Assembly (NCBI GenBank): GCA_020719045.1
Contig: DYQY01000001.1
Span: 164,207-228,206 of the forward strand
Direction of reading: 5' to 3'
Source of the DNA: Candidatus Termititenax sp.
Lineage (GTDB): Bacteria > Margulisbacteria > Riflemargulisbacteria > GWF2-35-9 > DYQY01
DNA length: 64,000 nucleotides
Positions 1-64,000 of this stretch are shown one piece after another. Each line of letters begins with the position of its first letter. Positions within the stretch are counted from its first letter, which is position 1. A model generated the notes under the pieces. The model was not told the DNA's origin. It ran no database searches and saw only the letters and a list, made by a program, of their open reading frames with translations. The translations under genes and the position numbers were made by a program.

Positions 1-17
1 GTGATAATTGAGAAGAA

Positions 18-710
18 ATGATAAATATACTAATTGTAGATGACGAAAAAGATATTGTTGATTTAATTAAGTTTAACTTAAAGCGTAATGGCTATAATGT
101 TTTAGAGGCATACGATGGTGAGGAAGCTTTGGTTATGGCAAAGAGTAGCCCAGTTGACCTTATACTCCTAGATTGGATGTTACCTAAAAAAGACGGGATA
201 GATGTTTGTAGAGAACTTAAACATGAGAACTCAACAAAAAATATACCAGTTATCATGGTGTCAGCTAAGAATGAGGAGTTTGATGTTGTCTTAGCTCTAG
301 AAATCGGAGCTGATGACTATATTTCTAAACCTTTTAGCGTAAGAGAGTTATTGGCTAGGGTAAAGGTAGTTCTTAAAAGGTATAAAGATATTCCAACTGA
401 AGAAGAAAGCGAGACTATAACTATCAATGGGTTAGTTATAGATGAAAATAGATACTCTGCATCTTATGCTGGAACAAACTTGGGGCTTACAAAAACAGAG
501 TTTAATCTTCTGATAACCTTGGCTAAGCATAAATCCAAGGTGTATACTAGAGAGCAATTACTCTATAAGGTTTGGGGCGATGACTTCTTTGGAGATAATA
601 GAGTTGTAGATGTTCATATAAGAAGATTACGGTCTAAAATAGAAGCAGTAACAACTGATGAGTTTGTTAGGACTATACGTGGTGTAGGATATAAATTCGT
701 AGAGTTTTAA
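18..710 (+). CDS. OmpR/PhoB-family response regulator
   Basis: This is a two-component response regulator of 230 residues. The N-terminal receiver domain (about 1-120) has the acidic pair D8/D9, the phospho-acceptor D52 in the LLDWMLP context, S82 and K104 before PF. The C-terminal half (about 130-230) is an OmpR/PhoB winged-helix DNA-binding domain ending in the typical RTIRGVGYKF. The LLDWMLP wording resembles PhoB, so a phosphate-type regulator is possible, but no pho transporter genes are nearby. A partner histidine kinase is not visible; it may lie left of the window. The bases before the ATG hold a weak purine run (GAGAAGAA). Family assignment is firm; the regulon is unknown. Confidence 0.93.
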   Translation: MINILIVDDEKDIVDLIKFNLKRNGYNVLEAYDGEEALVMAKSSPVDLILLDWMLPKKDGIDVCRELKHENSTKNIPVIMVSAKNEEFDVVLALEIGADDYISKPFSVRELLARVKVVLKRYKDIPTEEESETITINGLVIDENRYSASYAGTNLGLTKTEFNLLITLAKHKSKVYTREQLLYKVWGDDFFGDNRVVDVHIRRLRSKIEAVTTDEFVRTIRGVGYKFVEF

Positions 711-728
711 TTTTTTACAAACATAGTG

Positions 729-734
729 TATAAT
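729..734 (+). promoter_or_regulatory. candidate -10 box for the porin-like gene
   Basis: A perfect TATAAT lies about 95 bases before the start of the porin-like gene. No convincing -35 box is found at 16-18 bases upstream, so the call rests on the -10 alone. It would give a leader of roughly 90 nucleotides ending in a strong ribosome-binding site (GAGAGGAG at 815-822). Confidence 0.35.
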
Positions 735-829
735 CTATTTAATGTAGTCTTTAAGAAGAAACAGGGGGTGGTTTTTTATAAAACAAGACAGAGTTCATTT
801 ATGTTTCAAAATATGAGAGGAGAAAAGTA

Positions 830-1759
830 ATGAAAAAATTAGTATTAGCTACATTAGTTGTTTTTTCAATTGGCGTATTCGCAACTGAAATTACTGCAAA
901 AACATATGGTTCGTGGGGATTTGATTTAAATAGAGATTCAGATGTGCAAACATTTGCGTTAGCAAAGACATACACAGATGCTTCATATACAATAGGAGAT
1001 TCTAAGATAGTTGGAACAGTAAGATGGGATAAAATAGCTAATGCAACAGCAGCGGCACCAGCATCACCAGCAGCTTTAGATTATCTTTTGATTGATACAC
1101 CTGTTGGTAGCGGTATGTTAAGAATAGGTAAGCAGAGATTAGGTTTAGGAAACTATGGAAAAGGTATACCACAAACAACTCCTTTCTTAACAGCAACTTG
1201 TTTGAAAGAAACAGGTGTTTCTTATGCTGATGATATGTTTGGTCTTCCAACAAAAGTATTTTTAGCTAAAAGTGTATTCTTTTTAGATAAACAAGGAACT
1301 TCTGGTGAAGGTAAGGGCGCTCTTGGTGTATTAGTAGATACAAAGATGGGTTCAAAGATTGGTGTGATTTATCAAGCTGATACATTTGCAGATAAAGCTG
1401 GAACATCAGTATATGCTGATTATGTTGCATCTTTGATGGGTGTTAATTTTCAATTACAAGGTTTCTATGACCTAAGTGATGAAGCTGAGGCTGCATCTAT
1501 TGTTGCTGGCTCAGTAACTTCTGCTAGACGTTTAGTTAACCTAGCTGTAGATACAAAAGTAGCAGGTTTAGGTACAGTATATGGTTATATTTTTTCAAAC
1601 TTAAACGAGATGAACAACGCAACATTGATTACTCAATATGCAGTTGGTCTTGAGTATATGTTAAGTAAAGCTATGAACTTAGTTGTTGAGTATGCTGAAT
1701 TAGACAAGACAGCAGGCAAGATACAATCAGTAAAAGCTTCTTTTGAATTTGAGATTTAA
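830..1759 (+). CDS. porin-like secreted protein
   Basis: A 309-residue protein with a clear Sec signal peptide (MKKLVLATLVVFSIGVFA, cleavage probably after A18). The mature part alternates polar and hydrophobic residues in short stretches and ends in an aromatic/hydrophobic strand (SFEFEI), which suggests an outer-membrane beta-barrel or porin-like protein. I do not recognise a precise family. The start is supported by GAGAGGAG at 815-822. It is monocistronic, followed at once by a strong terminator. An abundant outer-membrane protein would fit the strong signals, but that is inference. Confidence 0.6.
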   Translation: MKKLVLATLVVFSIGVFATEITAKTYGSWGFDLNRDSDVQTFALAKTYTDASYTIGDSKIVGTVRWDKIANATAAAPASPAALDYLLIDTPVGSGMLRIGKQRLGLGNYGKGIPQTTPFLTATCLKETGVSYADDMFGLPTKVFLAKSVFFLDKQGTSGEGKGALGVLVDTKMGSKIGVIYQADTFADKAGTSVYADYVASLMGVNFQLQGFYDLSDEAEAASIVAGSVTSARRLVNLAVDTKVAGLGTVYGYIFSNLNEMNNATLITQYAVGLEYMLSKAMNLVVEYAELDKTAGKIQSVKASFEFEI

Positions 1760-1783
1760 TTAGTTAGCTTTTAGAAGTTAGTT

Positions 1784-1816
1784 AAAAAGGCCAGACATTT
1801 GTCTGGCCTTTTTTAT
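1784..1816. terminator. bidirectional rho-independent terminator
   Basis: A perfect 11-bp stem (AAAGGCCAGAC at 1786-1796 and GTCTGGCCTTT at 1801-1811) closes on a 4-base loop. It has A-runs on its left and T-runs on its right. It sits between the convergent porin-like gene and folC, so it can end transcription from both strands. Confidence 0.9.
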
Positions 1817-2931
1817 TTAAGAATACTCCCTAAGAAATAGATTGACCCTGTAATGATAAGATTGTTTTTAGTAGATTTGATTAATTTACTGGTTTCATTC
1901 ATTGGAAGAACCTTAAGGTTTTTAATATCTTTTGTTATATCAATGAGACTAGTAAGAGGAACAGCCTTATAAAAATCAAACTCAGTAATATAGAGTGTTT
2001 TGGCTACGGCTGAAAGCATATCAGCCATTTCCTTGATGTCTTCATCTGACTTCTGAGACACAGAAAAGATAATATTTGTTTCTAAATTATGCAGTTTTAT
2101 ATATTTAACAAGCTGTTCAATGCCTTGTATGTTATGTGCGGCATCAGCAAGGATTAGCGGTGATTTAGAGATTTTTTGCATACGTCCTATTTGTCGAGTG
2201 TTTTTAATAGTGACAGGCTCAAAGCCAAGAATAGTTATTGCTTTGTCTGCAAGAAGTTTATTGTTTATTAAATAGTTTTCAGAGGTTGGATCAACACAGA
2301 ACAATGGGCTATTCAGCTCAGTGGTTTTGTTATGGAACATTGCCCTTATTTCATCAGGCTGGTTAAATGTCACAAGCGGTATTTCATGTTTAACAATCCC
2401 TAGCTTTTCTGCGGCTATTTCCCGAAGGGTGTTTCCAAGAATTGCCTGATGGTCATAGGAGATAGTAGTAATAACCGTTAGTATAGGGATTACGATGTTT
2501 GTTGCATCCAGCCTTCCTCCAAGCCCAGTCTCTAAAACAACAAAATCAACCTGTTCATCTTTAAAATATAGAAACGCAACAAGAGTAAGTATTTCAAACT
2601 CAGTCAAAGAGATAGCGTTTGTCTTGTCCTTTATTAAAGAGATATAGGAGCTAAGTTTGCTGCTGCTTATTTTGGTTCCGTTTATTTGAAAACGTTCAGT
2701 ATACGAGAACAGGTGAGGCGAGGTGTATATCCCAACTTTACTACCATGGTGTTCAAGCGTTTGAGCTATGAAGTCCGCAGTAGTTCCTTTTCCATTAGTG
2801 CCTGCTATATGAATGTATTTTAATCCTAAGTGTGGATTGCCAAGTAGAGCAAGTGCTTTTGTGATGTGGGTAAGGTCATAGTTGATTCCAGAGGTCTTAG
2901 CTAGTTCACAGAGCTGTTTTTCTATATTCAC
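1813..2931 (-). CDS. folC: folylpolyglutamate synthase / dihydrofolate synthase
   Basis: FolC (372 residues) ligates glutamate to dihydropteroate and folates in an ATP-dependent, Mur-ligase-like reaction in the cytoplasm. The ATP loop HIAGTNGKGT is at 41-50, followed by YTSPHL and the ETGLGGRLDATN segment that are characteristic of the family. The start is GTG, placed directly after the valS stop codon with no spacer, so translation is probably coupled. It is the last gene of the secreted protein-valS-folC operon. The length is slightly below the usual 400-430 residues, but the conserved blocks are present. Confidence 0.93.
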   Translation of the reverse strand: MNIEKQLCELAKTSGINYDLTHITKALALLGNPHLGLKYIHIAGTNGKGTTADFIAQTLEHHGSKVGIYTSPHLFSYTERFQINGTKISSSKLSSYISLIKDKTNAISLTEFEILTLVAFLYFKDEQVDFVVLETGLGGRLDATNIVIPILTVITTISYDHQAILGNTLREIAAEKLGIVKHEIPLVTFNQPDEIRAMFHNKTTELNSPLFCVDPTSENYLINNKLLADKAITILGFEPVTIKNTRQIGRMQKISKSPLILADAAHNIQGIEQLVKYIKLHNLETNIIFSVSQKSDEDIKEMADMLSAVAKTLYITEFDFYKAVPLTSLIDITKDIKNLKVLPMNETSKLIKSTKNNLIITGSIYFLGSILK

Positions 2932-5523
2932 TTATAGTTCTGATAGTTTGGTTTCAATAAGCTTTAATTTAGCTTCATTTTCTTCTAGAGACTGTTTTTG
3001 TTTTTCTATAACTTCAGGAGGCGCATTATCTGTAAAGCCTTTGTTGCCAAGCTTGTTTTTTAGACCAATAATTGTAGCAGAAATCTTTTCAGCTTCTTTT
3101 TGTAGTTTTTCTTTTTCTTTACCAGTATCAATAAGTCCAGCTAGAGGAAGATAGATTACAGTGTTTTCTGAAACAACAGCATAGGCATGTTGTTCGCTTG
3201 GGGCAGAGCTTGTTTCTAGAAAACTTGTTGCTTCAAGTCCAGCTAGCATTGTTATGTATTGTTCATATTCAGATATATTTGGTATCGTTGAACAAACAAG
3301 TAGGTTTCCTTTTCTGCTTCCAGCGATATTTTTTTCAGCTTTTATGTTTCTAGTGCTTTTGATTATTGATTTTGCTTCTTCAAAGACAGAAGAATCAAAG
3401 GATGAAGATGCTGTTTCTGGCCAAGCAGAAAGCATGATAGATGTTTTTTCTATATCATCAAAAAGCGGATGGGTTTTAAGTTGTTGCCAGATTTCTTCAG
3501 TAATAAAAGGAATAATCGGATGAAGCAACTTAAGTACTCCGTTTAGTATGTAGATAAGCGTTGGTTGTGATTCTTTTTTGGTTAGCTTTGTCATTTCAAT
3601 ATACCAGTCGCAGAACTCGTTCCATACAAACTCGTAAAGCTTTTCTACAACAAAATTAAATTCAAATTCATTATAGTATTTATCAGTCTCATCAGTAATT
3701 TTTTTGAAAGTTGAGAGTATCCATTTATCAGCATTGGTTGCTCCAATTTCGCCAGAAGTTTCTGGTTCTTGCATCAGGATGTATCTTGAAACGTTCCATA
3801 GTTTATTAACAAAGTTTCTGCTTGATACTAGCTTGTCATCCATTAGCCTAATATCTTGACCACCAGAGGTTACAAGCGATGCAAGTGTAAACCTTAGTAC
3901 ATCAGCACCTTTTTCTTGGATGATAATAAGCGGGTCTATAACATTGCCAAGGGATTTGCTCATTTTTCTTCCTTCGGCATCTCTTACAAGGCCGTGAATA
4001 TAAACCTTTCTAAAAGGAACATCGTTCATATTAAATAGCCCCATAGTAATCATTCTAGATACCCAGAAAGTTATGATGTCATAACCAGTAACTAGTACAC
4101 TAGTTGGATAAAAATCTTTTAAGTCTTGTGTGTTTTCAGGCCAGCCAAGCGTAGAGAAAGGCCAAAGTGCAGAAGAGAACCAAGTATCAAGTACGTCTTC
4201 ATCTTGTTTTACATTTTTGCTTCCACAATTACAAGAGGTAACCTCTGTAGCTGATACTGTTTCGCTACCACAGTCTTCGCAGTACCAAACAGGGATACGG
4301 TGGCCCCACCATATTTGTCTGGAAATACACCAAGGTCTAATATTTTCCATCCAGTCAAAATATAGTTTCTCCCATCTTTCAGGGATAAACTGGATGTCTT
4401 TATTCTTTACAGTACTAATTGGTTTCTCTACAAGCTGTTTCATATCAATGAACCATTGTTTAGAAAGATAAGGTTCAATCGTTGTATCACATCTGTAGCA
4501 ATGACCAACAGCATGGCTATGCTCGTCTGTTTTTTCTAGTAGGCCTAGTTCTTCAAGGTCTTTAATGATTTGTTTTCTAGCAATATATCTATCTTGGTTT
4601 TGATACTTAGCAGGTGCATTTTCGTTCATTACTGCACTGGTATCCATAACAATAACTTTTTCAAGACCGTGTCTTAGTCCTATTTGAAAGTCATTTGGGT
4701 CGTGGGCTGGTGTTACTTTGACAGCGCCTGTACCGAATGTTTTATCAACATGATGGTCTGCAAGGATAGGGATTCTTTTGTTAGTTAATGGAAGCAAAAG
4801 CTCTTTTCCTATGAGTGATAAATATCGTTCGTCAGACGGATTAACAGCAACAGCAGTGTCGCCAAACATGGTTTCTGGGCGCGTAGTTGCAACAGTAATG
4901 AATGTTGAAGGGTTGCTTGCTACGGGGTACTTAATGTGCCACAAATGACCTTGTTCATCTTTATGATCAACCTCGATATCAGAGATAGCAGTATGGCATC
5001 TAGGACACCAGTTAACAATGTAAGTGTCTCTGTACAGAAGTTTCTCATTATAAAGCCTGACAAAGTTTTCTTTAACAGCCTCACTTAGGCCATCGTCCAT
5101 TGTGAATCTTTCGTGCTCCCAATCACAAGAAGCTCCAAGTTTTCTAAGCTGGCTGGTTATTCTGTTGCCATATTCCTCTTTCCATTGCCATACTCGTTCA
5201 ACAAACTTTTCTCTGCCTAGTTCTTCACGGCTTGAGCCTTGTTTTTTGAGTTCTTTTTCTACAACGTTTTGGGTTGCAATGCCAGCATGGTCGGTTCCAG
5301 GAACCCACAATACACGGTCACCTTTGAGCCTATGATATCTAGCAATAATATCTTGTAGTGTATTATCTAGAGCATGTCCGAGATGAAGTGCTCCAGTGAC
5401 ATTTGGTGGAGGTATTACCATAGAAAATGGTTTTCCTGTTTTCTTTGGGGTAAAGTATTTGTTGTCTTCCCATATTTTATACCATTTATCCTCTACGTGT
5501 TCGTGGTTATAGTTCTTTTCCAT
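2932..5523 (-). CDS. valS: valyl-tRNA synthetase
   Basis: Class I aminoacyl-tRNA synthetase of 863 residues that charges tRNA-Val. The HIGH-type motif HLGH is at 47-50 after PPPNVTGAL, and KMSKS is at 520-524. The editing domain lies between (TTRPETMFGDTAVAVNP). The protein ends in the coiled-coil tail typical of ValRS (KEKEKLQKEAEKI onward). Its ATG overlaps the stop of the upstream secreted-protein gene by one base (TAATG), and folC follows without a gap. An unambiguous housekeeping gene of normal length. Confidence 0.98.
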   Translation of the reverse strand: MEKNYNHEHVEDKWYKIWEDNKYFTPKKTGKPFSMVIPPPNVTGALHLGHALDNTLQDIIARYHRLKGDRVLWVPGTDHAGIATQNVVEKELKKQGSSREELGREKFVERVWQWKEEYGNRITSQLRKLGASCDWEHERFTMDDGLSEAVKENFVRLYNEKLLYRDTYIVNWCPRCHTAISDIEVDHKDEQGHLWHIKYPVASNPSTFITVATTRPETMFGDTAVAVNPSDERYLSLIGKELLLPLTNKRIPILADHHVDKTFGTGAVKVTPAHDPNDFQIGLRHGLEKVIVMDTSAVMNENAPAKYQNQDRYIARKQIIKDLEELGLLEKTDEHSHAVGHCYRCDTTIEPYLSKQWFIDMKQLVEKPISTVKNKDIQFIPERWEKLYFDWMENIRPWCISRQIWWGHRIPVWYCEDCGSETVSATEVTSCNCGSKNVKQDEDVLDTWFSSALWPFSTLGWPENTQDLKDFYPTSVLVTGYDIITFWVSRMITMGLFNMNDVPFRKVYIHGLVRDAEGRKMSKSLGNVIDPLIIIQEKGADVLRFTLASLVTSGGQDIRLMDDKLVSSRNFVNKLWNVSRYILMQEPETSGEIGATNADKWILSTFKKITDETDKYYNEFEFNFVVEKLYEFVWNEFCDWYIEMTKLTKKESQPTLIYILNGVLKLLHPIIPFITEEIWQQLKTHPLFDDIEKTSIMLSAWPETASSSFDSSVFEEAKSIIKSTRNIKAEKNIAGSRKGNLLVCSTIPNISEYEQYITMLAGLEATSFLETSSAPSEQHAYAVVSENTVIYLPLAGLIDTGKEKEKLQKEAEKISATIIGLKNKLGNKGFTDNAPPEVIEKQKQSLEENEAKLKLIETKLSEL

Positions 5524-6158
5524 TAAAGTCCTTCTTGAACAATGAAGCTATTTAGAATATCTTTTATTGTTTTGCTATAACGTTTCCAGGTGTCTTCATG
5601 AGCTTTTGCTGTTACGATATAAACCAAGTTAGGTTCTTTCACATATACATCTTCCGCAGAGATTGTAGTATAGAAACTTAAGTCTTCAGTTAGTTCTTGC
5701 CTTCTATAAACAGCGCTTATCTTTTCACTTACTCCAAGCTTTAATGCATCAGCATAGCTTAGGTGTTTTGATGCTAGGACATCCCATCTATCCCAAACAG
5801 CTCCACCTCTATAATGATAAACAGTACTTGCTGTTATTGTTTCAACTGCTGGATAGGCGCGAAGTGTGATTGTTATGTCGTCACCGTTCTTAGGAGTAGC
5901 AACTAAACGGAAATCACCAGATGAAGCGTCAAAGGTCCAAGTTGCAGGAAACACTAAAGAGCAATTCATTGCGTCAAAGCTAAATTTCTTTTTTGCAGAA
6001 GTTGTTTCGACTACAGGTTCACTTGGTGGTAATACAATTGTTTCAGTGGTAATAGTTTGTTGAGTTAATGAGTTTAGGCTTTTTATGATAATGACCTGCT
6101 CATTTTCAGCAAATACCATGCATGATAATAGGACTAGTATTAAAAGGAACTTTTTCAT
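5523..6158 (-). CDS. secreted protein of unknown function
   Basis: A 211-residue protein with a Sec signal peptide (about 1-17, cleavage after MVFA). The mature domain has a LVFPATWTFDAS strand region and ends in a helix with W..YSKTIKDILNSF. That layout resembles small periplasmic or lipoprotein domains of the PsbP/DcrB sort, but I cannot assign a family. The neighbouring divergent gene at 6243 has a comparable layout and may be a distant paralogue. It is the first gene of the operon with valS and folC. A TAAAAT -10 box ends six bases before the ATG, so the mRNA appears leaderless. Confidence 0.8.
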   Translation of the reverse strand: MKKFLLILVLLSCMVFAENEQVIIIKSLNSLTQQTITTETIVLPPSEPVVETTSAKKKFSFDAMNCSLVFPATWTFDASSGDFRLVATPKNGDDITITLRAYPAVETITASTVYHYRGGAVWDRWDVLASKHLSYADALKLGVSEKISAVYRRQELTEDLSFYTTISAEDVYVKEPNLVYIVTAKAHEDTWKRYSKTIKDILNSFIVQEGL

Positions 6159-6164
6159 GTCTGT

Positions 6165-6193
6165 ATTTTACCCCACCCAATATGTTGAGTAAA
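6165..6193 (-). promoter_or_regulatory. leaderless promoter of the secreted protein-valS-folC operon
   Basis: On the minus strand TTTACT (6188-6193) and TAAAAT (6165-6170) are 17 bases apart. The -10 box ends six bases before the ATG, which places the expected +1 on the A of the start codon. No Shine-Dalgarno sequence is present. Confidence 0.65.
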
Positions 6194-6206
6194 GCAAAGT
6201 ATGGTT

Positions 6207-6236
6207 TTGCATAAGCAACAAATTTACTGATATACT
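6207..6236 (+). promoter_or_regulatory. leaderless promoter of the 169-residue secreted protein
   Basis: TTGCAT (6207-6212) and TATACT (6231-6236) have an 18-base spacer. The -10 ends six bases before the ATG at 6243. The region is shared with the divergent operon promoter 20 bases to the left. Confidence 0.55.
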
Positions 6237-6242
6237 AGGCTT

Positions 6243-6752
6243 ATGATTAAAAGAATCCTTATATGTTGCTTATGCTTTCTCTCTTTTGCGGTTAGTGATG
6301 TGTTTAAAAACAGTTCATCTTTAATATTTACGTTGCCAACCAATAAGTGGCAGTTTGAGTTTAGTCCAGAAAGGTATGGGGTCAGTGCTGCAGGGTTTTT
6401 GGCAGGGCAGAGATGGACTAGTTCCCCAGTAATTATGTATTGTGAGATTATTCCAACTAATTATCAATTTGAGATATTTACAAAGATACAGAATTTTAAT
6501 AAAACAAGTAAAGTTAAGGATGCAAAATATCAGCAGTCAAACATGAAGATTAACAGCGCAGTTCCTTATGAGATTACATTTTGGTCAGTGAAGGATATGG
6601 TTTATGAGTATGTTGCATATTTTTCACTTAACAAGGAGCTTGTAGCATCCATAGTGATGAGCTCTAAACGTGAGGATATTTTACGTTTGTACGCTGAAGA
6701 CTATCGAACAGTTTTAAATAATTTTGCTAAGATAGCCAGAGGGTATAAGTAA
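6243..6752 (+). CDS. secreted protein of unknown function
   Basis: A 169-residue protein with a signal peptide (about 1-17). The mature part has LIFTLPTNKWQFEFSPERYG near the N-terminus and ends in a helix YRTVLNNFAKIARG. The divergent neighbour shares this order of features (hydrophobic strand, conserved Trp, C-terminal helix with L-N-x-F). Distant homology between the two is my inference from eye comparison. No known family recognised. The start is set by a -10 box six bases upstream; no ribosome-binding site is present. Confidence 0.7.
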   Translation: MIKRILICCLCFLSFAVSDVFKNSSSLIFTLPTNKWQFEFSPERYGVSAAGFLAGQRWTSSPVIMYCEIIPTNYQFEIFTKIQNFNKTSKVKDAKYQQSNMKINSAVPYEITFWSVKDMVYEYVAYFSLNKELVASIVMSSKREDILRLYAEDYRTVLNNFAKIARGYK

Positions 6753-6757
6753 GAAGT

Positions 6758-7552
6758 CTATTTCTTAAGCGAAAGCTTAGCTTTCTTCCAAAGAGCATCC
6801 ATTTCCTCTAACGAAGCATCTTTTAGGGTTTGTCCTTGTGTCTTTAATTCATCTTCAATAAAGCCAAACCTTTCCATAAATTTGTTGTTAGAAAACTGTA
6901 GTGCTTCTTCTGGGTCTATGTTAAATTTTCTAGCAAGGTTAACAAGCGAGAATAATGCATCTCCAATCTCTTCCTTAATGCCAGCAAGATTGTTGTTTTC
7001 TATGTCAGCTTTAATTTCTTCTATCTCTTCATGAATTTTTTCCCAAACGCCATTAATATTAGCCCAGTCAAACCCAACTCTGGCTGCTCTTTTTTGAAGT
7101 TTTTCTGCTCTAAGCAGAGCTGGAAGATTCTTAGGAATATTTTTTAATAAGGAGCCCTCTTCTTCTTTTTCCTTTTTTTCTTCTTGCTTGATTTTGTCCC
7201 AGTTTGTCCAAACATCGTCAACAGAGTTAACTGTTGCAGTAGAGAAAACGTGTGGATGACGACGTATCATTTTGTTCTTTATCTTTTCAGTGACAGAGGC
7301 GAGAGTAAAGGAGTTGTTTTTTTCAGCAACAGCAGCATGGAAAACAATATGAAAAAGTAAGTCCCCAAGCTCCTCTTCCATTTTTGCAAAATTATTTTCA
7401 TCAATAGCCTCTAAAAACTCATAGGTTTCTTCTATCAAGTAATGCTTTAGTGATGAGTGTGTTTGTTCTCTATCCCAAAGGCATCCTTCTGGCGATAAAA
7501 GCTTGAGCATAACGTTTCTAAGGTCTTGATACTCTTCTAAATATTTTTCCAT
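6758..7552 (-). CDS. mazG: nucleoside triphosphate pyrophosphohydrolase MazG
   Basis: MazG (264 residues) hydrolyses NTPs and dNTPs to the monophosphate plus pyrophosphate, a house-cleaning role. Two all-alpha MazG domains are visible. The first has LIEETYEFLEAID and EEELGDLLFHIVFHA, the second EEIEEIKADIE and EEIGDALFSLVNLARK. The acidic EExxE and ExxD residues that bind Mg2+ are intact in both. It lies four bases downstream of the SurA-like gene and is co-transcribed with it. Confidence 0.95.
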   Translation of the reverse strand: MEKYLEEYQDLRNVMLKLLSPEGCLWDREQTHSSLKHYLIEETYEFLEAIDENNFAKMEEELGDLLFHIVFHAAVAEKNNSFTLASVTEKIKNKMIRRHPHVFSTATVNSVDDVWTNWDKIKQEEKKEKEEEGSLLKNIPKNLPALLRAEKLQKRAARVGFDWANINGVWEKIHEEIEEIKADIENNNLAGIKEEIGDALFSLVNLARKFNIDPEEALQFSNNKFMERFGFIEDELKTQGQTLKDASLEEMDALWKKAKLSLKK

Positions 7553-7556
7553 AATT

Positions 7557-8528
7557 TTATTGCTCCAAAGGTTCTAATTTGTAATCATTGTCATTTTGAG
7601 AAGAAAAGATGTTAGACACACTAAAATCTTCAGGTGGGAACATTTTGGCATTAAGCACAATCTTGCATGAGCTTAATTGTTTTTTGAGCCAAGACTTATA
7701 CGCAGTGTTTTTCTTTTCAGTAATCATAGCGTTTTTAATTAGCTCAGGAACAGCATTTATATCCATTCTGGAAGAGTGAAGCTTTATGCTACAGAGATTA
7801 TTTTCGTCGTAATCTATAATAGGAGAGAAGTTGTGTGGAACTAGCATATTTAGAAGGTCTCCTACGCTTTCAGGTAATTCTTCTATGCTTATATCTTCTT
7901 TGTATTTAGAGAGCTCTTTATTAACGTTTATTTTTGCCCAGTTTATGTTCTGGTTATGTAGAACAGACTGTAAGTAGGCTTTATTGGATGTCACAATTAA
8001 GGTGACATTGTATTTGCGCGGAGGTTCTCCAATAGAGTTTTTTGCGTAATGTTCTTTTATTTCTTCTGCACTAACAGAGTCAGTTGAAGAAGTAAGTGTG
8101 TTTGTAATTTTAGTTTTAAGTAGCTCTTTTCTTAAGCCAGCAGAAAGGTCATCGAGAGTTATTTTTTGTTCTTTCAAAGTTTTCCAGAAGCTTTTTGGGT
8201 CAGGAAATCCTTGTTTTATTTGTTCAATTTTTTCTTGAACTTCAGTGTCATTTACTGTGATATTATTCTCTTTCGTATATTTATTAGTTAAAGCGGTTTC
8301 AACTAGCTCTTCGATTACTGCTTTTTTTATTTCTTTCATTTCGAGTTGTTCAATAGTATCGTTTTGGAAAGTAAGATAGGATCTGTAATTGTTCATAAAT
8401 TGATTCTGTAGAAGATTAAACTCTTTAACAGAGATTGGAATTGTGTCTATCGTTAATGCTGGTTCTACTGCAAAACTCATCGAAAGAGCTAGTGGTATAA
8501 AGATAAATTTGGAAAAACTTCTTATCAT
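7557..8528 (-). CDS. SurA N-domain-like periplasmic chaperone
   Basis: A 323-residue secreted protein with a signal peptide (about 1-21, ending SFAVE). The following region (IDTIPISVKEFNLLQNQF, a helical bundle, then SVSAEEIKEHYAKN) matches the N-terminal chaperone part of SurA/PrsA-type peptidyl-prolyl isomerases. A canonical parvulin domain is not evident. The segment after PPRKYNVTLIV may be a degenerate one. A role in outer-membrane protein folding is plausible. First gene of the pair with mazG, with a -10 box six bases from the ATG. Confidence 0.65.
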   Translation of the reverse strand: MIRSFSKFIFIPLALSMSFAVEPALTIDTIPISVKEFNLLQNQFMNNYRSYLTFQNDTIEQLEMKEIKKAVIEELVETALTNKYTKENNITVNDTEVQEKIEQIKQGFPDPKSFWKTLKEQKITLDDLSAGLRKELLKTKITNTLTSSTDSVSAEEIKEHYAKNSIGEPPRKYNVTLIVTSNKAYLQSVLHNQNINWAKINVNKELSKYKEDISIEELPESVGDLLNMLVPHNFSPIIDYDENNLCSIKLHSSRMDINAVPELIKNAMITEKKNTAYKSWLKKQLSSCKIVLNAKMFPPEDFSVSNIFSSQNDNDYKLEPLEQ

Positions 8529-8534
8529 AGCCTA

Positions 8535-8540
8535 ATTATA
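8535..8540 (-). promoter_or_regulatory. -10 box of the SurA-like gene, leaderless geometry
   Basis: TATAAT on the minus strand ends six bases before the ATG at 8528. The -35 region is weak. No Shine-Dalgarno sequence fits between. Confidence 0.55.
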
Positions 8541-8550
8541 TCATTATTTC

Positions 8551-8579
8551 TTGTCAGATAGAGTAGTTTTTTATACTAT
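8551..8579 (+). promoter_or_regulatory. candidate promoter of the metallo-hydrolase gene
   Basis: TTGTCA (8551-8556) is followed after 17 bases by TACTAT (8574-8579); an overlapping TATACT sits at 8572-8577. Either would give a leader of only a few bases before the ATG at 8589. Confidence 0.45.
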
Positions 8580-8588
8580 TGCTTTACA

Positions 8589-9197
8589 ATGAAAATATTT
8601 ACTGTTCAGGTAGGGTTTATCGATACTAACTGCTATATTCTTATAGATGCTATTGGAAGTTGTTGGGTAATAGACCCAGGTAGTGAGCCAAACAAGATTA
8701 CAGCTATTTTGAGTAGAGAAAATGTCATTCCAACCAAGATACTTCTTACTCATGGTCACTTTGATCATATAGAAGCCGTTTCAAGACTAAAGGAGATGTA
8801 CCCAGAGATTAAGGTGTATGTTCACGGTGAAGATGTTCCATTTTTAACTAATAATCCTATTTGGGAAAATTATCTTGGGAGACCGTTAACGAGTGCTTCA
8901 TATAACGTGATAGTAAACGAGGGTGACACAATTCAAGAAGGTGAGTTATCTGCCTCGGTTATTGCTACTCCTGGTCACTCAGCAGGGTCAGTTTGTTATT
9001 TGATTGGTGATAGTCTTTTTACCGGGGATACTTTATTTGCTTATGGAGGCATTGGTCGGACTGATTTATGGAATAGTTCTCCAGCAGCAATGCGTTCATC
9101 TTTAAAAAAGTTATTTTTACTTGAGCAAAAATTAAAGGTTTTCCCTGGACATGGACCAGCATCAACTTTGGAGCATGAACTTTTAATAAGGGGGTAG
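8589..9197 (+). CDS. metallo-beta-lactamase-fold hydrolase (GloB/YcbL-like)
   Basis: A 202-residue soluble hydrolase of the metallo-beta-lactamase superfamily. The metal motif HGHFDH is at 55-60. Further ligands follow in TPGHSAGS, FTGDTLF and the late FPGHGPAS. The short, single-domain form matches YcbL/type II glyoxalase-like proteins that hydrolyse thioesters such as S-lactoylglutathione, but the substrate cannot be read from the sequence. The glycosyltransferase gene starts six bases after its stop, so it may head that operon. Confidence 0.88.
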   Translation: MKIFTVQVGFIDTNCYILIDAIGSCWVIDPGSEPNKITAILSRENVIPTKILLTHGHFDHIEAVSRLKEMYPEIKVYVHGEDVPFLTNNPIWENYLGRPLTSASYNVIVNEGDTIQEGELSASVIATPGHSAGSVCYLIGDSLFTGDTLFAYGGIGRTDLWNSSPAAMRSSLKKLFLLEQKLKVFPGHGPASTLEHELLIRG

Positions 9198-9202
9198 TAA
9201 GA

Positions 9203-10093
9203 TTGGAACTTGTTTCAGTCCTGATTATTAATTATAGGACACCAGAATTAACGCTTCAGTGTGTTAATTCTTTGTTAAAAATAGAGACTTATTCAAATTT
9301 TGAGATTTTGGTACTTGAAAACGGGTCAAAAGATGAAAGTTATGAGTTTCTTAAGAAGAATCTTCCTAAAACAGTAAAATTAGTGTTGTCTGAGGATAAT
9401 TTAGGTTTTGCAAAAGGGAATAATTATTTAGAGAAGCATGCAAAGGGTAAGTATATATTATTCTTAAATAGTGACACTTATTTAACTAAAAGCTTATTAA
9501 AAGAATTAGTATCAGTGCTTAAGGAGAATGAAAAAGTAGCAGTAGTTGGACCAAGAATATTGAATCCAGATAATTCAATTCAACCATCTGTGTTTAGATT
9601 CCCTTCTATTTGGGAGTCTTTTTGTTATTGTAGTTTTCTTGCGGTTATTTTAAAACCAATAGTTTTATTTGGTGGGTTTGATGCTTTTAAGTATGACAAA
9701 CAAAGGAAAGTAGGATTTGTTTCAGGAGCATGTATGCTTATTAGCAGGAAAGATTTTGATTTAATTGGTAAGTTTGATGAAAGGTTCTTTATGTATGCCG
9801 AAGAAACAGACCTAGCATATCGACTTCATTTATTAGGAAGATTTTGCTTGTTTTCGCCAACTGGAGATGTTGTTCATTTAGGTGGAGCAAGTTCTAAAGA
9901 AAAGATAACAGAAATGTTTGTTTTGAATAGAAAACGGTATTTCTTAAAACATTTTGGAGCTTTTGGGAGCAAGTTTATTATCTTAGAGCTGATGATTGGT
10001 TTTTTGTTAAGAGCAATTGTGTTTATATTTGTTAATCATAGAAAAGCCAAAGAATATTTTAATAAATATATAGCATATGCACATGTTCTATAA
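9203..10093 (+). CDS. family 2 glycosyltransferase
   Basis: A 296-residue GT-A fold enzyme that adds a sugar to a surface polysaccharide repeat unit. The nucleotide-sugar part reads VLIINYRTPE, then VLENGSKD and the DXD-like LNSDTY at 88-93. The acceptor part has SGACMLISRKDFD and YAEETDLAYRL, typical of rhamnosyltransferase-like GT2 enzymes. Hydrophobic stretches near the C-terminus suggest membrane contact. The start is TTG, supported by AAGGGGG about seven bases upstream. First dedicated gene of the polysaccharide cluster; its end overlaps the polymerase/ligase gene. Confidence 0.9.
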   Translation: MELVSVLIINYRTPELTLQCVNSLLKIETYSNFEILVLENGSKDESYEFLKKNLPKTVKLVLSEDNLGFAKGNNYLEKHAKGKYILFLNSDTYLTKSLLKELVSVLKENEKVAVVGPRILNPDNSIQPSVFRFPSIWESFCYCSFLAVILKPIVLFGGFDAFKYDKQRKVGFVSGACMLISRKDFDLIGKFDERFFMYAEETDLAYRLHLLGRFCLFSPTGDVVHLGGASSKEKITEMFVLNRKRYFLKHFGAFGSKFIILELMIGFLLRAIVFIFVNHRKAKEYFNKYIAYAHVL

Positions 10094-11366
10094 AGTAATT
10101 CTGCCTGCAATAGTTGCTCTTTTTTTAGGAGCATTGTTCTATATATTGCCAAGTAATTTTGTTTTATTTCTTATTGCTGGTGTTGCAGGCGCTGCTTTTT
10201 TGTTTTTTAATTCCAAGATAGGAATTGGATTATTAGCTGTTGCAGCTTTGTTTCCATTTTATAGGCAAATAGGGCCAGCTATAGTGCCTCTTGTTGATGT
10301 TTTATTATTGTCCGTGTTTGTTCCATGGCTACTTATTACTGCGTTATATAGTAAGATGATACAAATTCCCAAAATACTTGGTTCTATAATCTTTATGTTG
10401 GTTGTATTTGCAGGGACAGTGTTTATTGCTCATGATAAAGCCACCACTATTAAAGAAATATTGCAATTGGTGCTCTTTGCAATTATTTATACCTTAACTA
10501 TCTATAATAATATTAGTAGCATAAGCATAGTTAAGAAAATGATGGGTTTTTTGTCAGTAGGAGTAGCTTTATTAGGGGGGCTAGCTGTTATTCAATTTTT
10601 ACAAACACGTTCTGTTATTGGAATATATGTGTTGGGGCTACATAAAAACGCATTAGGTGGCTTGATGAGCTTGGCTTTTCCTTATGTTTTAATGAAAGTA
10701 TTTACATCTGAAAAAAAGTTAGGTTGGATAATTATTGCTGTTTTTAATGGTCTAGGTTTGATGGTTTCATTATCGAGAGGTGCTTGGTTGGGTGCATTTG
10801 TGGGAGTATTAATAATTTCTGCCTTTTTGGGAAAAAAGTATTTTAGAACAGTTTTTCTTGCAGTATGTATTTTATGGTTAGCATTTGTTTTTTTTATTCC
10901 AAGTAATTTTAAAGAGGCAGCTACAAGTATTAAAACATTAAGTGATAGGCAGGTTTATTGGCAGATAGCAACCAGTGGGTTTTTGAAAAATCCAATATAT
11001 GGTTGGGGGTATGCAAATTACAAGTATGCCGCATATGAGTATCTTGGAATAAGAAAGGGTAATTTGTTTCTTTCTATTGATCCGCACAATATGTTGTATC
11101 GGTTTGCGGTTGAGACCGGGGTAGTAGGGTTAAGTGCATTTTTTGTTTTTTCTTTGGTTTTGTTTAGGCGAGGATATATTGCTATAGGTGTAGCAAGGAA
11201 TAAAACAGAAAAGTGGTATTTACTTGTAGGTATCTATGGAGGACTATGGGCGTATTATGTTCATGGTCTTTTTGATGTTTTTTGGACAAGGGGAGCAGGT
11301 TCCCTGTTTTGGATATATGTAGGACTTATATCTGTTTTGGCTGAGAGGAAACTTAGTAGTAAATAA
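10077..11366 (+). CDS. O-antigen polymerase/ligase-like membrane protein
   Basis: A 429-residue polytopic membrane protein with about 11 hydrophobic segments and a large loop in the second half (NPIYGWGYANYKYA, then DPHNMLYRFAVETG). This is the Wzy_C/WaaL layout, where the loop holds the catalytic histidine and arginines. It probably polymerises repeat units or ligates glycans on the outer side of the inner membrane. It overlaps the preceding glycosyltransferase by 17 bases. Polymerase and ligase cannot be told apart by sequence alone. Confidence 0.85.
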   Translation: MHMFYKVILPAIVALFLGALFYILPSNFVLFLIAGVAGAAFLFFNSKIGIGLLAVAALFPFYRQIGPAIVPLVDVLLLSVFVPWLLITALYSKMIQIPKILGSIIFMLVVFAGTVFIAHDKATTIKEILQLVLFAIIYTLTIYNNISSISIVKKMMGFLSVGVALLGGLAVIQFLQTRSVIGIYVLGLHKNALGGLMSLAFPYVLMKVFTSEKKLGWIIIAVFNGLGLMVSLSRGAWLGAFVGVLIISAFLGKKYFRTVFLAVCILWLAFVFFIPSNFKEAATSIKTLSDRQVYWQIATSGFLKNPIYGWGYANYKYAAYEYLGIRKGNLFLSIDPHNMLYRFAVETGVVGLSAFFVFSLVLFRRGYIAIGVARNKTEKWYLLVGIYGGLWAYYVHGLFDVFWTRGAGSLFWIYVGLISVLAERKLSSK

Positions 11367-11438
11367 CTTTGGTTTTGATTTGTTGTGGTTGACTTCCTTA
11401 TCTATTTTGTGATGAAATATATTTAGGGAAAGTAAATT

Positions 11439-12632
11439 GTGGGGGATTTTTTGACAAGTGTAGCGTTTGTAGTTGATTCTATTCCAATTTTTGCTGGTGT
11501 ACAAAGATATGTTCTTAACAGTTGTATTGGGCTTAGAAATACTGGATTTCAACCGTATGTTGTTTTAAGAAAAAATGATAAGTTCACAGAGCATCTTAGA
11601 GCTAATCAGATAGAATATTTTGAATATTGTGGAAATATTCTTCATCCTCTTAACTTGATAAGGATTGCATTGTTTTCTCGTTCAAGAAAGATAAAGATAG
11701 TTCATTCTAATATGGGGATGTCTGCTATTGCGGTTGCCTTGCTTAAGCCTTTTATTGCAGCGAAGAAACATGTTTTTACTCAGCATTTTGTTCATCCAGC
11801 TAGTAGTCAGAGTAGCGCGCTGAAGAGATGCGTTGCTAAAGTTTTGTTTATGTGGGTTTATGGTAGCCACGATAATGTGATTGCTGTTTCAGAAGAGGTA
11901 AAAAAAGCAATAATTGATAGGAAAGAAGTCAGCCGCAAGAAGGTAGAAATGATTTGGAACGGTATACCAGCCAATCAAAAAACAAAGAGATTTTTAGAAG
12001 CTAATGGCTCTATAACTTACATGATAAATAAGGAACAAAAAATAATTGAAAAAGTTGTAAAAACAAATAATGCTGTAAAGAATCAAGTAAGCAAGATTAA
12101 GAAAAGCAAACCAGTATTACTAATGGTATCTCGATTAGAGCCTGACAAGAATGTTCATGAGGTAATTGATATTATGGATAGCATTAAAAGGGAAGGTTAT
12201 GATTTTAAGTTTTTCCTAATAGGTGCAGGAAGTTTGGAACAAGCCATTAAAGATAAAGTAAATGAATATGGCTTAATGGAACATGTGTTTATTACAGGCC
12301 AGGTAAAGGATGTTGAGGCTTATTATCAGCAAGCAGACATTCTTGTTCACCCTGTTTTCAATGAAGCATTTGGTTTTGTGTTGGTTGAGGCAATGTCATA
12401 TAGGCTACCGGTAATTGCGATTAATTCTGGTGGGCCTAAAGATATAGTGGTGAATAATGAGACAGGATTTCTAGTGGAAGACATGCAAGAACTAAAAAGC
12501 AAGATTAAGCAGATGCTTATTAATATGGACTCTGTTTCTATTATGGGAGAGAGGTCCTATTCAAGATATATAGAGCAGTTTACCTTGGAAAGAATGTCAG
12601 CAAGAATGTCCGAAGTATACCTTGGTAAATGA
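11439..12632 (+). CDS. family 4 glycosyltransferase
   Basis: A 397-residue GT-B fold glycosyltransferase. The C-terminal nucleotide-sugar domain shows LMVSRLEPDKNVHEVID, the HVFITGQV segment and the GT4 EX7E region (HPVFNEAFGFVLVEAMSY). GTG at 11439 is supported by AGGGAAAG six bases upstream. TTG at 11451 after GGGGGA is an alternative that would remove four residues. A lysine-rich linker of about 45 residues (around 185-225) before the second domain is longer than usual. Member of the surface polysaccharide cluster. Confidence 0.88.
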   Translation: MGDFLTSVAFVVDSIPIFAGVQRYVLNSCIGLRNTGFQPYVVLRKNDKFTEHLRANQIEYFEYCGNILHPLNLIRIALFSRSRKIKIVHSNMGMSAIAVALLKPFIAAKKHVFTQHFVHPASSQSSALKRCVAKVLFMWVYGSHDNVIAVSEEVKKAIIDRKEVSRKKVEMIWNGIPANQKTKRFLEANGSITYMINKEQKIIEKVVKTNNAVKNQVSKIKKSKPVLLMVSRLEPDKNVHEVIDIMDSIKREGYDFKFFLIGAGSLEQAIKDKVNEYGLMEHVFITGQVKDVEAYYQQADILVHPVFNEAFGFVLVEAMSYRLPVIAINSGGPKDIVVNNETGFLVEDMQELKSKIKQMLINMDSVSIMGERSYSRYIEQFTLERMSARMSEVYLGK

Positions 12633-13732
12633 GGATACTGGCGGTTGGACATTGTTTTGTAAACCATGATAACGCCAAATTTTTAACAATCCTTGCGAGA
12701 CGGGGGCATGTTGTTAAGATAATTTCTCCAGAGTATTGGTTAGAAAATTCCCAGAAAATGTTTCAGAAGAAAATCGATGAGTTAGTAGAGATTCAAGTGC
12801 TTCCAACAGTCCTTAAGAGTAATTTGACAATATATTTTTATTTGTTTGGGTTAACCAAACAGGTTATTAGATTTAAGCCAGATGTGATTGAGTTTTTTGA
12901 GGAGCCGTGGAGTTTTTCCCTTTTCCAGATATGTATATTGAAAAGACTATTTTTTAGGAAAATACCAATTGTTTGCTATAGTGCTCAAAATATATATAAA
13001 AATAGATGGTTTCCTTTTAATTTTATCGAATGGTTCAACTTGAAGACAATTAATGCTATCCACGTATGTAACACAGAGGTAGTAAAAGTGCTTAGAGAAA
13101 AAGGGTACAAGAGAGCTATTGAGATGATTCCTTTGGGTATAGATTTTGGAAAGTTTTCTTTAAAGCAATTAGTAGCTACTGATGTTCTTTCAGTAGGGTT
13201 TTCAGGCAGATTTATTAAAGAGAAAGATATAATAACTTTGATTAAAGCAACAGAAGGGCTTTCAGGGGTTAGACTTTTATTAGCAGGCAGTGGTCCAGAG
13301 GAGGAATCCCTAAAAAGATATGTTCATGATAAAAAGCTATCAGAACAAGTTGAGTTTTTTGGTGTTATTCCGTTTGAGAAGGTAGAAGAGTTTTATCAGA
13401 AAATTGATGTACTTGTGCTTCCTACTATTGGTTCAAAATCATATAAGGAACAGTTTGGCAGAGTATTACTGGAAGCAATGGCGGTTGGTTGTATTGTTAT
13501 TGGATCTAACGAGGGGTCAATCCCAGAGGTAATTGAAGATAAAGGTTTGATATTTCAAGCTGGAAACGTTGAGGATTTAAAGGCAAAGATTATTGAGGTT
13601 AAAAAGGATTTAACGAAGCTTAATAGAAATCGATTAGCTATTAGGGATTGGGTAATTAAAAAGTATTCATGGGACAACGTAACGGATATGTATGAGTCAA
13701 TGTATAAGGGAGTCAGCAGTGATAGGGTTTAA
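12629..13732 (+). CDS. family 4 glycosyltransferase
   Basis: A 367-residue GT-B enzyme for surface glycan assembly. The second domain shows VGFSGRFIKEKDIITLI, LLLAGSGPEEESL and VLPTIGSKSYKEQFGRVLLEAM with the paired acidic residues of GT4, then SNEGSIPEVI. Its ATG overlaps the upstream stop by four bases (ATGA) and its 3' end overlaps the next glycosyltransferase, so the three are translationally coupled. Sugar and acceptor are unknown. Confidence 0.9.
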   Translation: MRILAVGHCFVNHDNAKFLTILARRGHVVKIISPEYWLENSQKMFQKKIDELVEIQVLPTVLKSNLTIYFYLFGLTKQVIRFKPDVIEFFEEPWSFSLFQICILKRLFFRKIPIVCYSAQNIYKNRWFPFNFIEWFNLKTINAIHVCNTEVVKVLREKGYKRAIEMIPLGIDFGKFSLKQLVATDVLSVGFSGRFIKEKDIITLIKATEGLSGVRLLLAGSGPEEESLKRYVHDKKLSEQVEFFGVIPFEKVEEFYQKIDVLVLPTIGSKSYKEQFGRVLLEAMAVGCIVIGSNEGSIPEVIEDKGLIFQAGNVEDLKAKIIEVKKDLTKLNRNRLAIRDWVIKKYSWDNVTDMYESMYKGVSSDRV

Positions 13733-14822
13733 TGCCCACTTACTTTCGCTTGGAAAAAATTATAGAAACACGGGAATTAGTGTTTATATAAAGAACGTAC
13801 TGAACGGTATGCATGACCTTGGTACTATCAATATGAATATTTATTCGTCAGAAAGGGAGCTTTATTCGTTTTATCCTAATTTTCATCATAGTGTTTCAAG
13901 GTTGAAGACGGCATCACCTGCTCAGAGAATAGTGTGGGAGCAGTTGGTCGCTCCTTTTGTATGTAAGAAAGATAAGTTAAGGTTATTTCATTCACCACTT
14001 AATGTTTGTCCATATTTTAATATATCTGGGGTACGGCATGTTGTAACAGTTCACGATCTTGCAAACTTTGTTTATCCACAGTTTTACAATCATTGGAAGC
14101 AGAAGTATTTAACAAAAGCAGCACAAGTAACTTTGCCGAAAGCAGATAGGCTAATTGCTGTTTCTGAAAGTACGAAAAAGGATTTAGTTGAGATATTGGG
14201 TATACCAGAGAATAAAGTTACAGTTATTCACAATGGATTTAATTTAAAAGATGTTAAGGCAGAAAGGTTAGATGTATTATTGCCTGATGAATTTTTGCTT
14301 TTTGTAGGAACAATGGAGCCACGAAAGAATTTGGCAAATCTGATGAGAGCATTAATTAAGTTGGCTGAGGAAAGTAAGGTTATGGTGCCGATTGTTCTGG
14401 TTGGGCCTGCAGGATGGAAGCATAGTGAGGCTAATGAGTTAATTGATATATATTCTAAAGTTAGGCAAGTTGTAAGACTGGGCTATGTTTCTGATGGTCA
14501 GCTTTTAAGTCTTTACAAAAAAGCGCTAGCCTTTGTTTATCCGTCATATTACGAGGGGTTTGGTTTGCCGATTATTGAAGCGATGAGTGCTGGTGTTCCA
14601 GTGATTTGTGGCAACAATTCTTCTCAAGTTGAAGTAGGAGGTGATGCTGTTGTCTCTGTTTGCGCTGATAATTACCATGACATTGCAGAGAAGATACTTT
14701 ATGTAATGAATAATGCTACTTTAAGAAAAACAATGAGTGAAAAAGGAATGATTCAGGCAAAGAAGTTTGATTGGGGCAAAGCTTCAAAGCAAACGATTAA
14801 TGTGTATAATGAGTTGATATGA
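13719..14822 (+). CDS. family 4 glycosyltransferase
   Basis: A GT4 enzyme of about 367 residues. I place the start at GTG 13719 (MIGFNAHLLS), because AAGGGAG lies six bases upstream and the protein then begins like other GT4 proteins. An in-frame ATG at 13692 would add nine residues. Motifs are LFVGTMEPRKNLANLMRAL, VLVGPAGWKHSE and YPSYYEGFGLPIIEAMSAG with the EX7E pair. This wording is typical of mannosyltransferase-like GT4 enzymes. It overlaps the previous gene by 14 bases and the next by four. Confidence 0.9.
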   Translation: MIGFNAHLLSLGKNYRNTGISVYIKNVLNGMHDLGTINMNIYSSERELYSFYPNFHHSVSRLKTASPAQRIVWEQLVAPFVCKKDKLRLFHSPLNVCPYFNISGVRHVVTVHDLANFVYPQFYNHWKQKYLTKAAQVTLPKADRLIAVSESTKKDLVEILGIPENKVTVIHNGFNLKDVKAERLDVLLPDEFLLFVGTMEPRKNLANLMRALIKLAEESKVMVPIVLVGPAGWKHSEANELIDIYSKVRQVVRLGYVSDGQLLSLYKKALAFVYPSYYEGFGLPIIEAMSAGVPVICGNNSSQVEVGGDAVVSVCADNYHDIAEKILYVMNNATLRKTMSEKGMIQAKKFDWGKASKQTINVYNELI

Positions 14823-15355
14823 AAGATAAATTAAATATTGGTTGCGGGAATGATATTAGGGATGGATATGTTAATTTGGACATGTATCCTTTGCCTGGAG
14901 TAGATGTTGTTCATGATTTGTTAGTAATTCCATTACCATTTGAGGATAAGCAGTTTTCAGAGGTTGTTTGCAAAGATGTTTTAGAACACTTGGAATATGG
15001 TGGGTTGATGGCTGATATTTATAGGGTAATGAAACCAGGCGCTTCATTATATATTCGTGTGCCACATTTTACTTCAAGAGATAATTATTTAGATCCAACA
15101 CATAAAAAGAAGTTTTCTTTTCGTGCATTAGAGTTTTTTGTAAAAGGATCAAAGTTTGGACGAGAGTATTACTTTGGTTTTCAAGGGTACAGCACCATTA
15201 AAACAGAGCTTACTTTCAAGAAAGGACTAATGTTCTGGAATTATCTTGTAGAAGCGCTAGTTAATTCTAGCTTTACTGCAAAGAGCATTTATGAACTTAC
15301 GATTCTTTGCTATATGTTTCCAGCAAGAAACATAAATATTGTGCTTAATAAATAG
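14819..15355 (+). CDS. class I SAM-dependent methyltransferase
   Basis: A 178-residue methyltransferase. Motif I is LNIGCGNDIRDGYVNLD (about 5-21). It is followed by the VVCKDVLEHL segment and IYRVMKPGASLYIRVPHF, a layout common for small methyltransferases in polysaccharide clusters that modify sugars or a terminal residue. It starts inside the stop codon of the upstream glycosyltransferase (ATGA) and is the last gene of the cluster on this strand. Confidence 0.88.
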   Translation: MKDKLNIGCGNDIRDGYVNLDMYPLPGVDVVHDLLVIPLPFEDKQFSEVVCKDVLEHLEYGGLMADIYRVMKPGASLYIRVPHFTSRDNYLDPTHKKKFSFRALEFFVKGSKFGREYYFGFQGYSTIKTELTFKKGLMFWNYLVEALVNSSFTAKSIYELTILCYMFPARNINIVLNK

Positions 15356-15373
15356 CTAGAGTTCTTCTTCTGA

Positions 15374-15601
15374 AATATTTTTCTGTTTGTAAGTTACAAT
15401 AATAAAAAAATTAAACAAAATTGTACACTACCAGATCCGCTGTATTCAATGTTGCAGTGGATGACTCAAAAATTAATTCAATGTGAAGCAGAAAGCATTG
15501 TTGGTCAGAGCAGGTTAGCATTTATTGAAAAATTAATACCATTTTTGGTGCGCAAAACTAGTTATACACCTAGTATATTTTTCAAAATAAATAAAACTTA
15601 A
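15374..15601 (+). pseudogene. possible gene remnant, unknown
   Basis: An open frame of about 75 codons fills the space between two methyltransferase genes. The only ATG (15449) gives a 50-residue peptide beginning MLQWMTQKLIQCEAESIVGQ. No ribosome-binding site precedes it, and its end overlaps the convergent methyltransferase by 20 bases. It may be the 3' tail of a decayed gene of the polysaccharide cluster. I do not recognise it and chance is possible. Confidence 0.22.
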
Positions 15602-16220
15602 TTAGTTTATCTTCGATTATAACTTTTGAAAAACCAACATTATTTTGAATCCAGGTTATCGTTTCTTTTTGATAAATAAACACATGAGCTGGGTCATCTT
15701 TATAGTACCATTTCGTAAAACCTATAGTCGCATCATAAAGTGAGGTCATGCAAAAGAGTGCTCCGTTATTCTTAAGTAAGCTTTTAAGTAATTTGAATTC
15801 TTTTAGAGGGTCATAGAAATGCTCTACCACCTCACAGCAAGCAATGTAGTCATATTGATGATTTAGAAGTTCTGGGAAGTTGTGGAAATAGGGGTCATAT
15901 AGTTTAATGTTATAACCATCATCAGTTAATAATTTTGATATTACTGGTCCTGTACCAGCACCAAAGTCTAGCCCTTGGTGTGTTGATGTGTATTCTTTAA
16001 AGATAGCTTTTGTTATTGGAGATACAAAGTTTTGATAACGGATATCATTGACATCATTATTATGCGTCTCATATCTTTTCTTTTCTGAAATAGAATCAAG
16101 CAGAAAATGTTTTGGGCGAAATATTCCTGAGCAAGTTGAGCAGATAAAGAATTTTTCTTGGAAGAAGTTTTCGGAAAGACTGCCGCAAAGAGGACAAGTT
16201 GGATTAATTGTGGAATTCAT
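15582..16220 (-). CDS. class I SAM-dependent methyltransferase with zinc-ribbon N-terminus
   Basis: A 212-residue protein. The N-terminus carries two CxxC pairs (CPLCGS and CSTCSG) that form a zinc ribbon. Next comes a methyltransferase core with GLDFGAGTGPVISKLL, IKLYDPYF and DYIACCEVVEHFYDPLKEF. Such CxxC-methyltransferases occur in polysaccharide and secondary-metabolite loci. It is convergent to the polysaccharide operon. A -10 box sits six bases before the ATG and no Shine-Dalgarno site is present. Confidence 0.85.
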   Translation of the reverse strand: MNSTINPTCPLCGSLSENFFQEKFFICSTCSGIFRPKHFLLDSISEKKRYETHNNDVNDIRYQNFVSPITKAIFKEYTSTHQGLDFGAGTGPVISKLLTDDGYNIKLYDPYFHNFPELLNHQYDYIACCEVVEHFYDPLKEFKLLKSLLKNNGALFCMTSLYDATIGFTKWYYKDDPAHVFIYQKETITWIQNNVGFSKVIIEDKLIKFYLF

Positions 16221-16226
16221 TAGTTG

Positions 16227-16232
16227 ATTTTA
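16227..16232 (-). promoter_or_regulatory. -10 box of the zinc-ribbon methyltransferase gene, leaderless geometry
   Basis: TAAAAT on the minus strand ends six bases before the ATG at 16220. The -35 region is weak. Confidence 0.5.
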
Positions 16233-16359
16233 TCATGCATCATTGTTAGTCTGTAGGAAAAAGTTAAAGAAGCTGTAATTTAATTATGATACAATATTGT
16301 ATTAAAATAGGCATTTAAGTAGTTAATGTTTTGTGATGGTAATGATGGAGGGAAGTTAA

Positions 16360-17040
16360 ATGCTCAAGAATTTTTTTGATGTTTTACACGGTAAAGACTT
16401 CATTAGCAAGATACATGAAGACTTTTCAAATATGCTTGAGTTATCTGAGAAGATGTTTAGAGAAGCTCAGTGGTACCTCTTTGTCGAAGAGACAGAAGAA
16501 GATATGCATGATGAAATATTCAAGATGGATAAAGAGATAAATAAGTTGGAAGGAAATATTAGGTCTAAGATACTTGAGCATCTTTCACTAAGGGTATTCA
16601 CTGATATACCAGCATCGCTTGTAATGATGAGCGTTGTTAAAGATGCAGAAAGACTAGGCGATTATATTAAAAATATTAGTGAAGCAAGAACGATACTGAA
16701 TGGGCCAGTAAATCAGGCTATTTATCAGGAATTATTGGGTGAAGTGGAGATTAAGATTACAGAGATGTTTAGTTTTACCAAAGAAGCATTTATTAGCTCT
16801 AATAAGGAACTTGCAGAGCAGGTAGGTAATAGCAAGAAGATATTGTCAGTAAAGTGTGAAGATATAATACAAAAAATAGCGTCTAGCAATATGAGCGCAA
16901 GGGATGCTGTAGCATATGCTTTGTTAACTAGATATTACAAAAGACTAGTTTCTCATTTAGGCAATATTGCTACAACTGTTATTTTGCCTTTTTCAGAGAT
17001 AGGTCATTATCACTCACTTGTTCAGGGCAACAAAGGATAA
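16360..17040 (+). CDS. PhoU-domain protein
   Basis: A 226-residue all-helical protein with PhoU-type features: an acidic, amphipathic repeat (DMHDEIFKMDKEINKLEGN) and the VVKDAERLGDYIKNI segment that in PhoU binds metal clusters. PhoU-domain proteins restrain phosphate uptake or act with Na+/phosphate symporters. No transporter partner is adjacent. AGGGAAG upstream fixes the start, and TAAAAT at 16303-16308 is a likely -10 with a leader of about 45 bases. Confidence 0.75.
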   Translation: MLKNFFDVLHGKDFISKIHEDFSNMLELSEKMFREAQWYLFVEETEEDMHDEIFKMDKEINKLEGNIRSKILEHLSLRVFTDIPASLVMMSVVKDAERLGDYIKNISEARTILNGPVNQAIYQELLGEVEIKITEMFSFTKEAFISSNKELAEQVGNSKKILSVKCEDIIQKIASSNMSARDAVAYALLTRYYKRLVSHLGNIATTVILPFSEIGHYHSLVQGNKG

Positions 17041-17055
17041 TGATTTAGTTTCAGA

Positions 17056-18237
17056 TTACTCTGATGTCAGTAAGTGTTTTTCTGAATAGTTTATACCCAT
17101 TAGGCCTATTGGTGCAGTAAAAAGTATTGCGAGAACGGCAAGTGCCAGAATTGTGCCACCCTCAGCAATTCCAGAAGAAAGAGCCACTCCACCAAGCGCT
17201 GCTTGTACTGTGGCTTTTGGAACATAAGCGATAGCACAAAAGATTTTTTCGTTTTTGGTTAATGATGAGTCTTTGGTAGATAAATATACACCAATGGAGC
17301 GAAATAGTAGCCCAACTATAATTATAATAAGGCCAAAGAATCCTGTAGTTAAGGCTAGTATTGGATCAACAGTAAGACCAATTAGTACAAATAGGATAAT
17401 TTCAGCAACAATCCAAATTTTGCTGAGATTATTTGCTGTCTGGTGAGCAATTTCTTCTTCTTTTTTTAAGATAATAAAGCCCGTTGCCATCACTCCAAGC
17501 AAGGCTACACTATGAACAATATTTCCAAGCTCTACCAATAAAAGAGAGACAATAAGTAAGATAATTGTTTTAATTGTTGCGATAAACAATTTATGTTTTT
17601 TATTAAAGAGAGCAACCAGAGCATTACCTGCAAGTATACCTGGAATAATCCCTACTATTAGGGAGTATGGTATTGATAGAATGCTCAAAATTAATGGTAG
17701 TTCTCCAACTGTTGCTATTGATAAGAAAAAGGAGAAAACGGCAATAGCAAAAATATTATCAACAGAGGCGCCTGCTAAAATAATGGTTGGGACATCGTTT
17801 TTGTTGCCAAAGCCTTTATCCTTTAGCTTTAGCATGGATGGAACAATGATTGCAGGAGAAACAGCCGCAAGCATAAAGGCAGAAAGTCCTGATACGTTCC
17901 AACTAAATCCAAGGATAAAATGAAAGATAATTGATAAAGCTATTCCTTCAAAGATGCAGGGTATAAATGACATAAGCATAGCAGTTTTGCTTGCCTGTTT
18001 GTCAGACTGTCTATTTAGACCAAGGCTTGCTCTTAGCAAAATTACAACCAATGCAAATGATTTAAGGTATGGTTCTATTTTAGCTAGGGTAGGTGGCAAA
18101 TATCCGTTTAGGTGAAAACCCATGATTATGCCCCAAACAACCATCCCAACAATAGAGGGTACGCCAAACCTTGAGCAAAGTTTGCTTGAAAGCCAGCCAC
18201 CTATTATGATTGAAGAAAAAACAATCAGGCTCATCAT
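17056..18237 (-). CDS. Na+/H+ antiporter (monovalent cation:proton antiporter family)
   Basis: A 393-residue inner-membrane protein with about 12 hydrophobic segments. The AAVSPAIIVPSML and AGASVDNIFAIAVFSFF segments are the CPA-type (NhaP/KefB-like) core, with the conserved aspartate D in SVDN. No cytoplasmic TrkA domain follows, so this is the short form. The gene lies directly downstream of a decayed SulP transporter gene on the same strand. The two were probably one operon coupling anion uptake to the sodium gradient (inference). Confidence 0.85.
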   Translation of the reverse strand: MMSLIVFSSIIIGGWLSSKLCSRFGVPSIVGMVVWGIIMGFHLNGYLPPTLAKIEPYLKSFALVVILLRASLGLNRQSDKQASKTAMLMSFIPCIFEGIALSIIFHFILGFSWNVSGLSAFMLAAVSPAIIVPSMLKLKDKGFGNKNDVPTIILAGASVDNIFAIAVFSFFLSIATVGELPLILSILSIPYSLIVGIIPGILAGNALVALFNKKHKLFIATIKTIILLIVSLLLVELGNIVHSVALLGVMATGFIILKKEEEIAHQTANNLSKIWIVAEIILFVLIGLTVDPILALTTGFFGLIIIIVGLLFRSIGVYLSTKDSSLTKNEKIFCAIAYVPKATVQAALGGVALSSGIAEGGTILALAVLAILFTAPIGLMGINYSEKHLLTSE

Positions 18238-18245
18238 CTTATTAT

Positions 18246-18763
18246 TTAATATAACAGTTTTTTGGCATGAGTTAAAGCATCATCGAAGGAATTAAAGATA
18301 CATGTCTCATTCTGATTATCATCACTTTACTTTTAAGTCCAATTTCTTTAATGATTTCCGCATAGGATCTTGCGGATGCGAAGAATAATGGACCACTAAT
18401 CTCATAGATGGTAATTCCATATTGTGAAATCAGTAGGTATTCGGCCAAATAGGCTTTCAATGGTAGTCACTGGTAATTCTAATAATTTTACAGCAAGAGT
18501 GGTTAGAATTATGGCTATAAATGCTCCCGTTGGTCCACCAATTTGAACCAAGCTACCACCAAGTAGGGAGATAATAGCTCCAGCTATTATTGCAGTAATT
18601 ATTCCTTTTTCTGGGGATACGCCAGAGGCAACAGCAAAGGCAATAGCTAGTGGTAATGCGACCCCCCTACTACTATCCCTGCCATTATATCTTTAATGAT
18701 TTGTTTTTTGCTTATGCCTTCTTTTAAAAGGCTGAATAGTTTTGGTTTAAAAATCTCTTCCAT
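18246..18763 (-). pseudogene. decayed SulP-family anion transporter gene
   Basis: Reading the minus strand from ATG 18763 gives a SulP N-terminus (KPKLFSLLKEG, then DIMAGIVVG). A shift at the GGGGGG tract near 18661-18667 is needed to continue into [18 protein letters not shown] and the [14 protein letters not shown] motif. The sequence then jumps to a late segment ([14 protein letters not shown]) and, after another shift, to a STAS domain ([28 protein letters not shown]). A last shift restores DDALTHAKKLLY and a stop at 18246-18248. SulP proteins are about 550 residues. Only about 170 codons remain, so most of the membrane domain is deleted. It fills nearly the whole 619-base gap. Confidence 0.85.
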
Positions 18764-18818
18764 ATTTATTTTTAATTTTACACCTAATAGAGATAATAAA
18801 TAGATACATTTTATTCAT

Positions 18819-18847
18819 TTTTCAATATTTAAAAAATGAGCTAAAAT
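18819..18847 (+). promoter_or_regulatory. promoter of carB, near-leaderless
   Basis: TTTTCA (18819-18824) and TAAAAT (18842-18847) have a 17-base spacer. The -10 ends nine bases before the ATG, which leaves about three untranslated bases. AAGGA lies just before the ATG but would be only partly transcribed. Confidence 0.5.
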
Positions 18848-18856
18848 AGCAAGGAT

Positions 18857-21800
18857 ATGCCAAAAAGAACAGACATAAAAAAAATACTCATTATCGGGTC
18901 AGGACCAATCGTTATTGGGCAAGCATGTGAGTTTGATTATTCCGGAACACAAGCAGTTAAAGCGTTAAAAGAAGAAGGCTACGAAGTTATATTAATTAAC
19001 AGTAACCCAGCCTCAATTATGACTGATCCAGAGATTGCCGATAGAACCTTTATTGAGCCAATTACTCCTACAACAGTTGCCAAAATAATAGAGAAGGAAA
19101 AACCAGACGCGTTACTTCCAACTATGGGTGGCCAAACAGCATTGAACACAGCGAAAGCTTTGTATGAAGATGGAACCCTGGAGAAGTATGGCGTAGAACT
19201 TATTGGTGCAAAATATGAGGCCATAAATAAGGCCGAAGATAGATTTTTGTTTAAAGAAGCGATGAAAAAGATTGGAGTAGGAACTCCTGCATCAGACTTT
19301 GCGTATACTGTAGAGGATGCTCTTAGGATCTCAGAGAGTATTGGATATCCGCTTATACTACGACCTGCCTTTACCCTTGGTGGAACAGGTGGTGGAATCG
19401 CTTATAATCGTGAAGAATTAATAGAATTAGTTGCTAAAGGTATTCATGAGAGTCCAATTAACCAAGTTTTAGTTGAGCAGTCTGTCTTGGGCTGGAAAGA
19501 ATATGAGCTAGAAGTAATGAAGGACTCGAAGGATAACGTAACAATTATTTGTTCAATAGAGAATTTTGATGCAATGGGCGTTCATACTGGAGACAGTATT
19601 ACAGTTGCTCCAGCTCAAACATTAACTGATAAAGAATATCAGAGGTTAAGAGACTATTCTTTGGCAATTATGCGAGAAATTGGCGTTGATTGTGGCGGTA
19701 GTAATATTCAGTTTGCAGTTAATCCAGATAATGGCAATGTAATAGTTATTGAGATGAATCCAAGAGTATCAAGAAGCTCGGCGTTAGCATCCAAGGCAAC
19801 AGGGTTCCCGATAGCTAAATTTGCTGCAAAACTAGCGGTTGGCTATACTTTAGATGAGATACCAAACGATATTACTCAAGAAACTCCCGCTTCATTTGAG
19901 CCTACCTTAGATTATGTTGTAACGAAGATTCCAAGATTTGCTTTTGAGAAATTCCCAAATGCAGACGCTACGCTTAACACAACAATGAAGTCAGTTGGTG
20001 AGGCAATGGCTATTGGAAGAACTTTTAAGGAAAGCATGAATAAGGCACTACGCTCAATGGAAATAGGTCATTATGGTTTTGATAATAAAGGAACTATTGA
20101 TAGTTTATTATTGATAGAGAAGCTTAGAGTCCCTAATGTGGACAGGATCTACTACATTAAAGAGGCGTTTAGGCAGAGTTATACTGTTGAAGAGATTTAT
20201 GATATTACTAAAATTGATCCTTGGTTTTTGTCACAGCTAAAAGAAATATATGACCTTGAGCTAGAAATAGCACAAACAGAAGACATCTCTTCTGAATTAC
20301 TATATAAAGCAAAGCAATATGGATTTTCAGATAACCATTTAGCACAGATTCTTGGTGTTAAAGAGACAGAAGTAAGACAGGTACGTAAGGAAATGGGCAT
20401 CGCGCCTGTTTATAAAATGGTTGATACTTGCGCAGCAGAATTTATTGCAAAAACACCATATTATTATTCAACATACGATGATGAAGATGAGGTTATTCCA
20501 TCAAGTAGAGACAAGATAATGGTTTTAGGTGGCGGACCAAACAGAATAGGTCAAGGCATAGAGTTTGACTATTGTTGTGTACACGCTTCTTTAGCTATTA
20601 GAGAAATGGGCAAAGAATCAATAATGGTTAATAGTAATCCAGAAACAGTAAGTACAGACTATGATATCTCTGACAGATTATATTTTGAACCACTTACATT
20701 CGAAGATGTTATGGCAGTAATCGAGAAAGAAAAGCCAAAAGGTGTAATAGTTCAGTTTGGTGGACAGACTCCATTAAAACTTGCAGACAGATTATTAGAA
20801 GCAGGAGCTCCTATTATTGGTACATCACCAAAGTCGATTGACTTAGCAGAAGATAGAGAATTGTTTGGAGAGCTAGTTAACAAGTTAGGCCTTAAGCAAC
20901 CAAATAATGGGATAGCAAGAAATATTGACGAAGCGATTACCAACGCATCAAGAATTGGATATCCAGTAGTAGTTCGTCCATCATATGTTTTAGGTGGAAG
21001 AGCGATGGAGATAGTTTATGACGAGGCAGACTTGAGAAGGTATATGACTTATGCTGTAGTTGCATCTGAAGATAGACCAGTATTGATAGACTCATTTTTG
21101 GAAAATGCGGTAGAGGTAGACGTTGATGCTGTAGCAGACGGAAAAGACTGTGTTATTGCTGGAATTATGGAGCATATTGAAGAAGCAGGAATCCATTCAG
21201 GAGACAGTGCGTGTATTCTTCCACCTCAGCATTTAAGTGAGAAGGTTATTAAAGTTATTAAAGAGCAAACAAAAGAGTTAGCTTTAGCACTACAAGTTAT
21301 AGGATTAATGAATATTCAGTTTGCTGTTAAAGATGAGGATGTTTATATTTTAGAAGTTAATCCAAGAGCCTCCCGTACAGTTCCTTTTGTATCCAAAGCA
21401 AATGGCGTTCAGTGGGCAAAGATGGCAACAAGAGTAATGTTAGGTGAGACAATTAAGAGCCTTGGATTAAAAGAAGTTCATATTCCTTATATCGCAGTTA
21501 AGGAAGCAGTCCTTCCATTTGCAAAGTTTACTGGTCAGGATACGATCCTAGGCCCCGAGATGAAATCTACTGGTGAAGTAATGGGAATATCGCCTTATTT
21601 TGGAAATGCATTTGCAAAAGCACAGATTGGTGCTGGTGAGAAATTTCCACTTAAGGGAACAGCCTTTGTGTCAGTAAATAATAAGGACAAAGCAGGTGTA
21701 GCAGTAGTGGTGGAAGGCTTAATTAAGCAGGGGTTTAAGATAGTATCTACTAAAGGAACAGCTCAGTACCTTAGAGAAAAAGGGTTTGAGGTTCAGGAAA

Positions 21801-22057
21801 TACTTAAAGTTCATGAAGGAAGACCAAATATTACAGACTTAATGATGAATAAGGAAATTGATTTAATTATTAATACACCTATTGGAAAGAATGCTGTGTC
21901 TGATGATAAGCATATTAGACATACAGCGTTGAAATATAAGATATTTACGGTAACAACAATTGCAGCGGCGAAGGCAGCTGTTGAAGGTGTTCGAAGCGCT
22001 AAGTACCACGAGAATCAAGTTAAAAGTTTACAGGAGCATTATTTAGACATCGTTTAG
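18857..22057 (+). CDS. carB: carbamoyl-phosphate synthase large subunit
   Basis: CarB (1066 residues) makes carbamoyl phosphate from bicarbonate, ammonia (from the CarA glutaminase) and two ATP, for pyrimidine and arginine synthesis. The two homologous halves each carry a dinucleotide-like start ([20 protein letters not shown]; then [17 protein letters not shown]), an ATP-grasp domain and the MNPR or VNPR catalytic segment. The C-terminal MGS-type allosteric domain (about 930-1066) is present. Length is normal. carA is not adjacent. The 3' end overlaps the convergent GNAT gene by four bases. Confidence 0.98.
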
Positions 22058-22557
22058 TAGATTTTAACTGTATAGAGCACGTTGGGAGAAGAAGCTGTTC
22101 TCGTAACGGATAGCTGGTATTTCTCGTTTTTGTCTCTCAAAGAGTTTGTTTCACTAAAGAACCTATCATAGAATTTCTCCGCTCCTGGAGAGGCTGAAAT
22201 CGATATTGTTTTTACACCTGAACTGAGGAAAAGGCTAATCGCTGATAATAATAATTCGTCACCAACTCTTTGTCCCTGTTCTTCTTGTACAATGGCAATC
22301 TTTGCTACTGACTTTGATGTTAAGTTTATCTTTATAAAACCAATAAATTCATTATCTTTAGCGGCAAATATTACAGTATTGTTTTGAGTGTTTTTGTAGT
22401 GCAACCAGGCTGATTTTATTGCTTTAAGAATTTTTGGGTCAGATAAATCTAGGTTTGTTACATTTAATAGTTTTGGGTTAAATTGTTCTAATTTTAAGCT
22501 TTCTGACAAAATAGCGTCTGGTTTGTAATTGTAAGCACTAAATTCGATAAGTCGCAT
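22054..22557 (-). CDS. GNAT-family N-acetyltransferase
   Basis: A 167-residue acetyl-CoA-dependent acetyltransferase. The core reads [18 protein letters not shown], then the acetyl-CoA pyrophosphate loop region [12 protein letters not shown] (Q/RxxGxG/A type), then the strand [17 protein letters not shown]. The N-terminal 50 residues are less typical. The substrate is unknown. It is convergent with carB with a four-base overlap at the stops. No clear promoter or ribosome-binding site was seen upstream. Confidence 0.8.
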
Positions 22558-22731
22558 ATATGTGCAAAGCTCATGAATGGTAAATTGTTGGAGAACACCA
22601 GTGCAGGTAAATCAAATTTTTTCGACTTAGCTGAAACTATTTTTGTATTCATATAAATATGTCGAAAGTAGTATTAGATATACACACATATTTTAATTAA
22701 TTTGGATAAGCTCGTTGTGCTTTCGATACTC

Positions 22732-22760
22732 TTAACTAATATCATTAGTTCTTTTATAAT
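22732..22760 (+). promoter_or_regulatory. leaderless promoter of ttcA
   Basis: TTAACT (22732-22737) and TATAAT (22755-22760) have a 17-base spacer. The -10 ends six bases before the ATG at 22767, which puts +1 on the start codon. Confidence 0.7.
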
Positions 22761-22766
22761 GAATAA

Positions 22767-23507
22767 ATGCACAAGCCAACTAAAGTAGAGGTTAGATTAA
22801 ACAGAGATATTGGTAAAATCATTTATGATCGTAAACTAATAGAGAATGGGGATAAGATTTTAATAGGTTTGTCTGGCGGGAAGGACAGTTGGACCTTGTG
22901 TTATTTTTTAAACGAATTTCGAAAAAAAGCTCCAATAGATTTTGAAGTCCATGTTTGTACTTTAGACGTATATTACGATGATAATCAGAAAAATCTTCTT
23001 AGGCAAGGAGTTGCTAGTTTAGGCCTAGAATACAGTATTTACGATAACCAGATTCTTGAAGTAATCAAAGACAAAAAGCGAGAAGGTTCAAGTCACTGTT
23101 CGTTTTGTGCCAGGCTACGTAGAGCGTACTTATATGAGGCTGCACAGAAGTTTGGCTGTAATAAGGTAGCTTTAGGCCACCATTTGGATGACGCAATAGA
23201 AACGTATGTTATGAACATTTTTTATCAAGGAAGAACAATTGGCATGCCAGCCAAACTTAAAGCTACAAATGTAGAGGGAGTAGAGCTTATTAGACCACTA
23301 CTTCTTTGTAAGGAGGGGGATATTGTTAAGTTTGTAGGAGAGAAAGAGTTTCCTATCGTTAAGTGTAATTGTGAAGATACCGTAAAGACTGATGTAAGAA
23401 GGCAGTATGTTAAGGAGTTTCTTTCGAAACTAGAGGAAGAGAATGAAGGAGTAAAACAAACAATCCTTACTTCTATGCAGAATGTAGTTGCTGACCATAT
23501 CTTTTAG
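22767..23507 (+). CDS. ttcA: tRNA 2-thiocytidine biosynthesis protein TtcA-like
   Basis: A 246-residue ATP-pyrophosphatase that activates a tRNA base for thiolation (s2C32). The PP-loop SGGKDS is at 36-41. The CxxC pair C111/C114 (SHCSFCARLRR), together with a later cysteine in VKCNCED, would hold the iron-sulfur cluster used by TtcA. The GHHLDDAIETYVMN segment is characteristic of this group. TtcA fits better than TilS because there is no C-terminal TilS domain and the CxxC is present. Monocistronic with a leaderless promoter. Confidence 0.88.
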   Translation: MHKPTKVEVRLNRDIGKIIYDRKLIENGDKILIGLSGGKDSWTLCYFLNEFRKKAPIDFEVHVCTLDVYYDDNQKNLLRQGVASLGLEYSIYDNQILEVIKDKKREGSSHCSFCARLRRAYLYEAAQKFGCNKVALGHHLDDAIETYVMNIFYQGRTIGMPAKLKATNVEGVELIRPLLLCKEGDIVKFVGEKEFPIVKCNCEDTVKTDVRRQYVKEFLSKLEEENEGVKQTILTSMQNVVADHIF

Positions 23508-23599
23508 AGCGTTATACAACAAACAATTCATACATAAAAAAAATATATATTTACGTTTATTAGTTGGATAAGTGGGCATAACTTAATCAGGAGATATAA

Positions 23600-26500
23600 A
23601 TGGTAAGTTTTAACGAGATGAAAAATATACAAAGTTACTCTAATTCTTCCAAGAAAATGGAGGAAGAGGCGCTCCTACAAAGACTAATTGATAAGAAGGC
23701 TGCGCAAAAGAGTCAAGACAAGAATCTGCAGGAGGCAATGCAGACTCAAAAAGCGGCAGATGCTCAAAAGTTTGAAGGCATAAAAAGCAAGTACGAGACG
23801 CAGTTTAAAGCATTAGAACAAATCGCAAAACAACTTAATGTTAAGGTGCAAGACCTTAATTCAAATCTAATAAAACAAGCAGTAACTTCTTTAGATAAGA
23901 CTCAGCAAGAGGTAGTTCAGAGTATTCTCAAGAACGAACAGTTATCGCAGTTAAAGCAAGAGCATCAGAATTATCAGCTAAAGAATAAAGGTGTAGAGCA
24001 ACAATTCTCAAAAGAAATGCAATTAATGGAGAGCATCGCTAAGGCATTGCGTGTTCCAGTAGATCAGCTTTCTGCAGGAGATGTTCAGAAATTTCTTCAA
24101 ATTATTAAGAAAAGTTCGTCAGAGAATGTTACGGCACAAGAACAGGTTGACCAGCTTGCAAAAGAGCTAGGTGTCCCAAAAGAGCAATTAAGCACAAAAG
24201 ATATTCAGAAGTTATTGGATTTGTTTGGAAAGCAGAAGCTAGGAGCTAGACAGCAAAGTGGAGATGTTCAATCAAAGCAGACAGAAGTTAAAGCTGATTC
24301 AAAGTTTGATAAGTTGGAGGCAAGACAGGAAGAGATTCAAAAAATACTTGATAAACTTAAAGGAAAGCAAGAAGAAGCTCTTAATAGGCTTAACAGTAAA
24401 GATCAAGAATCTCAAAAGGTTTTGGAAAAACAGATTGGAACATTACAGGGGAAACTTGGTCAGCTGGAACAAAGCCTACAACAGCTGAGTAGTCAGATTA
24501 ATAAAACAGTTGATAAGGGTAAAAAGGAAGAGCTTGAAGCGAGAAAGTCTGAGTTAGAAGGACAGATTAAAGATCTTAAAGGTAGCATGAAGGACCTTCA
24601 GAGTCAGAGAACATCTAGACAAGAAGAATCAAGTCAACTTAAGGGTAAATACGAAAAAGCAACCAAAGGACAGGATGAAGCAGGTCAAATAGAGAGTAGA
24701 TTAAAAGAATTATCCAAGTTGGAGCACCAGTTATTATCAAAATCAGATAAAACAACAGAAGAGAGCAAAAATACTCAGATTAAAGAGAAGCTGGAAGCTG
24801 TAAGACATGAGAAAGAAGCATTAACAAAAACGTTAGAAGCATCAGGCATTAAAACTGGCACTAATAAGATGGATGCTCATGGATTATCAAAGAAAGAAAC
24901 AAATAATGATGTTCAAACAGGTGATTCTGAAACAGGAGAGAATATAGCTAAACCTGAAAAAAAAGAATTAGAGAAGAAGGATTTATCTGCTGTTGAGCGC
25001 AAGGTAGTTAAGGAAGAAGTCCCTATAAAACAGTCATTAATAAAAGATATTTTTCTTAAGCTCGATAAAGCGGAGGCAGATTTAAGGTTCCGTGAGGTAT
25101 TTGAAAAAGAAATTAACCAACAATCATCTAAGGAAGTTAATAATAAACTTATAGAGGTAAAAAGCACACTAAAGGATGTTCAGTTTCTGAAAGATAATTT
25201 AGGTCAGATAAACAAGCTGCCAAACGCAGATAAGGCAGCCGCTTTAAAGCAAATTTTAGGTGAGATAAAGAGTGATCAGTTGAAGTCGAAGATAGAAGCA
25301 ACTATCAGACAGAGTAATGTAGCAAATGAAATAGTTGATAGCATAGTTACTGGTAATAAGTCAGAAATTAGTGATGCAGAAGCTGTTTTGGTTTCTGCTT
25401 GTGACCTAGATGATTTAAGCGAGGAACAACTTGCTAAGCTATTTGATGTGATGGGAGATAAGGTTGGTCAGTTAAAAGTTAGCGTTAATTCAATAAGCGC
25501 ACTTAAGCAAGCAATGAAGGCGGAAGCTGTTGAGATTAAGGAGCAAAGAGAAAACTTAGTAAGTACACTTAAGACTATTGTTGAAACAAAAAGTAGTGGC
25601 AATTTAGGTGCTAATGAAATATTGGCATTATTTAACACTGGATCTTTAGGTCGGGAATCTATTGAGCAGCTAATGAAGCAGTTTGAAAATTTACAAACAA
25701 TGGAGTCTCAGGTTCAGTTCGTTTTATTATTAAGAGATTTGTTTGGTAAAGACGTAAATGCCTTAAGGTTGCTTGCGAGTATGTTAGTTGCTGATGGAAA
25801 AGTAGATGAATCATTTATTGAGGAAGAGTTAGGAGTTCTTTTTACCAAAGATGGCGCAGTTGAGGGTGCTCCTGTTAGCAGGGAGGCGTTGGCAGTTTTG
25901 TCTAAGTTTGCAAAAATTTCACCAGAGCAGTTAGCAAACAATGAAGGTCTACAGCAGATGGTTCAGAAGGGTAGAATCGATAGAGAGATTTTTGAAAAAC
26001 TAGTTAAGAAACAAGTTTCAGAAGATGCTTGGGATTATGGGGTTATGTCTTTTAATAAGAACAATGTTGGTTTGCTTAAGGAAAGAGCAGAAATCAATAG
26101 CTTGGAAGATTTTTGGAAGTTGATGGAGAGATTTTCTTCCGGAGGAGAAAGCGACGTATTAGAGACAGCTGAGTTATTTTTGTCTACTATTAAGTTTACG
26201 GTTTATCAAAGAGAGTTAATATCGTTTTTTGTTACACAATATCAGGAGTATTTTATTGACCCTGATTTTCATTTATTTGATTTATACAGTAAGTATATGG
26301 ATGGGAACACGTTTTCCCAGCTATCTGAGGCTAGCAGAGAAGAGCTTTGTTTAGCCGTTTTGGTTAGAATGGTGAAATCGTTTGAAGGGCCCAATAAGCA
26401 TCAGCAGTTTGAAAAGCTTATTGAGATGACTAAGCAAAAGGAAGATACTCTAGACTTTATTAGAAGTGTTGAGGTTTTTGAGTTTTATTTTAGTCATGGT

Positions 26501-26704
26501 GGGATGATTAATCGTGAGTATTTGGATGCGAATAAGGAGCTTAGACTCTTTGATAATGTTACGCAGTGGAATGATGAATTAAAATCAGAACTAGACGAAA
26601 ATACTATTTCGAAGATGATTGTTGGATTTACAAAACCAACCAAGAAACTTGATAGTGTTAATCTTGGTAAATTGTCTGACAGATTTAAGAAAAAAACTAG
26701 TTAG
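23600..26704 (+). CDS. large coiled-coil protein of unknown function
   Basis: A 1034-residue, lysine- and glutamine-rich, cytoplasmic-looking protein with no signal peptide. Residues about 72-98, 143-169 and 183-209 hold three degenerate copies of a unit with the pattern (I/L)AKxLxVxxxxL followed by a second short helix. Residues about 235-420 are almost pure heptad coiled coil. The C-terminal half (about 500-1034) looks globular and helical, with MLVADGKVDESFIEEELG resembling an acidic loop. No family recognised. AGGAGA upstream sets the start. The next gene on this strand encodes a P-loop ATPase with its own promoter. Confidence 0.85.
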   Translation: MVSFNEMKNIQSYSNSSKKMEEEALLQRLIDKKAAQKSQDKNLQEAMQTQKAADAQKFEGIKSKYETQFKALEQIAKQLNVKVQDLNSNLIKQAVTSLDKTQQEVVQSILKNEQLSQLKQEHQNYQLKNKGVEQQFSKEMQLMESIAKALRVPVDQLSAGDVQKFLQIIKKSSSENVTAQEQVDQLAKELGVPKEQLSTKDIQKLLDLFGKQKLGARQQSGDVQSKQTEVKADSKFDKLEARQEEIQKILDKLKGKQEEALNRLNSKDQESQKVLEKQIGTLQGKLGQLEQSLQQLSSQINKTVDKGKKEELEARKSELEGQIKDLKGSMKDLQSQRTSRQEESSQLKGKYEKATKGQDEAGQIESRLKELSKLEHQLLSKSDKTTEESKNTQIKEKLEAVRHEKEALTKTLEASGIKTGTNKMDAHGLSKKETNNDVQTGDSETGENIAKPEKKELEKKDLSAVERKVVKEEVPIKQSLIKDIFLKLDKAEADLRFREVFEKEINQQSSKEVNNKLIEVKSTLKDVQFLKDNLGQINKLPNADKAAALKQILGEIKSDQLKSKIEATIRQSNVANEIVDSIVTGNKSEISDAEAVLVSACDLDDLSEEQLAKLFDVMGDKVGQLKVSVNSISALKQAMKAEAVEIKEQRENLVSTLKTIVETKSSGNLGANEILALFNTGSLGRESIEQLMKQFENLQTMESQVQFVLLLRDLFGKDVNALRLLASMLVADGKVDESFIEEELGVLFTKDGAVEGAPVSREALAVLSKFAKISPEQLANNEGLQQMVQKGRIDREIFEKLVKKQVSEDAWDYGVMSFNKNNVGLLKERAEINSLEDFWKLMERFSSGGESDVLETAELFLSTIKFTVYQRELISFFVTQYQEYFIDPDFHLFDLYSKYMDGNTFSQLSEASREELCLAVLVRMVKSFEGPNKHQQFEKLIEMTKQKEDTLDFIRSVEVFEFYFSHGGMINREYLDANKELRLFDNVTQWNDELKSELDENTISKMIVGFTKPTKKLDSVNLGKLSDRFKKKTS

Positions 26705-26763
26705 TAATTGCTCTGGTATTGTTTTTAAACTGTTTCTAATCACATCTAATTTTCTCTGTGCTA

Positions 26764-26792
26764 TTGCTTCGGTTTATTAATTTATGTATAAT
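26764..26792 (+). promoter_or_regulatory. promoter of the ATPase-coaX operon
   Basis: TTGCTT (26764-26769) and TATAAT (26787-26792) are separated by 17 bases. The expected leader is about 17 bases and contains AAAGG (26806-26810) five bases before the GTG start. This first gene uses a ribosome-binding site, unlike the leaderless units. Confidence 0.6.
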
Positions 26793-26815
26793 AAAGTAAT
26801 TCTATAAAGGTTTAT

Positions 26816-27886
26816 GTGATTATAAGTAAAATGATAATTAGAAAAAAAGAAATATTAGAAACAGTTAAAACTATATCTGCGGGTAAGAACGCAATAGTTT
26901 ATGGTCCTTTATATAGTGGAAAAACCACTTTTTTAAAACAGTTGGTTGGTGAGCTAGATAAAGAAAGTATTTCTTATTTTTTTGTAGACTGCAAAAAATG
27001 CTTTGATGAAAAGAGTTTTCTTAATGAGTACTCAAAGGAAGGTTTAAGGGTTTTATCTGGCAAAGTAGCTGGTGCAGTTAAAGATGCGTATCAGATACTT
27101 CCAAATATTAAACCATCAATTAGTTCTAGTGGGTCAAAGGGAGCAGAATTGTCTATGTCATATAGTCTTACAGATGAAGACATTACTAAATTTGCTGTTG
27201 ATGTTTTGCAATCTCCTTATCGTATTAGTAAGTCAAGAGAAGAGCAAATAGTTGTTATATTGGATGATTATGAGAATTTAATAAATATAGAAACAATAAA
27301 GCTAGTTGAGTTTCTTTCTAAAAGTATGGGACAAGGGGTTGTCTATGTTTTAAGTACATCAGACCAAGATATGTTTTTATCAGTTGATAAGAAAATGCAG
27401 AAGAAGTTAGCTGTTGAGTTAATGTGTAGCCTAGAATCTTTTACGGAAGCTCAGGTAAAAAAAGAGGTTAGTGAGTTATTTAAGGACCAAGTCATCGAGG
27501 ATGGTGCAATTGATTATTTAATTATGAATCTTTTTGGTGATATTAAGGCAATAATGGAGTTTGCTAATTATTATGGAAAGAATGAGCTAACTACAAGAGG
27601 AATTAAAAGGATTTTTAATTCTATTATTGAAAAGAAAGAGCATATTTTTCAGTTATATTTTGACTCTTTGTCAGTTCATCAGAAGAAGTTTATTATTGCT
27701 ATTGCTAGACACACTGGAGAACATGTTTTTAAAGGTAAATTTATCAACAATAATGGTCTTATTTCTGTGCCTTCTGTTCAGACTTCCATTAAGGGCTTAG
27801 TAAAGAAGCAGTTTGTTTATAAAGATAATAACGGTATTAAGATTACAGATATATTTTTTGCAGAATGGATTAGGAGATATTTTTAG
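26816..27886 (+). CDS. AAA-type P-loop ATPase with C-terminal winged helix
   Basis: A 356-residue protein. Walker A is GPLYSGKTTF (30-39), followed by the YFFVDCKKCFDE segment and a Walker B-like IVVILDDYENL near 143. The C-terminus looks like a winged-helix domain (SVQTSIKGLVKKQFVY). This layout matches the archaeal-ATPase/ORC-like AAA group, whose cellular roles vary. GTG is chosen as start because AAAGG sits five bases upstream; ATG 26831 is a possible later start. It overlaps coaX by one base. Confidence 0.75.
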   Translation: MIISKMIIRKKEILETVKTISAGKNAIVYGPLYSGKTTFLKQLVGELDKESISYFFVDCKKCFDEKSFLNEYSKEGLRVLSGKVAGAVKDAYQILPNIKPSISSSGSKGAELSMSYSLTDEDITKFAVDVLQSPYRISKSREEQIVVILDDYENLINIETIKLVEFLSKSMGQGVVYVLSTSDQDMFLSVDKKMQKKLAVELMCSLESFTEAQVKKEVSELFKDQVIEDGAIDYLIMNLFGDIKAIMEFANYYGKNELTTRGIKRIFNSIIEKKEHIFQLYFDSLSVHQKKFIIAIARHTGEHVFKGKFINNNGLISVPSVQTSIKGLVKKQFVYKDNNGIKITDIFFAEWIRRYF

Positions 27887-28581
27887 TGTTTGATTTAATA
27901 GTAATTGATGTTGGTAACACCAACACCTCAATTGCCTACATTGTTGCTAATAATATTAAAAAGATAGAGCACAAAAAAACAAAGTATATTTCTTCAAGAA
28001 TTAAGTTGTTGCCTGCGGATAGAATAGTTATTTCATCAGTTGTTCCGAGTGTAACGGAGGTATTTCTTAGAAAGCACCCATTAGCTGACGTAATAAATTT
28101 AGATAAGCTAGGAAATAATTCATTTCCAAAGAACATTGGTATTGATAGGGCAATTAATTGTTTGTCAGCAATGTCGTTCTATAAGGCCAAGAATGTTCTT
28201 GTTATAGATATGGGGACTGCTCTTACATTTTCTTGCTGCATTAATTCTAAGTTTGCTGGTGGACTAATTATGCCAGGTTATGGTTTATCTAAGAGTATAT
28301 TATACTCAAAAACTGCTCAGCTGCCTGAGATAAACAATAATGTTTATGCTGGTCTTTTTAATTCAGACACACAAAAGGCAATGCAAGCTGGAATTTTTAA
28401 GATGTATAAGTCATCAATAGATGAGTTAATAGAAGAATATAGAAAATCTAATAACGAAGAGCTAATTGTTGTATTAACTGGCGGTGATTCTTTATTGTTT
28501 AAGGATTATTTTAAGAATATTGATGTTGTTAACCCTACGTTACTACTCGAAGGAATAGTTTATATTTCAGGTTTATTATAG
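27886..28581 (+). CDS. coaX: type III pantothenate kinase
   Basis: CoaX (231 residues) phosphorylates pantothenate in the first step of coenzyme A synthesis. The ASKHA-fold phosphate loop DVGNTNTS is at 8-15. IGIDRAINCLSA and the second phosphate segment VIDMGTALTFSC follow, then GGLIMPGYGLS and LTGGDS. All family landmarks are present. GTG start shares a base with the upstream stop, so it is translationally coupled to the ATPase gene. Confidence 0.93.
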   Translation: MFDLIVIDVGNTNTSIAYIVANNIKKIEHKKTKYISSRIKLLPADRIVISSVVPSVTEVFLRKHPLADVINLDKLGNNSFPKNIGIDRAINCLSAMSFYKAKNVLVIDMGTALTFSCCINSKFAGGLIMPGYGLSKSILYSKTAQLPEINNNVYAGLFNSDTQKAMQAGIFKMYKSSIDELIEEYRKSNNEELIVVLTGGDSLLFKDYFKNIDVVNPTLLLEGIVYISGLL

Positions 28582-28586
28582 TTTTC

Positions 28587-28619
28587 GGTCTAATAGACCC
28601 CCGTTTTGTCCATTAGACC
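28587..28619. terminator. weak inverted repeat between coaX and glnA
   Basis: GGTCTAAT (28587-28594) pairs with ATTAGACC (28612-28619) over a 17-base loop. GGTCTAATAGACC within it is itself palindromic, so two alternative hairpins can form. It lies between convergent genes and may end transcription, but there is no clear T-run. Confidence 0.3.
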
Positions 28620-28642
28620 AACATTTTATAACTATTACTAAA

Positions 28643-30745
28643 TTATAGCAAAAATAGCATTTCTGAATATGTTGGCATTGGCCAATATTCTGAACCTACC
28701 ATTGTTTCTAAAGTATCTACTGTTTGTCTAAGGTCAGCTTGAGCGGTAAATACCTTGTCTCTATAAAGAGCTGCTTGCTTCTCACCATGAGCTACTTGTG
28801 CCTTGTCAATAGCCTTTTCTAAAGATTCTGTTTTCTTAAAAGTTTCTGAAAGTAAAGAGTTTAATGTCTTAACTTGTGCTTCTAAGGCAGAATTCTTTAA
28901 TCCAATAGACTCTACGCTTGCAAAAGTTGCAATCTGGTCTGCTAAAAACTGGCTTACCGCAGGGATAATCTGTCTCTTAACCATATGTGCTGAAGTTAAT
29001 CCTTCAATATTAATGGTCTTTGAGTATCTTTCTAGATAAACCTCATATCTTGCTTCAAGCTCTCTTTTTGATAAAATATTATATTTTTCAAAAAGCTTAA
29101 TACTTTCTGGTTTTACAAAAGCCTTAAGAGCATCTACTGTATTTTTTACATTTGGTAATCCTCTTTTTTCAGCTTCAATAACCCACTCTTCTCCATATCC
29201 ATTTCCATTAAAAGCTACTCTCTTATGCTTTTTAATTAATTTAACAAGCACATCTTGAATTGTCTTAACTTTGTCAGAAGCTTTTTCTACTTCTGTTGCT
29301 ATATCATCAAGGAACTTAGCAACAATTGTATTTAACACACAATTTGGTACTGCTACTGATGATGTTGAACCAACCATTCTGAACTCAAACTTATTTCCAG
29401 TAAATGCAAATGGTGATGTTCTGTTTCTGTCTGTATTATCAGCTGGAACATTTGGTAATGTTTTAACATTCATGCTCAACTTACCTTTTACGCTAGCTGC
29501 CTTAAATACACCTTTTTCCATACCTTCAATAATTTCTGTTAACTGACTTCCAAGGTAAGCAGAAATGATTGCTGGTGGAGCTTCATTTGCACCTAAACGA
29601 TGATCATTTCCAGGATTTGCAGCAGATGCTCTTAATAGATCCGAGTACTCATTTACAGCTGAAAGTGTTGCAACTAAGAACACTAAGAACTGTAGATTAT
29701 CATGTGGATTATCCCCTGGCTCTAACATATTTTGTCCATCGTTAGAAGCTAGTGACCAGTTATTATGCTTACCTGAACCATTAATTCCAGCATATGGTTT
29801 CTCGTGTAGTAAACAAACTAAATCATGTCTAATTGCAATGTTTGTTAATGCTTCCATAACTAAATGGTTGTGGTCTGTAGCAACATTTGTTGTTCCATAT
29901 ACAACAGCTATTTCAAACTGAGAAGGCGCAACTTCGTTATGCTTAGTTTTTGCGTTTACACCTAGTTTCCATAGCGCTTCGTCAACTTCGTGCATGTATG
30001 CTGCAACTCTTTCTTTAATAGCACCGAAATAATGATCTTCTAATTCTTGTCCTTTTGGAGCTGGAGCACCAAATAGTGTTCTTCCAGACGTAATAAGGTC
30101 TAATCTCTGATCAAAAAATGATTTATCTACTAAAAAGTATTCTTGTTCTGGACCAACTGTAGATGTAACCCTTGTTGCTTTGTCATTTCCAAATATTTTA
30201 AGAATTCTTAATGACTGCTCATTTATTGCTTCCATTGATCTTAATAGCGGAGTCTTGTTATCAAGTGCTTCACCAGTGTATGAATAAAAAGCAGTTGGAA
30301 TACATAATGTGTATGAAGCACCATCATCTCTTAAGAAAGCTGGGGAAGTACAATCCCATGCTGTATATCCTCTTGCTTCGAATGTTGCTCTAATTCCACC
30401 ACTTGGGAAAGAAGAAGCATCTGGCTCACCTTTAATAAGCTCTTTACCACTAAACTCTAAAACCATTCCTTTACCACCATCAACTGGGTTAATAAATGAG
30501 TCGTGCTTTTCTGCAGTAGAACCTGTTAATGGTTGGAACCAATGAGTAAAATGCGTAGCACCTTTCTCTAATGCCCAATCCTTCATTGCATTAGCAACAA
30601 CGCCAGCAATAGAAGCATCTAATGTTTCACCTTCACTAATTGTTTTCTTTAATTTCTTATACACATCTTTTGGTAATCTTGCTTGCATTACCTCATCATT
30701 AAAAACTAATTCTCCGAATCCATATAAAGCATTTTCTTGTTTCAT
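28643..30745 (-). CDS. glnN: glutamine synthetase type III
   Basis: A 700-residue GSIII enzyme that makes glutamine from glutamate, ammonia and ATP in the cytoplasm. The length and the GSIII-specific N-terminus ([19 protein letters not shown]) separate it from the about 450-residue type I. Catalytic blocks include [12 protein letters not shown], the [13 protein letters not shown] region, GSGKHNNWS and [23 protein letters not shown] lies ten bases before the ATG. An inverted repeat with TATAAT boxes lies further upstream. Its promoter was not resolved. The genes next to it are not nitrogen-related. Confidence 0.96.
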
Positions 30746-30781
30746 TCTTAATACACTCCTTATCTTAATACGTTTGCCCCC

Positions 30782-30817
30782 CTATAATAACCTACGACTT
30801 TGTATACCTTATTATAG
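30782..30817. promoter_or_regulatory. inverted repeat upstream of glutamine synthetase, candidate operator
   Basis: CTATAATAA (30782-30790) and TTATTATAG (30809-30817) are perfect 9-base inverted arms around 18 bases. Each arm contains a -10-like TATAAT, one per strand. It lies 37-72 bases before the glnN start and could bind a dimeric regulator or be two overlapping promoters. The rest of the 310-base gap holds nothing else I recognise except the promoter at 31021. Confidence 0.35.
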
Positions 30818-31020
30818 CTAATGTGAATTATATTACTTCGAGCTTGGGCATGTCAAACCGTTTATTTATTTGTCATCCAAATACAAATATGACCGATATT
30901 TTGCTCTACATTTATCTTTATTGCAAAAAACATCTTGCTATTTTAATAGAAAATGCCGACAAAACAATGATTTTTACTTTACGACTTGCATAGCATCAAC
31001 AATTTTCATCTAAACATATT

Positions 31021-31049
31021 TTGACTTACCTCTAATTAGAAAATATAAT
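31021..31049 (+). promoter_or_regulatory. strong leaderless promoter
   Basis: TTGACT (31021-31026) and a perfect TATAAT (31044-31049) are 17 bases apart, close to the housekeeping sigma consensus. The -10 ends six bases before the ATG at 31056. Transcription should start on the A of ATG, with no room for a ribosome-binding site. Confidence 0.8.
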
Positions 31050-31055
31050 GAAGCT

Positions 31056-31832
31056 ATGGCAAAGCTAGACAAACAACAACCTCTTATTAACTTTCTTGTG
31101 AACAAATATAGCTATGCACTACTTGGGATTGTTAAACATAAGAGCGACTTACTTCACTCTGACGATAAATCAATCAGTAATTTGCTTATAATAATGAAAG
31201 ATAATTTTGAGTTCAAAAAGTTTTACAAGGAGATTCAAGAAGATAAAAATGTTTTCAAGGCTCTTCAGCAAACGGATACTCTTATTATTACCCAAAAAGA
31301 ACTCAAAGATTCTTGTGACATTTTCCCAATTGAATACCTTGAAATGATTGACTCTGAAGAACTAGTCTATGGGAAAAAACTATCTGAGATTATTACGATT
31401 GATAACAAAAACCTAAGACTTCAAATTGAGTCTAATCTTAGAAGAAACATTATCTTGATAAAAAAATCCTTTATCTATGACAAAAAAAATATTGCACAAA
31501 TAATAGAAGCTTCACTAAATAATTTCATGGTAAGCCTAAAAAACTTACTAAGGTATCATGATATCTCAGTAAAAGAAATGTCAGGCAGAGATGTGCTTAT
31601 AAAAACGGCAGATATCATCGAACTAGACATCCAACTCTTCTTCCTATTAATAAGAATAGCAAACAACCCTAAACTAATTAAAATCGATAAACTAAATATA
31701 GAAGATGTTTTTTACTTATATCTGAACCAATTAGAGAATATAGTAGCCTTTGTGGATAAGCTTGAGGTTGTGAATAAAGTTAACACTAAAAAACAAACAA
31801 CCACAAAAAAAAATGCTAGCACTAATAAATAA
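31056..31832 (+). CDS. conserved-looking protein of unknown function
   Basis: A 258-residue, mostly helical, lysine-rich soluble protein without signal peptide or membrane segment. I see no catalytic motif. The middle reads RRNIILIKKSFIYDKKN and the C-terminus is a basic tail rich in K and T. It is the first gene of an operon with a TPM-domain protein, LemA and an outer-membrane protein. Its 3' end overlaps the TPM gene by 20 bases. A role linked to that envelope module is a guess from position only. Confidence 0.7.
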   Translation: MAKLDKQQPLINFLVNKYSYALLGIVKHKSDLLHSDDKSISNLLIIMKDNFEFKKFYKEIQEDKNVFKALQQTDTLIITQKELKDSCDIFPIEYLEMIDSEELVYGKKLSEIITIDNKNLRLQIESNLRRNIILIKKSFIYDKKNIAQIIEASLNNFMVSLKNLLRYHDISVKEMSGRDVLIKTADIIELDIQLFFLLIRIANNPKLIKIDKLNIEDVFYLYLNQLENIVAFVDKLEVVNKVNTKKQTTTKKNASTNK

Positions 31833-32577
31833 CATTAAATCCTTCAAGTTTGTTTTTTTCTTAACAATTCTTTTATTGCTACCGTTTACCTTTTCTAATG
31901 AACGCATTTTAGATGAAGCTGGTCTTTTAGAACCAAAACATAAGGTGGTATTAGAAAAAATAATTTGGGAATGGGAAGAAAAAACTAAACACCAAATAGC
32001 AATTGTTACTGTTAAATCACTTGATGGCTCAGAAATAGAAGACTACGCAGTTAAAAAATTCCAAGAACTTGGGATTGGAGATAAAAGCAACAACGATGGG
32101 CTACTTTTTCTCGTTGCTCCTAATGAAAGAAAATTAAGGATAGAAGTCGGCTATGGTCTTGAACAATATCTTCCTGACGGTCTTGTAGGGACCATTAGAG
32201 ATAACTACATAGTACCTCATTTTAAAAACAACCATTATGCTTCTGGTATTTTACAAGGGACCTACGCACTACTAGTAAAACAAGCCGAAGCAGAAGGAAT
32301 TGAACTTCCTAAGCTAGGGGCTGGCGAGCTTCCTTCTCCTCCCTCTAATCAAGTTGCAAACACTCAAGGAAACATGGCTGTAGGCATTATATTAATATTA
32401 ATCGTCCTGATTATGTTAAGCAACAAAACTGGACGGTCTATTCTGCTTTGGAGTCTTCTGGCAAGCTCGATGGGTGGCGGTAGAAGCCATTCAGGTAGTT
32501 TTGGGAGTTTTGGCGGCGGGTTCGGTGGTTTTGGCGGTGGATTCTCAGGTGGCGGTGGCGCAAGTGGAAGATGGTAA
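31813..32577 (+). CDS. TPM-domain membrane protein (YgcG-like)
   Basis: A 254-residue protein. A signal peptide or first membrane segment (about 10-28) is followed by a TPM domain (RILDEAGLLEP, HQIAIVTVKSLDG, then NDGLLFLVAPNERKLRIEVG and LPDGLVGTI). A second membrane segment lies near residue 190, and the tail is rich in glycine and serine (SGSFGSFGGGFGG). This matches YgcG-type proteins, which are commonly encoded beside LemA. TPM domains bind Ca2+ or act in membrane protein quality control, and the function here is unproven. Confidence 0.9.
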   Translation: MLALINNIKSFKFVFFLTILLLLPFTFSNERILDEAGLLEPKHKVVLEKIIWEWEEKTKHQIAIVTVKSLDGSEIEDYAVKKFQELGIGDKSNNDGLLFLVAPNERKLRIEVGYGLEQYLPDGLVGTIRDNYIVPHFKNNHYASGILQGTYALLVKQAEAEGIELPKLGAGELPSPPSNQVANTQGNMAVGIILILIVLIMLSNKTGRSILLWSLLASSMGGGRSHSGSFGSFGGGFGGFGGGFSGGGGASGRW

Positions 32578-32590
32578 GAAAGGGGTAAAA

Positions 32591-33163
32591 ATGAAAAATA
32601 AAACGTTATGGATAATCTTAGGGGTAATTGCATTATTTATAATAGGAGGTATTAGTTGGTATGTTGGAACATACAATAAGCTAATCATTATTGATGAGGA
32701 AATAAATGAAAAATGGGCTCAAGTAGAAAACGTTATGCAAAGAAGATATGATTTAATTCCAAACCTTGTAAGCACGGTTCAAGGTTATGCTAAACACGAA
32801 AAAGAAATTTTCGAAAATATTGCTGCATCTAGAGCAAAACTTTCTGGTGCAAGTTCGCCACAAGACAAGATGCAAGCTGCCAGAGGAATGGAGGGTGCAT
32901 TAAGTAGGCTACTTGTAGTTGTAGAAAACTATCCAACACTAAAAGCTAATGAAAACTTCACAAAACTTATGGATGAATTAGCAGGTTCCGAGAACAGACT
33001 CACAGTAGAAAGACAACGCTACAATCAATCTATCAAAGAATACAACGTCACAATCAGAAAATTCCCAGCCAGTATAATTGCTAATCAGCTTGGGTATGAG
33101 AAAAAAGAAATGTTTCAGATGGATGAGAAAGCTAAAGAAGCACCAAAAGTAAGCTTCAATTAA
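32591..33163 (+). CDS. lemA: LemA family protein
   Basis: A 190-residue LemA protein. The N-terminal membrane anchor (TLWIILGVIALFIIGG) is followed by the helical LemA domain with NKLIIIDEEINEKWAQVEN, RRYDLIPNLVSTVQGYAKHE and ENFTKLMDELAGSENRL. An upstream in-frame extension starting at 32474 lies inside the TPM gene and is not real. ATG 32591 has AGAAAGGGG just before it and gives the normal LemA start. LemA and YgcG form a widespread pair. Confidence 0.93.
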   Translation: MKNKTLWIILGVIALFIIGGISWYVGTYNKLIIIDEEINEKWAQVENVMQRRYDLIPNLVSTVQGYAKHEKEIFENIAASRAKLSGASSPQDKMQAARGMEGALSRLLVVVENYPTLKANENFTKLMDELAGSENRLTVERQRYNQSIKEYNVTIRKFPASIIANQLGYEKKEMFQMDEKAKEAPKVSFN

Positions 33164-33179
33164 TACAAAGGAGTAAAAA

Positions 33180-34268
33180 ATGAAAAAAGTATCAGCTCTA
33201 ATTCTTCTATTATCTATTTCAACAGTGTTTTCATTCAACAACGCAGAGTACACTTCAGCAAAAGTCATGGGACTTGGTGGAGCATATACTGCAATAGCAA
33301 GTGATGAGATGGCTATGTTCTACAACCCCGCAGGACTTGCATACGTAGACTCTGGAGCAGTAGGGCATCTAAATGTTGAGGGAACATTTACCTATGAGGA
33401 TGGATTCTCTAGCATCATGGACACTATTAAGCAGTTCTCTGGTGGATTCAGCATAAATAACCCCAGCTTATATACTGCTATCGATGGCAAATCAGGATCT
33501 CTGTTCTATGGTGGGGGCGTCTCATATTTCACTGGAGGAATTGCACTTGGCGCATATACATCTTCTAAGTCATTCATGAAATACACAAGCACAGCATTTA
33601 ATGCTAACGTTGATAACACTTCTATCTTATGTATAGGATTAGCATCAAAAGTAATGGACGATGTTGCCTTAGGTGTTTCACTAAAAGCAGTAAGGGTAGG
33701 CGCGATTAAAGGGTCTGTTACCTATACAGAACTTGCATCAGTAAGTTCGAACTTTGATGGAATGAACCTTGGTGCTGGATCGCTAGAAAACAGATACAAT
33801 CTTGGTGCAAATCTTGGTGCTATGTATAAAGTGGACAACCTATCGTTAGGTGCTTCTATTGAAAATGCTTTTACCCTTGAGGCAAATAAAGAAACAGCAT
33901 CATCTAGCATCATCAGTAATAATACTTCGGAAGCACCTAAACCTATTTTAAGGCTAGGGACTGGTTTTGATAATGGATATACCGTTCTTGCTGCTGATAT
34001 AGCTAACTTAACTGATGCAAGCAATACTACCTATCACCTAGGGATTCAACAAAAACTACTAGATGTACCATTTATTGAGTGGCTAGGAGGAATTACAGCA
34101 AGAGCAGGATATTTAACAGGCAAAAAAGATAATATCGATGTATCGTTTGTAACCTATGGAGCTCAACTTAGATTACTTATTGCATACCTCAACATTAATG
34201 CTGTAAGCAAAACCATTGATAACAACAAGTCAACAGAATACAATTTTTCAGGACAAATAAGCTTCTAA
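33180..34268 (+). CDS. outer-membrane beta-barrel protein, PorV/UPF0164-like
   Basis: A 362-residue secreted protein. The signal peptide (about 1-19) is followed by the hallmark SAKVMGLGGAYTAIASDE and MFYNPAGLAYV, as in FadL-, PorV- and UPF0164-type outer-membrane barrels. Alternating strands follow, and the C-terminus ends in F (SGQISF), as expected for outer-membrane insertion by the Bam machinery. AAGGAG lies upstream. It is the last gene of the TPM-lemA operon and precedes a strong terminator. Confidence 0.85.
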   Translation: MKKVSALILLLSISTVFSFNNAEYTSAKVMGLGGAYTAIASDEMAMFYNPAGLAYVDSGAVGHLNVEGTFTYEDGFSSIMDTIKQFSGGFSINNPSLYTAIDGKSGSLFYGGGVSYFTGGIALGAYTSSKSFMKYTSTAFNANVDNTSILCIGLASKVMDDVALGVSLKAVRVGAIKGSVTYTELASVSSNFDGMNLGAGSLENRYNLGANLGAMYKVDNLSLGASIENAFTLEANKETASSSIISNNTSEAPKPILRLGTGFDNGYTVLAADIANLTDASNTTYHLGIQQKLLDVPFIEWLGGITARAGYLTGKKDNIDVSFVTYGAQLRLLIAYLNINAVSKTIDNNKSTEYNFSGQISF

Positions 34269-34280
34269 TCTGACACATTA

Positions 34281-34313
34281 TCCCCCCTCTCCTAAATGCG
34301 AGGGGGGATTTTT
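34281..34313 (+). terminator. rho-independent terminator
   Basis: TCCCCCCTC (34281-34289) and GAGGGGGGA (34300-34308) form a GC-rich 9-bp stem with a 10-base loop, followed by TTTTT. It closes the operon that ends with the PorV-like gene. Confidence 0.85.
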
Positions 34314-34320
34314 ATATGTC

Positions 34321-34349
34321 CTGACTTCAAAAATAATTCATGCTAAAAT
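34321..34349 (+). promoter_or_regulatory. promoter of gatCAB, near-leaderless
   Basis: CTGACT (34321-34326) and TAAAAT (34344-34349) are 17 bases apart. The -10 ends ten bases before the gatC ATG, so the leader would be about four bases. No Shine-Dalgarno sequence is seen. Confidence 0.6.
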
Positions 34350-34359
34350 ATTTCTTATT

Positions 34360-34650
34360 ATGACAATAGACAAAAAAACAGTTGAACACTTAGCTAAATT
34401 ATCCCGCCTTCGTTTTAGTGATAATGAATTAGTTTCGTTCACTAAAAGTCTTGATGACATTTTCCAATATGCTAACTCACTTCAAAAAGTTAACACCGAT
34501 GGAATATCACCATCTGCTCATGCGATACCGCTTCAAAACGTATTCAAAGAGGATGAAGTTATTACCTACAAGGATATTGATAAATTGCTAGATAATTGTG
34601 CTGATGTTGAAAATCACTGCTTTAAAGTTCCAAGGATATTAACAAACTAA
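34360..34650 (+). CDS. gatC: Asp/Glu-tRNA amidotransferase subunit C
   Basis: GatC (96 residues) wraps around GatA and GatB and stabilises the GatCAB complex that converts Glu-tRNA(Gln) and Asp-tRNA(Asn) to the amidated forms. MTIDKKTVEHLAKLSRL at the start and the SLDDIFQYANSLQKVNT segment are typical. Its stop shares one base with the gatA start. First gene of the gatCAB operon. Confidence 0.95.
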   Translation: MTIDKKTVEHLAKLSRLRFSDNELVSFTKSLDDIFQYANSLQKVNTDGISPSAHAIPLQNVFKEDEVITYKDIDKLLDNCADVENHCFKVPRILTN

Positions 34651-36104
34651 TGAACGACATACTTAAACTTACTGCTATTGAGATTAGCAAAAAATACCAA
34701 ACGAAAGAGCTCTCTTGTAGTGAAGTCACAAAGGCCTTTCTTGATAGAATCAGCGCAACAAATACTGAACTAAATTCGTTTGTTTCTATCTCCGAAAAGA
34801 CAGCACTTGAAACAGCAAAAATTGTTGATGAAAAAATAGCAAAATCTCAAAGACTTGCTCTGCTTGAAGGTGTCCCAATCGCAATAAAAGATAATATGTG
34901 CACAAGCGGTGTAGCCACAACCTGTAGCTCCAAAATGCTTGCAAACTTTGTTCCTTCATATGATGCAACTGTTATAGAAAAGATTCGAAACAACAATATG
35001 CCAATCCTCGGCAAAACAAATATGGATGAATTCGCAATGGGCTCATCTACAGAAACGTCATTTTTTGGTTCAACAAAAAACCCTTGGAACACCAACACTG
35101 TTCCTGGTGGTTCTTCTGGTGGCTCTGCAGTTGCAATATCCGCACTCCAAGCACCTCTAGCACTTGGTTCAGACACTGGAGGCTCGATCAGACAACCAGC
35201 CAGCTTTTGCGGAATAGTTGGAATGAAGCCAACTTATGGCGTTGTATCAAGATATGGACTAATAGCTTTTGCTTCTTCACTTGACCAAATTGGTCCTTTT
35301 TCTAAAAATATAGATGACTCTGCAGCACTATTGTCTGTAATAAGTGGCTATGACCACAAAGACTCAACCTCTCAACCAAATATTGATACAGACTTCACAA
35401 AAATTTCTTCACAAAAAGAAATAAAAATTGGACTTCCGAAAGAATTCTTTGCAAACCTAGACCCTAAAGTTAAAGAATTATATCAAGATACTATAAGCAT
35501 ACTTTCAAAAGAAGGTATTATTTTTGAAGAAACAGAACTGCCATCTCTCGAACAAGGAATATCCACCTATTATATTGTTGCTCCAGCTGAAGCTAGCTCT
35601 AATTTAGCAAGGTTCGATGGAGTTAGATATGGCTACAGGAATCAGGAAGCTAAATCACTTGTAGATATGATGGAACTATCCAGAAGCGAAGGGTTTGGCG
35701 CAGAAGTAAAAAGACGTATTCTTATTGGAACATATGTATTAAGTAGTGGCTACTATGATGCGTACTACAAAAAAGCTCAGCAAGTAAGAACTATTATGAA
35801 AAACGATTTCCAAAAAGCTTTCTCTAAATATGATTTACTACTTTCTCCAACGACACCTACTCCTCCTTTTTCTTTTGGTGAAAAAAGCAATCCATTAGAA
35901 ATGTATATGAATGATATTATGACCATTCCTGCTAACTTGGCTGGAATTCCTGCCCTATCAATGCCTTTTGGCAAAAGCAACAATCTACCAATGGGAATAC
36001 ATTTAATGGGTAATTTACTTGAAGATCAGAAATTGTTTTCAATTGCCAAAAAAATAGAACAAATATTAGGGTTTAATATACAAAACCCTTACTGGGAGAA
36101 ATAA
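34650..36104 (+). CDS. gatA: Asp/Glu-tRNA amidotransferase subunit A
   Basis: GatA (484 residues) is the glutamine amidase that feeds ammonia to GatB. The amidase-signature triad is in place: the lysine of IAIKDNMC, the cis-serine of PGGSSGGSAVAISA and the nucleophile serine of GSDTGGSIRQPASFCG. It overlaps gatC by one base and abuts gatB. Presence of GatCAB suggests that Gln-tRNA and/or Asn-tRNA are made indirectly in this organism. Confidence 0.98.
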   Translation: MNDILKLTAIEISKKYQTKELSCSEVTKAFLDRISATNTELNSFVSISEKTALETAKIVDEKIAKSQRLALLEGVPIAIKDNMCTSGVATTCSSKMLANFVPSYDATVIEKIRNNNMPILGKTNMDEFAMGSSTETSFFGSTKNPWNTNTVPGGSSGGSAVAISALQAPLALGSDTGGSIRQPASFCGIVGMKPTYGVVSRYGLIAFASSLDQIGPFSKNIDDSAALLSVISGYDHKDSTSQPNIDTDFTKISSQKEIKIGLPKEFFANLDPKVKELYQDTISILSKEGIIFEETELPSLEQGISTYYIVAPAEASSNLARFDGVRYGYRNQEAKSLVDMMELSRSEGFGAEVKRRILIGTYVLSSGYYDAYYKKAQQVRTIMKNDFQKAFSKYDLLLSPTTPTPPFSFGEKSNPLEMYMNDIMTIPANLAGIPALSMPFGKSNNLPMGIHLMGNLLEDQKLFSIAKKIEQILGFNIQNPYWEK

Positions 36105-37547
36105 ATGAACTGGGAAATTGTCATAGGTCTAGAGATTCATGCTCAAATGTCTACAAAATCAAAACTTATGTGCAACTGTGACGCATCCTTTACTAGTGAA
36201 GCAAATACTCATATCTGCCCAATCTGTACTGGTCAGCCAGGAATGCTACCTGTTATTAACAAGCAAGTTGTTGAAAGTGCGATGATGATTGGTCTTGCAA
36301 CAAAATGTAACATAAGAAAACTAAACGAATTTGCAAGAAAAAACTACTTTTACCCTGACCTTCCAAAAGGTTATCAAATATCTCAATACGATAAGCCTAT
36401 CTGTGAAAACGGAAGCTTAGAAATAGATGTTAATGGTGTTAAAAGAACCATCGGAATTACAAGAATCCATATGGAAGAAGATGCAGGCAAACTAGTACAC
36501 GCAGGAAGCGATAACATAAAAGACGCTTCTTACAGCCTTGCTGATTTGAATAGGTCATCTGTACCTCTTTGTGAAATTGTAAGCGAACCAGACTTAAGAT
36601 CAGCTGAAGAAGCTACTGCCTATGCACAAAAAATAAGACAAATCGTAAGATACTTAGGTGTTTGTGATGGAAATATGGAAGAAGGGTCTCTGCGCTGTGA
36701 CGCAAATATTTCTGTTCGACCAAAAGGACAAACTACTCTTGGAACAAAGACTGAAGTTAAAAACTTAAACAGCTTTAAAGCAATCGAGAAAGCCATCAAC
36801 ATAGAAGTTGAGAGACAGATAGATATTCTTGAAGAAGGTGGAGAAATAGTTCAAGAAACAAGACACTACAATGAAGCAACCAATAGCACTAAGTCGATGA
36901 GAAGCAAAGAAGATGCTCATGATTACAGATACTTTCCCGACCCTGACTTAGTACCTCTTCTAATTGATGATGCTTGGATAAAAAAAGTCCAAGACGCTTT
37001 ACCAGAGCTACCGGAAGAAAAGAAAAACAGATACATGAATTCACTTTCATTGTCTGAGTATGATGCAAATGTAATTACGGTTGAAAAAGAAACTGTAGCC
37101 TTTTTTGAGGAAACTATTAGTTTTGGTGCAAAACCAAAAGATACTGTTAACTGGATTATGAGTGAAGTACTTGGGACACTGAATCAAAAAGGAATAGAGC
37201 TGTCTCAAACAAAACTTACACCTAAATTATTAGCTGAACTACTAATCCTAATAGATAAAAATACAATATCTGGCAAAATAGCAAAAACTATTCTTCCTCA
37301 GATAATAGAAACTGGTGAAAATGCCGAAAAGATAGTAGCAGAAAAAGGACTAGCTCAAGTGTCTGACCAAGGAGAAATCAAAAAAATAGTTGAAGCTGTT
37401 ATAAATGAAAATGCAAAAGTTATTGAAGACATAAAAGGTGGAAATCCGAAAGCCATGGGATTCTTGGTTGGTCAAATAATGAAACGTTCTGCAGGGAAAG
37501 CTAACCCTGGAATAGTCAACGAACTACTAAACGAACTGCTGAGTTAA
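36105..37547 (+). CDS. gatB: Asp/Glu-tRNA amidotransferase subunit B
   Basis: GatB (480 residues) activates the tRNA-bound glutamate or aspartate with ATP and amidates it. The N-terminal WEIVIGLEIHAQM and the zinc-binding cysteines (MCNCDASF, then HICPICTGQPGMLP) are present. So are the KNYFYPDLPKGYQISQYD block and the C-terminal YqeY-like helical tail (about 330-480). It starts one base after gatA. Normal length. Confidence 0.98.
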   Translation: MNWEIVIGLEIHAQMSTKSKLMCNCDASFTSEANTHICPICTGQPGMLPVINKQVVESAMMIGLATKCNIRKLNEFARKNYFYPDLPKGYQISQYDKPICENGSLEIDVNGVKRTIGITRIHMEEDAGKLVHAGSDNIKDASYSLADLNRSSVPLCEIVSEPDLRSAEEATAYAQKIRQIVRYLGVCDGNMEEGSLRCDANISVRPKGQTTLGTKTEVKNLNSFKAIEKAINIEVERQIDILEEGGEIVQETRHYNEATNSTKSMRSKEDAHDYRYFPDPDLVPLLIDDAWIKKVQDALPELPEEKKNRYMNSLSLSEYDANVITVEKETVAFFEETISFGAKPKDTVNWIMSEVLGTLNQKGIELSQTKLTPKLLAELLILIDKNTISGKIAKTILPQIIETGENAEKIVAEKGLAQVSDQGEIKKIVEAVINENAKVIEDIKGGNPKAMGFLVGQIMKRSAGKANPGIVNELLNELLS

Positions 37548-37614
37548 TTTCAATAATCTTACTTTAAAAGGTTTATCATAATATCTTTTGGGCTAAACAT
37601 AAATAACACCCTTA

Positions 37615-37821
37615 TTAATTTTGCTTTCTATAAAGAATAATAAAATCAATTAGGTCAATTTCTAGAAAGCAACATATAGCTTCAAGTTCAATTTGGTAGT
37701 GTACAGTATCGCTACCAATGTCTGGGTTATTTTCAGACAAAGGATCTGTTGGGCTTGGATGGGCAAGCACTTCTAGTGGAACAACAAGTACCTCTACTTC
37801 TTTTGGATTGGGTTGTATTTT
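37615..37821 (-). pseudogene. short open frame without start codon, possible gene remnant
   Basis: The minus strand is open for 68 codons and reads as protein-like (VLVVPLEVLAHPSPTDPLSE, then HYQIELEAICCFLEIDLIDF, ending LYRKQN). A stop lies just upstream of the frame and no ATG occurs. The only usable start is an internal GTG without a ribosome-binding site. It may be the tail of a decayed gene. I do not recognise the family. Confidence 0.3.
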
Positions 37822-37936
37822 TTAATTAAATTTTAAAATGTCCCAGAGCTATCTGAGCGAATATAAAATCGCAGATATTTCGATGAACCTCACCCACGGA
37901 AGATATAAGTATCTTTGAATAATGATTATTGCCGTT

Positions 37937-38021
37937 ACCCTCTCCGTTTCATTAAAAATGGAGAGGGTCGCAACATTTTCATCTGTTGAGAAATAATAGT
38001 TATTTTCTGCGGGGAGAGGGT
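37937..38021. repeat. palindromic repeat cluster in the gatB-lysS gap
   Basis: ACCCTCTCC (37937-37945) is followed by its complement GGAGAGGGT at 37960-37968 and again at 38013-38021, so alternative hairpins can form. There is no T-run of terminator type. The 594-base gap otherwise holds only the open frame at 37615-37821 and the lysS promoter. An overlapping minus-strand frame (37849-38073) is likely a translation of this repeat. Confidence 0.5.
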
Positions 38022-38103
38022 AAAGAATAAGCAAAGTCTCCTTTGCAATAAGCCATGTTAGTGCAACTAACAAATTAAATGGTATTCGCTTTAAGCTTAA
38101 GTC

Positions 38104-38132
38104 TTTAAGGTTTTAGCTTTTAGCTATATAAT
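38104..38132 (+). promoter_or_regulatory. promoter of lysS, near-leaderless
   Basis: TATAAT (38127-38132) ends nine bases before the ATG. TTTAAG (38104-38109) is a weak -35 with 17-base spacing. No ribosome-binding site is seen. Confidence 0.45.
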
Positions 38133-38141
38133 AATTCCGTT

Positions 38142-39629
38142 ATGGAACAACAAGAACACATTGAGCATATAGATGAATTTAAAATCCGAAGAGAAAAGGT
38201 TGCAGAGCTTAGAGCTTCAGGCGTAGAGCCTTATCCAGCATTTTATCATAGAGAGCTAACACTTACTCAGATAAGAGAGCAGTTTCAGAAAGAAGTTGAA
38301 GCAGGCAAAGAAGGCGTGATTGTTTCTACTGCTGGAAGAATTATTGCAAAAAGAGGTCACGGTAAAGCATCTTTTGGTAATCTAATGGATGAAAACGAAA
38401 AGCTGCAAGTTTATGCAAAAGAAGATGTTTTAGGCGCAGAGGCTTATGAGTCTTATATGAAGCTTGATGTTGGAGACTTCATTGGAGTAACTGGTGAACT
38501 TTTTATTACCAGAACAGGTGAGCTGACAATCAAAGTAACTGAGTATAAGTTACTTTCGAAGTCATTAAACCCACTACCAGAGAAGTTTCATGGGTTACAA
38601 GATAAAGAACTTAGATACCGTAAAAGGTATTTAGATTTAATTGCAAATCCAGAGATTAAGGACGTATTTGCAAAAAGAAGTAAAATTATTTCTTTGATAA
38701 GAAGAAAGTTTGAAGAAAAAGGTTTTATGGAAGTTGAAACACCAGTTCTACATGCAATAGCAGGTGGTGCAACAGCAAGACCTTTTATAACGCACCATAA
38801 TGCTCTTGATATGAAACTTTATATGAGAATAGCACTTGAGTTACACCTAAAGAGACTCATTGTGGGAGGATTTGAAAAGGTTTATGAAATAGGTAGAGTT
38901 TTTAGAAACGAAGGTATTTCTTATAAGCATAATCCTGAATATACGCTATTAGAGCTGTATCAAGCATATGCAGATTACAACGATATGATGGATCTTGCTG
39001 AAGACGTTATTTCTTCTTTAGTAAAAGACATGACAGGTAGTTACAAGATTGTTTATGACGGAAATGATATAGATTTTACTCCTCCATGGACTAGAGCAAC
39101 CATGACAGACCTTATTAAGCAGTACTCTGGGATAGACATCAAGGGTAAATCCTTTGAGGAGCTTAAAAAAGAGATTCTTGCAAAAGGAATGCATCTTAAA
39201 GAAGAGCATACATCTGTAGGGCAGTTAATTAATTTCTTATATGATGAAAAAGTAGAGATCAAGCTTATTAATCCAACCTTTGTTACAGATTATCCATTAG
39301 AGACATCGCCGCTTGCAAAGAAACATCGTGATAATCCAGAATTAGTTGAGAGGTTTGAGCTAGTAGTTAATACAATGGAAATAGCTAACGCTTATTCTGA
39401 ACTTAATGATGCTATTGATCAAAGAGGAAGATTCGAAGAGCAAGTTGCGCAAAGAGCAGCAGGCGATGAAGAAGCACATATGATGGATGACGATTTCGTA
39501 GAGGCACTAGAATATGGAATGCCACCAACTGGTGGACTTGGTATAGGAGTGGACAGGGTTATCATGCTTATTACTGGCCAAACATCAATCAGAGACGTTC
39601 TTTTATTCCCTCATATGCGTCATAAGTAA
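38142..39629 (+). CDS. lysS: lysyl-tRNA synthetase, class II
   Basis: LysRS class II (495 residues) charges tRNA-Lys. An N-terminal OB-fold anticodon-binding domain (about 55-150) precedes the catalytic core. The core has motif 2 (GRVFRNEGISYKHNPEYTLL) and motif 3 (GLGIGVDRVIMLITG). The HHNALDMKLYMRIALELHLK block is typical of LysRS. Length is normal. Probably monocistronic, with lpd starting 32 bases downstream from its own promoter. Confidence 0.98.
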   Translation: MEQQEHIEHIDEFKIRREKVAELRASGVEPYPAFYHRELTLTQIREQFQKEVEAGKEGVIVSTAGRIIAKRGHGKASFGNLMDENEKLQVYAKEDVLGAEAYESYMKLDVGDFIGVTGELFITRTGELTIKVTEYKLLSKSLNPLPEKFHGLQDKELRYRKRYLDLIANPEIKDVFAKRSKIISLIRRKFEEKGFMEVETPVLHAIAGGATARPFITHHNALDMKLYMRIALELHLKRLIVGGFEKVYEIGRVFRNEGISYKHNPEYTLLELYQAYADYNDMMDLAEDVISSLVKDMTGSYKIVYDGNDIDFTPPWTRATMTDLIKQYSGIDIKGKSFEELKKEILAKGMHLKEEHTSVGQLINFLYDEKVEIKLINPTFVTDYPLETSPLAKKHRDNPELVERFELVVNTMEIANAYSELNDAIDQRGRFEEQVAQRAAGDEEAHMMDDDFVEALEYGMPPTGGLGIGVDRVIMLITGQTSIRDVLLFPHMRHK

Positions 39630-39655
39630 ACAAATCAGCAAATAAAAGCTATAAT
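39627..39655 (+). promoter_or_regulatory. leaderless promoter of lpd-lipA
   Basis: TAAACA (39627-39632) and TATAAT (39650-39655) are 17 bases apart. The -10 ends six bases before the ATG at 39662, which places +1 on the start codon. The -35 box overlaps the end of lysS. Confidence 0.65.
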
Positions 39656-39661
39656 AAACTC

Positions 39662-40966
39662 ATGCACTATGATTTAGTTATAATTGGTGGTGGTCCAGCT
39701 GGCAACGAAGTAGCTTCTTATGTTATTCATAAGGGATGGAAAGTAGCTATCTTTGAAGAGCGTGCGTTTGGTGGAACTTGCCTTAACGTTGGTTGTATTC
39801 CAAGTAAAGGTTATTTGCATAGAGCAAAGTTAGTGTCAGAACTAAAGAGACACAGGATAGAGCATGATAAAGAAAACAAATATTTCTCGTTAGAAGACTT
39901 GCAATCATTTTCCGAAAGAACTATAAACAGAATTTCAATGGGTATCGAGAATCGTATATCCGAGAAAGGTGTGGATGTTTATAAAGAAAAGGCAGTGTCC
40001 TTTGATAAGCAGGAGTTACTGACAGCTAGTGGAGCAAAGATAACTTTTGATAAACTGGTTTTAGCCTGTGGCACAAAGCCTTCTTTCCCAGGAATACTAA
40101 AGGAGATTAAGGATAAGCCAGGTGTTTATACCAACGAAAATATTTTCCAGATAAAAGAGTTTCCAAAAACTATGACAGTTATAGGTGGTGGAGCTATTGG
40201 AATAGAAATGGCATTCTTTTTTGCTAGCTTTGGTGTTTTTGTAGATTTGCTAGAAGCTATGCCTTCAATCTTGGCATATTATGATGATGATATTATTTCT
40301 GAGGCAAAAAAGATGCTTAAGAAAAAGAGAGTAAATGTTTTAGAAAATGTTCAGGCAACAGTTATTTCTGATGATTTAACAATAGAGCTAAGTAATGGAA
40401 GTAAACTACAGAACGATATTGTTCTTATTGCTACTGGAAGGAATCTTTGTTTGCCAGATACACAGTTAGAATTAGCTAAGGATAAAAGAGGTTTCTTGAG
40501 TGTGAATGATAGCTTTCAGACTTCTGTTGCAAACATTTATGCAGTTGGTGATGTAAATGGCATTAGCTTGTTTGCACATTCAGCAACAGACCAAGGAAAA
40601 CAACTTGGTAGATATTTTCTTAATAATACTCCTGTAGACCATGAGAGAGTTATTCCTAATGTTGTTTATACTTCTCCAGCAATAGCATCTGTGGGATTAC
40701 GCGAAAAAGAATCAGAAGGTTGTGAGGTAATAAAGCTTTCATATGAACAGCTAGGAAGAGCTCATATAGAAAAAGAGACAGAAGGCTTTATGAAGATTAT
40801 TTTAAAAGATGAGGTTGTTGTTGGTGCGCATATTGTTGGCGAGCATGCTGAAGAGATAATTTCTATGATGTGTCTTGCCGTTCAGGAGAAAATGACAGTA
40901 GCATCACTTAAAAGACTAATTCTTGCGCATCCTACCTATGGGGAACTGTTTGTAGAGGCTTTTTAA
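39662..40966 (+). CDS. lpdA: dihydrolipoamide dehydrogenase-like flavoprotein
   Basis: A 434-residue FAD/NAD disulfide oxidoreductase. The FAD motif is GGGPAGNEVA (9-18). The redox disulfide is C40/C45 (GGTCLNVGCIPSK), the NAD motif is IGGGAIGIEMA, and the second FAD motif is YAVGDVNG. The active-site H423 and E428 lie in HPTYGE. The arrangement matches E3 of 2-oxoacid dehydrogenase or glycine cleavage complexes rather than glutathione or mercury reductase. It is somewhat short. It is followed directly by lipA (TAATG overlap), which supports a lipoyl role. Confidence 0.9.
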   Translation: MHYDLVIIGGGPAGNEVASYVIHKGWKVAIFEERAFGGTCLNVGCIPSKGYLHRAKLVSELKRHRIEHDKENKYFSLEDLQSFSERTINRISMGIENRISEKGVDVYKEKAVSFDKQELLTASGAKITFDKLVLACGTKPSFPGILKEIKDKPGVYTNENIFQIKEFPKTMTVIGGGAIGIEMAFFFASFGVFVDLLEAMPSILAYYDDDIISEAKKMLKKKRVNVLENVQATVISDDLTIELSNGSKLQNDIVLIATGRNLCLPDTQLELAKDKRGFLSVNDSFQTSVANIYAVGDVNGISLFAHSATDQGKQLGRYFLNNTPVDHERVIPNVVYTSPAIASVGLREKESEGCEVIKLSYEQLGRAHIEKETEGFMKIILKDEVVVGAHIVGEHAEEIISMMCLAVQEKMTVASLKRLILAHPTYGELFVEAF

Positions 40967-41796
40967 TGAAACCTCCGGCATTTATAGTTAACGAATATCG
41001 CAAGAAACTATATAACACTAAAAATTTTCCACAAGATATTTGCACCGTCTGCGAGGAAGCAAAGTGTCCTAATAGAGGAGAGTGTTTTTCTAAAGGTAGA
41101 GTTACTTTTTTGCTCTTAGGAGATACTTGTACAAGAAATTGTAGGTTTTGTGGAATTACAAAAGCAAAAGGGGAATTACCTCCGCCACCAAACGATGTAG
41201 ATAAAATTCTAGATACTATAAATAAATTCCAAATAAAGTATTTGGTTTTGACGTCAGTAACAAGAGATGATTTGCCTGATGGAGGAGCTAGTATTTTTTC
41301 TGATGTTATTGAGAAGGTGAGGGCAAAATATCCAGAGGTGAAAATTGAAGTTTTAACTCCAGATTTTAAGGGAGATAAAGCTGCTTTAGATAAAGTTCTT
41401 CAAATGAAACCTTTTGTGTTTAATCATAATTTGGAAGTGGTTCCTGATGTTTTCCCACTAATTAGACCAGAAGGTGACTTTAATCTTTCTTTGCAGATAT
41501 TAGAATATGCCAAGAAAAACTATCCTGATGTTTTAGTGAAAACAGGAATAATGGTAGGCGTAGGGGAGACAAAGGAGCAAGTGCTTTCACTTCTAAGGGA
41601 TGTTAAAGCTCATGGCATAGACATTATGACAATAGGACAGTATATAGCTCCAAACAAGAAGTCATTTAATGTAGCAAGATACGTTGAGCCAAAGGAATAT
41701 GATGAATATGTTGCTGTCGGGAAGAGCATAGGTCTACAAGTTGTTGCTGGCCCTTTGGTTCGTAGTTCCTATATGGCAGACTCGTATGTTGTTTAA
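40966..41796 (+). CDS. lipA: lipoyl synthase
   Basis: LipA (276 residues) is a radical-SAM enzyme that inserts two sulfurs into protein-bound octanoyl groups. The auxiliary cluster cysteines are C29, C34 and C40 (CX4CX5C). The radical-SAM cluster is C55, C59 and C62 (CX3CX2C). The C-terminal RSSY (266-269) supplies the serine ligand of the auxiliary cluster. Coupled to lpd by a one-base overlap. lipB or lplA and the E1/E2 genes are not in the window. Confidence 0.97.
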   Translation: MKPPAFIVNEYRKKLYNTKNFPQDICTVCEEAKCPNRGECFSKGRVTFLLLGDTCTRNCRFCGITKAKGELPPPPNDVDKILDTINKFQIKYLVLTSVTRDDLPDGGASIFSDVIEKVRAKYPEVKIEVLTPDFKGDKAALDKVLQMKPFVFNHNLEVVPDVFPLIRPEGDFNLSLQILEYAKKNYPDVLVKTGIMVGVGETKEQVLSLLRDVKAHGIDIMTIGQYIAPNKKSFNVARYVEPKEYDEYVAVGKSIGLQVVAGPLVRSSYMADSYVV

Positions 41797-41814
41797 AAAT
41801 AAATATAGTTTTGC

Positions 41815-41820
41815 TATAGT
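41815..41820 (+). promoter_or_regulatory. candidate -10 box of the 270-residue secreted protein gene
   Basis: TATAGT ends nine bases before the ATG at 41830. No -35 of note and no ribosome-binding site are seen. Confidence 0.35.
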
Positions 41821-41829
41821 GTAATATAT

Positions 41830-42642
41830 ATGAAGAAGCTAATTATTTTTTCTCTTTTACTTTTAACCTTTTCCTTTCCTATCTCTATTATTACTAACTC
41901 TGGCGAGTTTTTTACTGGTCAGGTGATAGAGGAAAACGATGAGTATATAACGTTAATGGGAGATTCAAGTGTTTATGAGATTTTGAAAGAAGAGATTAAG
42001 GAAAAAGTAATTACTTTTGATGTTGAGAGTCCAGTTATGAAACGGGAGTATGGAAACAGAAAAGGATTGCGCTTTTCTTTTGCTTCAGGACTTGGAGAAC
42101 AGATACCAGTTAATGATCCATACACATATTCCGATGGTAGCACCAAGGACGTGTATATTAATCAGATTTCGGATTTTGGAGTGCACTATTATGTTGATTT
42201 ACCACAAGATTACAGTGTAGAGTTTGGTGTTGGGTTATTAAATAGAATGGCTAATATTTCTGCAAAGTCTAGCAGGAATCAATTTACCTCAAACTACCTT
42301 TCCTTCACTGTCAGAAAAATGATTTTTAGTTCACTTAACGGAGGATATCATTTTAATGTTGGAATAGGTGCAAGCATGTACTCAAATAGCAAAATGAAGG
42401 CTCATTATGCGCCAACTGATTATAATATTAGCTATAAGGATACGCTGGGGTATCATGTTCTAGTTGAGACATGGTCGAATATGCCTAGGGTCTGGATTTT
42501 TGATGATTTAAATTTTGTTATGGGGCTTAGGTGGAACTTTGGTGCAATATTTGAAGCAACAGGTACTGGTTATCCTCAAGAATGGAACTTAATAGGGCTT
42601 AACGGTTTTCTTTTTAGTACCTCATTCGCTTTTCTCTGGTAG
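41830..42642 (+). CDS. secreted, probable outer-membrane protein
   Basis: A 270-residue protein with a signal peptide (about 1-17, KKLIIFSLLLLTFSFP). An N-terminal part (GEFFTGQVIEENDEYITLMG) resembles a small SH3-like beta domain. It is followed by alternating strands consistent with an 8-stranded barrel (GLRFSFASGLGEQ, FGVHYYVDLPQDYSVEFGVG) and an aromatic end (TSFAFLW). An outer-membrane protein is likely by pattern, but no family is recognised. Confidence 0.65.
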   Translation: MKKLIIFSLLLLTFSFPISIITNSGEFFTGQVIEENDEYITLMGDSSVYEILKEEIKEKVITFDVESPVMKREYGNRKGLRFSFASGLGEQIPVNDPYTYSDGSTKDVYINQISDFGVHYYVDLPQDYSVEFGVGLLNRMANISAKSSRNQFTSNYLSFTVRKMIFSSLNGGYHFNVGIGASMYSNSKMKAHYAPTDYNISYKDTLGYHVLVETWSNMPRVWIFDDLNFVMGLRWNFGAIFEATGTGYPQEWNLIGLNGFLFSTSFAFLW

Positions 42643-42689
42643 AAATTTTTTATTTGCTTGAAGAATAAATACGTCATTAAAATATTCTC

Positions 42690-42717
42690 TTGACATTATA
42701 ACGTAAATAAATATAAT
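42690..42717 (+). promoter_or_regulatory. comM promoter with overlapping imperfect palindrome
   Basis: TTGACA (42690-42695) and TATAAT (42712-42717) are near consensus with a 16-base spacer. The leader is about 22 bases with TAGGAGA (42734-42740) six bases before the ATG. ACGTAAATA (42701-42709) has an imperfect inverted partner TATATTAACGT (42724-42734), spanning the -10 and the start site, so a repressor operator is possible. Confidence 0.6.
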
Positions 42718-42746
42718 TATGTTTATATTAACGTAGGAGAAAAAGA

Positions 42747-44264
42747 ATGTTAAGTAGAATATATAGTTCAGCATCAAGAGGGATAGAGCCAGTGTTGGTT
42801 GATTGCGAGGTGGATAGTAGAAATGGAATGCCTTCTATAACAATAGTAGGACTTCCTGATGTAGTTGTAAGAGAAAGCAAAGAACGAGTGATTTCTGCTA
42901 TAAAGAATTCTGGCTACACTGTACCAGTAAATAAAACATTGACCATTAACTTAGCGCCAGCGGAGATAAAGAAAGTAGGCGCTTATTACGATTTGCCAAT
43001 TTCTGTTGGGATGTTAGTAAGTACAGGTCAGCTGAGTATAAATATGCCAGATAAGTTTATGATGATAGGTGAGTTAGGGCTGGATGGAAGTGTTAAACCA
43101 GTGAGTGGCGTGCTACTGGTTAGCATATTAGCTAAAGAAAAGGGGATTAAGTATGTATTTGTGCCTAGAGAGAATGCCGAAGAGGCTGCCCTGGTTGAGG
43201 ATGTCAGCGTAATAGCAATAGGTACGTTAAAAGAGTGTATCGAGATACTTTCTTCAGGAGACATAGTCAGATATCAAAAGGAAGAATGCAAGACAGATAA
43301 TACTAAGACTACTTTAGATTTTTCAGAAGTTAGAGGGCAGTCTTTTGCAAAAAGAGCAGGCGAGATAGCTGCTTCAGGAGGACATAACTTTTTTCTAATC
43401 GGGCCACCAGGTTGTGGTAAGAGTATGATTGCAAAGCGTTTCCCTTCCATATTGCCTGATTTATCAGAACAAGAGGCACTTGAAGTAGTAAAGATTCATA
43501 GTATTTCTGGAAAAACTAAACGAGGGTCTATTTTTAAGTATAGACCATTTCGTTCACCTCATCATACGATTAGCTATGCAGGGCTTATCGGAGGAACATC
43601 TAATTCTAAGCCAGGAGAGGTAAGCTTGGCCCATAAGGGGGTTTTGTTCTTAGATGAGATACTTGAGTTTGATAGAAAGGCGTTAGAGTCTCTGAGGCAA
43701 CCAATGGAGGATGGCGAGGTTACTGTAGCTAGGGCGCTGAATAGTTATAAGTATCCAGCATCTTTTATATTGGTGGCTAGTGCCAATCCTTGTCCATGTG
43801 GATTTGCAACACATCCGAGTATCTCGTGTACTTGTAACTCACATCAGAAGCAACAATATTTTAGGAAAATGTCTGGTCCTCTTATGGATAGATTTGATCT
43901 AGTTGTTGAGATGAGCCCAGTCTCAGAAGACGAGCTATTTAGTAGCGACAGAGCAGAGAGCTCTATCGACATTAAACAAAGAGTCAAGCTTGCTAGAACG
44001 ATTCAGCAAAAGAGGTTTGAAGGTAGACAAATAACTCTAAATGCAGAAATGACGGATAGTGATATTTCATTGTTTTGTAAGGTGGCCGAGAATACGACTG
44101 ATTTTATTAAGAAGGCCATAAAGCGTTATTCTCTTAGCGGTAGAGCACTTAATCGTTTATTAAAAGTTGCTAGAACTATTGCAGACATTGAACTGTGTGA
44201 GGATATTAAGTTAGAGCATGTCTTAGAGGCATTTCATTTTAGGAGAGTTATGGAATATGTTTAA
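42747..44264 (+). CDS. comM: ComM/YifB-family AAA+ ATPase
   Basis: A 505-residue Mg-chelatase-like ATPase. ComM is a hexameric helicase that promotes branch migration during natural transformation. The N-terminal ChlI-type domain (GMPSITIVGLPDVVVRESKE) is followed by the AAA+ core with Walker A GPPGCGKS (219-226) and the HKGVLFLDEILEF Walker B. The zinc-like NPCPCGFATH segment and the C-terminal helical domain complete it. It is the first gene of an operon with two small membrane proteins and a secretin, which fits a competence/type IV pilus theme. Confidence 0.93.
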   Translation: MLSRIYSSASRGIEPVLVDCEVDSRNGMPSITIVGLPDVVVRESKERVISAIKNSGYTVPVNKTLTINLAPAEIKKVGAYYDLPISVGMLVSTGQLSINMPDKFMMIGELGLDGSVKPVSGVLLVSILAKEKGIKYVFVPRENAEEAALVEDVSVIAIGTLKECIEILSSGDIVRYQKEECKTDNTKTTLDFSEVRGQSFAKRAGEIAASGGHNFFLIGPPGCGKSMIAKRFPSILPDLSEQEALEVVKIHSISGKTKRGSIFKYRPFRSPHHTISYAGLIGGTSNSKPGEVSLAHKGVLFLDEILEFDRKALESLRQPMEDGEVTVARALNSYKYPASFILVASANPCPCGFATHPSISCTCNSHQKQQYFRKMSGPLMDRFDLVVEMSPVSEDELFSSDRAESSIDIKQRVKLARTIQQKRFEGRQITLNAEMTDSDISLFCKVAENTTDFIKKAIKRYSLSGRALNRLLKVARTIADIELCEDIKLEHVLEAFHFRRVMEYV

Positions 44265-44853
44265 AGAGATAATTCTTCCATTACATGCAAATATTAACGT
44301 AGAAGAATGTGTAAGATTAAGACTTTCCGAGTTGCTTCATTTTTCGCCAGAGCACTATTGGTTTTCATATAAGAAGAATGGCGACACAGCAGTAGTTAAG
44401 TATAGTACAGATTCAGTAGAAAGCATGAATTTAATTAAAGTTGAAAATAGCGTTGCAAGAAATAAGAAGACGATGATTTTTCTTTTAATATTAGTTGTAA
44501 TGTTTATAGCCAATTGGTTTGTTTTGTCTCTTAAGAAGCAAAGAATGGTTAGTTTAACATTGATAAGACAAATCGCCAAAAATGAACAATATCATTGGCA
44601 GCATAAGTTAGCTGTAATAAAGAGTGTAAAAAACAGTAATAACGCTTTTCTTGTAAGGATAAATGATTTAATTATGCAGCCACTTTATATTAATAATCTC
44701 TACGTAGATAAAGAGAAGATCAATTTGGATGCGTATATCCAAGAGCAAGATGCGCAGTCTTTTATGGAGTTTTTGATAGCTAAAGGCTTGGAGGGTTTTG
44801 CAAATTTCACTAAAGAAGGAGATAAGCTATGGGTATCGATCAGAAGTTCTTAA
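44257..44853 (+). CDS. bitopic membrane protein, possibly PilN-like
   Basis: A 198-residue protein with about 70 cytoplasmic residues, one membrane segment (KTMIFLLILVVMFIANWFVL, about 73-92) and about 100 residues outside. It overlaps comM by eight bases. Position before a second small membrane protein and a secretin is like pilM/N/O-Q or gspL/M-D cassettes. Sequence similarity to PilN is not obvious, so the assignment is from context. The end overlaps the next gene by 25 bases. Confidence 0.65.
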   Translation: MFKEIILPLHANINVEECVRLRLSELLHFSPEHYWFSYKKNGDTAVVKYSTDSVESMNLIKVENSVARNKKTMIFLLILVVMFIANWFVLSLKKQRMVSLTLIRQIAKNEQYHWQHKLAVIKSVKNSNNAFLVRINDLIMQPLYINNLYVDKEKINLDAYIQEQDAQSFMEFLIAKGLEGFANFTKEGDKLWVSIRSS

Positions 44854-45137
44854 ACAAGTCCTTATTTGTTACTTTATGTTTGTGTATTATGTTACTTTCT
44901 TGGAATATAACTGGCTTATTTGGTTCGAGCGTAAAGTATTCATTTGAAACTTTTTCATGTAGCGATAATCAATTAAGTTTGTGGCAGAAAGTGGATGAAA
45001 ATAGGTATACGTTAAGTAATTTCAACTCAAATGCGTATTTGTCACTCAAGCAATATTTGAAGAGAACAAATGATAAGAAGTTAGTGTCTTTTGAAGTTGA
45101 TAATGGGAGGGCGACAATTGTTTTTGAAGCTGTTTAG
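44829..45137 (+). CDS. small bitopic membrane protein, possibly PilO/PilP-like
   Basis: A 102-residue protein with one N-terminal membrane segment (about 11-30, SLFVTLCLCIMLLSWNITG) and about 70 residues outside. AAGGAGAT lies about six bases before the ATG, inside the upstream gene. Between a bitopic protein and a secretin, it takes the place of an alignment subcomplex protein, but this is inferred from position. No family motif recognised. Confidence 0.6.
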   Translation: MGIDQKFLNKSLFVTLCLCIMLLSWNITGLFGSSVKYSFETFSCSDNQLSLWQKVDENRYTLSNFNSNAYLSLKQYLKRTNDKKLVSFEVDNGRATIVFEAV

Positions 45138-46062
45138 ATTTTTTGTTGGAATAGTTTTACTAAACTTCTGTTTTGGAGTACAAGCTGTTTTTAATTATCC
45201 TGCTGCAACTCCTGTAGTTACTCAAGCAACTGCTGTTAAAGAGCAAAGCTTTGTGATTGATTATCGTTATTTAGAAGAGGAAGAGATAACGGCATTATCG
45301 CAGAAACTTTTCCCAAGTTTAAAAGTTTCAGTAAATAAAAAGAATAAGAGTATTCTTGTTGTTGGAGAGCAGCAAGATATTAAAAGACTTAGAACCATAA
45401 TTACCTCTATTGATAGTAATAGAAAATCTGTATACTTCAAAACATGGTTAATAGAAGTTAGTCACAGTAAGTTATCGGGACTAGGTGTTAATTGGCAGAA
45501 TTACAAAGATGGACTTAGTGTAGGCGATATGACAGATAAGCAAAAACTATTTGATAACTTGAGCGCGCTGGTGAGTAAAGGCGAGGCCAAGGTGTTAGCT
45601 AACCCAACAATTACCTGTCTTGATGACGAGATAGCTTTTATTAAGGTGGGAGATAAAATCCCTTATACTGTGCCCGTGGAGAGTGCATCCAATAAGGTTG
45701 GTTGGGAGCTTAGATACATTGATTCAGGAATTAATCTATCAATTAGACCAAATATTCTGTCTGATGGATTAGTTTCGTCAGTAATAAAACTAAAAGTAGA
45801 CAATGTAAAACAGTGGAAGTCTACAATGGCTGGAGAATATCCTGTGCTTTCTAGTCGGGAAATTAACTTAAAGTGTCAGATAAAGAGTGGGCAGGAGTTA
45901 ATACTTGGTGGTCTTATAAATAGTAATGAAAGAGAGAATGTTTCAACGCTTCCAGTTTTAGGAGATATCCCATTTGTTGGGTCAATTTTTAGTCAAACAA
46001 CAATGGAAAAGGATGATACGGAAATAGTATTTATCTTATCTCCAGAGATTGTTAACTTATAG
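45118..46062 (+). CDS. short secretin (PilQ/GspD-like)
   Basis: An outer-membrane secretin of about 314 residues. TTG 45118 is chosen because GGGAGG (45105-45110) lies seven bases before it and the protein then opens with a signal peptide (LKLFRFFVGIVLLNFCFGVQA). An earlier TTG at 45091 would add nine residues. An N1-type domain (KQDIKRLRTIITSIDSNRK region) is followed by the secretin core (KVLANPTITCLDDEIAFIKV, then LPVLGDIPFVGSIF). It is short compared with PilQ or GspD (over 400), since only one N-domain is present. Confidence 0.88.
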   Translation: MFLKLFRFFVGIVLLNFCFGVQAVFNYPAATPVVTQATAVKEQSFVIDYRYLEEEEITALSQKLFPSLKVSVNKKNKSILVVGEQQDIKRLRTIITSIDSNRKSVYFKTWLIEVSHSKLSGLGVNWQNYKDGLSVGDMTDKQKLFDNLSALVSKGEAKVLANPTITCLDDEIAFIKVGDKIPYTVPVESASNKVGWELRYIDSGINLSIRPNILSDGLVSSVIKLKVDNVKQWKSTMAGEYPVLSSREINLKCQIKSGQELILGGLINSNERENVSTLPVLGDIPFVGSIFSQTTMEKDDTEIVFILSPEIVNL

Positions 46063-46063
46063 G

Positions 46064-46246
46064 TTAGTGATTGTTTCGTGATCTTGCACCATTATAGCCG
46101 TTATCATAGTTAGGTGGTTCAAATAGTTTTCCGTTTTCTCCATGTTTTTCAACCGACAAATATGGGTTTCTGTAAGGGGTTAATCTTTTTTTTTCATTGC
46201 TTGAAGCGCTTTGTTCTTTTTTATTTAATTCATTGTTTTGTTTCAC
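46064..46246 (-). CDS. small hydrophilic protein of unknown function
   Basis: A 60-residue, asparagine- and lysine-rich frame ending in NDGYNGARSRNNH-like composition (Asn, Gly, Arg). The GTG start has AAAGGGAG about nine bases upstream, and the gene sits 45 bases after the nitrilase-family gene on the same strand. Those two facts favour a real gene. Low complexity and small size leave doubt. Confidence 0.4.
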   Translation of the reverse strand: MKQNNELNKKEQSASSNEKKRLTPYRNPYLSVEKHGENGKLFEPPNYDNGYNGARSRNNH

Positions 46247-46291
46247 AGATGAACGCTCCCTTTTGTATTGTAGAGTCGGAAGGGTGTGTTA

Positions 46292-47068
46292 TTACCTAAC
46301 AGATTTAAGAACAGGGAAATTTTTACGATAAGCATCTAAGAAATCCATGTCTATATTTTCTGTTACAACACACTCTTTGTCATATCCATTTGCAAGTATT
46401 TCACCATGAGGGTCAATGATCATTGATTGACCACAGAAGGATACGCTTTCACTGCTTTGACCAATTCTGTTACAACCAACAACATAGACCTGGTTCTCAA
46501 TGGCACGGGCTTTTAGCAGTGTTACCCAGTGGTCTTCTCTTGGGTTTGGGAATTGTGCAACGACAAACAGTATATGCATCCCTTGTTTTGTAAGGTGGCG
46601 CATATTTTCTGGGAAACGGATGTCAAAGCAAATTTGTATTCCTATTTGAGCAAGTTCAGTTCTAAACACAGAAGGTGTTTTTCCAGGATTAAAATAATTA
46701 AGTTCATTTTTTTGAAAGAAGATATGGTTTTTATCGTAGTAGCCCATTACAGCACCTTCATTGGAGATTAAGTATGAGCGATTAAAGAATTTCTCATCTT
46801 TGCTACTTTTTATTGGCATAGAACCAGCAATAATATAGAAATCGTAGTTAAGAGCAATCTGTTGAAGATATTTTAGTATTTCAATAGAGTGTTTTGAGAA
46901 CTCGTTATATTCCGTAGGGTTAAAGGATGTTGCAAACATTTCTGGAAGAACGACAAATTTAGATTTTCTGTTAGCAGCAATACCAAATAGTTTTTCAATA
47001 GTTTTAAAGTTTTCAACTGGGTCTTTTTTAACATCGTATTGAAGAACAGAAACAGGAAATCTTTTCAT
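46292..47068 (-). CDS. nitrilase-superfamily amidohydrolase (omega-amidase-like)
   Basis: A 258-residue carbon-nitrogen hydrolase. The Glu-Lys-Cys triad is E43 (LPEMFATSF), K113 (YYDKNHIFF) and C147 (IGIQICFDIRFPE). The FATSFNP and DIRFPE wording resembles the omega-amidase/YafV branch, which deaminates 2-oxoglutaramate-type amides. I place the start at ATG 47068 (MKRFPVSVLQYDV), which matches the family start; an upstream TTG would add nine residues. A TAAAAT box ends seven bases before this ATG. Confidence 0.88.
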   Translation of the reverse strand: MKRFPVSVLQYDVKKDPVENFKTIEKLFGIAANRKSKFVVLPEMFATSFNPTEYNEFSKHSIEILKYLQQIALNYDFYIIAGSMPIKSSKDEKFFNRSYLISNEGAVMGYYDKNHIFFQKNELNYFNPGKTPSVFRTELAQIGIQICFDIRFPENMRHLTKQGMHILFVVAQFPNPREDHWVTLLKARAIENQVYVVGCNRIGQSSESVSFCGQSMIIDPHGEILANGYDKECVVTENIDMDFLDAYRKNFPVLKSVR

Positions 47069-47075
47069 ATCTAAG

Positions 47076-47081
47076 ATTTTA
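47076..47081 (-). promoter_or_regulatory. -10 box of the amidohydrolase gene, leaderless geometry
   Basis: TAAAAT on the minus strand ends seven bases before ATG 47068. The -35 is weak (TTCCTT). It also argues against the longer TTG start, which would lie upstream of +1. Confidence 0.45.
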
Positions 47082-47113
47082 AAGCATAAAGACAAAAAAA
47101 GGAAATAGAGAGA

Positions 47114-47764
47114 CTAACTTAAAAGTAGGTTTCTTATGTTATCTTTGATTATTTTTTGTTGTTGTTCTATTGGTTTCAGGCAATCAACAGTTACAAACTT
47201 ATAAGATTTTGCCATTAGTTCATATTGTTCAAGTAGTTGAGATTGGTATTTTTTTATGGAAATAGAGGTGTTTGGACTTAGTCCAATGTCCATTCCGCTA
47301 TCATAATAGTCATTTTCTTTTTGTTCTTGCGTAACTCTACCAAGTGCTTCATCAGCATCGATTTTAAAATAAAAAGTTAGGTCTGGTTCAATTGCGAACT
47401 CGTAAACCTTGTTAATCCAGTCTTTGTTTTGTCCTCTTAGATAATCTTTAGCAATCGAGGTATATACGTATTTATTAAATAAAACGATAAATCCAGACTT
47501 AAGAGCAGGGATAACTTGATTATGCATAAGGTCGCTAAAGTCTGCGGCATGAATTAGGCTATAGGTTATAGGAATTAAGGATTTTTCTTGTTTTGCTTCT
47601 GCTATGTTAGCTGATACCAGCGGTGAGTTTTTTCTTTTAAGTAAAGAAACACCGTAACCTTCAATTTCAAGCCAATTCTTTGTTAATCCTAGCTGAGTAG
47701 TTTTTCCACTACCATCTAACCCCTCTGCTACGATAAGTTTACCAGGATAGTTATGTTTCTTCAT
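47114..47764 (-). CDS. thymidylate kinase-like protein with altered DRY motif
   Basis: A 216-residue P-loop kinase of the thymidylate kinase family. The P-loop is GLDGSGKTT (15-23). Where thymidylate kinases have D-R-Y/H, this protein has NKY (97-99, VLFNKYVYT), which removes the conserved base-catalytic aspartate and arginine. The rest follows its neighbour closely (GMDIGLS against GMDMKLS). It overlaps that neighbour by four bases (ATGA). Activity as a dTMP kinase is doubtful; a divergent substrate or regulatory partner role is possible. Confidence 0.8.
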   Translation of the reverse strand: MKKHNYPGKLIVAEGLDGSGKTTQLGLTKNWLEIEGYGVSLLKRKNSPLVSANIAEAKQEKSLIPITYSLIHAADFSDLMHNQVIPALKSGFIVLFNKYVYTSIAKDYLRGQNKDWINKVYEFAIEPDLTFYFKIDADEALGRVTQEQKENDYYDSGMDIGLSPNTSISIKKYQSQLLEQYELMAKSYKFVTVDCLKPIEQQQKIIKDNIRNLLLS

Positions 47765-48483
47765 TGAAACTTCCTTTTAATTATTTGAAGAACTTTTTCT
47801 CTAAAAAGTATCTGTTTATCATGTATTTCCTGTGTGCCATCCATTAGAGTGAATCCGAATTCATCTACCATTGTTTCATACTCTGAAATAACTTTAGACT
47901 GGAATAGCAAATAGCTTTTATATGGATCATTGCTAAGTTTCATATCCATTCCTGCTTCATAGTATTTAGGTTTTCTGGTTTGGGTGATTCTTTCTAGGCT
48001 AACCTCAACAGGCACCTGAAAATAAAAGATACCATCAGGCTTTATAGCAAATGAGTACATATTTCTTAGCCATTCTCTATCACAATTTCTAGCATAGTCT
48101 CGTGCAAGAGCAGTATAAATATATCTATCAGCCAAAACGATATAGCCTGAAGACAAAGCTGGGATAATTGTTTTATATAGTCTATCAGCGAAGTCAGTTG
48201 CATGTAGGAGACTGAAAGTGTTGCTATCTAGGAGTCCTTCTTTCTTTCCTTTTCTAATTGTTTTTGCTACAAGAGCAGATGAGTTCCATTCAGTAAAAAT
48301 AACAGGATAACCCTCAGCGATAAGCCATTTTTTAAGTAGGTGTAGTTGTGTAGATTTGCCAGAACCGTCTGTGCCTTCGACAACTAGGAGGATTCCTTTG
48401 TGTGGGTGTGACTTATATAGGTTACTATTTAAGGTAGACTCTAGGAATTCTGTAGTGTTTTTTTGTTTTTTTTTAAAGACCAT
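47761..48483 (-). CDS. thymidylate kinase-like protein
   Basis: A 240-residue P-loop kinase with P-loop EGTDGSGKST (36-45) and an intact DRY (119-121, VLADRYIYTALARDY). Thymidylate kinase phosphorylates dTMP to dTDP. The N-terminus is about 25 residues longer than usual (MVFKKKQKNT onward). First gene of a pair with a paralogue. Whether this is the organism's main Tmk cannot be decided here, since a shorter canonical tmk could lie elsewhere. Confidence 0.8.
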   Translation of the reverse strand: MVFKKKQKNTTEFLESTLNSNLYKSHPHKGILLVVEGTDGSGKSTQLHLLKKWLIAEGYPVIFTEWNSSALVAKTIRKGKKEGLLDSNTFSLLHATDFADRLYKTIIPALSSGYIVLADRYIYTALARDYARNCDREWLRNMYSFAIKPDGIFYFQVPVEVSLERITQTRKPKYYEAGMDMKLSNDPYKSYLLFQSKVISEYETMVDEFGFTLMDGTQEIHDKQILFREKVLQIIKRKFQ

Positions 48484-48491
48484 GGTTTTTC

Positions 48492-48520
48492 TTGTTTATA
48501 ATATTTTGGTTTGTTATACT
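48492..48520 (+). promoter_or_regulatory. promoter of the 132-residue protein gene
   Basis: TTGTTT (48492-48497) and TATACT (48515-48520) are 17 bases apart. The leader is about 35 bases with GAGGG (48550-48554) seven bases before the TTG start. Confidence 0.5.
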
Positions 48521-48561
48521 ATATCATGAGTTAATTTTATTTGAAAGATGAGGGTGTCTAG

Positions 48562-48960
48562 TTGAATATTCAGGGTCCATCGCAGAATTATGCAAATTTA
48601 ATAAACCAATCGCTATATAATGCTGTTGCTTCAAACAAAGAAAATCCTAGCGCTCAGCAAGTTACTGCAGAGCAAATATTCAATAAGTTTTTTAAAGGTG
48701 TTAAGTCTAAGGATGAGTTTAAGAAGAAGATAAGAAAAACACTTACAAGCATTAATGATAACTTATCTGATGAAGACATAGACAGCATTTTAGGTTCATT
48801 GGAAACAGAGGAGCAACCTCCTTTTTGTGCTTCTTATAGCGAAGAGGGCGTTAGTAAAGAAATGGACTTAAACGACAATGTAATGCGTTCAGATTTATAT
48901 GATGTTTTTTTAATGTTTTACCAAGATATTTATGGTGAAGCAGCTAAAAAAATTGGCTGA
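48562..48960 (+). CDS. small acidic protein of unknown function
   Basis: A 132-residue soluble, helical protein beginning MNIQGPSQNYANLINQSLYN. A TTG start is supported by GAGGG seven bases upstream and a promoter at normal distance. It has no membrane segment or known motif. NLSDEDIDSILGSLETEE in the middle looks like a short helical hairpin. It precedes the ABC transporter genes but ends before their promoter, so it is probably separate. Confidence 0.65.
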   Translation: MNIQGPSQNYANLINQSLYNAVASNKENPSAQQVTAEQIFNKFFKGVKSKDEFKKKIRKTLTSINDNLSDEDIDSILGSLETEEQPPFCASYSEEGVSKEMDLNDNVMRSDLYDVFLMFYQDIYGEAAKKIG

Positions 48961-48995
48961 TATTATTTCTAAAAACTGGCTTCTAAAGTCCCAAT

Positions 48996-49784
48996 ATGGT
49001 AAAATATAATAGATTATTTTTTGAAAGAAGCCCTCGGTTTCCCCACCCCCTGTACGGCGAGGGCTTCAAGAAACTTTCCATAAGTAACTTAAGTTTTTCC
49101 CTAAATGAACATTGTATCTTTAATAATGTTAATATTGATTTATTACGTCATGATTTGTCTTTAATTATAGGCGAAAACGGAATAGGTAAATCAACGTTAT
49201 TTAAGATAATAACAAAACAGCTCCCAGGTTACAGCGGAGAGGTTATCTTGGATGGTAGAAACACAAGCGAGTATTCAAGTCGAGAATTAGCTACTAAGAT
49301 AGCATATCTTCCACAAAAAATTATTTTTGATACACCATATACTGTTTTAGAGATGCTAGCTATGTCTGGTTACTCAAACCAAAAAGAGACAGAGGGTCTT
49401 ATTCAAGAAGCATTAAATTTGTTTCAAATCGAAGAAATTATGCATAAAAAGATAACTCAACTTAGTGGTGGTGAAATGCAACGTGCATTACTTGCCTCAA
49501 CCTATGTAGTTGGTGGGCACTTGATGCTACTTGATGAGCCTTTTAGTTTCCTTGATCCTGGTCAAAGAAGAAGGTTTTTTGAGCTTATTGTAAGATTGCA
49601 TGAGCAGCAAAAAAGGACGTTCTTTTTAGTTGTTAATAGCCTAGAAGAAATAATGATGTTTAAAGACGTAGAGCGGTTAAAAATATATGTAATTAAGGAT
49701 ACCCAGATTGCTAGTTTTGATGAGATAGATAAGAATTTTTCAAAGTTATTTTATGATATTTTCGGTGTAAAGGTAGGCAAGTAA
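48996..49784 (+). CDS. ABC transporter ATPase (FecE/BtuD-like), N-terminus altered
   Basis: A 262-residue ATPase for a metal-chelate or cobalamin-type importer. Walker A is IIGENGIGKSTLFK, the signature is LSGGEMQRAL, and Walker B is LMLLDEPFSFLDPGQ. Normal family members begin around LSISNLSFSL. Here the frame has about 26 extra residues (MVKYNRLFFERSPRFPHPLY then GEGFKK) that are the translation of a palindromic repeat. A TATAAT at 49005-49010 lies after this ATG, so the true start is uncertain. It may lie in the repeat or be non-standard. The permease gene follows three bases after its stop. Confidence 0.85.
   Translation: MVKYNRLFFERSPRFPHPLYGEGFKKLSISNLSFSLNEHCIFNNVNIDLLRHDLSLIIGENGIGKSTLFKIITKQLPGYSGEVILDGRNTSEYSSRELATKIAYLPQKIIFDTPYTVLEMLAMSGYSNQKETEGLIQEALNLFQIEEIMHKKITQLSGGEMQRALLASTYVVGGHLMLLDEPFSFLDPGQRRRFFELIVRLHEQQKRTFFLVVNSLEEIMMFKDVERLKIYVIKDTQIASFDEIDKNFSKLFYDIFGVKVGK
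49027..49067 (+). repeat. palindromic repeat at the 5' end of the ABC ATPase gene
   Basis: GAAGCCCTCG (49027-49036) and CGAGGGCTTC (49058-49067) are perfect 10-base inverted arms around 21 bases that contain CCCCACCCCC. The GC content is far above the surroundings. It is read in frame and resembles mobile palindromic elements of RPE type that insert within genes. Confidence 0.75.
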
Positions 49785-49787
49785 AGG

Positions 49788-50750
49788 ATGTATAAATTTA
49801 TTGTACTTTCTATTGTAACTATTCTTGTTTTATTGTTTTCACCTTTTTTTGGTGAAAGATATATTAATATTTTTAGTTTTTTGTATGAACAGGATTCTTT
49901 TTATATTTTACTAAATTATAGGATACCGAGGATAATTTTGGCTTTTTTTGCTGGAGCAGGGTTATCGTTATCAGGGATGATGTTTCAGTCTTTATTTTGT
50001 AATGTACTGGCAACACCTTATACTTTGGGAATTTCCTCTGCCGCTTCTTTTGGGGCATTATGTGCAATGGCTCTCGGTTTTACTTTTAATGTTTGGATAT
50101 TCGACCAAACAGTAGTTTTTGCGATAATTTTTGCAGTGTTATCGTTAATAGTTACATATTTGATAAGCAGACGATATGCAGAAGGAAGAATGTCTGACAT
50201 GCTTTTAATCGGAGTTGCAATGAACTTCCTTTTTTCTAGCCTGATTATGTTGCTTCAGTTCCACTTAGATTACTTGAATGCATTTAAGTTTATGCATTGG
50301 ATGTTTGGCAGTATTAGAAATGTTTCTTATGAGGTTGCGATTTTTGAGTTTACGATTATTGTGTTTGTAACAATTCTTGTTTTTGCTTTACGTAAGGAGC
50401 TAGACCTTCTAAGTTTGGGCGAAGAATTTGCACAAAGTAGAGGTGTGAATGTTGCTTATGTTAGATGGGTGTTGATTGGCATTGGCTCAGTGTTAATAGG
50501 TTCAATCGTAGCTTTTTTTGGCCCAATTGCCTTTATTGGATTGATAGTTCCAAATATCGCAAGAGCTATTTTTGGTGCAGTTCATGGTAAGTTGATTTTT
50601 TCAACTTTGCTCATAGGCGGAAGCTTGTTAGTGGTTGCAGATGTATTATCAAGAGCTATTTTTTCCCCAGTTGAATTACCAGTAGGGATATTTTCTTCTG
50701 TGATAGGCGCGATTTTCTTTTGTTTTCTAGTTATAAATAGACGGCATTGA
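49788..50750 (+). CDS. FecCD-family ABC transporter permease
   Basis: A 320-residue inner-membrane permease with about nine or ten membrane segments. YRIPRIILAFFAGAGLSLSG near the N-terminus, MLLIGVAMNFLFSSLIMLL and the VAFFGPIAFIGLIVPNIAR coupling-helix region are diagnostic of FecCD/BtuC permeases for siderophores, haem or cobalamin. It pairs with the upstream ATPase. No substrate-binding protein or TonB receptor is encoded nearby, so the substrate stays open. Confidence 0.92.
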   Translation: MYKFIVLSIVTILVLLFSPFFGERYINIFSFLYEQDSFYILLNYRIPRIILAFFAGAGLSLSGMMFQSLFCNVLATPYTLGISSAASFGALCAMALGFTFNVWIFDQTVVFAIIFAVLSLIVTYLISRRYAEGRMSDMLLIGVAMNFLFSSLIMLLQFHLDYLNAFKFMHWMFGSIRNVSYEVAIFEFTIIVFVTILVFALRKELDLLSLGEEFAQSRGVNVAYVRWVLIGIGSVLIGSIVAFFGPIAFIGLIVPNIARAIFGAVHGKLIFSTLLIGGSLLVVADVLSRAIFSPVELPVGIFSSVIGAIFFCFLVINRRH

Positions 50751-50775
50751 AGCTTCTAGGTTTTTTTTATACAAT
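50747..50775 (+). promoter_or_regulatory. leaderless promoter of the Fis-type gene
   Basis: TTGAAG (50747-50752, overlapping the permease stop) and TACAAT (50770-50775) are 17 bases apart. The -10 ends seven bases before the ATG at 50783. No ribosome-binding site is seen. Confidence 0.7.
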
Positions 50776-50782
50776 AGAATAG

Positions 50783-51478
50783 ATGGATAAAAAAGTATAT
50801 TCTGATATTTTTAAACTTTATGATTTACCACTCTTTTTTGATAGAGAAGATTTCTATGATAAAAGCGTTAGTTTTTTGTATATGCAATTTAAGTTCAAGG
50901 ATATTGAGGGAATCAATAAAGAGGACTTGGGCATAGACAGTTCTTTGTTTAACAATGGGGCGATTGTTGCGCTTCTTCAAGACGGTAGCTACAGTAATTT
51001 ATCTGCGAAGAATATTGATGAAGTTAATGATGTAAAAAGCGTAATCATTTGTGTGGATCGTTCAGAGATGAAAGATTTCTTAAGTTTTAGGATAGGTAAA
51101 ATGGCAATGAATATCTTTGAAAATGTTAAAGATGTGAAGTTCTTTTTTACTAAAATAGAGAACTTCTTTTACAGACAGGAAAAAAGTTTTAAGGAAATTA
51201 AGAGTTATCTTCTTAAGCAACGTCAATCAATCCTTGATAAGGAAGTTGTTGTTCAGAGTGAAAGTCCTGCGACAGTCGAGAAGTCTGAGTTTTTGAGTGT
51301 AGCTGCAAAGTATATGCCAGATAAGATTAAGCTAACTAATTCTATTGAGAAGGCTGAAGCAGTCTTGATAAAGGAAATGCTTAGAAGAGCCAAGGGTAAA
51401 AAAGTCGAGGCTGCAAAAAGTTTAGGTATTACCGAAAGAATGATAGGTTATAAGATTAAAAAATACGGATTAGGATAG
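50783..51478 (+). CDS. DNA-binding protein with Fis-type C-terminal helix-turn-helix
   Basis: A 231-residue protein. The last 30 residues (AKGKKVEAAKSLGITERMIG then YKIKKYGL) are a Fis/NtrC-type helix-turn-helix. The first 180 residues lack the AAA+ domain and GAFTGA motif of sigma-54 activators and match no sensor domain I know. It may be a stand-alone regulator or nucleoid protein. Its 3' end overlaps the convergent HAD gene by nine bases. Confidence 0.75.
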   Translation: MDKKVYSDIFKLYDLPLFFDREDFYDKSVSFLYMQFKFKDIEGINKEDLGIDSSLFNNGAIVALLQDGSYSNLSAKNIDEVNDVKSVIICVDRSEMKDFLSFRIGKMAMNIFENVKDVKFFFTKIENFFYRQEKSFKEIKSYLLKQRQSILDKEVVVQSESPATVEKSEFLSVAAKYMPDKIKLTNSIEKAEAVLIKEMLRRAKGKKVEAAKSLGITERMIGYKIKKYGLG

Positions 51479-52150
51479 CTTAGGCGTAATAATTTCCCAT
51501 TTATTTTTTTTAGCAATTCTTTTAAGTAGAGGATTTGGGTTAACAACAACTGGGAATCCAACGCTTTTTAACATATATAAATCAGAGATATGGTCAGAAA
51601 ACGCATAACTTTCTTTAAGGTTCAATTTGTCTTTTTTTTCTAACTCAGCAATCCTTTTTGATTTTTCTTCACCATGGCAAGGAATTCCGTCAGGTTTAGT
51701 GGAATAATAACCGTTTTCTTCAACTAGTTCAGTAGCAACAACCTTACCAAACCCAAAGTGTTTTTGGAATTTTTTTGCTATAGGTTCAATAGTAGACGTG
51801 ACAAAGTAAACCTCATATCCTTGCTCGTGGAGGTCTCTAATTCTTTTTTCAACATCAGGATAGATTAATTGCTTAATATCAGAATCAAACCACTTCTGGA
51901 TTAATTCATCTAAGTCAGCAACGGTATGGCTATTAAGTAGCGGAGTAAGCAGCTCACTAGACTTGTTTATTACCTTACTAAAATCATTTATCCAGTTCAT
52001 TTTGTACAGTAAATACCAATAAAGAACCCTTAAAATTAATCCAACAGGCAATAGCTTTTGCTTGTATAAATGCTGGACAAGTAGGTTCAGAGAACCGTTA
52101 GGGATAAGGGTTTTGTCTATATCTGAGAAAACTGCTTTTTTTGATTGCAC
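51470..52150 (-). CDS. HAD-superfamily subfamily IB phosphatase
   Basis: A 226-residue HAD hydrolase of the SerB-like IB group. The nucleophile motif is FSDIDKTL (D10, D12). Motif II is VYFVTSTIEPIA, and the acidic motif IV is FSDHISDLYML. Members dephosphorylate phosphoserine or glycerophosphate-type substrates, often in membrane lipid synthesis; the substrate is not clear here. The start is GTG at 52150, seven bases after a TACAAT box. Confidence 0.87.
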   Translation of the reverse strand: MQSKKAVFSDIDKTLIPNGSLNLLVQHLYKQKLLPVGLILRVLYWYLLYKMNWINDFSKVINKSSELLTPLLNSHTVADLDELIQKWFDSDIKQLIYPDVEKRIRDLHEQGYEVYFVTSTIEPIAKKFQKHFGFGKVVATELVEENGYYSTKPDGIPCHGEEKSKRIAELEKKDKLNLKESYAFSDHISDLYMLKSVGFPVVVNPNPLLKRIAKKNKWEIITPKLS

Positions 52151-52157
52151 ATGTTAA

Positions 52158-52186
52158 ATTGTATGCTATCTCGGGGTTCAAATCAA
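52158..52186 (-). promoter_or_regulatory. leaderless promoter of the HAD phosphatase gene
   Basis: On the minus strand TTGATT (52181-52186) and TACAAT (52158-52163) are 17 bases apart. The -10 ends seven bases before the GTG start, a leaderless GTG case. Confidence 0.65.
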
Positions 52187-52260
52187 GAAAATACATTCAG
52201 TTTTTGCAAGAAATAGTGTACTATGTATCATAATAATTCAATATGTAAGAGGAGAAAGTA

Positions 52261-52476
52261 ATGAAAATTTTATTAATAATAATACAACTTGTTTCTGCAA
52301 TATCGTTAATCGTTATGGTTTTATTACATTCAGCAAAGGGAGAGGGCTTAGGTTCAATAGGTACTACAGCAAGGATGTTTTCAAGTCAGAAAGGACTTGA
52401 AGCTGGCCTAAATAGGATTACAACAATCTTTGCATCAGCATTTCTTGGTTCTGCTTTTCTTTTAAGTATTTTCTAG
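52261..52476 (+). CDS. secG: preprotein translocase subunit SecG
   Basis: SecG (71 residues) is a small inner-membrane part of SecYEG. Two membrane segments (about 1-21 and 52-70) flank the conserved loop HSAKGEGLGSIGTTARMFSS. AGAGGAGAAAG precedes the ATG. TATCAT or CATAAT near 52226-52234 may be its -10. The next gene begins 34 bases after its stop with its own TATAAT. Confidence 0.93.
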   Translation: MKILLIIIQLVSAISLIVMVLLHSAKGEGLGSIGTTARMFSSQKGLEAGLNRITTIFASAFLGSAFLLSIF

Positions 52477-52510
52477 AAAAGTAAGTATAATAGAAGTATA
52501 CGGAGGGGTT

Positions 52511-53170
52511 ATGCAGCTAACTTTAAAAGCAAAATTAGATTTTTTATGGCAGGATTTTGTTGCCTTTATCGATCAAGGTGTTAAAGAAGGTCAGTTTGCT
52601 AAAGAATTTAAAGATAATTTTAAGACTCTAACAAGACAAGAAGTGTTGTCAGTAAAAAATGAAGGCAAGAATATGCCGGCACTTAGAGCCAACGAAGAAG
52701 CAATTGCTGGAAAAGTTATTCTTACTTTAAACGATGTTGCAAATCTAGTTGATGCAGGTTACCAAGACTTTATAGATGGTGACTATAAAGGCTTTATGTT
52801 GATGCTTGAGAAATATGTAGAGAATCAAGATTCAACTGTGTTTAACCAGGTAAATGCATCAATGTTTGAAATGTCTGGCAATCACTATATGCCATTTCTA
52901 AACGAAAAGGGGAAAATGGCTTTTACGAGTAAGTCAGATGAGCTATCTGAAATAATCCCAGCTTCTATTAAATGTGCTCCGTATTACTTTGACTTTGTAA
53001 ATAAACAAATTTCTTGGCAAGATGACATCGTTTTCAAGGGTGAAGTTCCTTCAGTTGAGGATGTTGCTGTTAAAGTTATTGATGCAGAAAATGAAAGACT
53101 GAGGGATATTTCTCTACTAATGTTTAATGCTGAAAATTTAAAAATAATAGGATTTAATAATTACTTATGA
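52511..53170 (+). CDS. protein of unknown function
   Basis: A 219-residue soluble protein with no signal peptide, membrane segment or recognised motif. GGAGGGG precedes the ATG, and TATAAT at 52486-52491 may be its -10. Its stop overlaps the start of the next, coiled-coil gene by four bases (ATGA), so the two form a pair close to the flagellar operon. A flagellar accessory role is possible by position only. Confidence 0.75.
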   Translation: MQLTLKAKLDFLWQDFVAFIDQGVKEGQFAKEFKDNFKTLTRQEVLSVKNEGKNMPALRANEEAIAGKVILTLNDVANLVDAGYQDFIDGDYKGFMLMLEKYVENQDSTVFNQVNASMFEMSGNHYMPFLNEKGKMAFTSKSDELSEIIPASIKCAPYYFDFVNKQISWQDDIVFKGEVPSVEDVAVKVIDAENERLRDISLLMFNAENLKIIGFNNYL

Positions 53171-53664
53171 GTATTGATAGTTTTTTTTCAAAAATGACTT
53201 TACTTGAGGCTCTTCAGTCAAAAGAATTGAGAGTTTATCAGAATTTTCTAGATAGCTTACAGCGCCATATAAAGGTACTTCTTCCGAACGTAGATAAGGC
53301 AGATGTTTTAAATGAGATGATGGTTACCAAGAAGACCATGATGGATGAAGTTACTGCTATCGAGGAAGAGCTTTCACATATTAGAAGAGAGATAGCTGAA
53401 CTTGCTAGTTCAGGAAGTGTTTTGTCATATGATGATGTGGAGCGCATAAAGGGTAAAGATATTCAGATTATCGAAACAATTTCTCAGATATCTAGATGTG
53501 AACAAGAGCTTACAAAAAGGATTCAGGAAAGAATGGAAGATATAAGTAGTAGACTTAAAGAGATAGGTAATACTAAGAAAATTAAAAAACAGTATGGTAG
53601 TGCTTATGGCGAGCCAGAGATAAAAAAGAATACTGATAGGTCTTATTTAGACTATTCTGGTTGA
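53167..53664 (+). CDS. helical protein, possibly FlgN-like export chaperone
   Basis: A 165-residue, nearly all-helical protein with a long central coiled coil (about 50-135) and a tail with KKIKKQYGSAYG. The size, helical layout and Tyr-containing C-terminus resemble FlgN-type chaperones for hook-filament junction proteins. It lies 0.8 kb from the flagellar operon. The similarity is structural by eye, so the call is tentative. Its 3' end overlaps the convergent MerR gene by 13 bases. Confidence 0.5.
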   Translation: MSIDSFFSKMTLLEALQSKELRVYQNFLDSLQRHIKVLLPNVDKADVLNEMMVTKKTMMDEVTAIEEELSHIRREIAELASSGSVLSYDDVERIKGKDIQIIETISQISRCEQELTKRIQERMEDISSRLKEIGNTKKIKKQYGSAYGEPEIKKNTDRSYLDYSG

Positions 53665-54341
53665 ATCTCAAGCTCTTGAACAAGAGCATCTATTGATTCT
53701 CCGTTCCTAATGCGATTAAGATAGTTTTCTCTAACTGAAGGAAGGTTTTCTGTTGTGCCATTCTTTTTTATCCAGAGGAGGATTAGTTGATCAACAGAAT
53801 ATTTACTAGTTGAAGTTGTGTTTTCAATAGTTTTTTGAGCTTTTTTAATTAGATTAGGGTCAGATTTTAGAATGGTTATTATTTTTTCCCAAGTTTCATT
53901 TTTTTGTTGTTTGACTCTATGCGCTTTGTCCTGAAGTTCTTTTAGTTTTAGAATGTTTTCTTCGTTATAGGCAGAATATGGATAGCCTGGAATAGAAGCT
54001 TCTATTTCCTGTATATGAAAAAGAATATTTAGAATCTCTTCGTTTTCGGCAAGATACTTTTCTTCGGTTTCTTTTAGTAGTAGAAAACGATTATTGCTCT
54101 GAATTGAAGATGTAGGCTTAACAAAAGTGCTACTTCTAATAAAGGCCTCACCAAGCGAATTCCCCTTTTTTTTAAGTCCGATTATTTGTTTAATAATCTT
54201 GATATCGGAATCACTGTAAAAGCGTACATTTCTTTGCCCCTTTTCAGGTTTAATGTATCCCTTTTTTTCCCAGTACTGAAGCTGTCTATGTGTGCATCCA
54301 GTTTCAGTGCAGACTTCTTTGCTTTGGTATTGAATTGCCAT
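53652..54341 (-). CDS. MerR-family transcriptional regulator
   Basis: A regulator of about 229 residues. The N-terminal MerR winged helix reads QYQSKEVCTETGCTHRQLQY, then WEKKGYIKPEK, followed by VRFYSDSDIKIIKQI. The C-terminal part is helical with no known ligand-binding domain. I place the start at ATG 54341 because TATACT ends six bases upstream; an upstream ATG at 54359 would lie before +1. It is divergent from flgB with 91 bases between, so it may control flagellar genes. Confidence 0.85.
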   Translation of the reverse strand: MAIQYQSKEVCTETGCTHRQLQYWEKKGYIKPEKGQRNVRFYSDSDIKIIKQIIGLKKKGNSLGEAFIRSSTFVKPTSSIQSNNRFLLLKETEEKYLAENEEILNILFHIQEIEASIPGYPYSAYNEENILKLKELQDKAHRVKQQKNETWEKIITILKSDPNLIKKAQKTIENTTSTSKYSVDQLILLWIKKNGTTENLPSVRENYLNRIRNGESIDALVQELEIQPE

Positions 54342-54347
54342 ATGGAT

Positions 54348-54353
54348 AGTATA
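54348..54353 (-). promoter_or_regulatory. -10 box of the MerR gene, leaderless geometry
   Basis: TATACT on the minus strand ends six bases before ATG 54341. The -35 is weak, as is common for MerR-type promoters with unusual spacing. Confidence 0.5.
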
Positions 54354-54397
54354 ACACAAAAAATGTTTTAAGGCTGTTAATTAAGTCCTTGAATTTA

Positions 54398-54426
54398 TTG
54401 ACACTCCCTTATGGCGTTGCTATTAT
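54398..54426 (+). promoter_or_regulatory. leaderless promoter of the flagellar operon
   Basis: A perfect TTGACA (54398-54403) and TATTAT (54421-54426) are exactly 17 bases apart. The -10 ends six bases before the flgB ATG at 54433. This looks like a housekeeping sigma-70-type promoter, not sigma-28 or sigma-54. The flagellar operon would be expressed as a leaderless mRNA. Confidence 0.8.
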
Positions 54427-54432
54427 TGAAAC

Positions 54433-54831
54433 ATGTTTTTCGATATGGGAATAGAAGCTATAAAAGAAGGGTTGTCATTATCAGCTACACAGCAAGGTTT
54501 GATAGCTGAGAATATTGCCAACATATCGACCCCAAAGTATAGACGGCAGGAGGTAGATTTTAGGAGTGCACTAACAAGGCTTATGGGAAATAAGCTTGAC
54601 GTTAATAGGACACACATGAGTCATATGTCTTTTGATTTTAGTCCTGACCAGATGCAAGCAATAATTAAAAAAGACAATGTTACAGCGGTAAATTCAGTTG
54701 GAAATAATGTGGATATAGACAAGGAAATGATGAATATGGCAACAAATAGTACGTATTTTAATGCTTTATCAACTTATACAAGTAAAAAGTTTAATATCTG
54801 GAACTCTGTTATTTCTGAAAGAGTTCTTTAG
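54433..54831 (+). CDS. flgB: flagellar basal-body rod protein FlgB
   Basis: FlgB (132 residues) forms the proximal rod of the flagellum. The N-terminal rod motif (LSATQQGLIAENIANISTPK, about 17-36) is intact. The C-terminal helix with DKEMMNMATNSTYFNALS is typical. First gene of the flgBC-fliFGHIJ operon and translated from a probably leaderless start; flgC follows after 13 bases. Confidence 0.95.
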   Translation: MFFDMGIEAIKEGLSLSATQQGLIAENIANISTPKYRRQEVDFRSALTRLMGNKLDVNRTHMSHMSFDFSPDQMQAIIKKDNVTAVNSVGNNVDIDKEMMNMATNSTYFNALSTYTSKKFNIWNSVISERVL

Positions 54832-54844
54832 TGGGGGTTAGTAA

Positions 54845-55276
54845 ATGAGCTTTTTTAGTTCAGCGTCAGTAATTGGTAGTGGAATGAGTGTTCATCGTGA
54901 AGTGATGGATATTATTGCCGAAAATTTAGCAAATATTAACACTTTGGAAACAGAAAATGGTGAGCCTTTTCAAAGGAAGATACCAATAATTAGTGCAAAG
55001 CAAGGAAACGTCCACTCTTTTTCAAATTTACTTGGTAATCGGATGCAAAGCGAAGTTCAGATTTCTTCTATTAAAAGAGATGAGTCGCCTCCAATTATGC
55101 TTTATGACCCAACGCACCCTATGGCTGACGAAAAAGGGTACATAAAAAAACCTAATATTAGTCAGACGATGGAGATGGTTAGGATGATGGATGCCGTTAG
55201 GGCGTATGAAGCTAATGTTGCAGTTTTCAACTCATCAAAAGCAATGGCTCAAAGAGCGTTACAGATAGGAAGTTAG
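54845..55276 (+). CDS. flgC: flagellar basal-body rod protein FlgC
   Basis: FlgC (143 residues), a second proximal-rod protein. The rod motif is MDIIAENLANINTLETENG, and the C-terminal part (NISQTMEMVRMMDAVRAYEA) assembles with the other rod proteins. GGGGTTAG lies before the ATG. The usual next gene fliE is absent: fliF begins three bases after this stop. Confidence 0.96.
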   Translation: MSFFSSASVIGSGMSVHREVMDIIAENLANINTLETENGEPFQRKIPIISAKQGNVHSFSNLLGNRMQSEVQISSIKRDESPPIMLYDPTHPMADEKGYIKKPNISQTMEMVRMMDAVRAYEANVAVFNSSKAMAQRALQIGS

Positions 55277-55279
55277 TAA

Positions 55280-56797
55280 ATGTCAGAAGTTTTAAAAAGA
55301 ATTTATGAGCAGATTCAGATATTATTGAATCAGCTTAATTTTGCTCAGCGAGTTACTTTAGGTTTGCTGGGATTTATTGTTTTTGCTTCATTTATAGGTA
55401 TTGGTATTTGGGGAACAAGGCCAGATTTTGTTACGCTATATGCTGGACTCGAGGAAGAAAGTACTGGAGAGGTAGTAAAGAAGCTTGATGAGAAGGATAT
55501 TCCGTATAAGATTGGTCCAAATGGTTCATCAATCATGGTTCCATCAAAATATGTCAGGTCACTTAGGGTAGAATTAGCTACAGAGGGCATCCCAAAAGGA
55601 ACTGCGTCTGGTTATGAGTTGTTTGACCAGTTTAAATTAGGAGTTACAGAGTTTACACAAAAAGTGAATTATCAAAGGGCATTAGAGCAAGAGCTAGCAA
55701 GAACCATTTCAAGTATTTCTCAGATAAGGTCAGCTAGAGTTCATATTGTTTTGCCAGAAGAGTCTGTTTTTGTTGCTGATAAGGAAAAAACAACAGCATC
55801 ACTTGTCTTAGATGTAACTGGTTCATTATCTCAATCGCAAATAAACGGAATAGTTCATTTGGTGGCAAGTTCGGTTAAAGGTCTATCGCCAAAGAGCATA
55901 ACAATAGTAGATACAGACAGTAATGTTTTATATGTATACGAGGAAGATGGAATGGTGGATTCAGGGCTTAGTAATAGGCAAATGAACCTTCAGAAGCAGT
56001 ATGAGAATGTGATTGAGGGAAGAATATCCAGTATGTTAACTCAGATTTTTGGTAGCAATTCCTCAGTTGTTAGGGTGAATGTGAAAATGAATTTTGACAA
56101 GCTTGAGTCAGAGAGCGAAATATTTATGCCAGCAGAAGACCCAATACTTAGAAGTGCTCGTACAATGGAAGAGAATTTCGATGGAAATAATGCTGCTAAT
56201 CCAGCTAATATTGGTGGCAATTTAGATAAATCAAATTATGGTAAAACAGACGAGACTACAAACTATGAAATTTCAAAAAAGATAGAGAAATTTGTTAAGG
56301 CTCCTGGATATGTTGAAAGGATTTCGGTTGCAGTTATTTTGGATAGACAGATTTCAGAAGAGCAAACTGCTTTATTAAAAGACGCTATTTCTTCTGCAGC
56401 TGGAGTTGAGACGCAAAGAGGCGATGTTATTTCTTTAAGCAATTTAACTTTTGATAAAACTAGTATGGAAACAACAAAGAAAGAAATGGCTCAGCAGAGA
56501 CAGATGACAATGATTATGGGAGTAGCAAAGAACGTAGGATTAGGCTTACTGCTTGTGTTAACTGTTTTGTATGCATGGACAAGACTAAGGAAACTGCAGG
56601 CGGTTTCAACAGCAGGAGGTTCATTTGGTGTTAATATGACCGACGCAGGAAGAAGTGCAATGCCTGGGTCTGGTGAAGAAGAAGTGTATGCTCAAGAAGA
56701 AAGAAGAACAAACATGAGAAGAGGCTTAGATGAATTAGTTCAGGACAATCCTGAGGTTTTCGCGCGAATATTAAAAAAATGGTTAAGTGAGGGTTAA
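55280..56797 (+). CDS. fliF: flagellar M-ring protein FliF
   Basis: FliF (505 residues) builds the MS ring in the inner membrane, the base for rod, switch and export gate. A first membrane segment (about 24-44, TLGLLGFIVFASFIGIGIWG) is followed by the YscJ-type ring domain (LYAGLEEEST, SARVHIVLPEESVFV). A second membrane segment lies near 412-430. The C-terminal tail (DELVQDNPEVFARILKKWL) binds FliG. Slightly shorter than enterobacterial FliF. Confidence 0.97.
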   Translation: MSEVLKRIYEQIQILLNQLNFAQRVTLGLLGFIVFASFIGIGIWGTRPDFVTLYAGLEEESTGEVVKKLDEKDIPYKIGPNGSSIMVPSKYVRSLRVELATEGIPKGTASGYELFDQFKLGVTEFTQKVNYQRALEQELARTISSISQIRSARVHIVLPEESVFVADKEKTTASLVLDVTGSLSQSQINGIVHLVASSVKGLSPKSITIVDTDSNVLYVYEEDGMVDSGLSNRQMNLQKQYENVIEGRISSMLTQIFGSNSSVVRVNVKMNFDKLESESEIFMPAEDPILRSARTMEENFDGNNAANPANIGGNLDKSNYGKTDETTNYEISKKIEKFVKAPGYVERISVAVILDRQISEEQTALLKDAISSAAGVETQRGDVISLSNLTFDKTSMETTKKEMAQQRQMTMIMGVAKNVGLGLLLVLTVLYAWTRLRKLQAVSTAGGSFGVNMTDAGRSAMPGSGEEEVYAQEERRTNMRRGLDELVQDNPEVFARILKKWLSEG

Positions 56798-56802
56798 CCT
56801 AT

Positions 56803-57822
56803 ATGGCAACAACTGATGTTATCGCCGGCAAGAAAAAGGCTGCCACGCTACTTTTATCTTTACGAAAAGAACAGATAGTTCTTGCACTCAAACAGTTAAG
56901 TGAGTCAGAAGTTGAAGAAGTTACTATGGAGATTGCAAGAATACAGAAAGTTTCTCAAACTGATCAAGATAAAATAATAGAAGAGTTTATGAGGGAAGTT
57001 AAAGAAGCTGGCGGGAAAGTTAATTTTGGTGGCATAGATTACGCTAAGGACCTTTTAGAAAAAGTATTAGGGAAAGAAAAGGCAACAAACGCCTTGAAGG
57101 ATTTTAGAGATGATTTTGGCTTAACTCCTTTTGAGTTTCTGGATAAAGCAGATCCAGAGCAGGTAATAAGATTTATTCAAGACGAACAACCACAAACAAT
57201 AGCTCTTATTTTGGCTTATTTGAATCCTAAAAAAGCAGGGCAGATACTGTCCTTGCTGCCAGAAGATATTCAGCCAGAAGTAGCCAGAAGAATCGCCGTA
57301 ATGGATCAAACACCTCCAAACATTGTAAGACAGATTGAAGGTGTACTTACTGCAAAGATTTCTTCAGTGATTAGTCATCAAGATTTCTCAACTCAGGGAG
57401 GAATTAATTCTTTGGCTGAAGTAATTAATAGTGTAGATAGAAGTACAGAGAAGAAGATTTTGGAGTATTTAGAAGAGGTTGATCCTCAATTATCTGTAGA
57501 GGTTAAGGATTTAATGTTCGTTTTTGAAGATATTATTAGCTTCGAAGATAAACAGATGCAGAGACTATTGCAAGAAGTAGATATGAAAGATCTACCGATG
57601 GCACTTAAGACAGCAAGCGAACAGTTGAAAGCATTGATATTTAAGAATTTATCAGATAGAGCAGTTGAAACTCTCAAAGAAGAAATGGAGTTTATGGGTC
57701 CAGTGAGAGTTAAGGAAGTTGAAGAGGTTCAGCGTAAGATAGTAAATATTGTAAGAAATCTAGAAGAAGCAGGAGAAATATACATTTCAAGAGGCGGCGA
57801 AGCTGCAGAAGAGTTTGTTTGA
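56803..57822 (+). CDS. fliG: flagellar motor switch protein FliG
   Basis: FliG (339 residues) links the MS ring to the rotor and transmits torque. The N-terminal FliF-binding domain (KKAATLLLSLRKEQIVLALK), the middle domain with the EHPQ-like QDEQPQTIALILAYL, and the C-terminal charged torque helix (SDRAVETLKEEMEFMGPVRV) are all visible. It begins five bases after fliF and overlaps fliH by four. Confidence 0.97.
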   Translation: MATTDVIAGKKKAATLLLSLRKEQIVLALKQLSESEVEEVTMEIARIQKVSQTDQDKIIEEFMREVKEAGGKVNFGGIDYAKDLLEKVLGKEKATNALKDFRDDFGLTPFEFLDKADPEQVIRFIQDEQPQTIALILAYLNPKKAGQILSLLPEDIQPEVARRIAVMDQTPPNIVRQIEGVLTAKISSVISHQDFSTQGGINSLAEVINSVDRSTEKKILEYLEEVDPQLSVEVKDLMFVFEDIISFEDKQMQRLLQEVDMKDLPMALKTASEQLKALIFKNLSDRAVETLKEEMEFMGPVRVKEVEEVQRKIVNIVRNLEEAGEIYISRGGEAAEEFV

Positions 57823-58523
57823 TGAAAACAGGAAAGATAATTAAAGCAGAGGAGGCTGTGGCAAGGAAGCTGACGTCAGTAGCTCCAGTTCTTTCATCTT
57901 ATTTTACCGAAGAAATGGTTGTTGAGATGCTAAAAGAAGGAGAGAAGATTGCTTTAATTATTAAAGAAAAAGAAGACGAGATGATGAGTAAAGTAAGGGA
58001 ACATGTTGAGGAAAAGAAGATTCAACTCCAAGCTCAAATGGAAGAGATAAGGCAAAAAGGTTATAACGAAGGATTTGAAGCAGGTAGGCAAGAGTATCTT
58101 TCAACTGTTAAAGATTTTATTACAGATATGCAACAAATTAAGCTTAAAACAGGTTTGGTAGCAGAGGATTTTCTTCAAAATGTTGAAAAACAGATAGTTG
58201 GTTTCTCTTTAGCAATTGCGGAGAAAATAACCAGGATTTCTTTTAAGAATAACACAGAGGCATTAGTTGTCTACATAAAAGGACTTTTTGATAAGGTAAG
58301 CATCAAAGATAGCGTAACAATCAAGGTTCATCCAAAGCAGTTTGATTGGCTAAATAAACATAAAGAAGAGCTTTCACAGTATTTAGGGGTAGATAATTTG
58401 GGTATTCAGAAGGATTCCAATATTGATGAGTGCGGAGTGGGCATATCTATGGATACTGGCTTTATGGATGCTAGTATTAGCTCAATTTTTTCTCAGCTAG
58501 AGAAAAAGATTCTAAATGAGTAG
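57819..58523 (+). CDS. fliH: flagellar export ATPase regulator FliH
   Basis: FliH (234 residues) dimerises and holds the FliI ATPase at the export gate. It has a central coiled coil with KGYNEGFEAGRQEYLSTV (GxxxG-like spacing, as in FliH). The C-terminal domain has KIQ/KVHPKQFDWLNKHKEEL and DECGVGISMDTGFMDASI. It overlaps fliG by four bases and fliI by eight. Identity rests on both sequence and operon position. Confidence 0.88.
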   Translation: MMKTGKIIKAEEAVARKLTSVAPVLSSYFTEEMVVEMLKEGEKIALIIKEKEDEMMSKVREHVEEKKIQLQAQMEEIRQKGYNEGFEAGRQEYLSTVKDFITDMQQIKLKTGLVAEDFLQNVEKQIVGFSLAIAEKITRISFKNNTEALVVYIKGLFDKVSIKDSVTIKVHPKQFDWLNKHKEELSQYLGVDNLGIQKDSNIDECGVGISMDTGFMDASISSIFSQLEKKILNE

Positions 58524-59829
58524 TATTGATTTACAGAAATATATAAACAAGCTAGACCAGATTGAGCCAGTTATTACAAAGGGAATGGTTAAAGACATTT
58601 CAGGCTTAGTTATTGCTGCCACTGGTCCAATGGCTCCAATAGGCCATGTGTGTTTAATCCACAATAAGGCTGGAGATGTTATTCGTTCCGAGGTGGTTGG
58701 TTTTGGCAATGGAAGAGTGCTTTTAATGCCACTTGGAGAGATGGAGGGCATAAGTGCTGGTGACTTGGTAGAGTCTGTAGGCAAGTGTTTGACTGTGCCT
58801 GTTAGTAATAATCTACTGGGGAGGGTTTTAAGTGGCTTAGGGGAGCCCATAGATGGGAAAGGTGATGTCGATGTCACTAAAAGGGTGCCAGTTTATGCTC
58901 AGCCACCTAACCCGTTGTTAAGAGAGAGAATCAATAAGCATTTAGGCGTAGGAGTTAAAGCCATCGATGGTTGTTTAACTTTTGGTCGTGGTCAAAGAAT
59001 TGGAATATTTGCTGGTTCAGGTGTTGGTAAGTCAACCTTGCTTGGTATGATAGCTAGGAATACAGAAGCAGATATAAACGTTATAGCTTTAGTTGGAGAA
59101 CGAGGAAGAGAAGTTAGGGACTTCATAGAGAAGTCACTAGGAGAGGAAGGGTTAAAACGGTCTGTAGTAGTTGTTGCAACATCTGACCAGCCAGCATTAA
59201 TAAGAATAAAGGCAGTTTTAACAGCAACAGCAATTGCTGAATATTTTCGAGATCAGGGTAAAGATGTTTTGCTCATGATGGATTCAATTACCAGATTTGC
59301 AATGGCGCAGAGAGAAGTAGGGTTAACAATTGGTGAACCGCCTACGACCAAAGGGTATCCTCCTTCTGTTTTTGCAATGCTACCAAAGTTTTTAGAGCGT
59401 GCAGGAACTAGTGACAAAGGCAGTATTACAGGCATTTATACGGTATTAGTAGACTCGGACGATATGAATGAGCCAATAGCTGATGCCTCTAGAAGTATTT
59501 TAGATGGACATATTGTGTTAGACCGTAAGATAGCGTCAAAGAATATTTGGCCTGCGATTGATGTGTTAGGCAGCCTTAGTAGAGTAATGCCAGACGTAGT
59601 GACTAAAGAGCACATGAAGGCAAATTATAGGCTAAGAGAGCTTGTAGCAGTGTATCGAGACGCTGAGGATTTAATAAATATTGGTGCATATGCTGCTGGA
59701 AGTAATCCAAAGATAGATGAAGCAATCAAGAAGATGGATGGAATTCTTAGTTTTTTAAAGCAGGACGTTGATGAGAAATATGTTTTTGACGATGAAGTTA
59801 GTATTTTAAAGAGAGCTGTAGGAGTTTAG
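58516..59829 (+). CDS. fliI: flagellum-specific ATP synthase FliI
   Basis: FliI (437 residues) is the F1-beta-like ATPase of the type III flagellar export apparatus. Walker A is GIFAGSGVGKSTLLGMIAR, and Walker B is VLLMMDSITRFAMAQREVGL. The GEPPTTKGYPPSVFAMLPKF block is specific to FliI/YscN proteins. The N-terminal beta-barrel (GVISGLV-type SGLVIAATGPMAP) is present. Normal length; the fliJ start follows one base after its stop. Confidence 0.98.
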   Translation: MSSIDLQKYINKLDQIEPVITKGMVKDISGLVIAATGPMAPIGHVCLIHNKAGDVIRSEVVGFGNGRVLLMPLGEMEGISAGDLVESVGKCLTVPVSNNLLGRVLSGLGEPIDGKGDVDVTKRVPVYAQPPNPLLRERINKHLGVGVKAIDGCLTFGRGQRIGIFAGSGVGKSTLLGMIARNTEADINVIALVGERGREVRDFIEKSLGEEGLKRSVVVVATSDQPALIRIKAVLTATAIAEYFRDQGKDVLLMMDSITRFAMAQREVGLTIGEPPTTKGYPPSVFAMLPKFLERAGTSDKGSITGIYTVLVDSDDMNEPIADASRSILDGHIVLDRKIASKNIWPAIDVLGSLSRVMPDVVTKEHMKANYRLRELVAVYRDAEDLINIGAYAAGSNPKIDEAIKKMDGILSFLKQDVDEKYVFDDEVSILKRAVGV

Positions 59830-59830
59830 G

Positions 59831-60259
59831 GTGAAGAAGTTTATTTTTAGAATGCAGCGTGTTTTGGATATTAAGGAAAAGAAAGAGGAGATGCTCAAGC
59901 AAGAGCTTGGAAAATTGATACAGAGAAGAGTTGCACATGAAGAGGTGAGAGATTATTTTATTAAGCAAATGAATGATGAGTTTAATAAAATGAGAGACAG
60001 TAAATCGTTTTCAAGTGCAGATCAAACATTAGAAGAGAATTATATTCATGCCTTAAAGAATAATATTTATAAACAGAAACTGATAATTACTGATTGTGAA
60101 AATAAGATAGATAAGAAGAGATTAGAAATTCTGGAGAACAGAAAAGAAATTAAAGTTTTAGAGAAGCTAAAGGAAAAGCAAAAAGAGCAGTACATGTATG
60201 ACTATATGCTTCTTGAGCGTAAAGAAATGGATGAAGTAGCTTCAAGAGTTACTCTCTGA
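59831..60259 (+). CDS. fliJ: flagellar export protein FliJ
   Basis: FliJ (142 residues) is a coiled-coil stalk protein of the export ATPase. The sequence is a basic antiparallel coiled coil starting FIFRMQRVLDIKEKKEEMLK, the typical FliJ opening. The start is GTG. It ends the operon and overlaps the convergent GspE-like gene by 18 bases. No hook or fliK genes follow on this strand. Confidence 0.88.
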   Translation: MKKFIFRMQRVLDIKEKKEEMLKQELGKLIQRRVAHEEVRDYFIKQMNDEFNKMRDSKSFSSADQTLEENYIHALKNNIYKQKLIITDCENKIDKKRLEILENRKEIKVLEKLKEKQKEQYMYDYMLLERKEMDEVASRVTL

Positions 60260-61138
60260 AGGTAGAAATATTTCAAAGTCAGCGGTTCTGTTATGTTCAT
60301 CTTTTTTAATTAGTCGTTGATTGAATACGCCTAGTAGTGCTTCTTGGATAAGTAGTTCCTTTATTTCAAAATCAATAAACCTTGCGATAGCTGATTTTGC
60401 AGTATTTGTATGCATGGTAGCAAATACTAGGTGTCCAGTCATGGCTGCCCTAATGGCAATTTGAGCTGTTTCCTGGTCTCGTATTTCTCCTATCAAGATA
60501 ACATCTGGGTCATGTCTTAGTACAGACCTAAGAATATTGGAGAAGGTCATGCCAATTACTTCATTTACCTGTATTTGGGTAAAGGCTGGGACGATGTATT
60601 CAATTGGGTCTTCAATGGATACAATATGTAGGTCCGGTGATTGGTTATGTAGATGCTTAATTAGCGAGTACAGCGTGGTTGTTTTGCCGCTTCCGGTTGG
60701 TCCAGTAGTAAGAATCATGCCTTCTTTCTTGCTCAGTAGCAACTGTGTTTTTTCTAAAAGATTTTCATTCATTCCAAGCTGGTGTATGCTTGGGATATTA
60801 TTTCCTTTTGGAAGAATTCTTAGTGCTATGTTTTCACCAAATAGAGAAGGAATAATAGATATTCTTAAGTCGTGTTCCTCATTTTCAGTAGCAAAGCTAA
60901 ACCTTCCGTCTTGGGCATTTAATGAATTAGATGAACTTAAGTTAGCTAGCACTTTTATTCTGTTTACAATAGAAGAGTAGATTTCAATTGGTAGTGTGTT
61001 GGTAGTTACAAGCTTACCAATTATACGGTTTTTTACTATTACACTTTGATCAGTTGGGTGGATATGAATGTCTGTCGCATTATTCTTTATTGCGTTTTTG
61101 ATAATCTCATTTATTTGATACACCGGATTTGATTGCAC
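60242..61138 (-). CDS. GspE/PilB-family secretion ATPase, compact
   Basis: A 298-residue type II secretion/type IV pilus ATPase. It starts with the N2-like sensor domain (NNATDIHIHPTDQSVIVKNR). Walker A is GPTGSGKT (146-153), the Asp-box region is IVSIEDPIEY, and Walker B is VILIGEIRDQETAQ, followed by the His-box MTGHLVFATMHTN. The N1 domain and the tetracysteine zinc motif of GspE/PilB are absent, giving about half the usual length. GTG 61138 is fixed by AAGGAGGT eight bases upstream, inside aroE, so the genes overlap by 32 bases. It could be PilT-like in role, but the sequence is closer to GspE. Confidence 0.9.
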   Translation of the reverse strand: MQSNPVYQINEIIKNAIKNNATDIHIHPTDQSVIVKNRIIGKLVTTNTLPIEIYSSIVNRIKVLANLSSSNSLNAQDGRFSFATENEEHDLRISIIPSLFGENIALRILPKGNNIPSIHQLGMNENLLEKTQLLLSKKEGMILTTGPTGSGKTTTLYSLIKHLHNQSPDLHIVSIEDPIEYIVPAFTQIQVNEVIGMTFSNILRSVLRHDPDVILIGEIRDQETAQIAIRAAMTGHLVFATMHTNTAKSAIARFIDFEIKELLIQEALLGVFNQRLIKKDEHNRTADFEIFLPSESNS

Positions 61139-61952
61139 GTAAAAATACCTCCTTGGAGATATTATAACGTAAACTCTTTAAAAACCAAAACATTTCTCCT
61201 AAAATTCCTTGTCCTGCTAACATCCCGAGTCCATTAATTGTTTGTAGACCTAGGGATGAGGCTATTTTCATCAGTTTTGTTTCGGGTGGTGAATAGATGA
61301 TATCTACTACCAAGCAAGTCTTTTTGGCTAATGAAAGTTGTTCGTAACTCAGTACGCTTTGGTCTATCGTGTTTTCCATGCCAATTGGTGTTGTATTAAT
61401 GATTAAATCCATATCAGGTATGACGTTAATGAAGTCTTTTGCTAAGATTGTTTCTATTCTATTGTCAGCGTATTGAGTTTTAATTCCATTAGCTCTCTCG
61501 CTAGAAATATCAGAAACCACTATCTTTTTACATTTTTCATTTAAGGCTGTGTAGGTAATTGCTTTAGCTGCACCACCAGCTCCTAAAAGTAAAATATTCT
61601 TATTTAGTAGCTCGAAGTTTGCATCTTCTTTAAGCATTAAACTAAAGCCAGGAGCATCTGTGTTTGTCCCAATGTATTTTCCGTTTACAAGTTTTACTGT
61701 GTTTACCGCTCCAATCTGTTTTGCTGTATCAGTTAGTTCATCGCATAGCGGTAGCGCATCTTCTTTATAGGGAATGGTTACGTTGAATCCTTTAAATTTC
61801 TTAGACTTAAAAAGTTCACCAAGCTCTTCTTTTTTTAATGGATAAGAGACATAAGTTGCATCAATATTTTCTTCGGAGAAAAAGAAGTTATGTAAAGCAG
61901 GGGAAAGAGAATAACCTAGCGGGTACCCAATTACGGCATATTGTTCTGTCAC
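61107..61952 (-). CDS. aroE: shikimate dehydrogenase
   Basis: AroE (about 281 residues) reduces 3-dehydroshikimate with NADPH in aromatic amino acid synthesis. The start domain reads YAVIGYPLGYSLSPALHN. The catalytic lysine is in NVTIPYKE and the aspartate in GTNTDAPGF. The NADP motif is LLLGAGGAAKAI. I take GTG 61952, which shares a base with the cheB stop (TAGTG); upstream TTG and GTG codons would add up to four residues. A metabolic gene inside a chemotaxis operon. Confidence 0.94.
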   Translation of the reverse strand: MTEQYAVIGYPLGYSLSPALHNFFFSEENIDATYVSYPLKKEELGELFKSKKFKGFNVTIPYKEDALPLCDELTDTAKQIGAVNTVKLVNGKYIGTNTDAPGFSLMLKEDANFELLNKNILLLGAGGAAKAITYTALNEKCKKIVVSDISSERANGIKTQYADNRIETILAKDFINVIPDMDLIINTTPIGMENTIDQSVLSYEQLSLAKKTCLVVDIIYSPPETKLMKIASSLGLQTINGLGMLAGQGILGEMFWFLKSLRYNISKEVFLRAIKSGVSNK

Positions 61953-62986
61953 TAGGTGCACCAACCAAGAATAGTTTCAGGCACCTTATCGAGAGGAACT
62001 TGTTTTTCGACAGCACCAGCTTCGAAGGCAGCTCTTGGCATTCCATATACGACGCAGCTAGCCTCGTCTTGTCCTACTATTCTAGCTCCCTCTTTTTTCA
62101 TTGTAAGTAGCCCAGCAGTTCCATCATTACCCATTCCTGTCAAAATGGCGCCAATAGCATTTCTTCCAGCATTTTTAGCTACAGATTGAAATAGCACGTC
62201 AGCGGCAGGGCGTTGATAGCATACTTGTGGACCTTTATTTAGTCCTACACTGTATCTTGCACCACTTTTATTAAGCACCATATGGAAATCCCCAGGAGCA
62301 ATGTAAATTTTGCCGTTAGAAATAATGTCTCCTTCTTCTGCCTCTTTCACGTCACATACGCAGGCATCATTAAGAGAGTCTGCAAAGCTTTTGGTAAATC
62401 CCGGAGGCATATGTTGTACAACCATAATACACGGACTGTTTTTTGGAAATTGAGGCAATATTTTTCTTAAAGCAAGCGTTCCACCTGTTGAAGAACCAAT
62501 TGCAATTATTTTATCTGTAGTAGTAATAATATAATTCTTTGTTGAATGGGTAGGAGCATTTGTTGCGATAGTTTTTTTGTAATTAACTATATTAATAGTT
62601 GCAGCTATTTTTATTTTTCTTCCTAACTCCATTATAAGCTCCATGCCGCTACTTTGAGCGTTTGGCTTACAAAGAACATCGATAGCCCCTAGCTCCATGG
62701 CCTTTATCGCATTTGCGCTATTTTTTGGCGAAACTGAGCTAACAATAATCGTTGGAGTTGGGAAATACGTCATTATTTTCCCAAGGAAAGTAAGTCCGTC
62801 CATTCGTGGCATTTCAATATCCAGAGTAATTACATCTGGTTTTAGATTCACAATTTGGTCTCTAGCGTGAAAAGGGTCAATCGCTGAGCCAATAACTTCA
62901 ATGCCAGGGATTTTATTTAGACCTTCAGTAAAGGTTTTTCTAATTAAGGCAGAATCATCTACAACAAATACTCTTACGTTATTCAT
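61952..62986 (-). CDS. cheB: chemotaxis response regulator protein-glutamate methylesterase
   Basis: CheB (344 residues) removes methyl groups from chemoreceptors when phosphorylated by CheA. The receiver domain has phospho-acceptor D56 (LDIEMPRMDG). The esterase domain has the triad S166 (AIGSSTGGT), H192 (VQHMPPGF) and D289 (TGMGNDGTAG). It overlaps cheR by eight bases and aroE by one. Confidence 0.97.
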   Translation of the reverse strand: MNNVRVFVVDDSALIRKTFTEGLNKIPGIEVIGSAIDPFHARDQIVNLKPDVITLDIEMPRMDGLTFLGKIMTYFPTPTIIVSSVSPKNSANAIKAMELGAIDVLCKPNAQSSGMELIMELGRKIKIAATINIVNYKKTIATNAPTHSTKNYIITTTDKIIAIGSSTGGTLALRKILPQFPKNSPCIMVVQHMPPGFTKSFADSLNDACVCDVKEAEEGDIISNGKIYIAPGDFHMVLNKSGARYSVGLNKGPQVCYQRPAADVLFQSVAKNAGRNAIGAILTGMGNDGTAGLLTMKKEGARIVGQDEASCVVYGMPRAAFEAGAVEKQVPLDKVPETILGWCT

Positions 62987-63815
62987 TTATATAAATAGAA
63001 GGGCCAAAATTTTTCTTATTCATAGTGTTTAAGCTTTCAGAAGAACCAAGGAACAAAAAGCCACCTGGTTTGAGTATTTTAAAATAGTTGTTTACTATTT
63101 CCTCAACAGTTTGTTTGTCAAAATATATCAATACGTTTCTACAAAAAATAATATCAAATTGTTTACCAAAATTGTAAGGCATATCCATTAAGTTATACAG
63201 ACTAAATGTGATGTTTTCTCTTAATATGTCTCTTACTTTATTTTTACCACCCATTTCATTAATACCTTTTTTGAAGTATTTTGTGATTAGCGATTGGTCT
63301 AGGTCGCCCAACATTTTTTGGTCGTAGACGCCACGAACAGCTTCTTGAATCATATTGGTAGAGATGTCTGTTGCTTGAATATTTATTCTTGTAGATAATC
63401 TACCAATCTTTTCAAAATATTCTCTAAGTATTATTTTTAAGGTGTAGGGTTCAGAACCGTTTGAGCAACCAGCTGACCAGAGGTTTATTTCTGGTTGGTT
63501 GTGTATTCTTGGTAGGACACTTTGTTTTAAGATATCAAGCTGAAAGTTTTCTCGATTAAAGTAAGTAACATTCGTAGAGATAGCGTCAATAAATACTGCC
63601 CAGTGTTCATCGTTTACGGGAAGTTTTGTTAAATAGTCATGGTACTGATCATAGGTAGAAAGGTTAAGGTTCCTAAGTATTTTGGAGAGCCTGCTTTTGA
63701 GAAACTCTTGTTTGTTAGAAGAAAGATATATGCCATAGCGTTTATAAATAATGGAACGTATTTTGTCGTATGCGTCTGTAGAAATTGAATTTACGTCCAT
63801 GACAAATTTATTCAT
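62979..63815 (-). CDS. cheR: chemotaxis protein methyltransferase CheR
   Basis: CheR (278 residues) methylates glutamates of chemoreceptors using SAM. The N-terminal helical domain (DKIRSIIYKRYGIYLSSNK) and the methyltransferase core (INLWSAGCSNGSEPYTL, IQATDISTNMI, then FDIIFCRNVLIYFD) are complete. It starts three bases after the cheW stop and overlaps cheB. Adaptation genes cheR and cheB together imply methylated receptors elsewhere. Confidence 0.97.
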   Translation of the reverse strand: MNKFVMDVNSISTDAYDKIRSIIYKRYGIYLSSNKQEFLKSRLSKILRNLNLSTYDQYHDYLTKLPVNDEHWAVFIDAISTNVTYFNRENFQLDILKQSVLPRIHNQPEINLWSAGCSNGSEPYTLKIILREYFEKIGRLSTRINIQATDISTNMIQEAVRGVYDQKMLGDLDQSLITKYFKKGINEMGGKNKVRDILRENITFSLYNLMDMPYNFGKQFDIIFCRNVLIYFDKQTVEEIVNNYFKILKPGGFLFLGSSESLNTMNKKNFGPSIYINE

Positions 63816-63818
63816 TCA

Positions 63819-64000
63819 TTATTCAACCATAGCTTCTTTAAATTGTTCTGCTAAATCCAAACATTCTGCATCTCTAAGAACTTTATCAATATTCAGAAGA
63901 ATCTTAATAGACTTGTTTAGCTTAGCGATACCCTGGATATAGGAGCTATCGAAACCACTACCCATTTTAGGAGGGTCACTGATGTTTTCATCAGGTATTG
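63819..64000 (-). CDS. cheW: CheW-like adaptor, C-terminal part
   Basis: The minus strand reads in from the window edge for 59 codons: DPPKMGSGFDSSYIQGIAKL, then SIKILLNIDKVL and a stop at 63819-63821. This is the C-terminal end of a CheW domain, where IxGIAK and ILLDIDKVL are typical. The N-terminus is outside the window. It could be CheW itself or the CheW domain of a larger protein such as CheA or CheV. Confidence 0.8.
   Translation of the reverse strand, partial: IPDENISDPPKMGSGFDSSYIQGIAKLNKSIKILLNIDKVLRDAECLDLAEQFKEAMVE

Follow-up and report, generated by a model that had tools for sequence, protein, structure and literature searches.

Several transcription units in the window, the 64,000-nucleotide stretch of DNA analysed here, open with a gene whose start codon lies only six or seven bases behind a hexamer resembling the −10 box TATAAT, which raises the question of whether such genes are transcribed without any 5′ leader or whether the hexamers merely reflect AT-rich DNA. 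All −10 sites listed in an earlier note were reread from the DNA at gaps of 6, 7 and 9–10, the gap being the number of bases between the end of the hexamer and the start codon, and their positions were correct.

At gap 6 and before ATG, TAAAAT at 6165–6170 (−) in front of gene 5523–6158 and TATACT at 6231–6236 (+) in front of the ATG at 6243 were read directly. The same arrangement is found for TATAAT at 8535–8540 (−; SurA-N-like gene 7557–8528), TAAAAT at 16227–16232 (−; methyltransferase gene 15582–16220), TATAAT at 22755–22760 (+; TtcA-like gene 22767–23507), TATAAT at 31044–31049 (+; ATG at 31056), TATAAT at 39650–39655 (+; dihydrolipoyl-dehydrogenase-like gene 39662–40966), TATACT at 54348–54353 (−; MerR-family gene with its ATG at 54341) and TATTAT at 54421–54426 (+; flgB, ATG at 54433). 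The flagellar operon headed by flgB was rightly placed in this class, its −10 being accompanied by a −35 TTGACA at 54398–54403 (+) at a spacing of 17 bases, and upstream of the gene at 31056 TTGACT at 31021–31026 (+) keeps the same distance from the −10, a full-pattern match. This spacing was confirmed for all −35 boxes quoted earlier (54398, 31021, 50747 and 52181). Gene 5523–6158 heads the valS operon; valS itself (2932–5523), previously taken for a leaderless first gene, is the second gene, downstream of this candidate leaderless one; a valS scan of named genomes gave distant matches only, at about 46–58% identity.

Gap 7 is represented by TAAAAT at 47076–47081 (−; ATG of a carbon-nitrogen hydrolase gene at 47068), by TACAAT at 50770–50775 (+; ATG at 50783, Fis-type HTH protein) with its −35 partner TTGAAG at 50747–50752 (+), and by TACAAT at 52158–52163 (−) in front of the GTG at 52150 of a HAD-like gene. 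The last hexamer is present as described, but its assignment is doubtful, since no clear genome-wide signal was found for GTG starts (n=159; 3 and 4 at gaps 6 and 7), leaving a leaderless GTG class unsupported. Longer gaps occur at carB (TAAAAT at 18842–18847, +, gap 9, ATG at 18857), gatC (TAAAAT at 34344–34349, +, gap 10, ATG at 34360), lysS (TATAAT at 38127–38132, +, gap 9, ATG at 38142) and the gene at 41830 (TATAGT at 41815–41820, +, gap 9, ATG). The sites are correct; as a class they are a weak point, the gap 9–10 group being only mildly over-represented genome-wide (19 at gap 9 against 6.5, at one threshold). With a gap of 9, a leader of 2–3 bases is likelier for lysS than none at all, so that this gene, earlier counted as leaderless, is better called near-leaderless; its same-genus ortholog retains TATAAT at gap 10. 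In the window as a whole, a TATAAT hexamer with at most one mismatch stands at gap 6 or 7 in front of 12 of the 37 genes that are first or near-first in their operon (binomial p = 4e-7).

The in silico count proposed in the earlier note, the distance of TATAAT-like hexamers to the start of operon-first genes, yielded a sharp peak across the genome. Gene starts were taken from a simple coding-potential caller extended to the 5′-most ATG, which is blind to motifs and contains errors. Among 634 operon-first genes, 92 carry the hexamer at gap 6 and 31 at gap 7, where shuffled sequences give 15.8 per position (Poisson p = 3e-39 for gap 6). Operon-internal genes (n=586) show no peak, with 10 and 7 at these gaps against 8.5 in shuffles, and the signal is thus confined to the starts of transcription units. 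The excess at gaps 5–7 amounts to about 100 of 633 first genes and 30 of 244 near-first genes, or some 15% (about 130 genes). It is also specific for the start codon: a gap-6 hexamer precedes 124 of 1000 in-frame ATG codons, 5 of 328 TTG codons and about 2% of other codons. Counting the pattern TANNNT alone, no peak is visible; TATAAT or a −35 is required. A preference in the second codon of the leaderless genes was looked for, and nothing convincing was found.

That these are chance hexamers, picked out at a fixed distance in a 34% GC genome where TATAAT-like sequences are everywhere, was a natural objection, as chance matches are expected at about 2.8% of the positions in front of first genes. 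The peak, however, stands well above the shuffles and is missing both from operon-internal genes and from low-GC loci of other phyla (209 first genes; 1 and 3 at gaps 6 and 7 against 6.0), so AT-richness does not account for the gap, as the earlier note had maintained. The hexamers are moreover coupled to −35 boxes. Upstream of the −10, matches to TTGACA in at least four of six positions peak at spacers of 17 (36 against 12 scaled from a control set) and 18 (23 against 8). In the gap-6-aligned logo, positions −35 to −31 show T, T, (G), (A) and (C) and position −14 shows G, an extended TGn accompanying the leaderless −10 hexamers. With the genome-wide histogram and its controls, chance is refuted as the source of the peak and keeps a practically negligible probability. 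Within the set of 159 leaderless candidates, 46 have neither a −35 (at least 4/6), a TGn nor an array, and perhaps 30–45 of the 159 are chance hexamers.

AT-rich ribosome-binding or translation-enhancer elements have been proposed for the FCB group, and a motif that is AT-rich and sits at a distance workable for such elements could be one of them rather than a promoter. A translation signal would be needed in operon-internal genes as well, where the motif is missing, and it would not be expected to bring a −35 partner at 17–18 bp, an extended TGn and a pyrimidine at −1; an FCB-type non-canonical ribosome-binding site was therefore rejected, and we consider this explanation very improbable. A real promoter starting transcription 1–4 bases upstream of the ATG, giving ultra-short leaders instead of leaderless mRNA, would fit the gap 7 and gap 9–10 classes, including lysS, carB and gatC. 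The main class, however, is gap 6, for which the usual 6-base discriminator places +1 on the A of the ATG, and this class strongly prefers a pyrimidine at −1. Such a pyrimidine is expected for a YR start site and is found in 124 of 159 leaderless candidates as opposed to 331 of 718 other first or near-first genes (p = 1e-13). As a general account, ultra-short leaders are hence unlikely.

Much the best explanation, and one we regard as very probable from the sequence patterns, is that housekeeping-sigma promoters are set such that the A of the ATG is +1, yielding leaderless mRNA for about 15% of first and near-first genes, while the remainder use Shine-Dalgarno sites. In the proposed layout the −10 would occupy −12 to −7, TGn −15/−14 and the −35, where present, approximately −35 to −30; with +1 on the A of the ATG, the mRNA would have no 5′ leader. 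Initiation would presumably take place on the 5′-terminal AUG, probably by 70S ribosomes, and the other genes would retain leaders with Shine-Dalgarno sites. Hexamer position, −35 coupling, −1 pyrimidine, ATG specificity, near-absent Shine-Dalgarno sites, restriction to first genes and recurrence in relatives are direct observations, from which we infer where transcription begins and how the ribosome binds.

The two modes of translation suggested earlier are borne out by the distribution of Shine-Dalgarno 4-mers, which occur in 6 of 159 leaderless candidates and in 362 of 718 other first or near-first genes. As the 16S gene is absent from the organism's own assembly, its anti-Shine-Dalgarno tail is deduced from relatives, and GGATCACCTCC is intact in the 16S of those whose tail was read. 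These counts support the coexistence of leaderless and Shine-Dalgarno initiation in one genome, with Shine-Dalgarno genes outnumbering leaderless ones; to call leaderless initiation the default for first genes was an overstatement.

The signal recurs in relatives. In a genome of the same genus (166 first genes), 22 and 9 hexamers fall at gaps 6 and 7 against 3.9 per position, and 20 of 39 same-genus orthologs retain the hexamer at the same gap, compared with 27 of 103 for such hexamers elsewhere upstream. Across a sample of 74 genomes of the phylum, mostly 0.8–3.3 Mb in size, figures that do not suit membership in Deinococcus-Thermus, TATAAT-N6/7-ATG occurs 6709 times versus 4084 for N12/13, and the full promoter with 6/7 and ATG 338 times versus 35 for the reversed pattern. 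The signal ratio ranges from 1.0 to 3.0 by family, and many, though not all, families of this one small phylum carry the leaderless signal.

In the genome itself, 22 of the 159 leaderless promoters have a degenerate 7- or 8-bp tandem array adjoining the −10. An array is also present in the window at the near-leaderless lysS, where Tandem Repeats Finder detects 3.3 copies of the unit CTTTTAG at 38103–38125 (+), abutting the −10. Judged from genes picked by hand, those behind array promoters often belong to amino-acid biosynthesis, aminoacyl-tRNA synthetases and queuosine, and sister species can differ in array type with −10 and gap unchanged. At the hom promoter, for instance, this species has an 8-bp array and its sister species a 7-bp one. 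Of 60 lag-7 arrays, 42 lie in intergenic DNA, which makes up 8.3% of the genome, and the CTTT7-TATAAT cassette was found in none of 72 genomes outside the genus. We tentatively suggest, at less than even confidence, that some leaderless promoters in this genus are cassettes of 7-bp (CTTTNNN, TYACNNN) or 8-bp (AAACNNNN, GAACNNNN) arrays running into the −10. These would stand preferentially in front of genes for amino-acid biosynthesis, aminoacyl-tRNA synthetases and 7-deazaguanine and would be swapped between promoters, the −10 and the 6-base gap staying fixed. Since leaderless genes lack the 5′ leader in which a T-box, riboswitch or attenuator could reside, the cassettes might identify genes that are regulated together at the level of transcription initiation. 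Cyanobacterial STRR-type repeats are likewise degenerate heptamer tandem units and mostly intergenic; the arrays described here differ in abutting the −10 of leaderless genes in fixed orientation and in having interchangeable 7- and 8-bp types.

Comparable genes are known elsewhere. TA-led leaderless genes comprise about 20% in Actinobacteria and about 40% in Deinococcus-Thermus and also occur in Aquificae, some Firmicutes and others; they carry a Pribnow box about 10–12 bp before the start codon, lack a Shine-Dalgarno site and stand beside Shine-Dalgarno genes, the box taking the form TATAAT, together with a TG peak, where GC content is low (Zheng et al. 2011, PMC3160421). Our candidates resemble them in box position, missing Shine-Dalgarno sites, mixed modes and TATAAT with TG, while the phylum does not evidently figure among the major groups surveyed there, the share is about 15% of first genes and the strength depends on the family. 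In Deinococcus-Thermus, a −10 motif 6–7 bp before the ORF was shown experimentally to have promoter activity yielding leaderless mRNA; this TANNNT motif occurs in about one third of genes and is strengthened by a −35 (Zhong et al. 2025, PMC12340547). The distance of 6–7 bp is common to both, whereas here the motif is TATAAT, fewer genes carry it, TGn is frequent and arrays occur in one genus. GeneMarkS-2 recognises a class of bacteria with leaderless transcription (cited in PMC9581028), and in the accessible literature we found no mention of this phylum. Our search for literature on leaderless genes in the groups considered as possible placements (Melainabacteria, Margulisbacteria and Saganbacteria) and in candidate phyla likewise returned nothing.

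A two-mode system already known in other bacteria thus appears to recur across a little-studied phylum, which joins those bacteria in which leaderless and Shine-Dalgarno initiation occur side by side. On the practical side, sequence alone gives gene starts and promoters for these genes, and some starts will be put in the wrong place by annotation that relies on Shine-Dalgarno sites. Owing to its strong internal variation, the phylum offers a natural series in which the gain or loss of the leaderless mode within a lineage can be studied. The array-fused promoters suggest cassette-wise spread or replacement of leaderless promoters, and may define a regulon.

The genome that contains the window (on contig 17; 1.75 Mb in 31 contigs, 34 % GC, 99 % complete) was reassembled from stretches of DNA, and its 1516 genes were called by a simple coding-potential caller that is blind to upstream motifs. 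TATAAT-like hexamers (≤1 mismatch) were tallied according to how far before the start codon they lie, with dinucleotide shuffles as control. Every site listed in the earlier note was present in the DNA at its distance, and the genome-wide count it had called for returned a sharp peak: among 634 operon-first genes, 92 hexamers end six bases (gap 6) and 31 end seven bases (gap 7) before the start codon, versus 15.8 per position after shuffling; in 586 operon-internal genes the counts are 10 and 7 (8.5 shuffled). Starts set by coding potential alone gave the same peak (87 and 37, n=665), as did first genes of the sister species G045 of the same genus (22 and 9 of 166; 3.9 expected). The peak in operon-first genes is real and, as had been argued from the constancy of the gap, it is not made by AT-richness, since 209 first genes from low-GC loci of other phyla show none (1 and 3; 6.0 expected).

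Aligned on gap 6, the hexamer occupies −12 to −7. A G peak at −14 is consistent with an extended −10, and T-T-(G)-(A)-(C) stands out at −35 to −31. TTGACA matches (at least 4/6) are most numerous at spacers of 17 (36) and 18 (23); the control figures, obtained by scaling from hexamers that precede operon-internal genes, are about 12 and about 8. A pyrimidine, as expected of the base preceding a purine start site, stands directly before ATG in 124 of the 159 leaderless candidates among the operon-first and near-first genes, versus 331 of the 718 remaining ones (p = 1e-13). Only ATG shows the gap-6 signal: the hexamer precedes 124 of 1000 in-frame ATG codons, against 3 of 159 GTG, 5 of 328 TTG and about 2 % of other codons. 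In the sister species the hexamer is kept at the same gap in 20 of 39 orthologs, against 27 of 103 for such hexamers elsewhere upstream. We interpret it as a promoter setting +1 on the A of ATG; roughly a quarter of the individual candidates may have a hexamer there by chance.

Scored with a promoter matrix, the 633 first genes show an excess of about 100 at gaps 5–7 and the 244 near-first genes one of 30, while operon-internal genes show none. The leaderless mode would thus comprise some 130 genes, or about 15 % of the candidate starts of transcription units. Gap 9 is over-represented less strongly (19 vs 6.5), which may represent 2–3 base leaders; lysS and carB have gap 9, gatC gap 10. The two-mode system proposed in the earlier note is borne out by Shine-Dalgarno 4-mers, which precede 6 of the 159 candidates versus 362 of the 718 others. 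Calling leaderless initiation the default for first genes, however, proved too strong, because Shine-Dalgarno is the commoner signal and the anti-Shine-Dalgarno tail is kept in the relatives' readable 16S genes (the assembly itself holds no 16S).

Ortholog comparison revealed that some leaderless promoters terminate a degenerate tandem array whose units are 7 or 8 bp long. Such arrays lie within 36 bp directly upstream of 23 of 443 intergenic TATAATs and directly downstream of none of 442, while permuted hexamers gave 0–2, except for forms overlapping or complementing TATAAT. Intergenic DNA, 8.3 % of the genome, holds 42 of the 60 lag-7 arrays. Among the 159 candidates 22 bear an array, and their −10 lies at gap 6 in 14 cases and at gap 7 in 8; arrays abutting the −10 are found at lysS (window 38103–38132) and, among other places, on contigs C20 (3229–3272 and 10475–10532), C22 (39943–39988) and C31 (77308–77346). 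The array genes named by Pfam, including a few with slightly longer leaders, encode a MetH-type methyltransferase, HisB, homoserine dehydrogenase, a LeuA/homocitrate-synthase-type enzyme, chorismate mutase-prephenate dehydratase, a class-III aminotransferase, an aspartate-semialdehyde dehydrogenase-type protein, a PLP enzyme (ThrC-like by eye), AspS, GlyS, GlyQ, LysS, QueC and a QueD-type protein, the last two for queuosine. Amino-acid biosynthesis and aminoacyl-tRNA synthetases account for 12 of 25 array genes but for none of the 23 leaderless genes sampled that lack an array (p = 9e-5), a contrast that is a lead and not a test, as the category was picked after the genes were seen and gene names were assigned by hand. 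As a lead, then, these genes and those for queuosine appear frequent behind array promoters.

Arrays are apparently exchanged between promoters in the course of evolution. Upstream of hom, our genome reads ...AAATAAACATT-ATAATAACGTT-ATG (L021:3278) and the sister species ...AAATAAACATT-AAGCTTTAGGCTTTCAGCTTTTAGCTTTTAGCTTT-ATAATAAATAT-ATG (L225/L267), so that a 35-base CTTT-type array stretch lies exactly between the shared AAATAAACATT and the shared ATAATA; near-identical copies of it precede several other sister-species genes. The array class also differs at a class-III aminotransferase gene and an ABC-transporter ATPase gene. The exact CTTT7-TATAAT form has 8 copies in our genome, 6 in the sister species and none in 72 other genomes. 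Degenerate heptamer arrays occur in other phyla, without placement on the −10; a contig of the clostridial Haloimpatiens lingqiaonensis (L060) carries many (AAATATC and AAGTAAG types) in several places, which shows that they are not confined to this lineage. We infer any function from association: the arrays may be sites read by an activator, or may be function-free and spread via recombination.

Other repeats were also seen. Three copies of a TTCAC-type array (C3:122584–122616, C24:138855–138887 and C24:149119–149151) share identical or near-identical flanks and look like a dispersed small element. Several 24-mers repeated exactly 4152 bp apart on C20 (about 20560–28400) suggest that a segment of about 4 kb has been duplicated in tandem almost perfectly.

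In 74 genomes of the phylum, the exact string TATAAT-N6/7-ATG is present 6709 times and its N12/13 counterpart 4084 times; TTGAC-N-TANAAT-N6/7-ATG is present 338 times and the pattern in reverse 35 times. By family, the ratio is 3.0 in f26, 2.5 in f21, 2.0 in f25, 1.7 in the genus itself and 1.4 in the other family of its order. Unlike most of the phylum, f3 (genome G051), f8, f12 and f16 show no excess at 6–7 over 12–13 (ratio 1.0) and appear to have lost the mode or to use it weakly. By these counts the mode is widespread in the phylum but not uniform. In f21 relatives (L287, L291), hom lacks arrays and is preceded by TATTAT-CCCCCC-ATG and TATGAT-AACCCGC-ATG, and appears leaderless there too. 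In many bacteria leaderless genes are marked by a Pribnow box about 10–12 bp before the start (PMC3160421), and in Deinococcus-Thermus, with the box 6–7 bp upstream, they were tested by experiment (PMC12340547). The predicted leaderless genes of this Termititenax genome are a further case of this known kind, in another lineage.

Follow-up and report, generated by a model that had tools for sequence, protein, structure and literature searches.

The question raised by the locus considered here is what a perfect palindrome is doing at the very start of an ABC ATPase frame, in a stretch of 64,000 nucleotides (hereafter, the window) from a Candidatus Termititenax genome. Such a palindrome could be a part of the protein, an inserted repeat, a terminator, a control element of the gene that follows, or a gene in its own right. 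The ATPase frame (48996-49784, + strand; 262 aa; Pfam ABC_tran, E 4e-27) begins with an ATG, and its first 26 codons cover a promoter-like box and a hairpin. The 10-base inverted arms noticed in the original prediction are indeed perfect (GAAGCCCTCG, 49027-49036, and CGAGGGCTTC, 49058-49067) and, together with the 21-nt loop between them (GTTTCCCCACCCCCTGTACGG, 49037-49057), form the core hairpin (49027-49067, + strand). The frame is open through the palindrome as was claimed, encoding RSPRFPHPLYGEGFKK ahead of the ABC_tran domain, and a TATAAT is found downstream of the ATG, at 49005-49010. Within the loop lies a C-rich tract, CCCCACCCCCTGTACG (49041-49056, + strand), whose run of C's is interrupted by one A in the window copy and which is the proposed pairing segment discussed below. 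Directly 3' of the hairpin, the sequence reads AAGAAAC, in place of the T-run that follows the hairpin of an intrinsic terminator.

The ATPase gene is followed by that of its partner, a FecCD-type permease (49788-50750, + strand; Pfam FecCD, 2e-79). The upstream neighbour of the hairpin is a gene for a 132-aa protein (48562-48960, + strand) that has no Pfam match, contains a strongly conserved QPPFCASYSEEGVS core, and for which orthologues were found only in the seven genomes of one order. A secretin gene (45091-46062, + strand; Pfam Secretin, 1e-38) is located 3 kb upstream of the hairpin, and its relatives adjoin the element elsewhere in the phylum. Between the secretin and the 132-aa gene, two thymidylate-kinase-like genes are found in tandem on the - strand (47114-48483), an arrangement that recurs in relatives, for example, in G002.

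Comparison across the order shows that the palindrome is shared by all relatives at this site. The element occupies the gap that separates the ATPase gene from the 132-aa gene in all seven genomes of the order (G000, the window genome, to G006), with one strong copy per genome, so that no relative shows the empty orthologous site expected of a recent insertion. The stems vary in sequence and yet pair: 96% of the cells of the alignment are paired, and in 5 of the 11 pairs both bases changed, compared with a mean of 1.9 after shuffling, whereas in a control in which the stem partners were slid by 1-3 columns, no more than 60% of the cells were paired and no more than 2 pairs changed on both sides. 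In contrast to the variable stem, the loop shows almost no variation in the order (TT(T)CCCC(N)CCCCCTGTAC; n = 7), and a search with the loop pattern gave a single match per genome in the order, with no match in the outgroup G007. The folding energy of the window copy taken alone is unremarkable (z = -1.9 and -1.8), compared with z = -4 to -7 for its relatives in the order.

The constraint on the element is also apparent at the nucleotide level within the coding frame. Between the window genome and its congener G001, 47 identical bases cover the element, synonymous sites included, and the next-longest identical run is only 14 nt. In the rest of the ATPase, 151 of 235 residues (64%) are identical between the two genomes. 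All 7 fourfold sites are kept within the element, compared with 13 of 43 in the rest of the gene (Fisher p = 8e-4). Thus, synonymous sites are frozen over the element only, and this nucleotide identity implies that protein constraint alone is insufficient to account for the conservation. Furthermore, when the orthologous ATPase starts are compared, the frame runs through the hairpin only in G000, G001, G002, and G005; in the remaining three genomes (G003, G004, and G006), the ATPase starts 3' of the hairpin, which is accordingly outside the frame. A T-run follows the hairpin in G004 and G006 and is absent in the window genome, G001, G002, G003, and G005.

Upstream of the stem, the relatives conserve an extended -10-like box, TGGTAAAAT (48997-49005, + strand), which overlaps the ATG, rather than the TATAAT, an alternative -10 (49005-49010, + strand) that reads TATAAA in G001. 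The box is TGGTAAAAT in G000 and G001, and TGGTAATAT, TGATACAAT, TGGTATGCT, or TGTATAAT in the other genomes of the order, such that a box of the TGNTAnnnT or TGTATAAT type is found 12-20 nt 5' of the modelled hairpin in all seven. When the best -10-like boxes of the two strands were compared, that of the C-strand was the better one in 19 of the 23 members of the element family, including 7 of 7 in the order. Given that no -35 was recognized and that a generic promoter scan was not above chance, the promoter, which we propose to be that of a small RNA with a transcription start at about 49012, is inferred from conservation.

With either -10, the conserved box or the TATAAT, transcription would start after the ATG. 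The four genomes in which the hairpin is fused to the frame (G000, G001, G002, and G005) contain no in-frame ATG, GTG, or TTG between the hairpin and the ATPase domain. The original suggestion that the ATG is not transcribed and that the ATPase must start at a non-standard codon after the hairpin therefore survives in outline: the conserved -10-like box overlaps the only ATG, the transcripts would begin just 5' of the hairpin, and no standard start is left in these four genomes. It may be that the ATPase has been annotated with an incorrect start.

The element is not confined to this order. Margulisbacteria are an uncultured phylum near Cyanobacteria. A first covariance model, made from the sequences of the order, yielded weaker matches in other families of this phylum; the order sequences and those other-family matches that had a C-run in the loop were aligned to make a second covariance model, which was searched in 74 genomes. 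Counting a hairpin as the element only if it had both a C-rich loop and a long stem, we identified it in 23 of the 74 Margulisbacteria genomes, representing 14 of the 30 families; sixteen sequences were used to build the second model and hence match by construction, whereas the members from G047, G028, G039, G020, and G032 were added by the model. By the same definition, no element was found in families f4, f5, f6, f8, f11, and f14. L062, L066, and many model matches of 20-36 bits, none of which had a C-run in the loop, were taken to be ordinary terminators and were not counted. In the alignment for the entire phylum, 94% of the cells are paired and 7 of the 11 pairs changed on both sides, compared with 2.0 in shuffles, none of which (0 of 500) reached 7; the C-run is kept throughout. 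As a control, 347 kb of other sequence was searched on both strands, and the only hairpins with a C6 loop and a stem of at least 10 pairs were copies of the element and a two-hairpin C8/C8 RNA in G048 and G049. The latter is a separate RNA-like stretch (L121:948-1056 in G048 and L120:411-516 in G049) that consists of two tandem hairpins with C8-C9 loops, is conserved between these two congeners, which belong to a different family of Margulisbacteria, has no Rfam match, and resembles actinobacterial 6C RNA in shape.

Outside the order, most members have a T-rich tail after the hairpin, with only a short T tail in G030, G040, and G044, and several have an additional small 5' hairpin, of variable sequence and without a C-run. 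In G046, a second run of nine C's directly follows the C-loop hairpin (L068:1549-1570; ATGCCCCCCCCCTATATT). An open frame also runs through the element in G030 (L061:1190-2754; MFTQKRGYKSSRRPPPLFESF...), a genome from another family; the gene that follows is one for polysaccharide export, and in this case there is also an ATG 3' of the hairpin.

The genomic neighbourhood differs between the order and the rest of the phylum. A secretin gene was detected by tblastn within about 1.5 kb of the element in 12 of the 16 loci outside the order, and the element is often found between the secretin gene and an SLBB/Poly_export gene. The neighbouring genes are on the strand of the element in G030 and G044, and on the other strand in G040-G043, G046, G047, G039, and G052. 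Location in the secretin neighbourhood in either orientation points to a single old locus and to an independent transcription unit, and placement on either strand relative to the neighbours is as expected of an independent gene.

Taken together, these observations make it probable, in our assessment, that a small regulatory RNA, conserved in much of Margulisbacteria, has the palindrome as its core hairpin and acts in trans, by pairing of its poly-C loop with G-rich ribosome-binding sites. A promoter with an extended -10 that overlaps the annotated ATG would start a short transcript about 10-15 nt 5' of the hairpin, and the stem would then display the loop run, consisting mostly of cytosines, for pairing with the G-rich ribosome-binding sites of mRNAs, altering and mostly lowering their translation. 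Where U's follow the hairpin, as in most members, it would double as the terminator. In the window genome and three relatives, there is no U-run, which we suspect to be a derived state, and the RNA gene would overlap in frame the 5' end of the gene for a metal/siderophore-type ABC ATPase; the ATPase would still be translatable from an upstream ATG or GTG on longer transcripts coming from the 132-aa gene. The small-RNA interpretation is weakened by the window copy itself, which has no U-run, an A within the C-run, and no -35 that could be found, and by the shortness of the T tail in some members elsewhere in the phylum.

A search for potential partners of the loop, with the statistics derived from one 228-kb contig of the window genome, showed that 40 of 335 runs of at least 4 G are located 3-13 nt before an ORF start, compared with 9 of 335 C-runs. 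This excess of G-runs mostly reflects ribosome sites, yet possible pairing sites exist. The longest run, GGGGGG, is found before a motA-like gene (L146:775-1571, - strand) and is retained in G001, though not in G006; in the window, a run of GGGGG stands before an flgC-like gene at 54833, both gene names having been assigned by reading the sequences. These G-rich sites before the motA-like and flgC-like genes may be partners of the C-loop, although at present they are candidates only. A further stretch of 10 nt complementary to the loop was found in neither G000 nor G001, and this result, like the lack of the GGGGGG in G006, tells against the small RNA.

A more tentative proposal, which we would not regard as likely, concerns the four species with the fused frame: the same 45 bases might have two roles, acting in trans as a small RNA by means of the C-rich loop and, when part of longer transcripts, providing the first codons of the ABC ATPase. 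Because no standard start codon for the ATPase follows the hairpin, use of the regulatory RNA might then compete with translation of the transporter. On short transcripts, the in-frame CUG of the conserved loop (CCCCUGUAC) could be the start codon.

Among the alternatives to the small RNA, the one that fares best, while still being unlikely, is that the hairpin controls the ABC transporter operon 3' of it as a cis-acting leader, either as an attenuator or as a structure recognized by a protein, a ligand, or the ribosome. This is close to the original prediction, in which the hairpin would sit in the leader and could control translation, and the position does fit: in each genome of the order (7 of 7), the ATPase gene comes immediately after the element and shares its strand, the -10-like box would put the element at the 5' end of the transporter transcript, and G004 and G006 have an attenuator-like T-run. 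However, the constancy of strand and of downstream gene class that is expected of a leader or a riboswitch holds in the order and not outside it, where its neighbours are genes for secretin, polysaccharide export, or other functions and often have the reverse orientation. Moreover, no alternative anti-terminator fold was seen, and the four fused genomes have no standard start codon after the hairpin from which the transporter transcript could be read. Because the element elsewhere adjoins other genes in either orientation, and usually comes with its own T-rich tail, control of the ATPase in cis, while possible, is not the best reading.

That the element is an ordinary intrinsic terminator or a pause site between genes, with the C-rich loop being incidental, seems improbable. 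Many members do combine the hairpin with a T-run, and many of the 20-36 bit matches to the model elsewhere are plain terminators; the element itself differs from these in that its loop is more conserved than its stem, the opposite of what is seen in a plain terminator, in that 5 of the 7 members in the order lack the T-run, and in that a conserved -10-like box lies just upstream. In addition, long-stem hairpins with a C6 loop are otherwise absent from the control sequence.

Still less credible is selection on the element as a conserved N-terminal peptide of the ATPase. The frame is open in G000, G001, G002, and G005, with RFPHPLYGEG or RFPPPLYERG encoded and no standard start after the hairpin, but the frozen synonymous sites, the compensatory nature of the stem changes, and the start of the ATPase after the hairpin in the three other relatives, where the DNA element is nonetheless present, led us to reject the extra peptide as a conserved protein feature.

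Finally, the translated, mobile palindromic insert of the RPE type that was originally proposed, which is modelled on the Rickettsia palindromic elements and likewise would account for a perfect palindrome in an open reading frame that adds RSPRFPHPLYGEGFKK, has almost nothing left to recommend it: unlike RPE, the element is not repeated in the genome (a single copy in 1.75 Mb and 31 contigs) or found in many genes, but is conserved in place across the order, outside the frame in three relatives, with a fixed loop, a variable stem with compensatory changes, and frozen synonymous sites, so that for the window genome this reading is already refuted by copy number and shared position. Of the two observations that the original prediction named as telling against it, the lack of other copies is what we find, whereas the extra residues are conserved only in the closest relatives. 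A viral origin was considered as well and rejected: the four matches from two pattern scans of viral contigs were all due to chance and lay in other DNA without the stem, and a phage BLAST search returned only short chance pieces.

The element thus appears to represent an unreported family of regulatory RNAs in Margulisbacteria, present, as one strong copy per genome, in about half of the families and tied to the secretin locus. More generally, a palindrome in frame at the start of a gene may itself be an overlapping RNA gene. A partial literature search found no paper on small RNAs of Margulisbacteria, and no family in Rfam 15 matches the element. FsrA is a small RNA family linked with iron. 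It provided the best of three chance-level Rfam matches over the hairpin (RF02273; E 6.2, 11.5 bits against a cut-off of 80), which does not amount to a match.

Regulators with C-rich loops are known in the unrelated Xanthomonas, Helicobacter, and Actinobacteria, and the element is apparently an independent case of what might be a shared solution, a stiff hairpin that offers a C-run, probably to G-rich ribosome sites. The 6C RNA of Actinobacteria (RF01066) likewise has runs of about six or more C's in hairpin loops, but it consists of two C-loop hairpins, in contrast to the single one of the element. It has no match in the window at the gathering score, is over the cut-off in none of the 74 genomes, and is not found in the order even at E <= 1, so that it is excluded as the identity of the element by both Rfam score and architecture. 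Being a stable hairpin with a C-run in the apical loop, the element is closer in kind to sX13 and RepG. In sX13 of Xanthomonas, G-rich motifs close to start codons are the proposed pairing partners of C-rich apical loops on stable stems (PMC3771888); the likeness is in the C-rich loop on a stable stem, whereas sX13 comprises three stem-loops with 4C/5C motifs, compared with one main hairpin and up to 11 C's in the element, and belongs to a different phylum, with no shared sequence known. In RepG of Helicobacter pylori, the terminator hairpin itself bears the C-rich targeting loop (PMC8295292), as would be the case in those members of the element family that have a U-run. The target of RepG is a G-repeat of variable length in tlpB (PMC8295292), whereas for the element no such single target was found, and as far as tested, the two are not related by sequence, such that the resemblance lies in the terminator hairpin with its C-rich loop.
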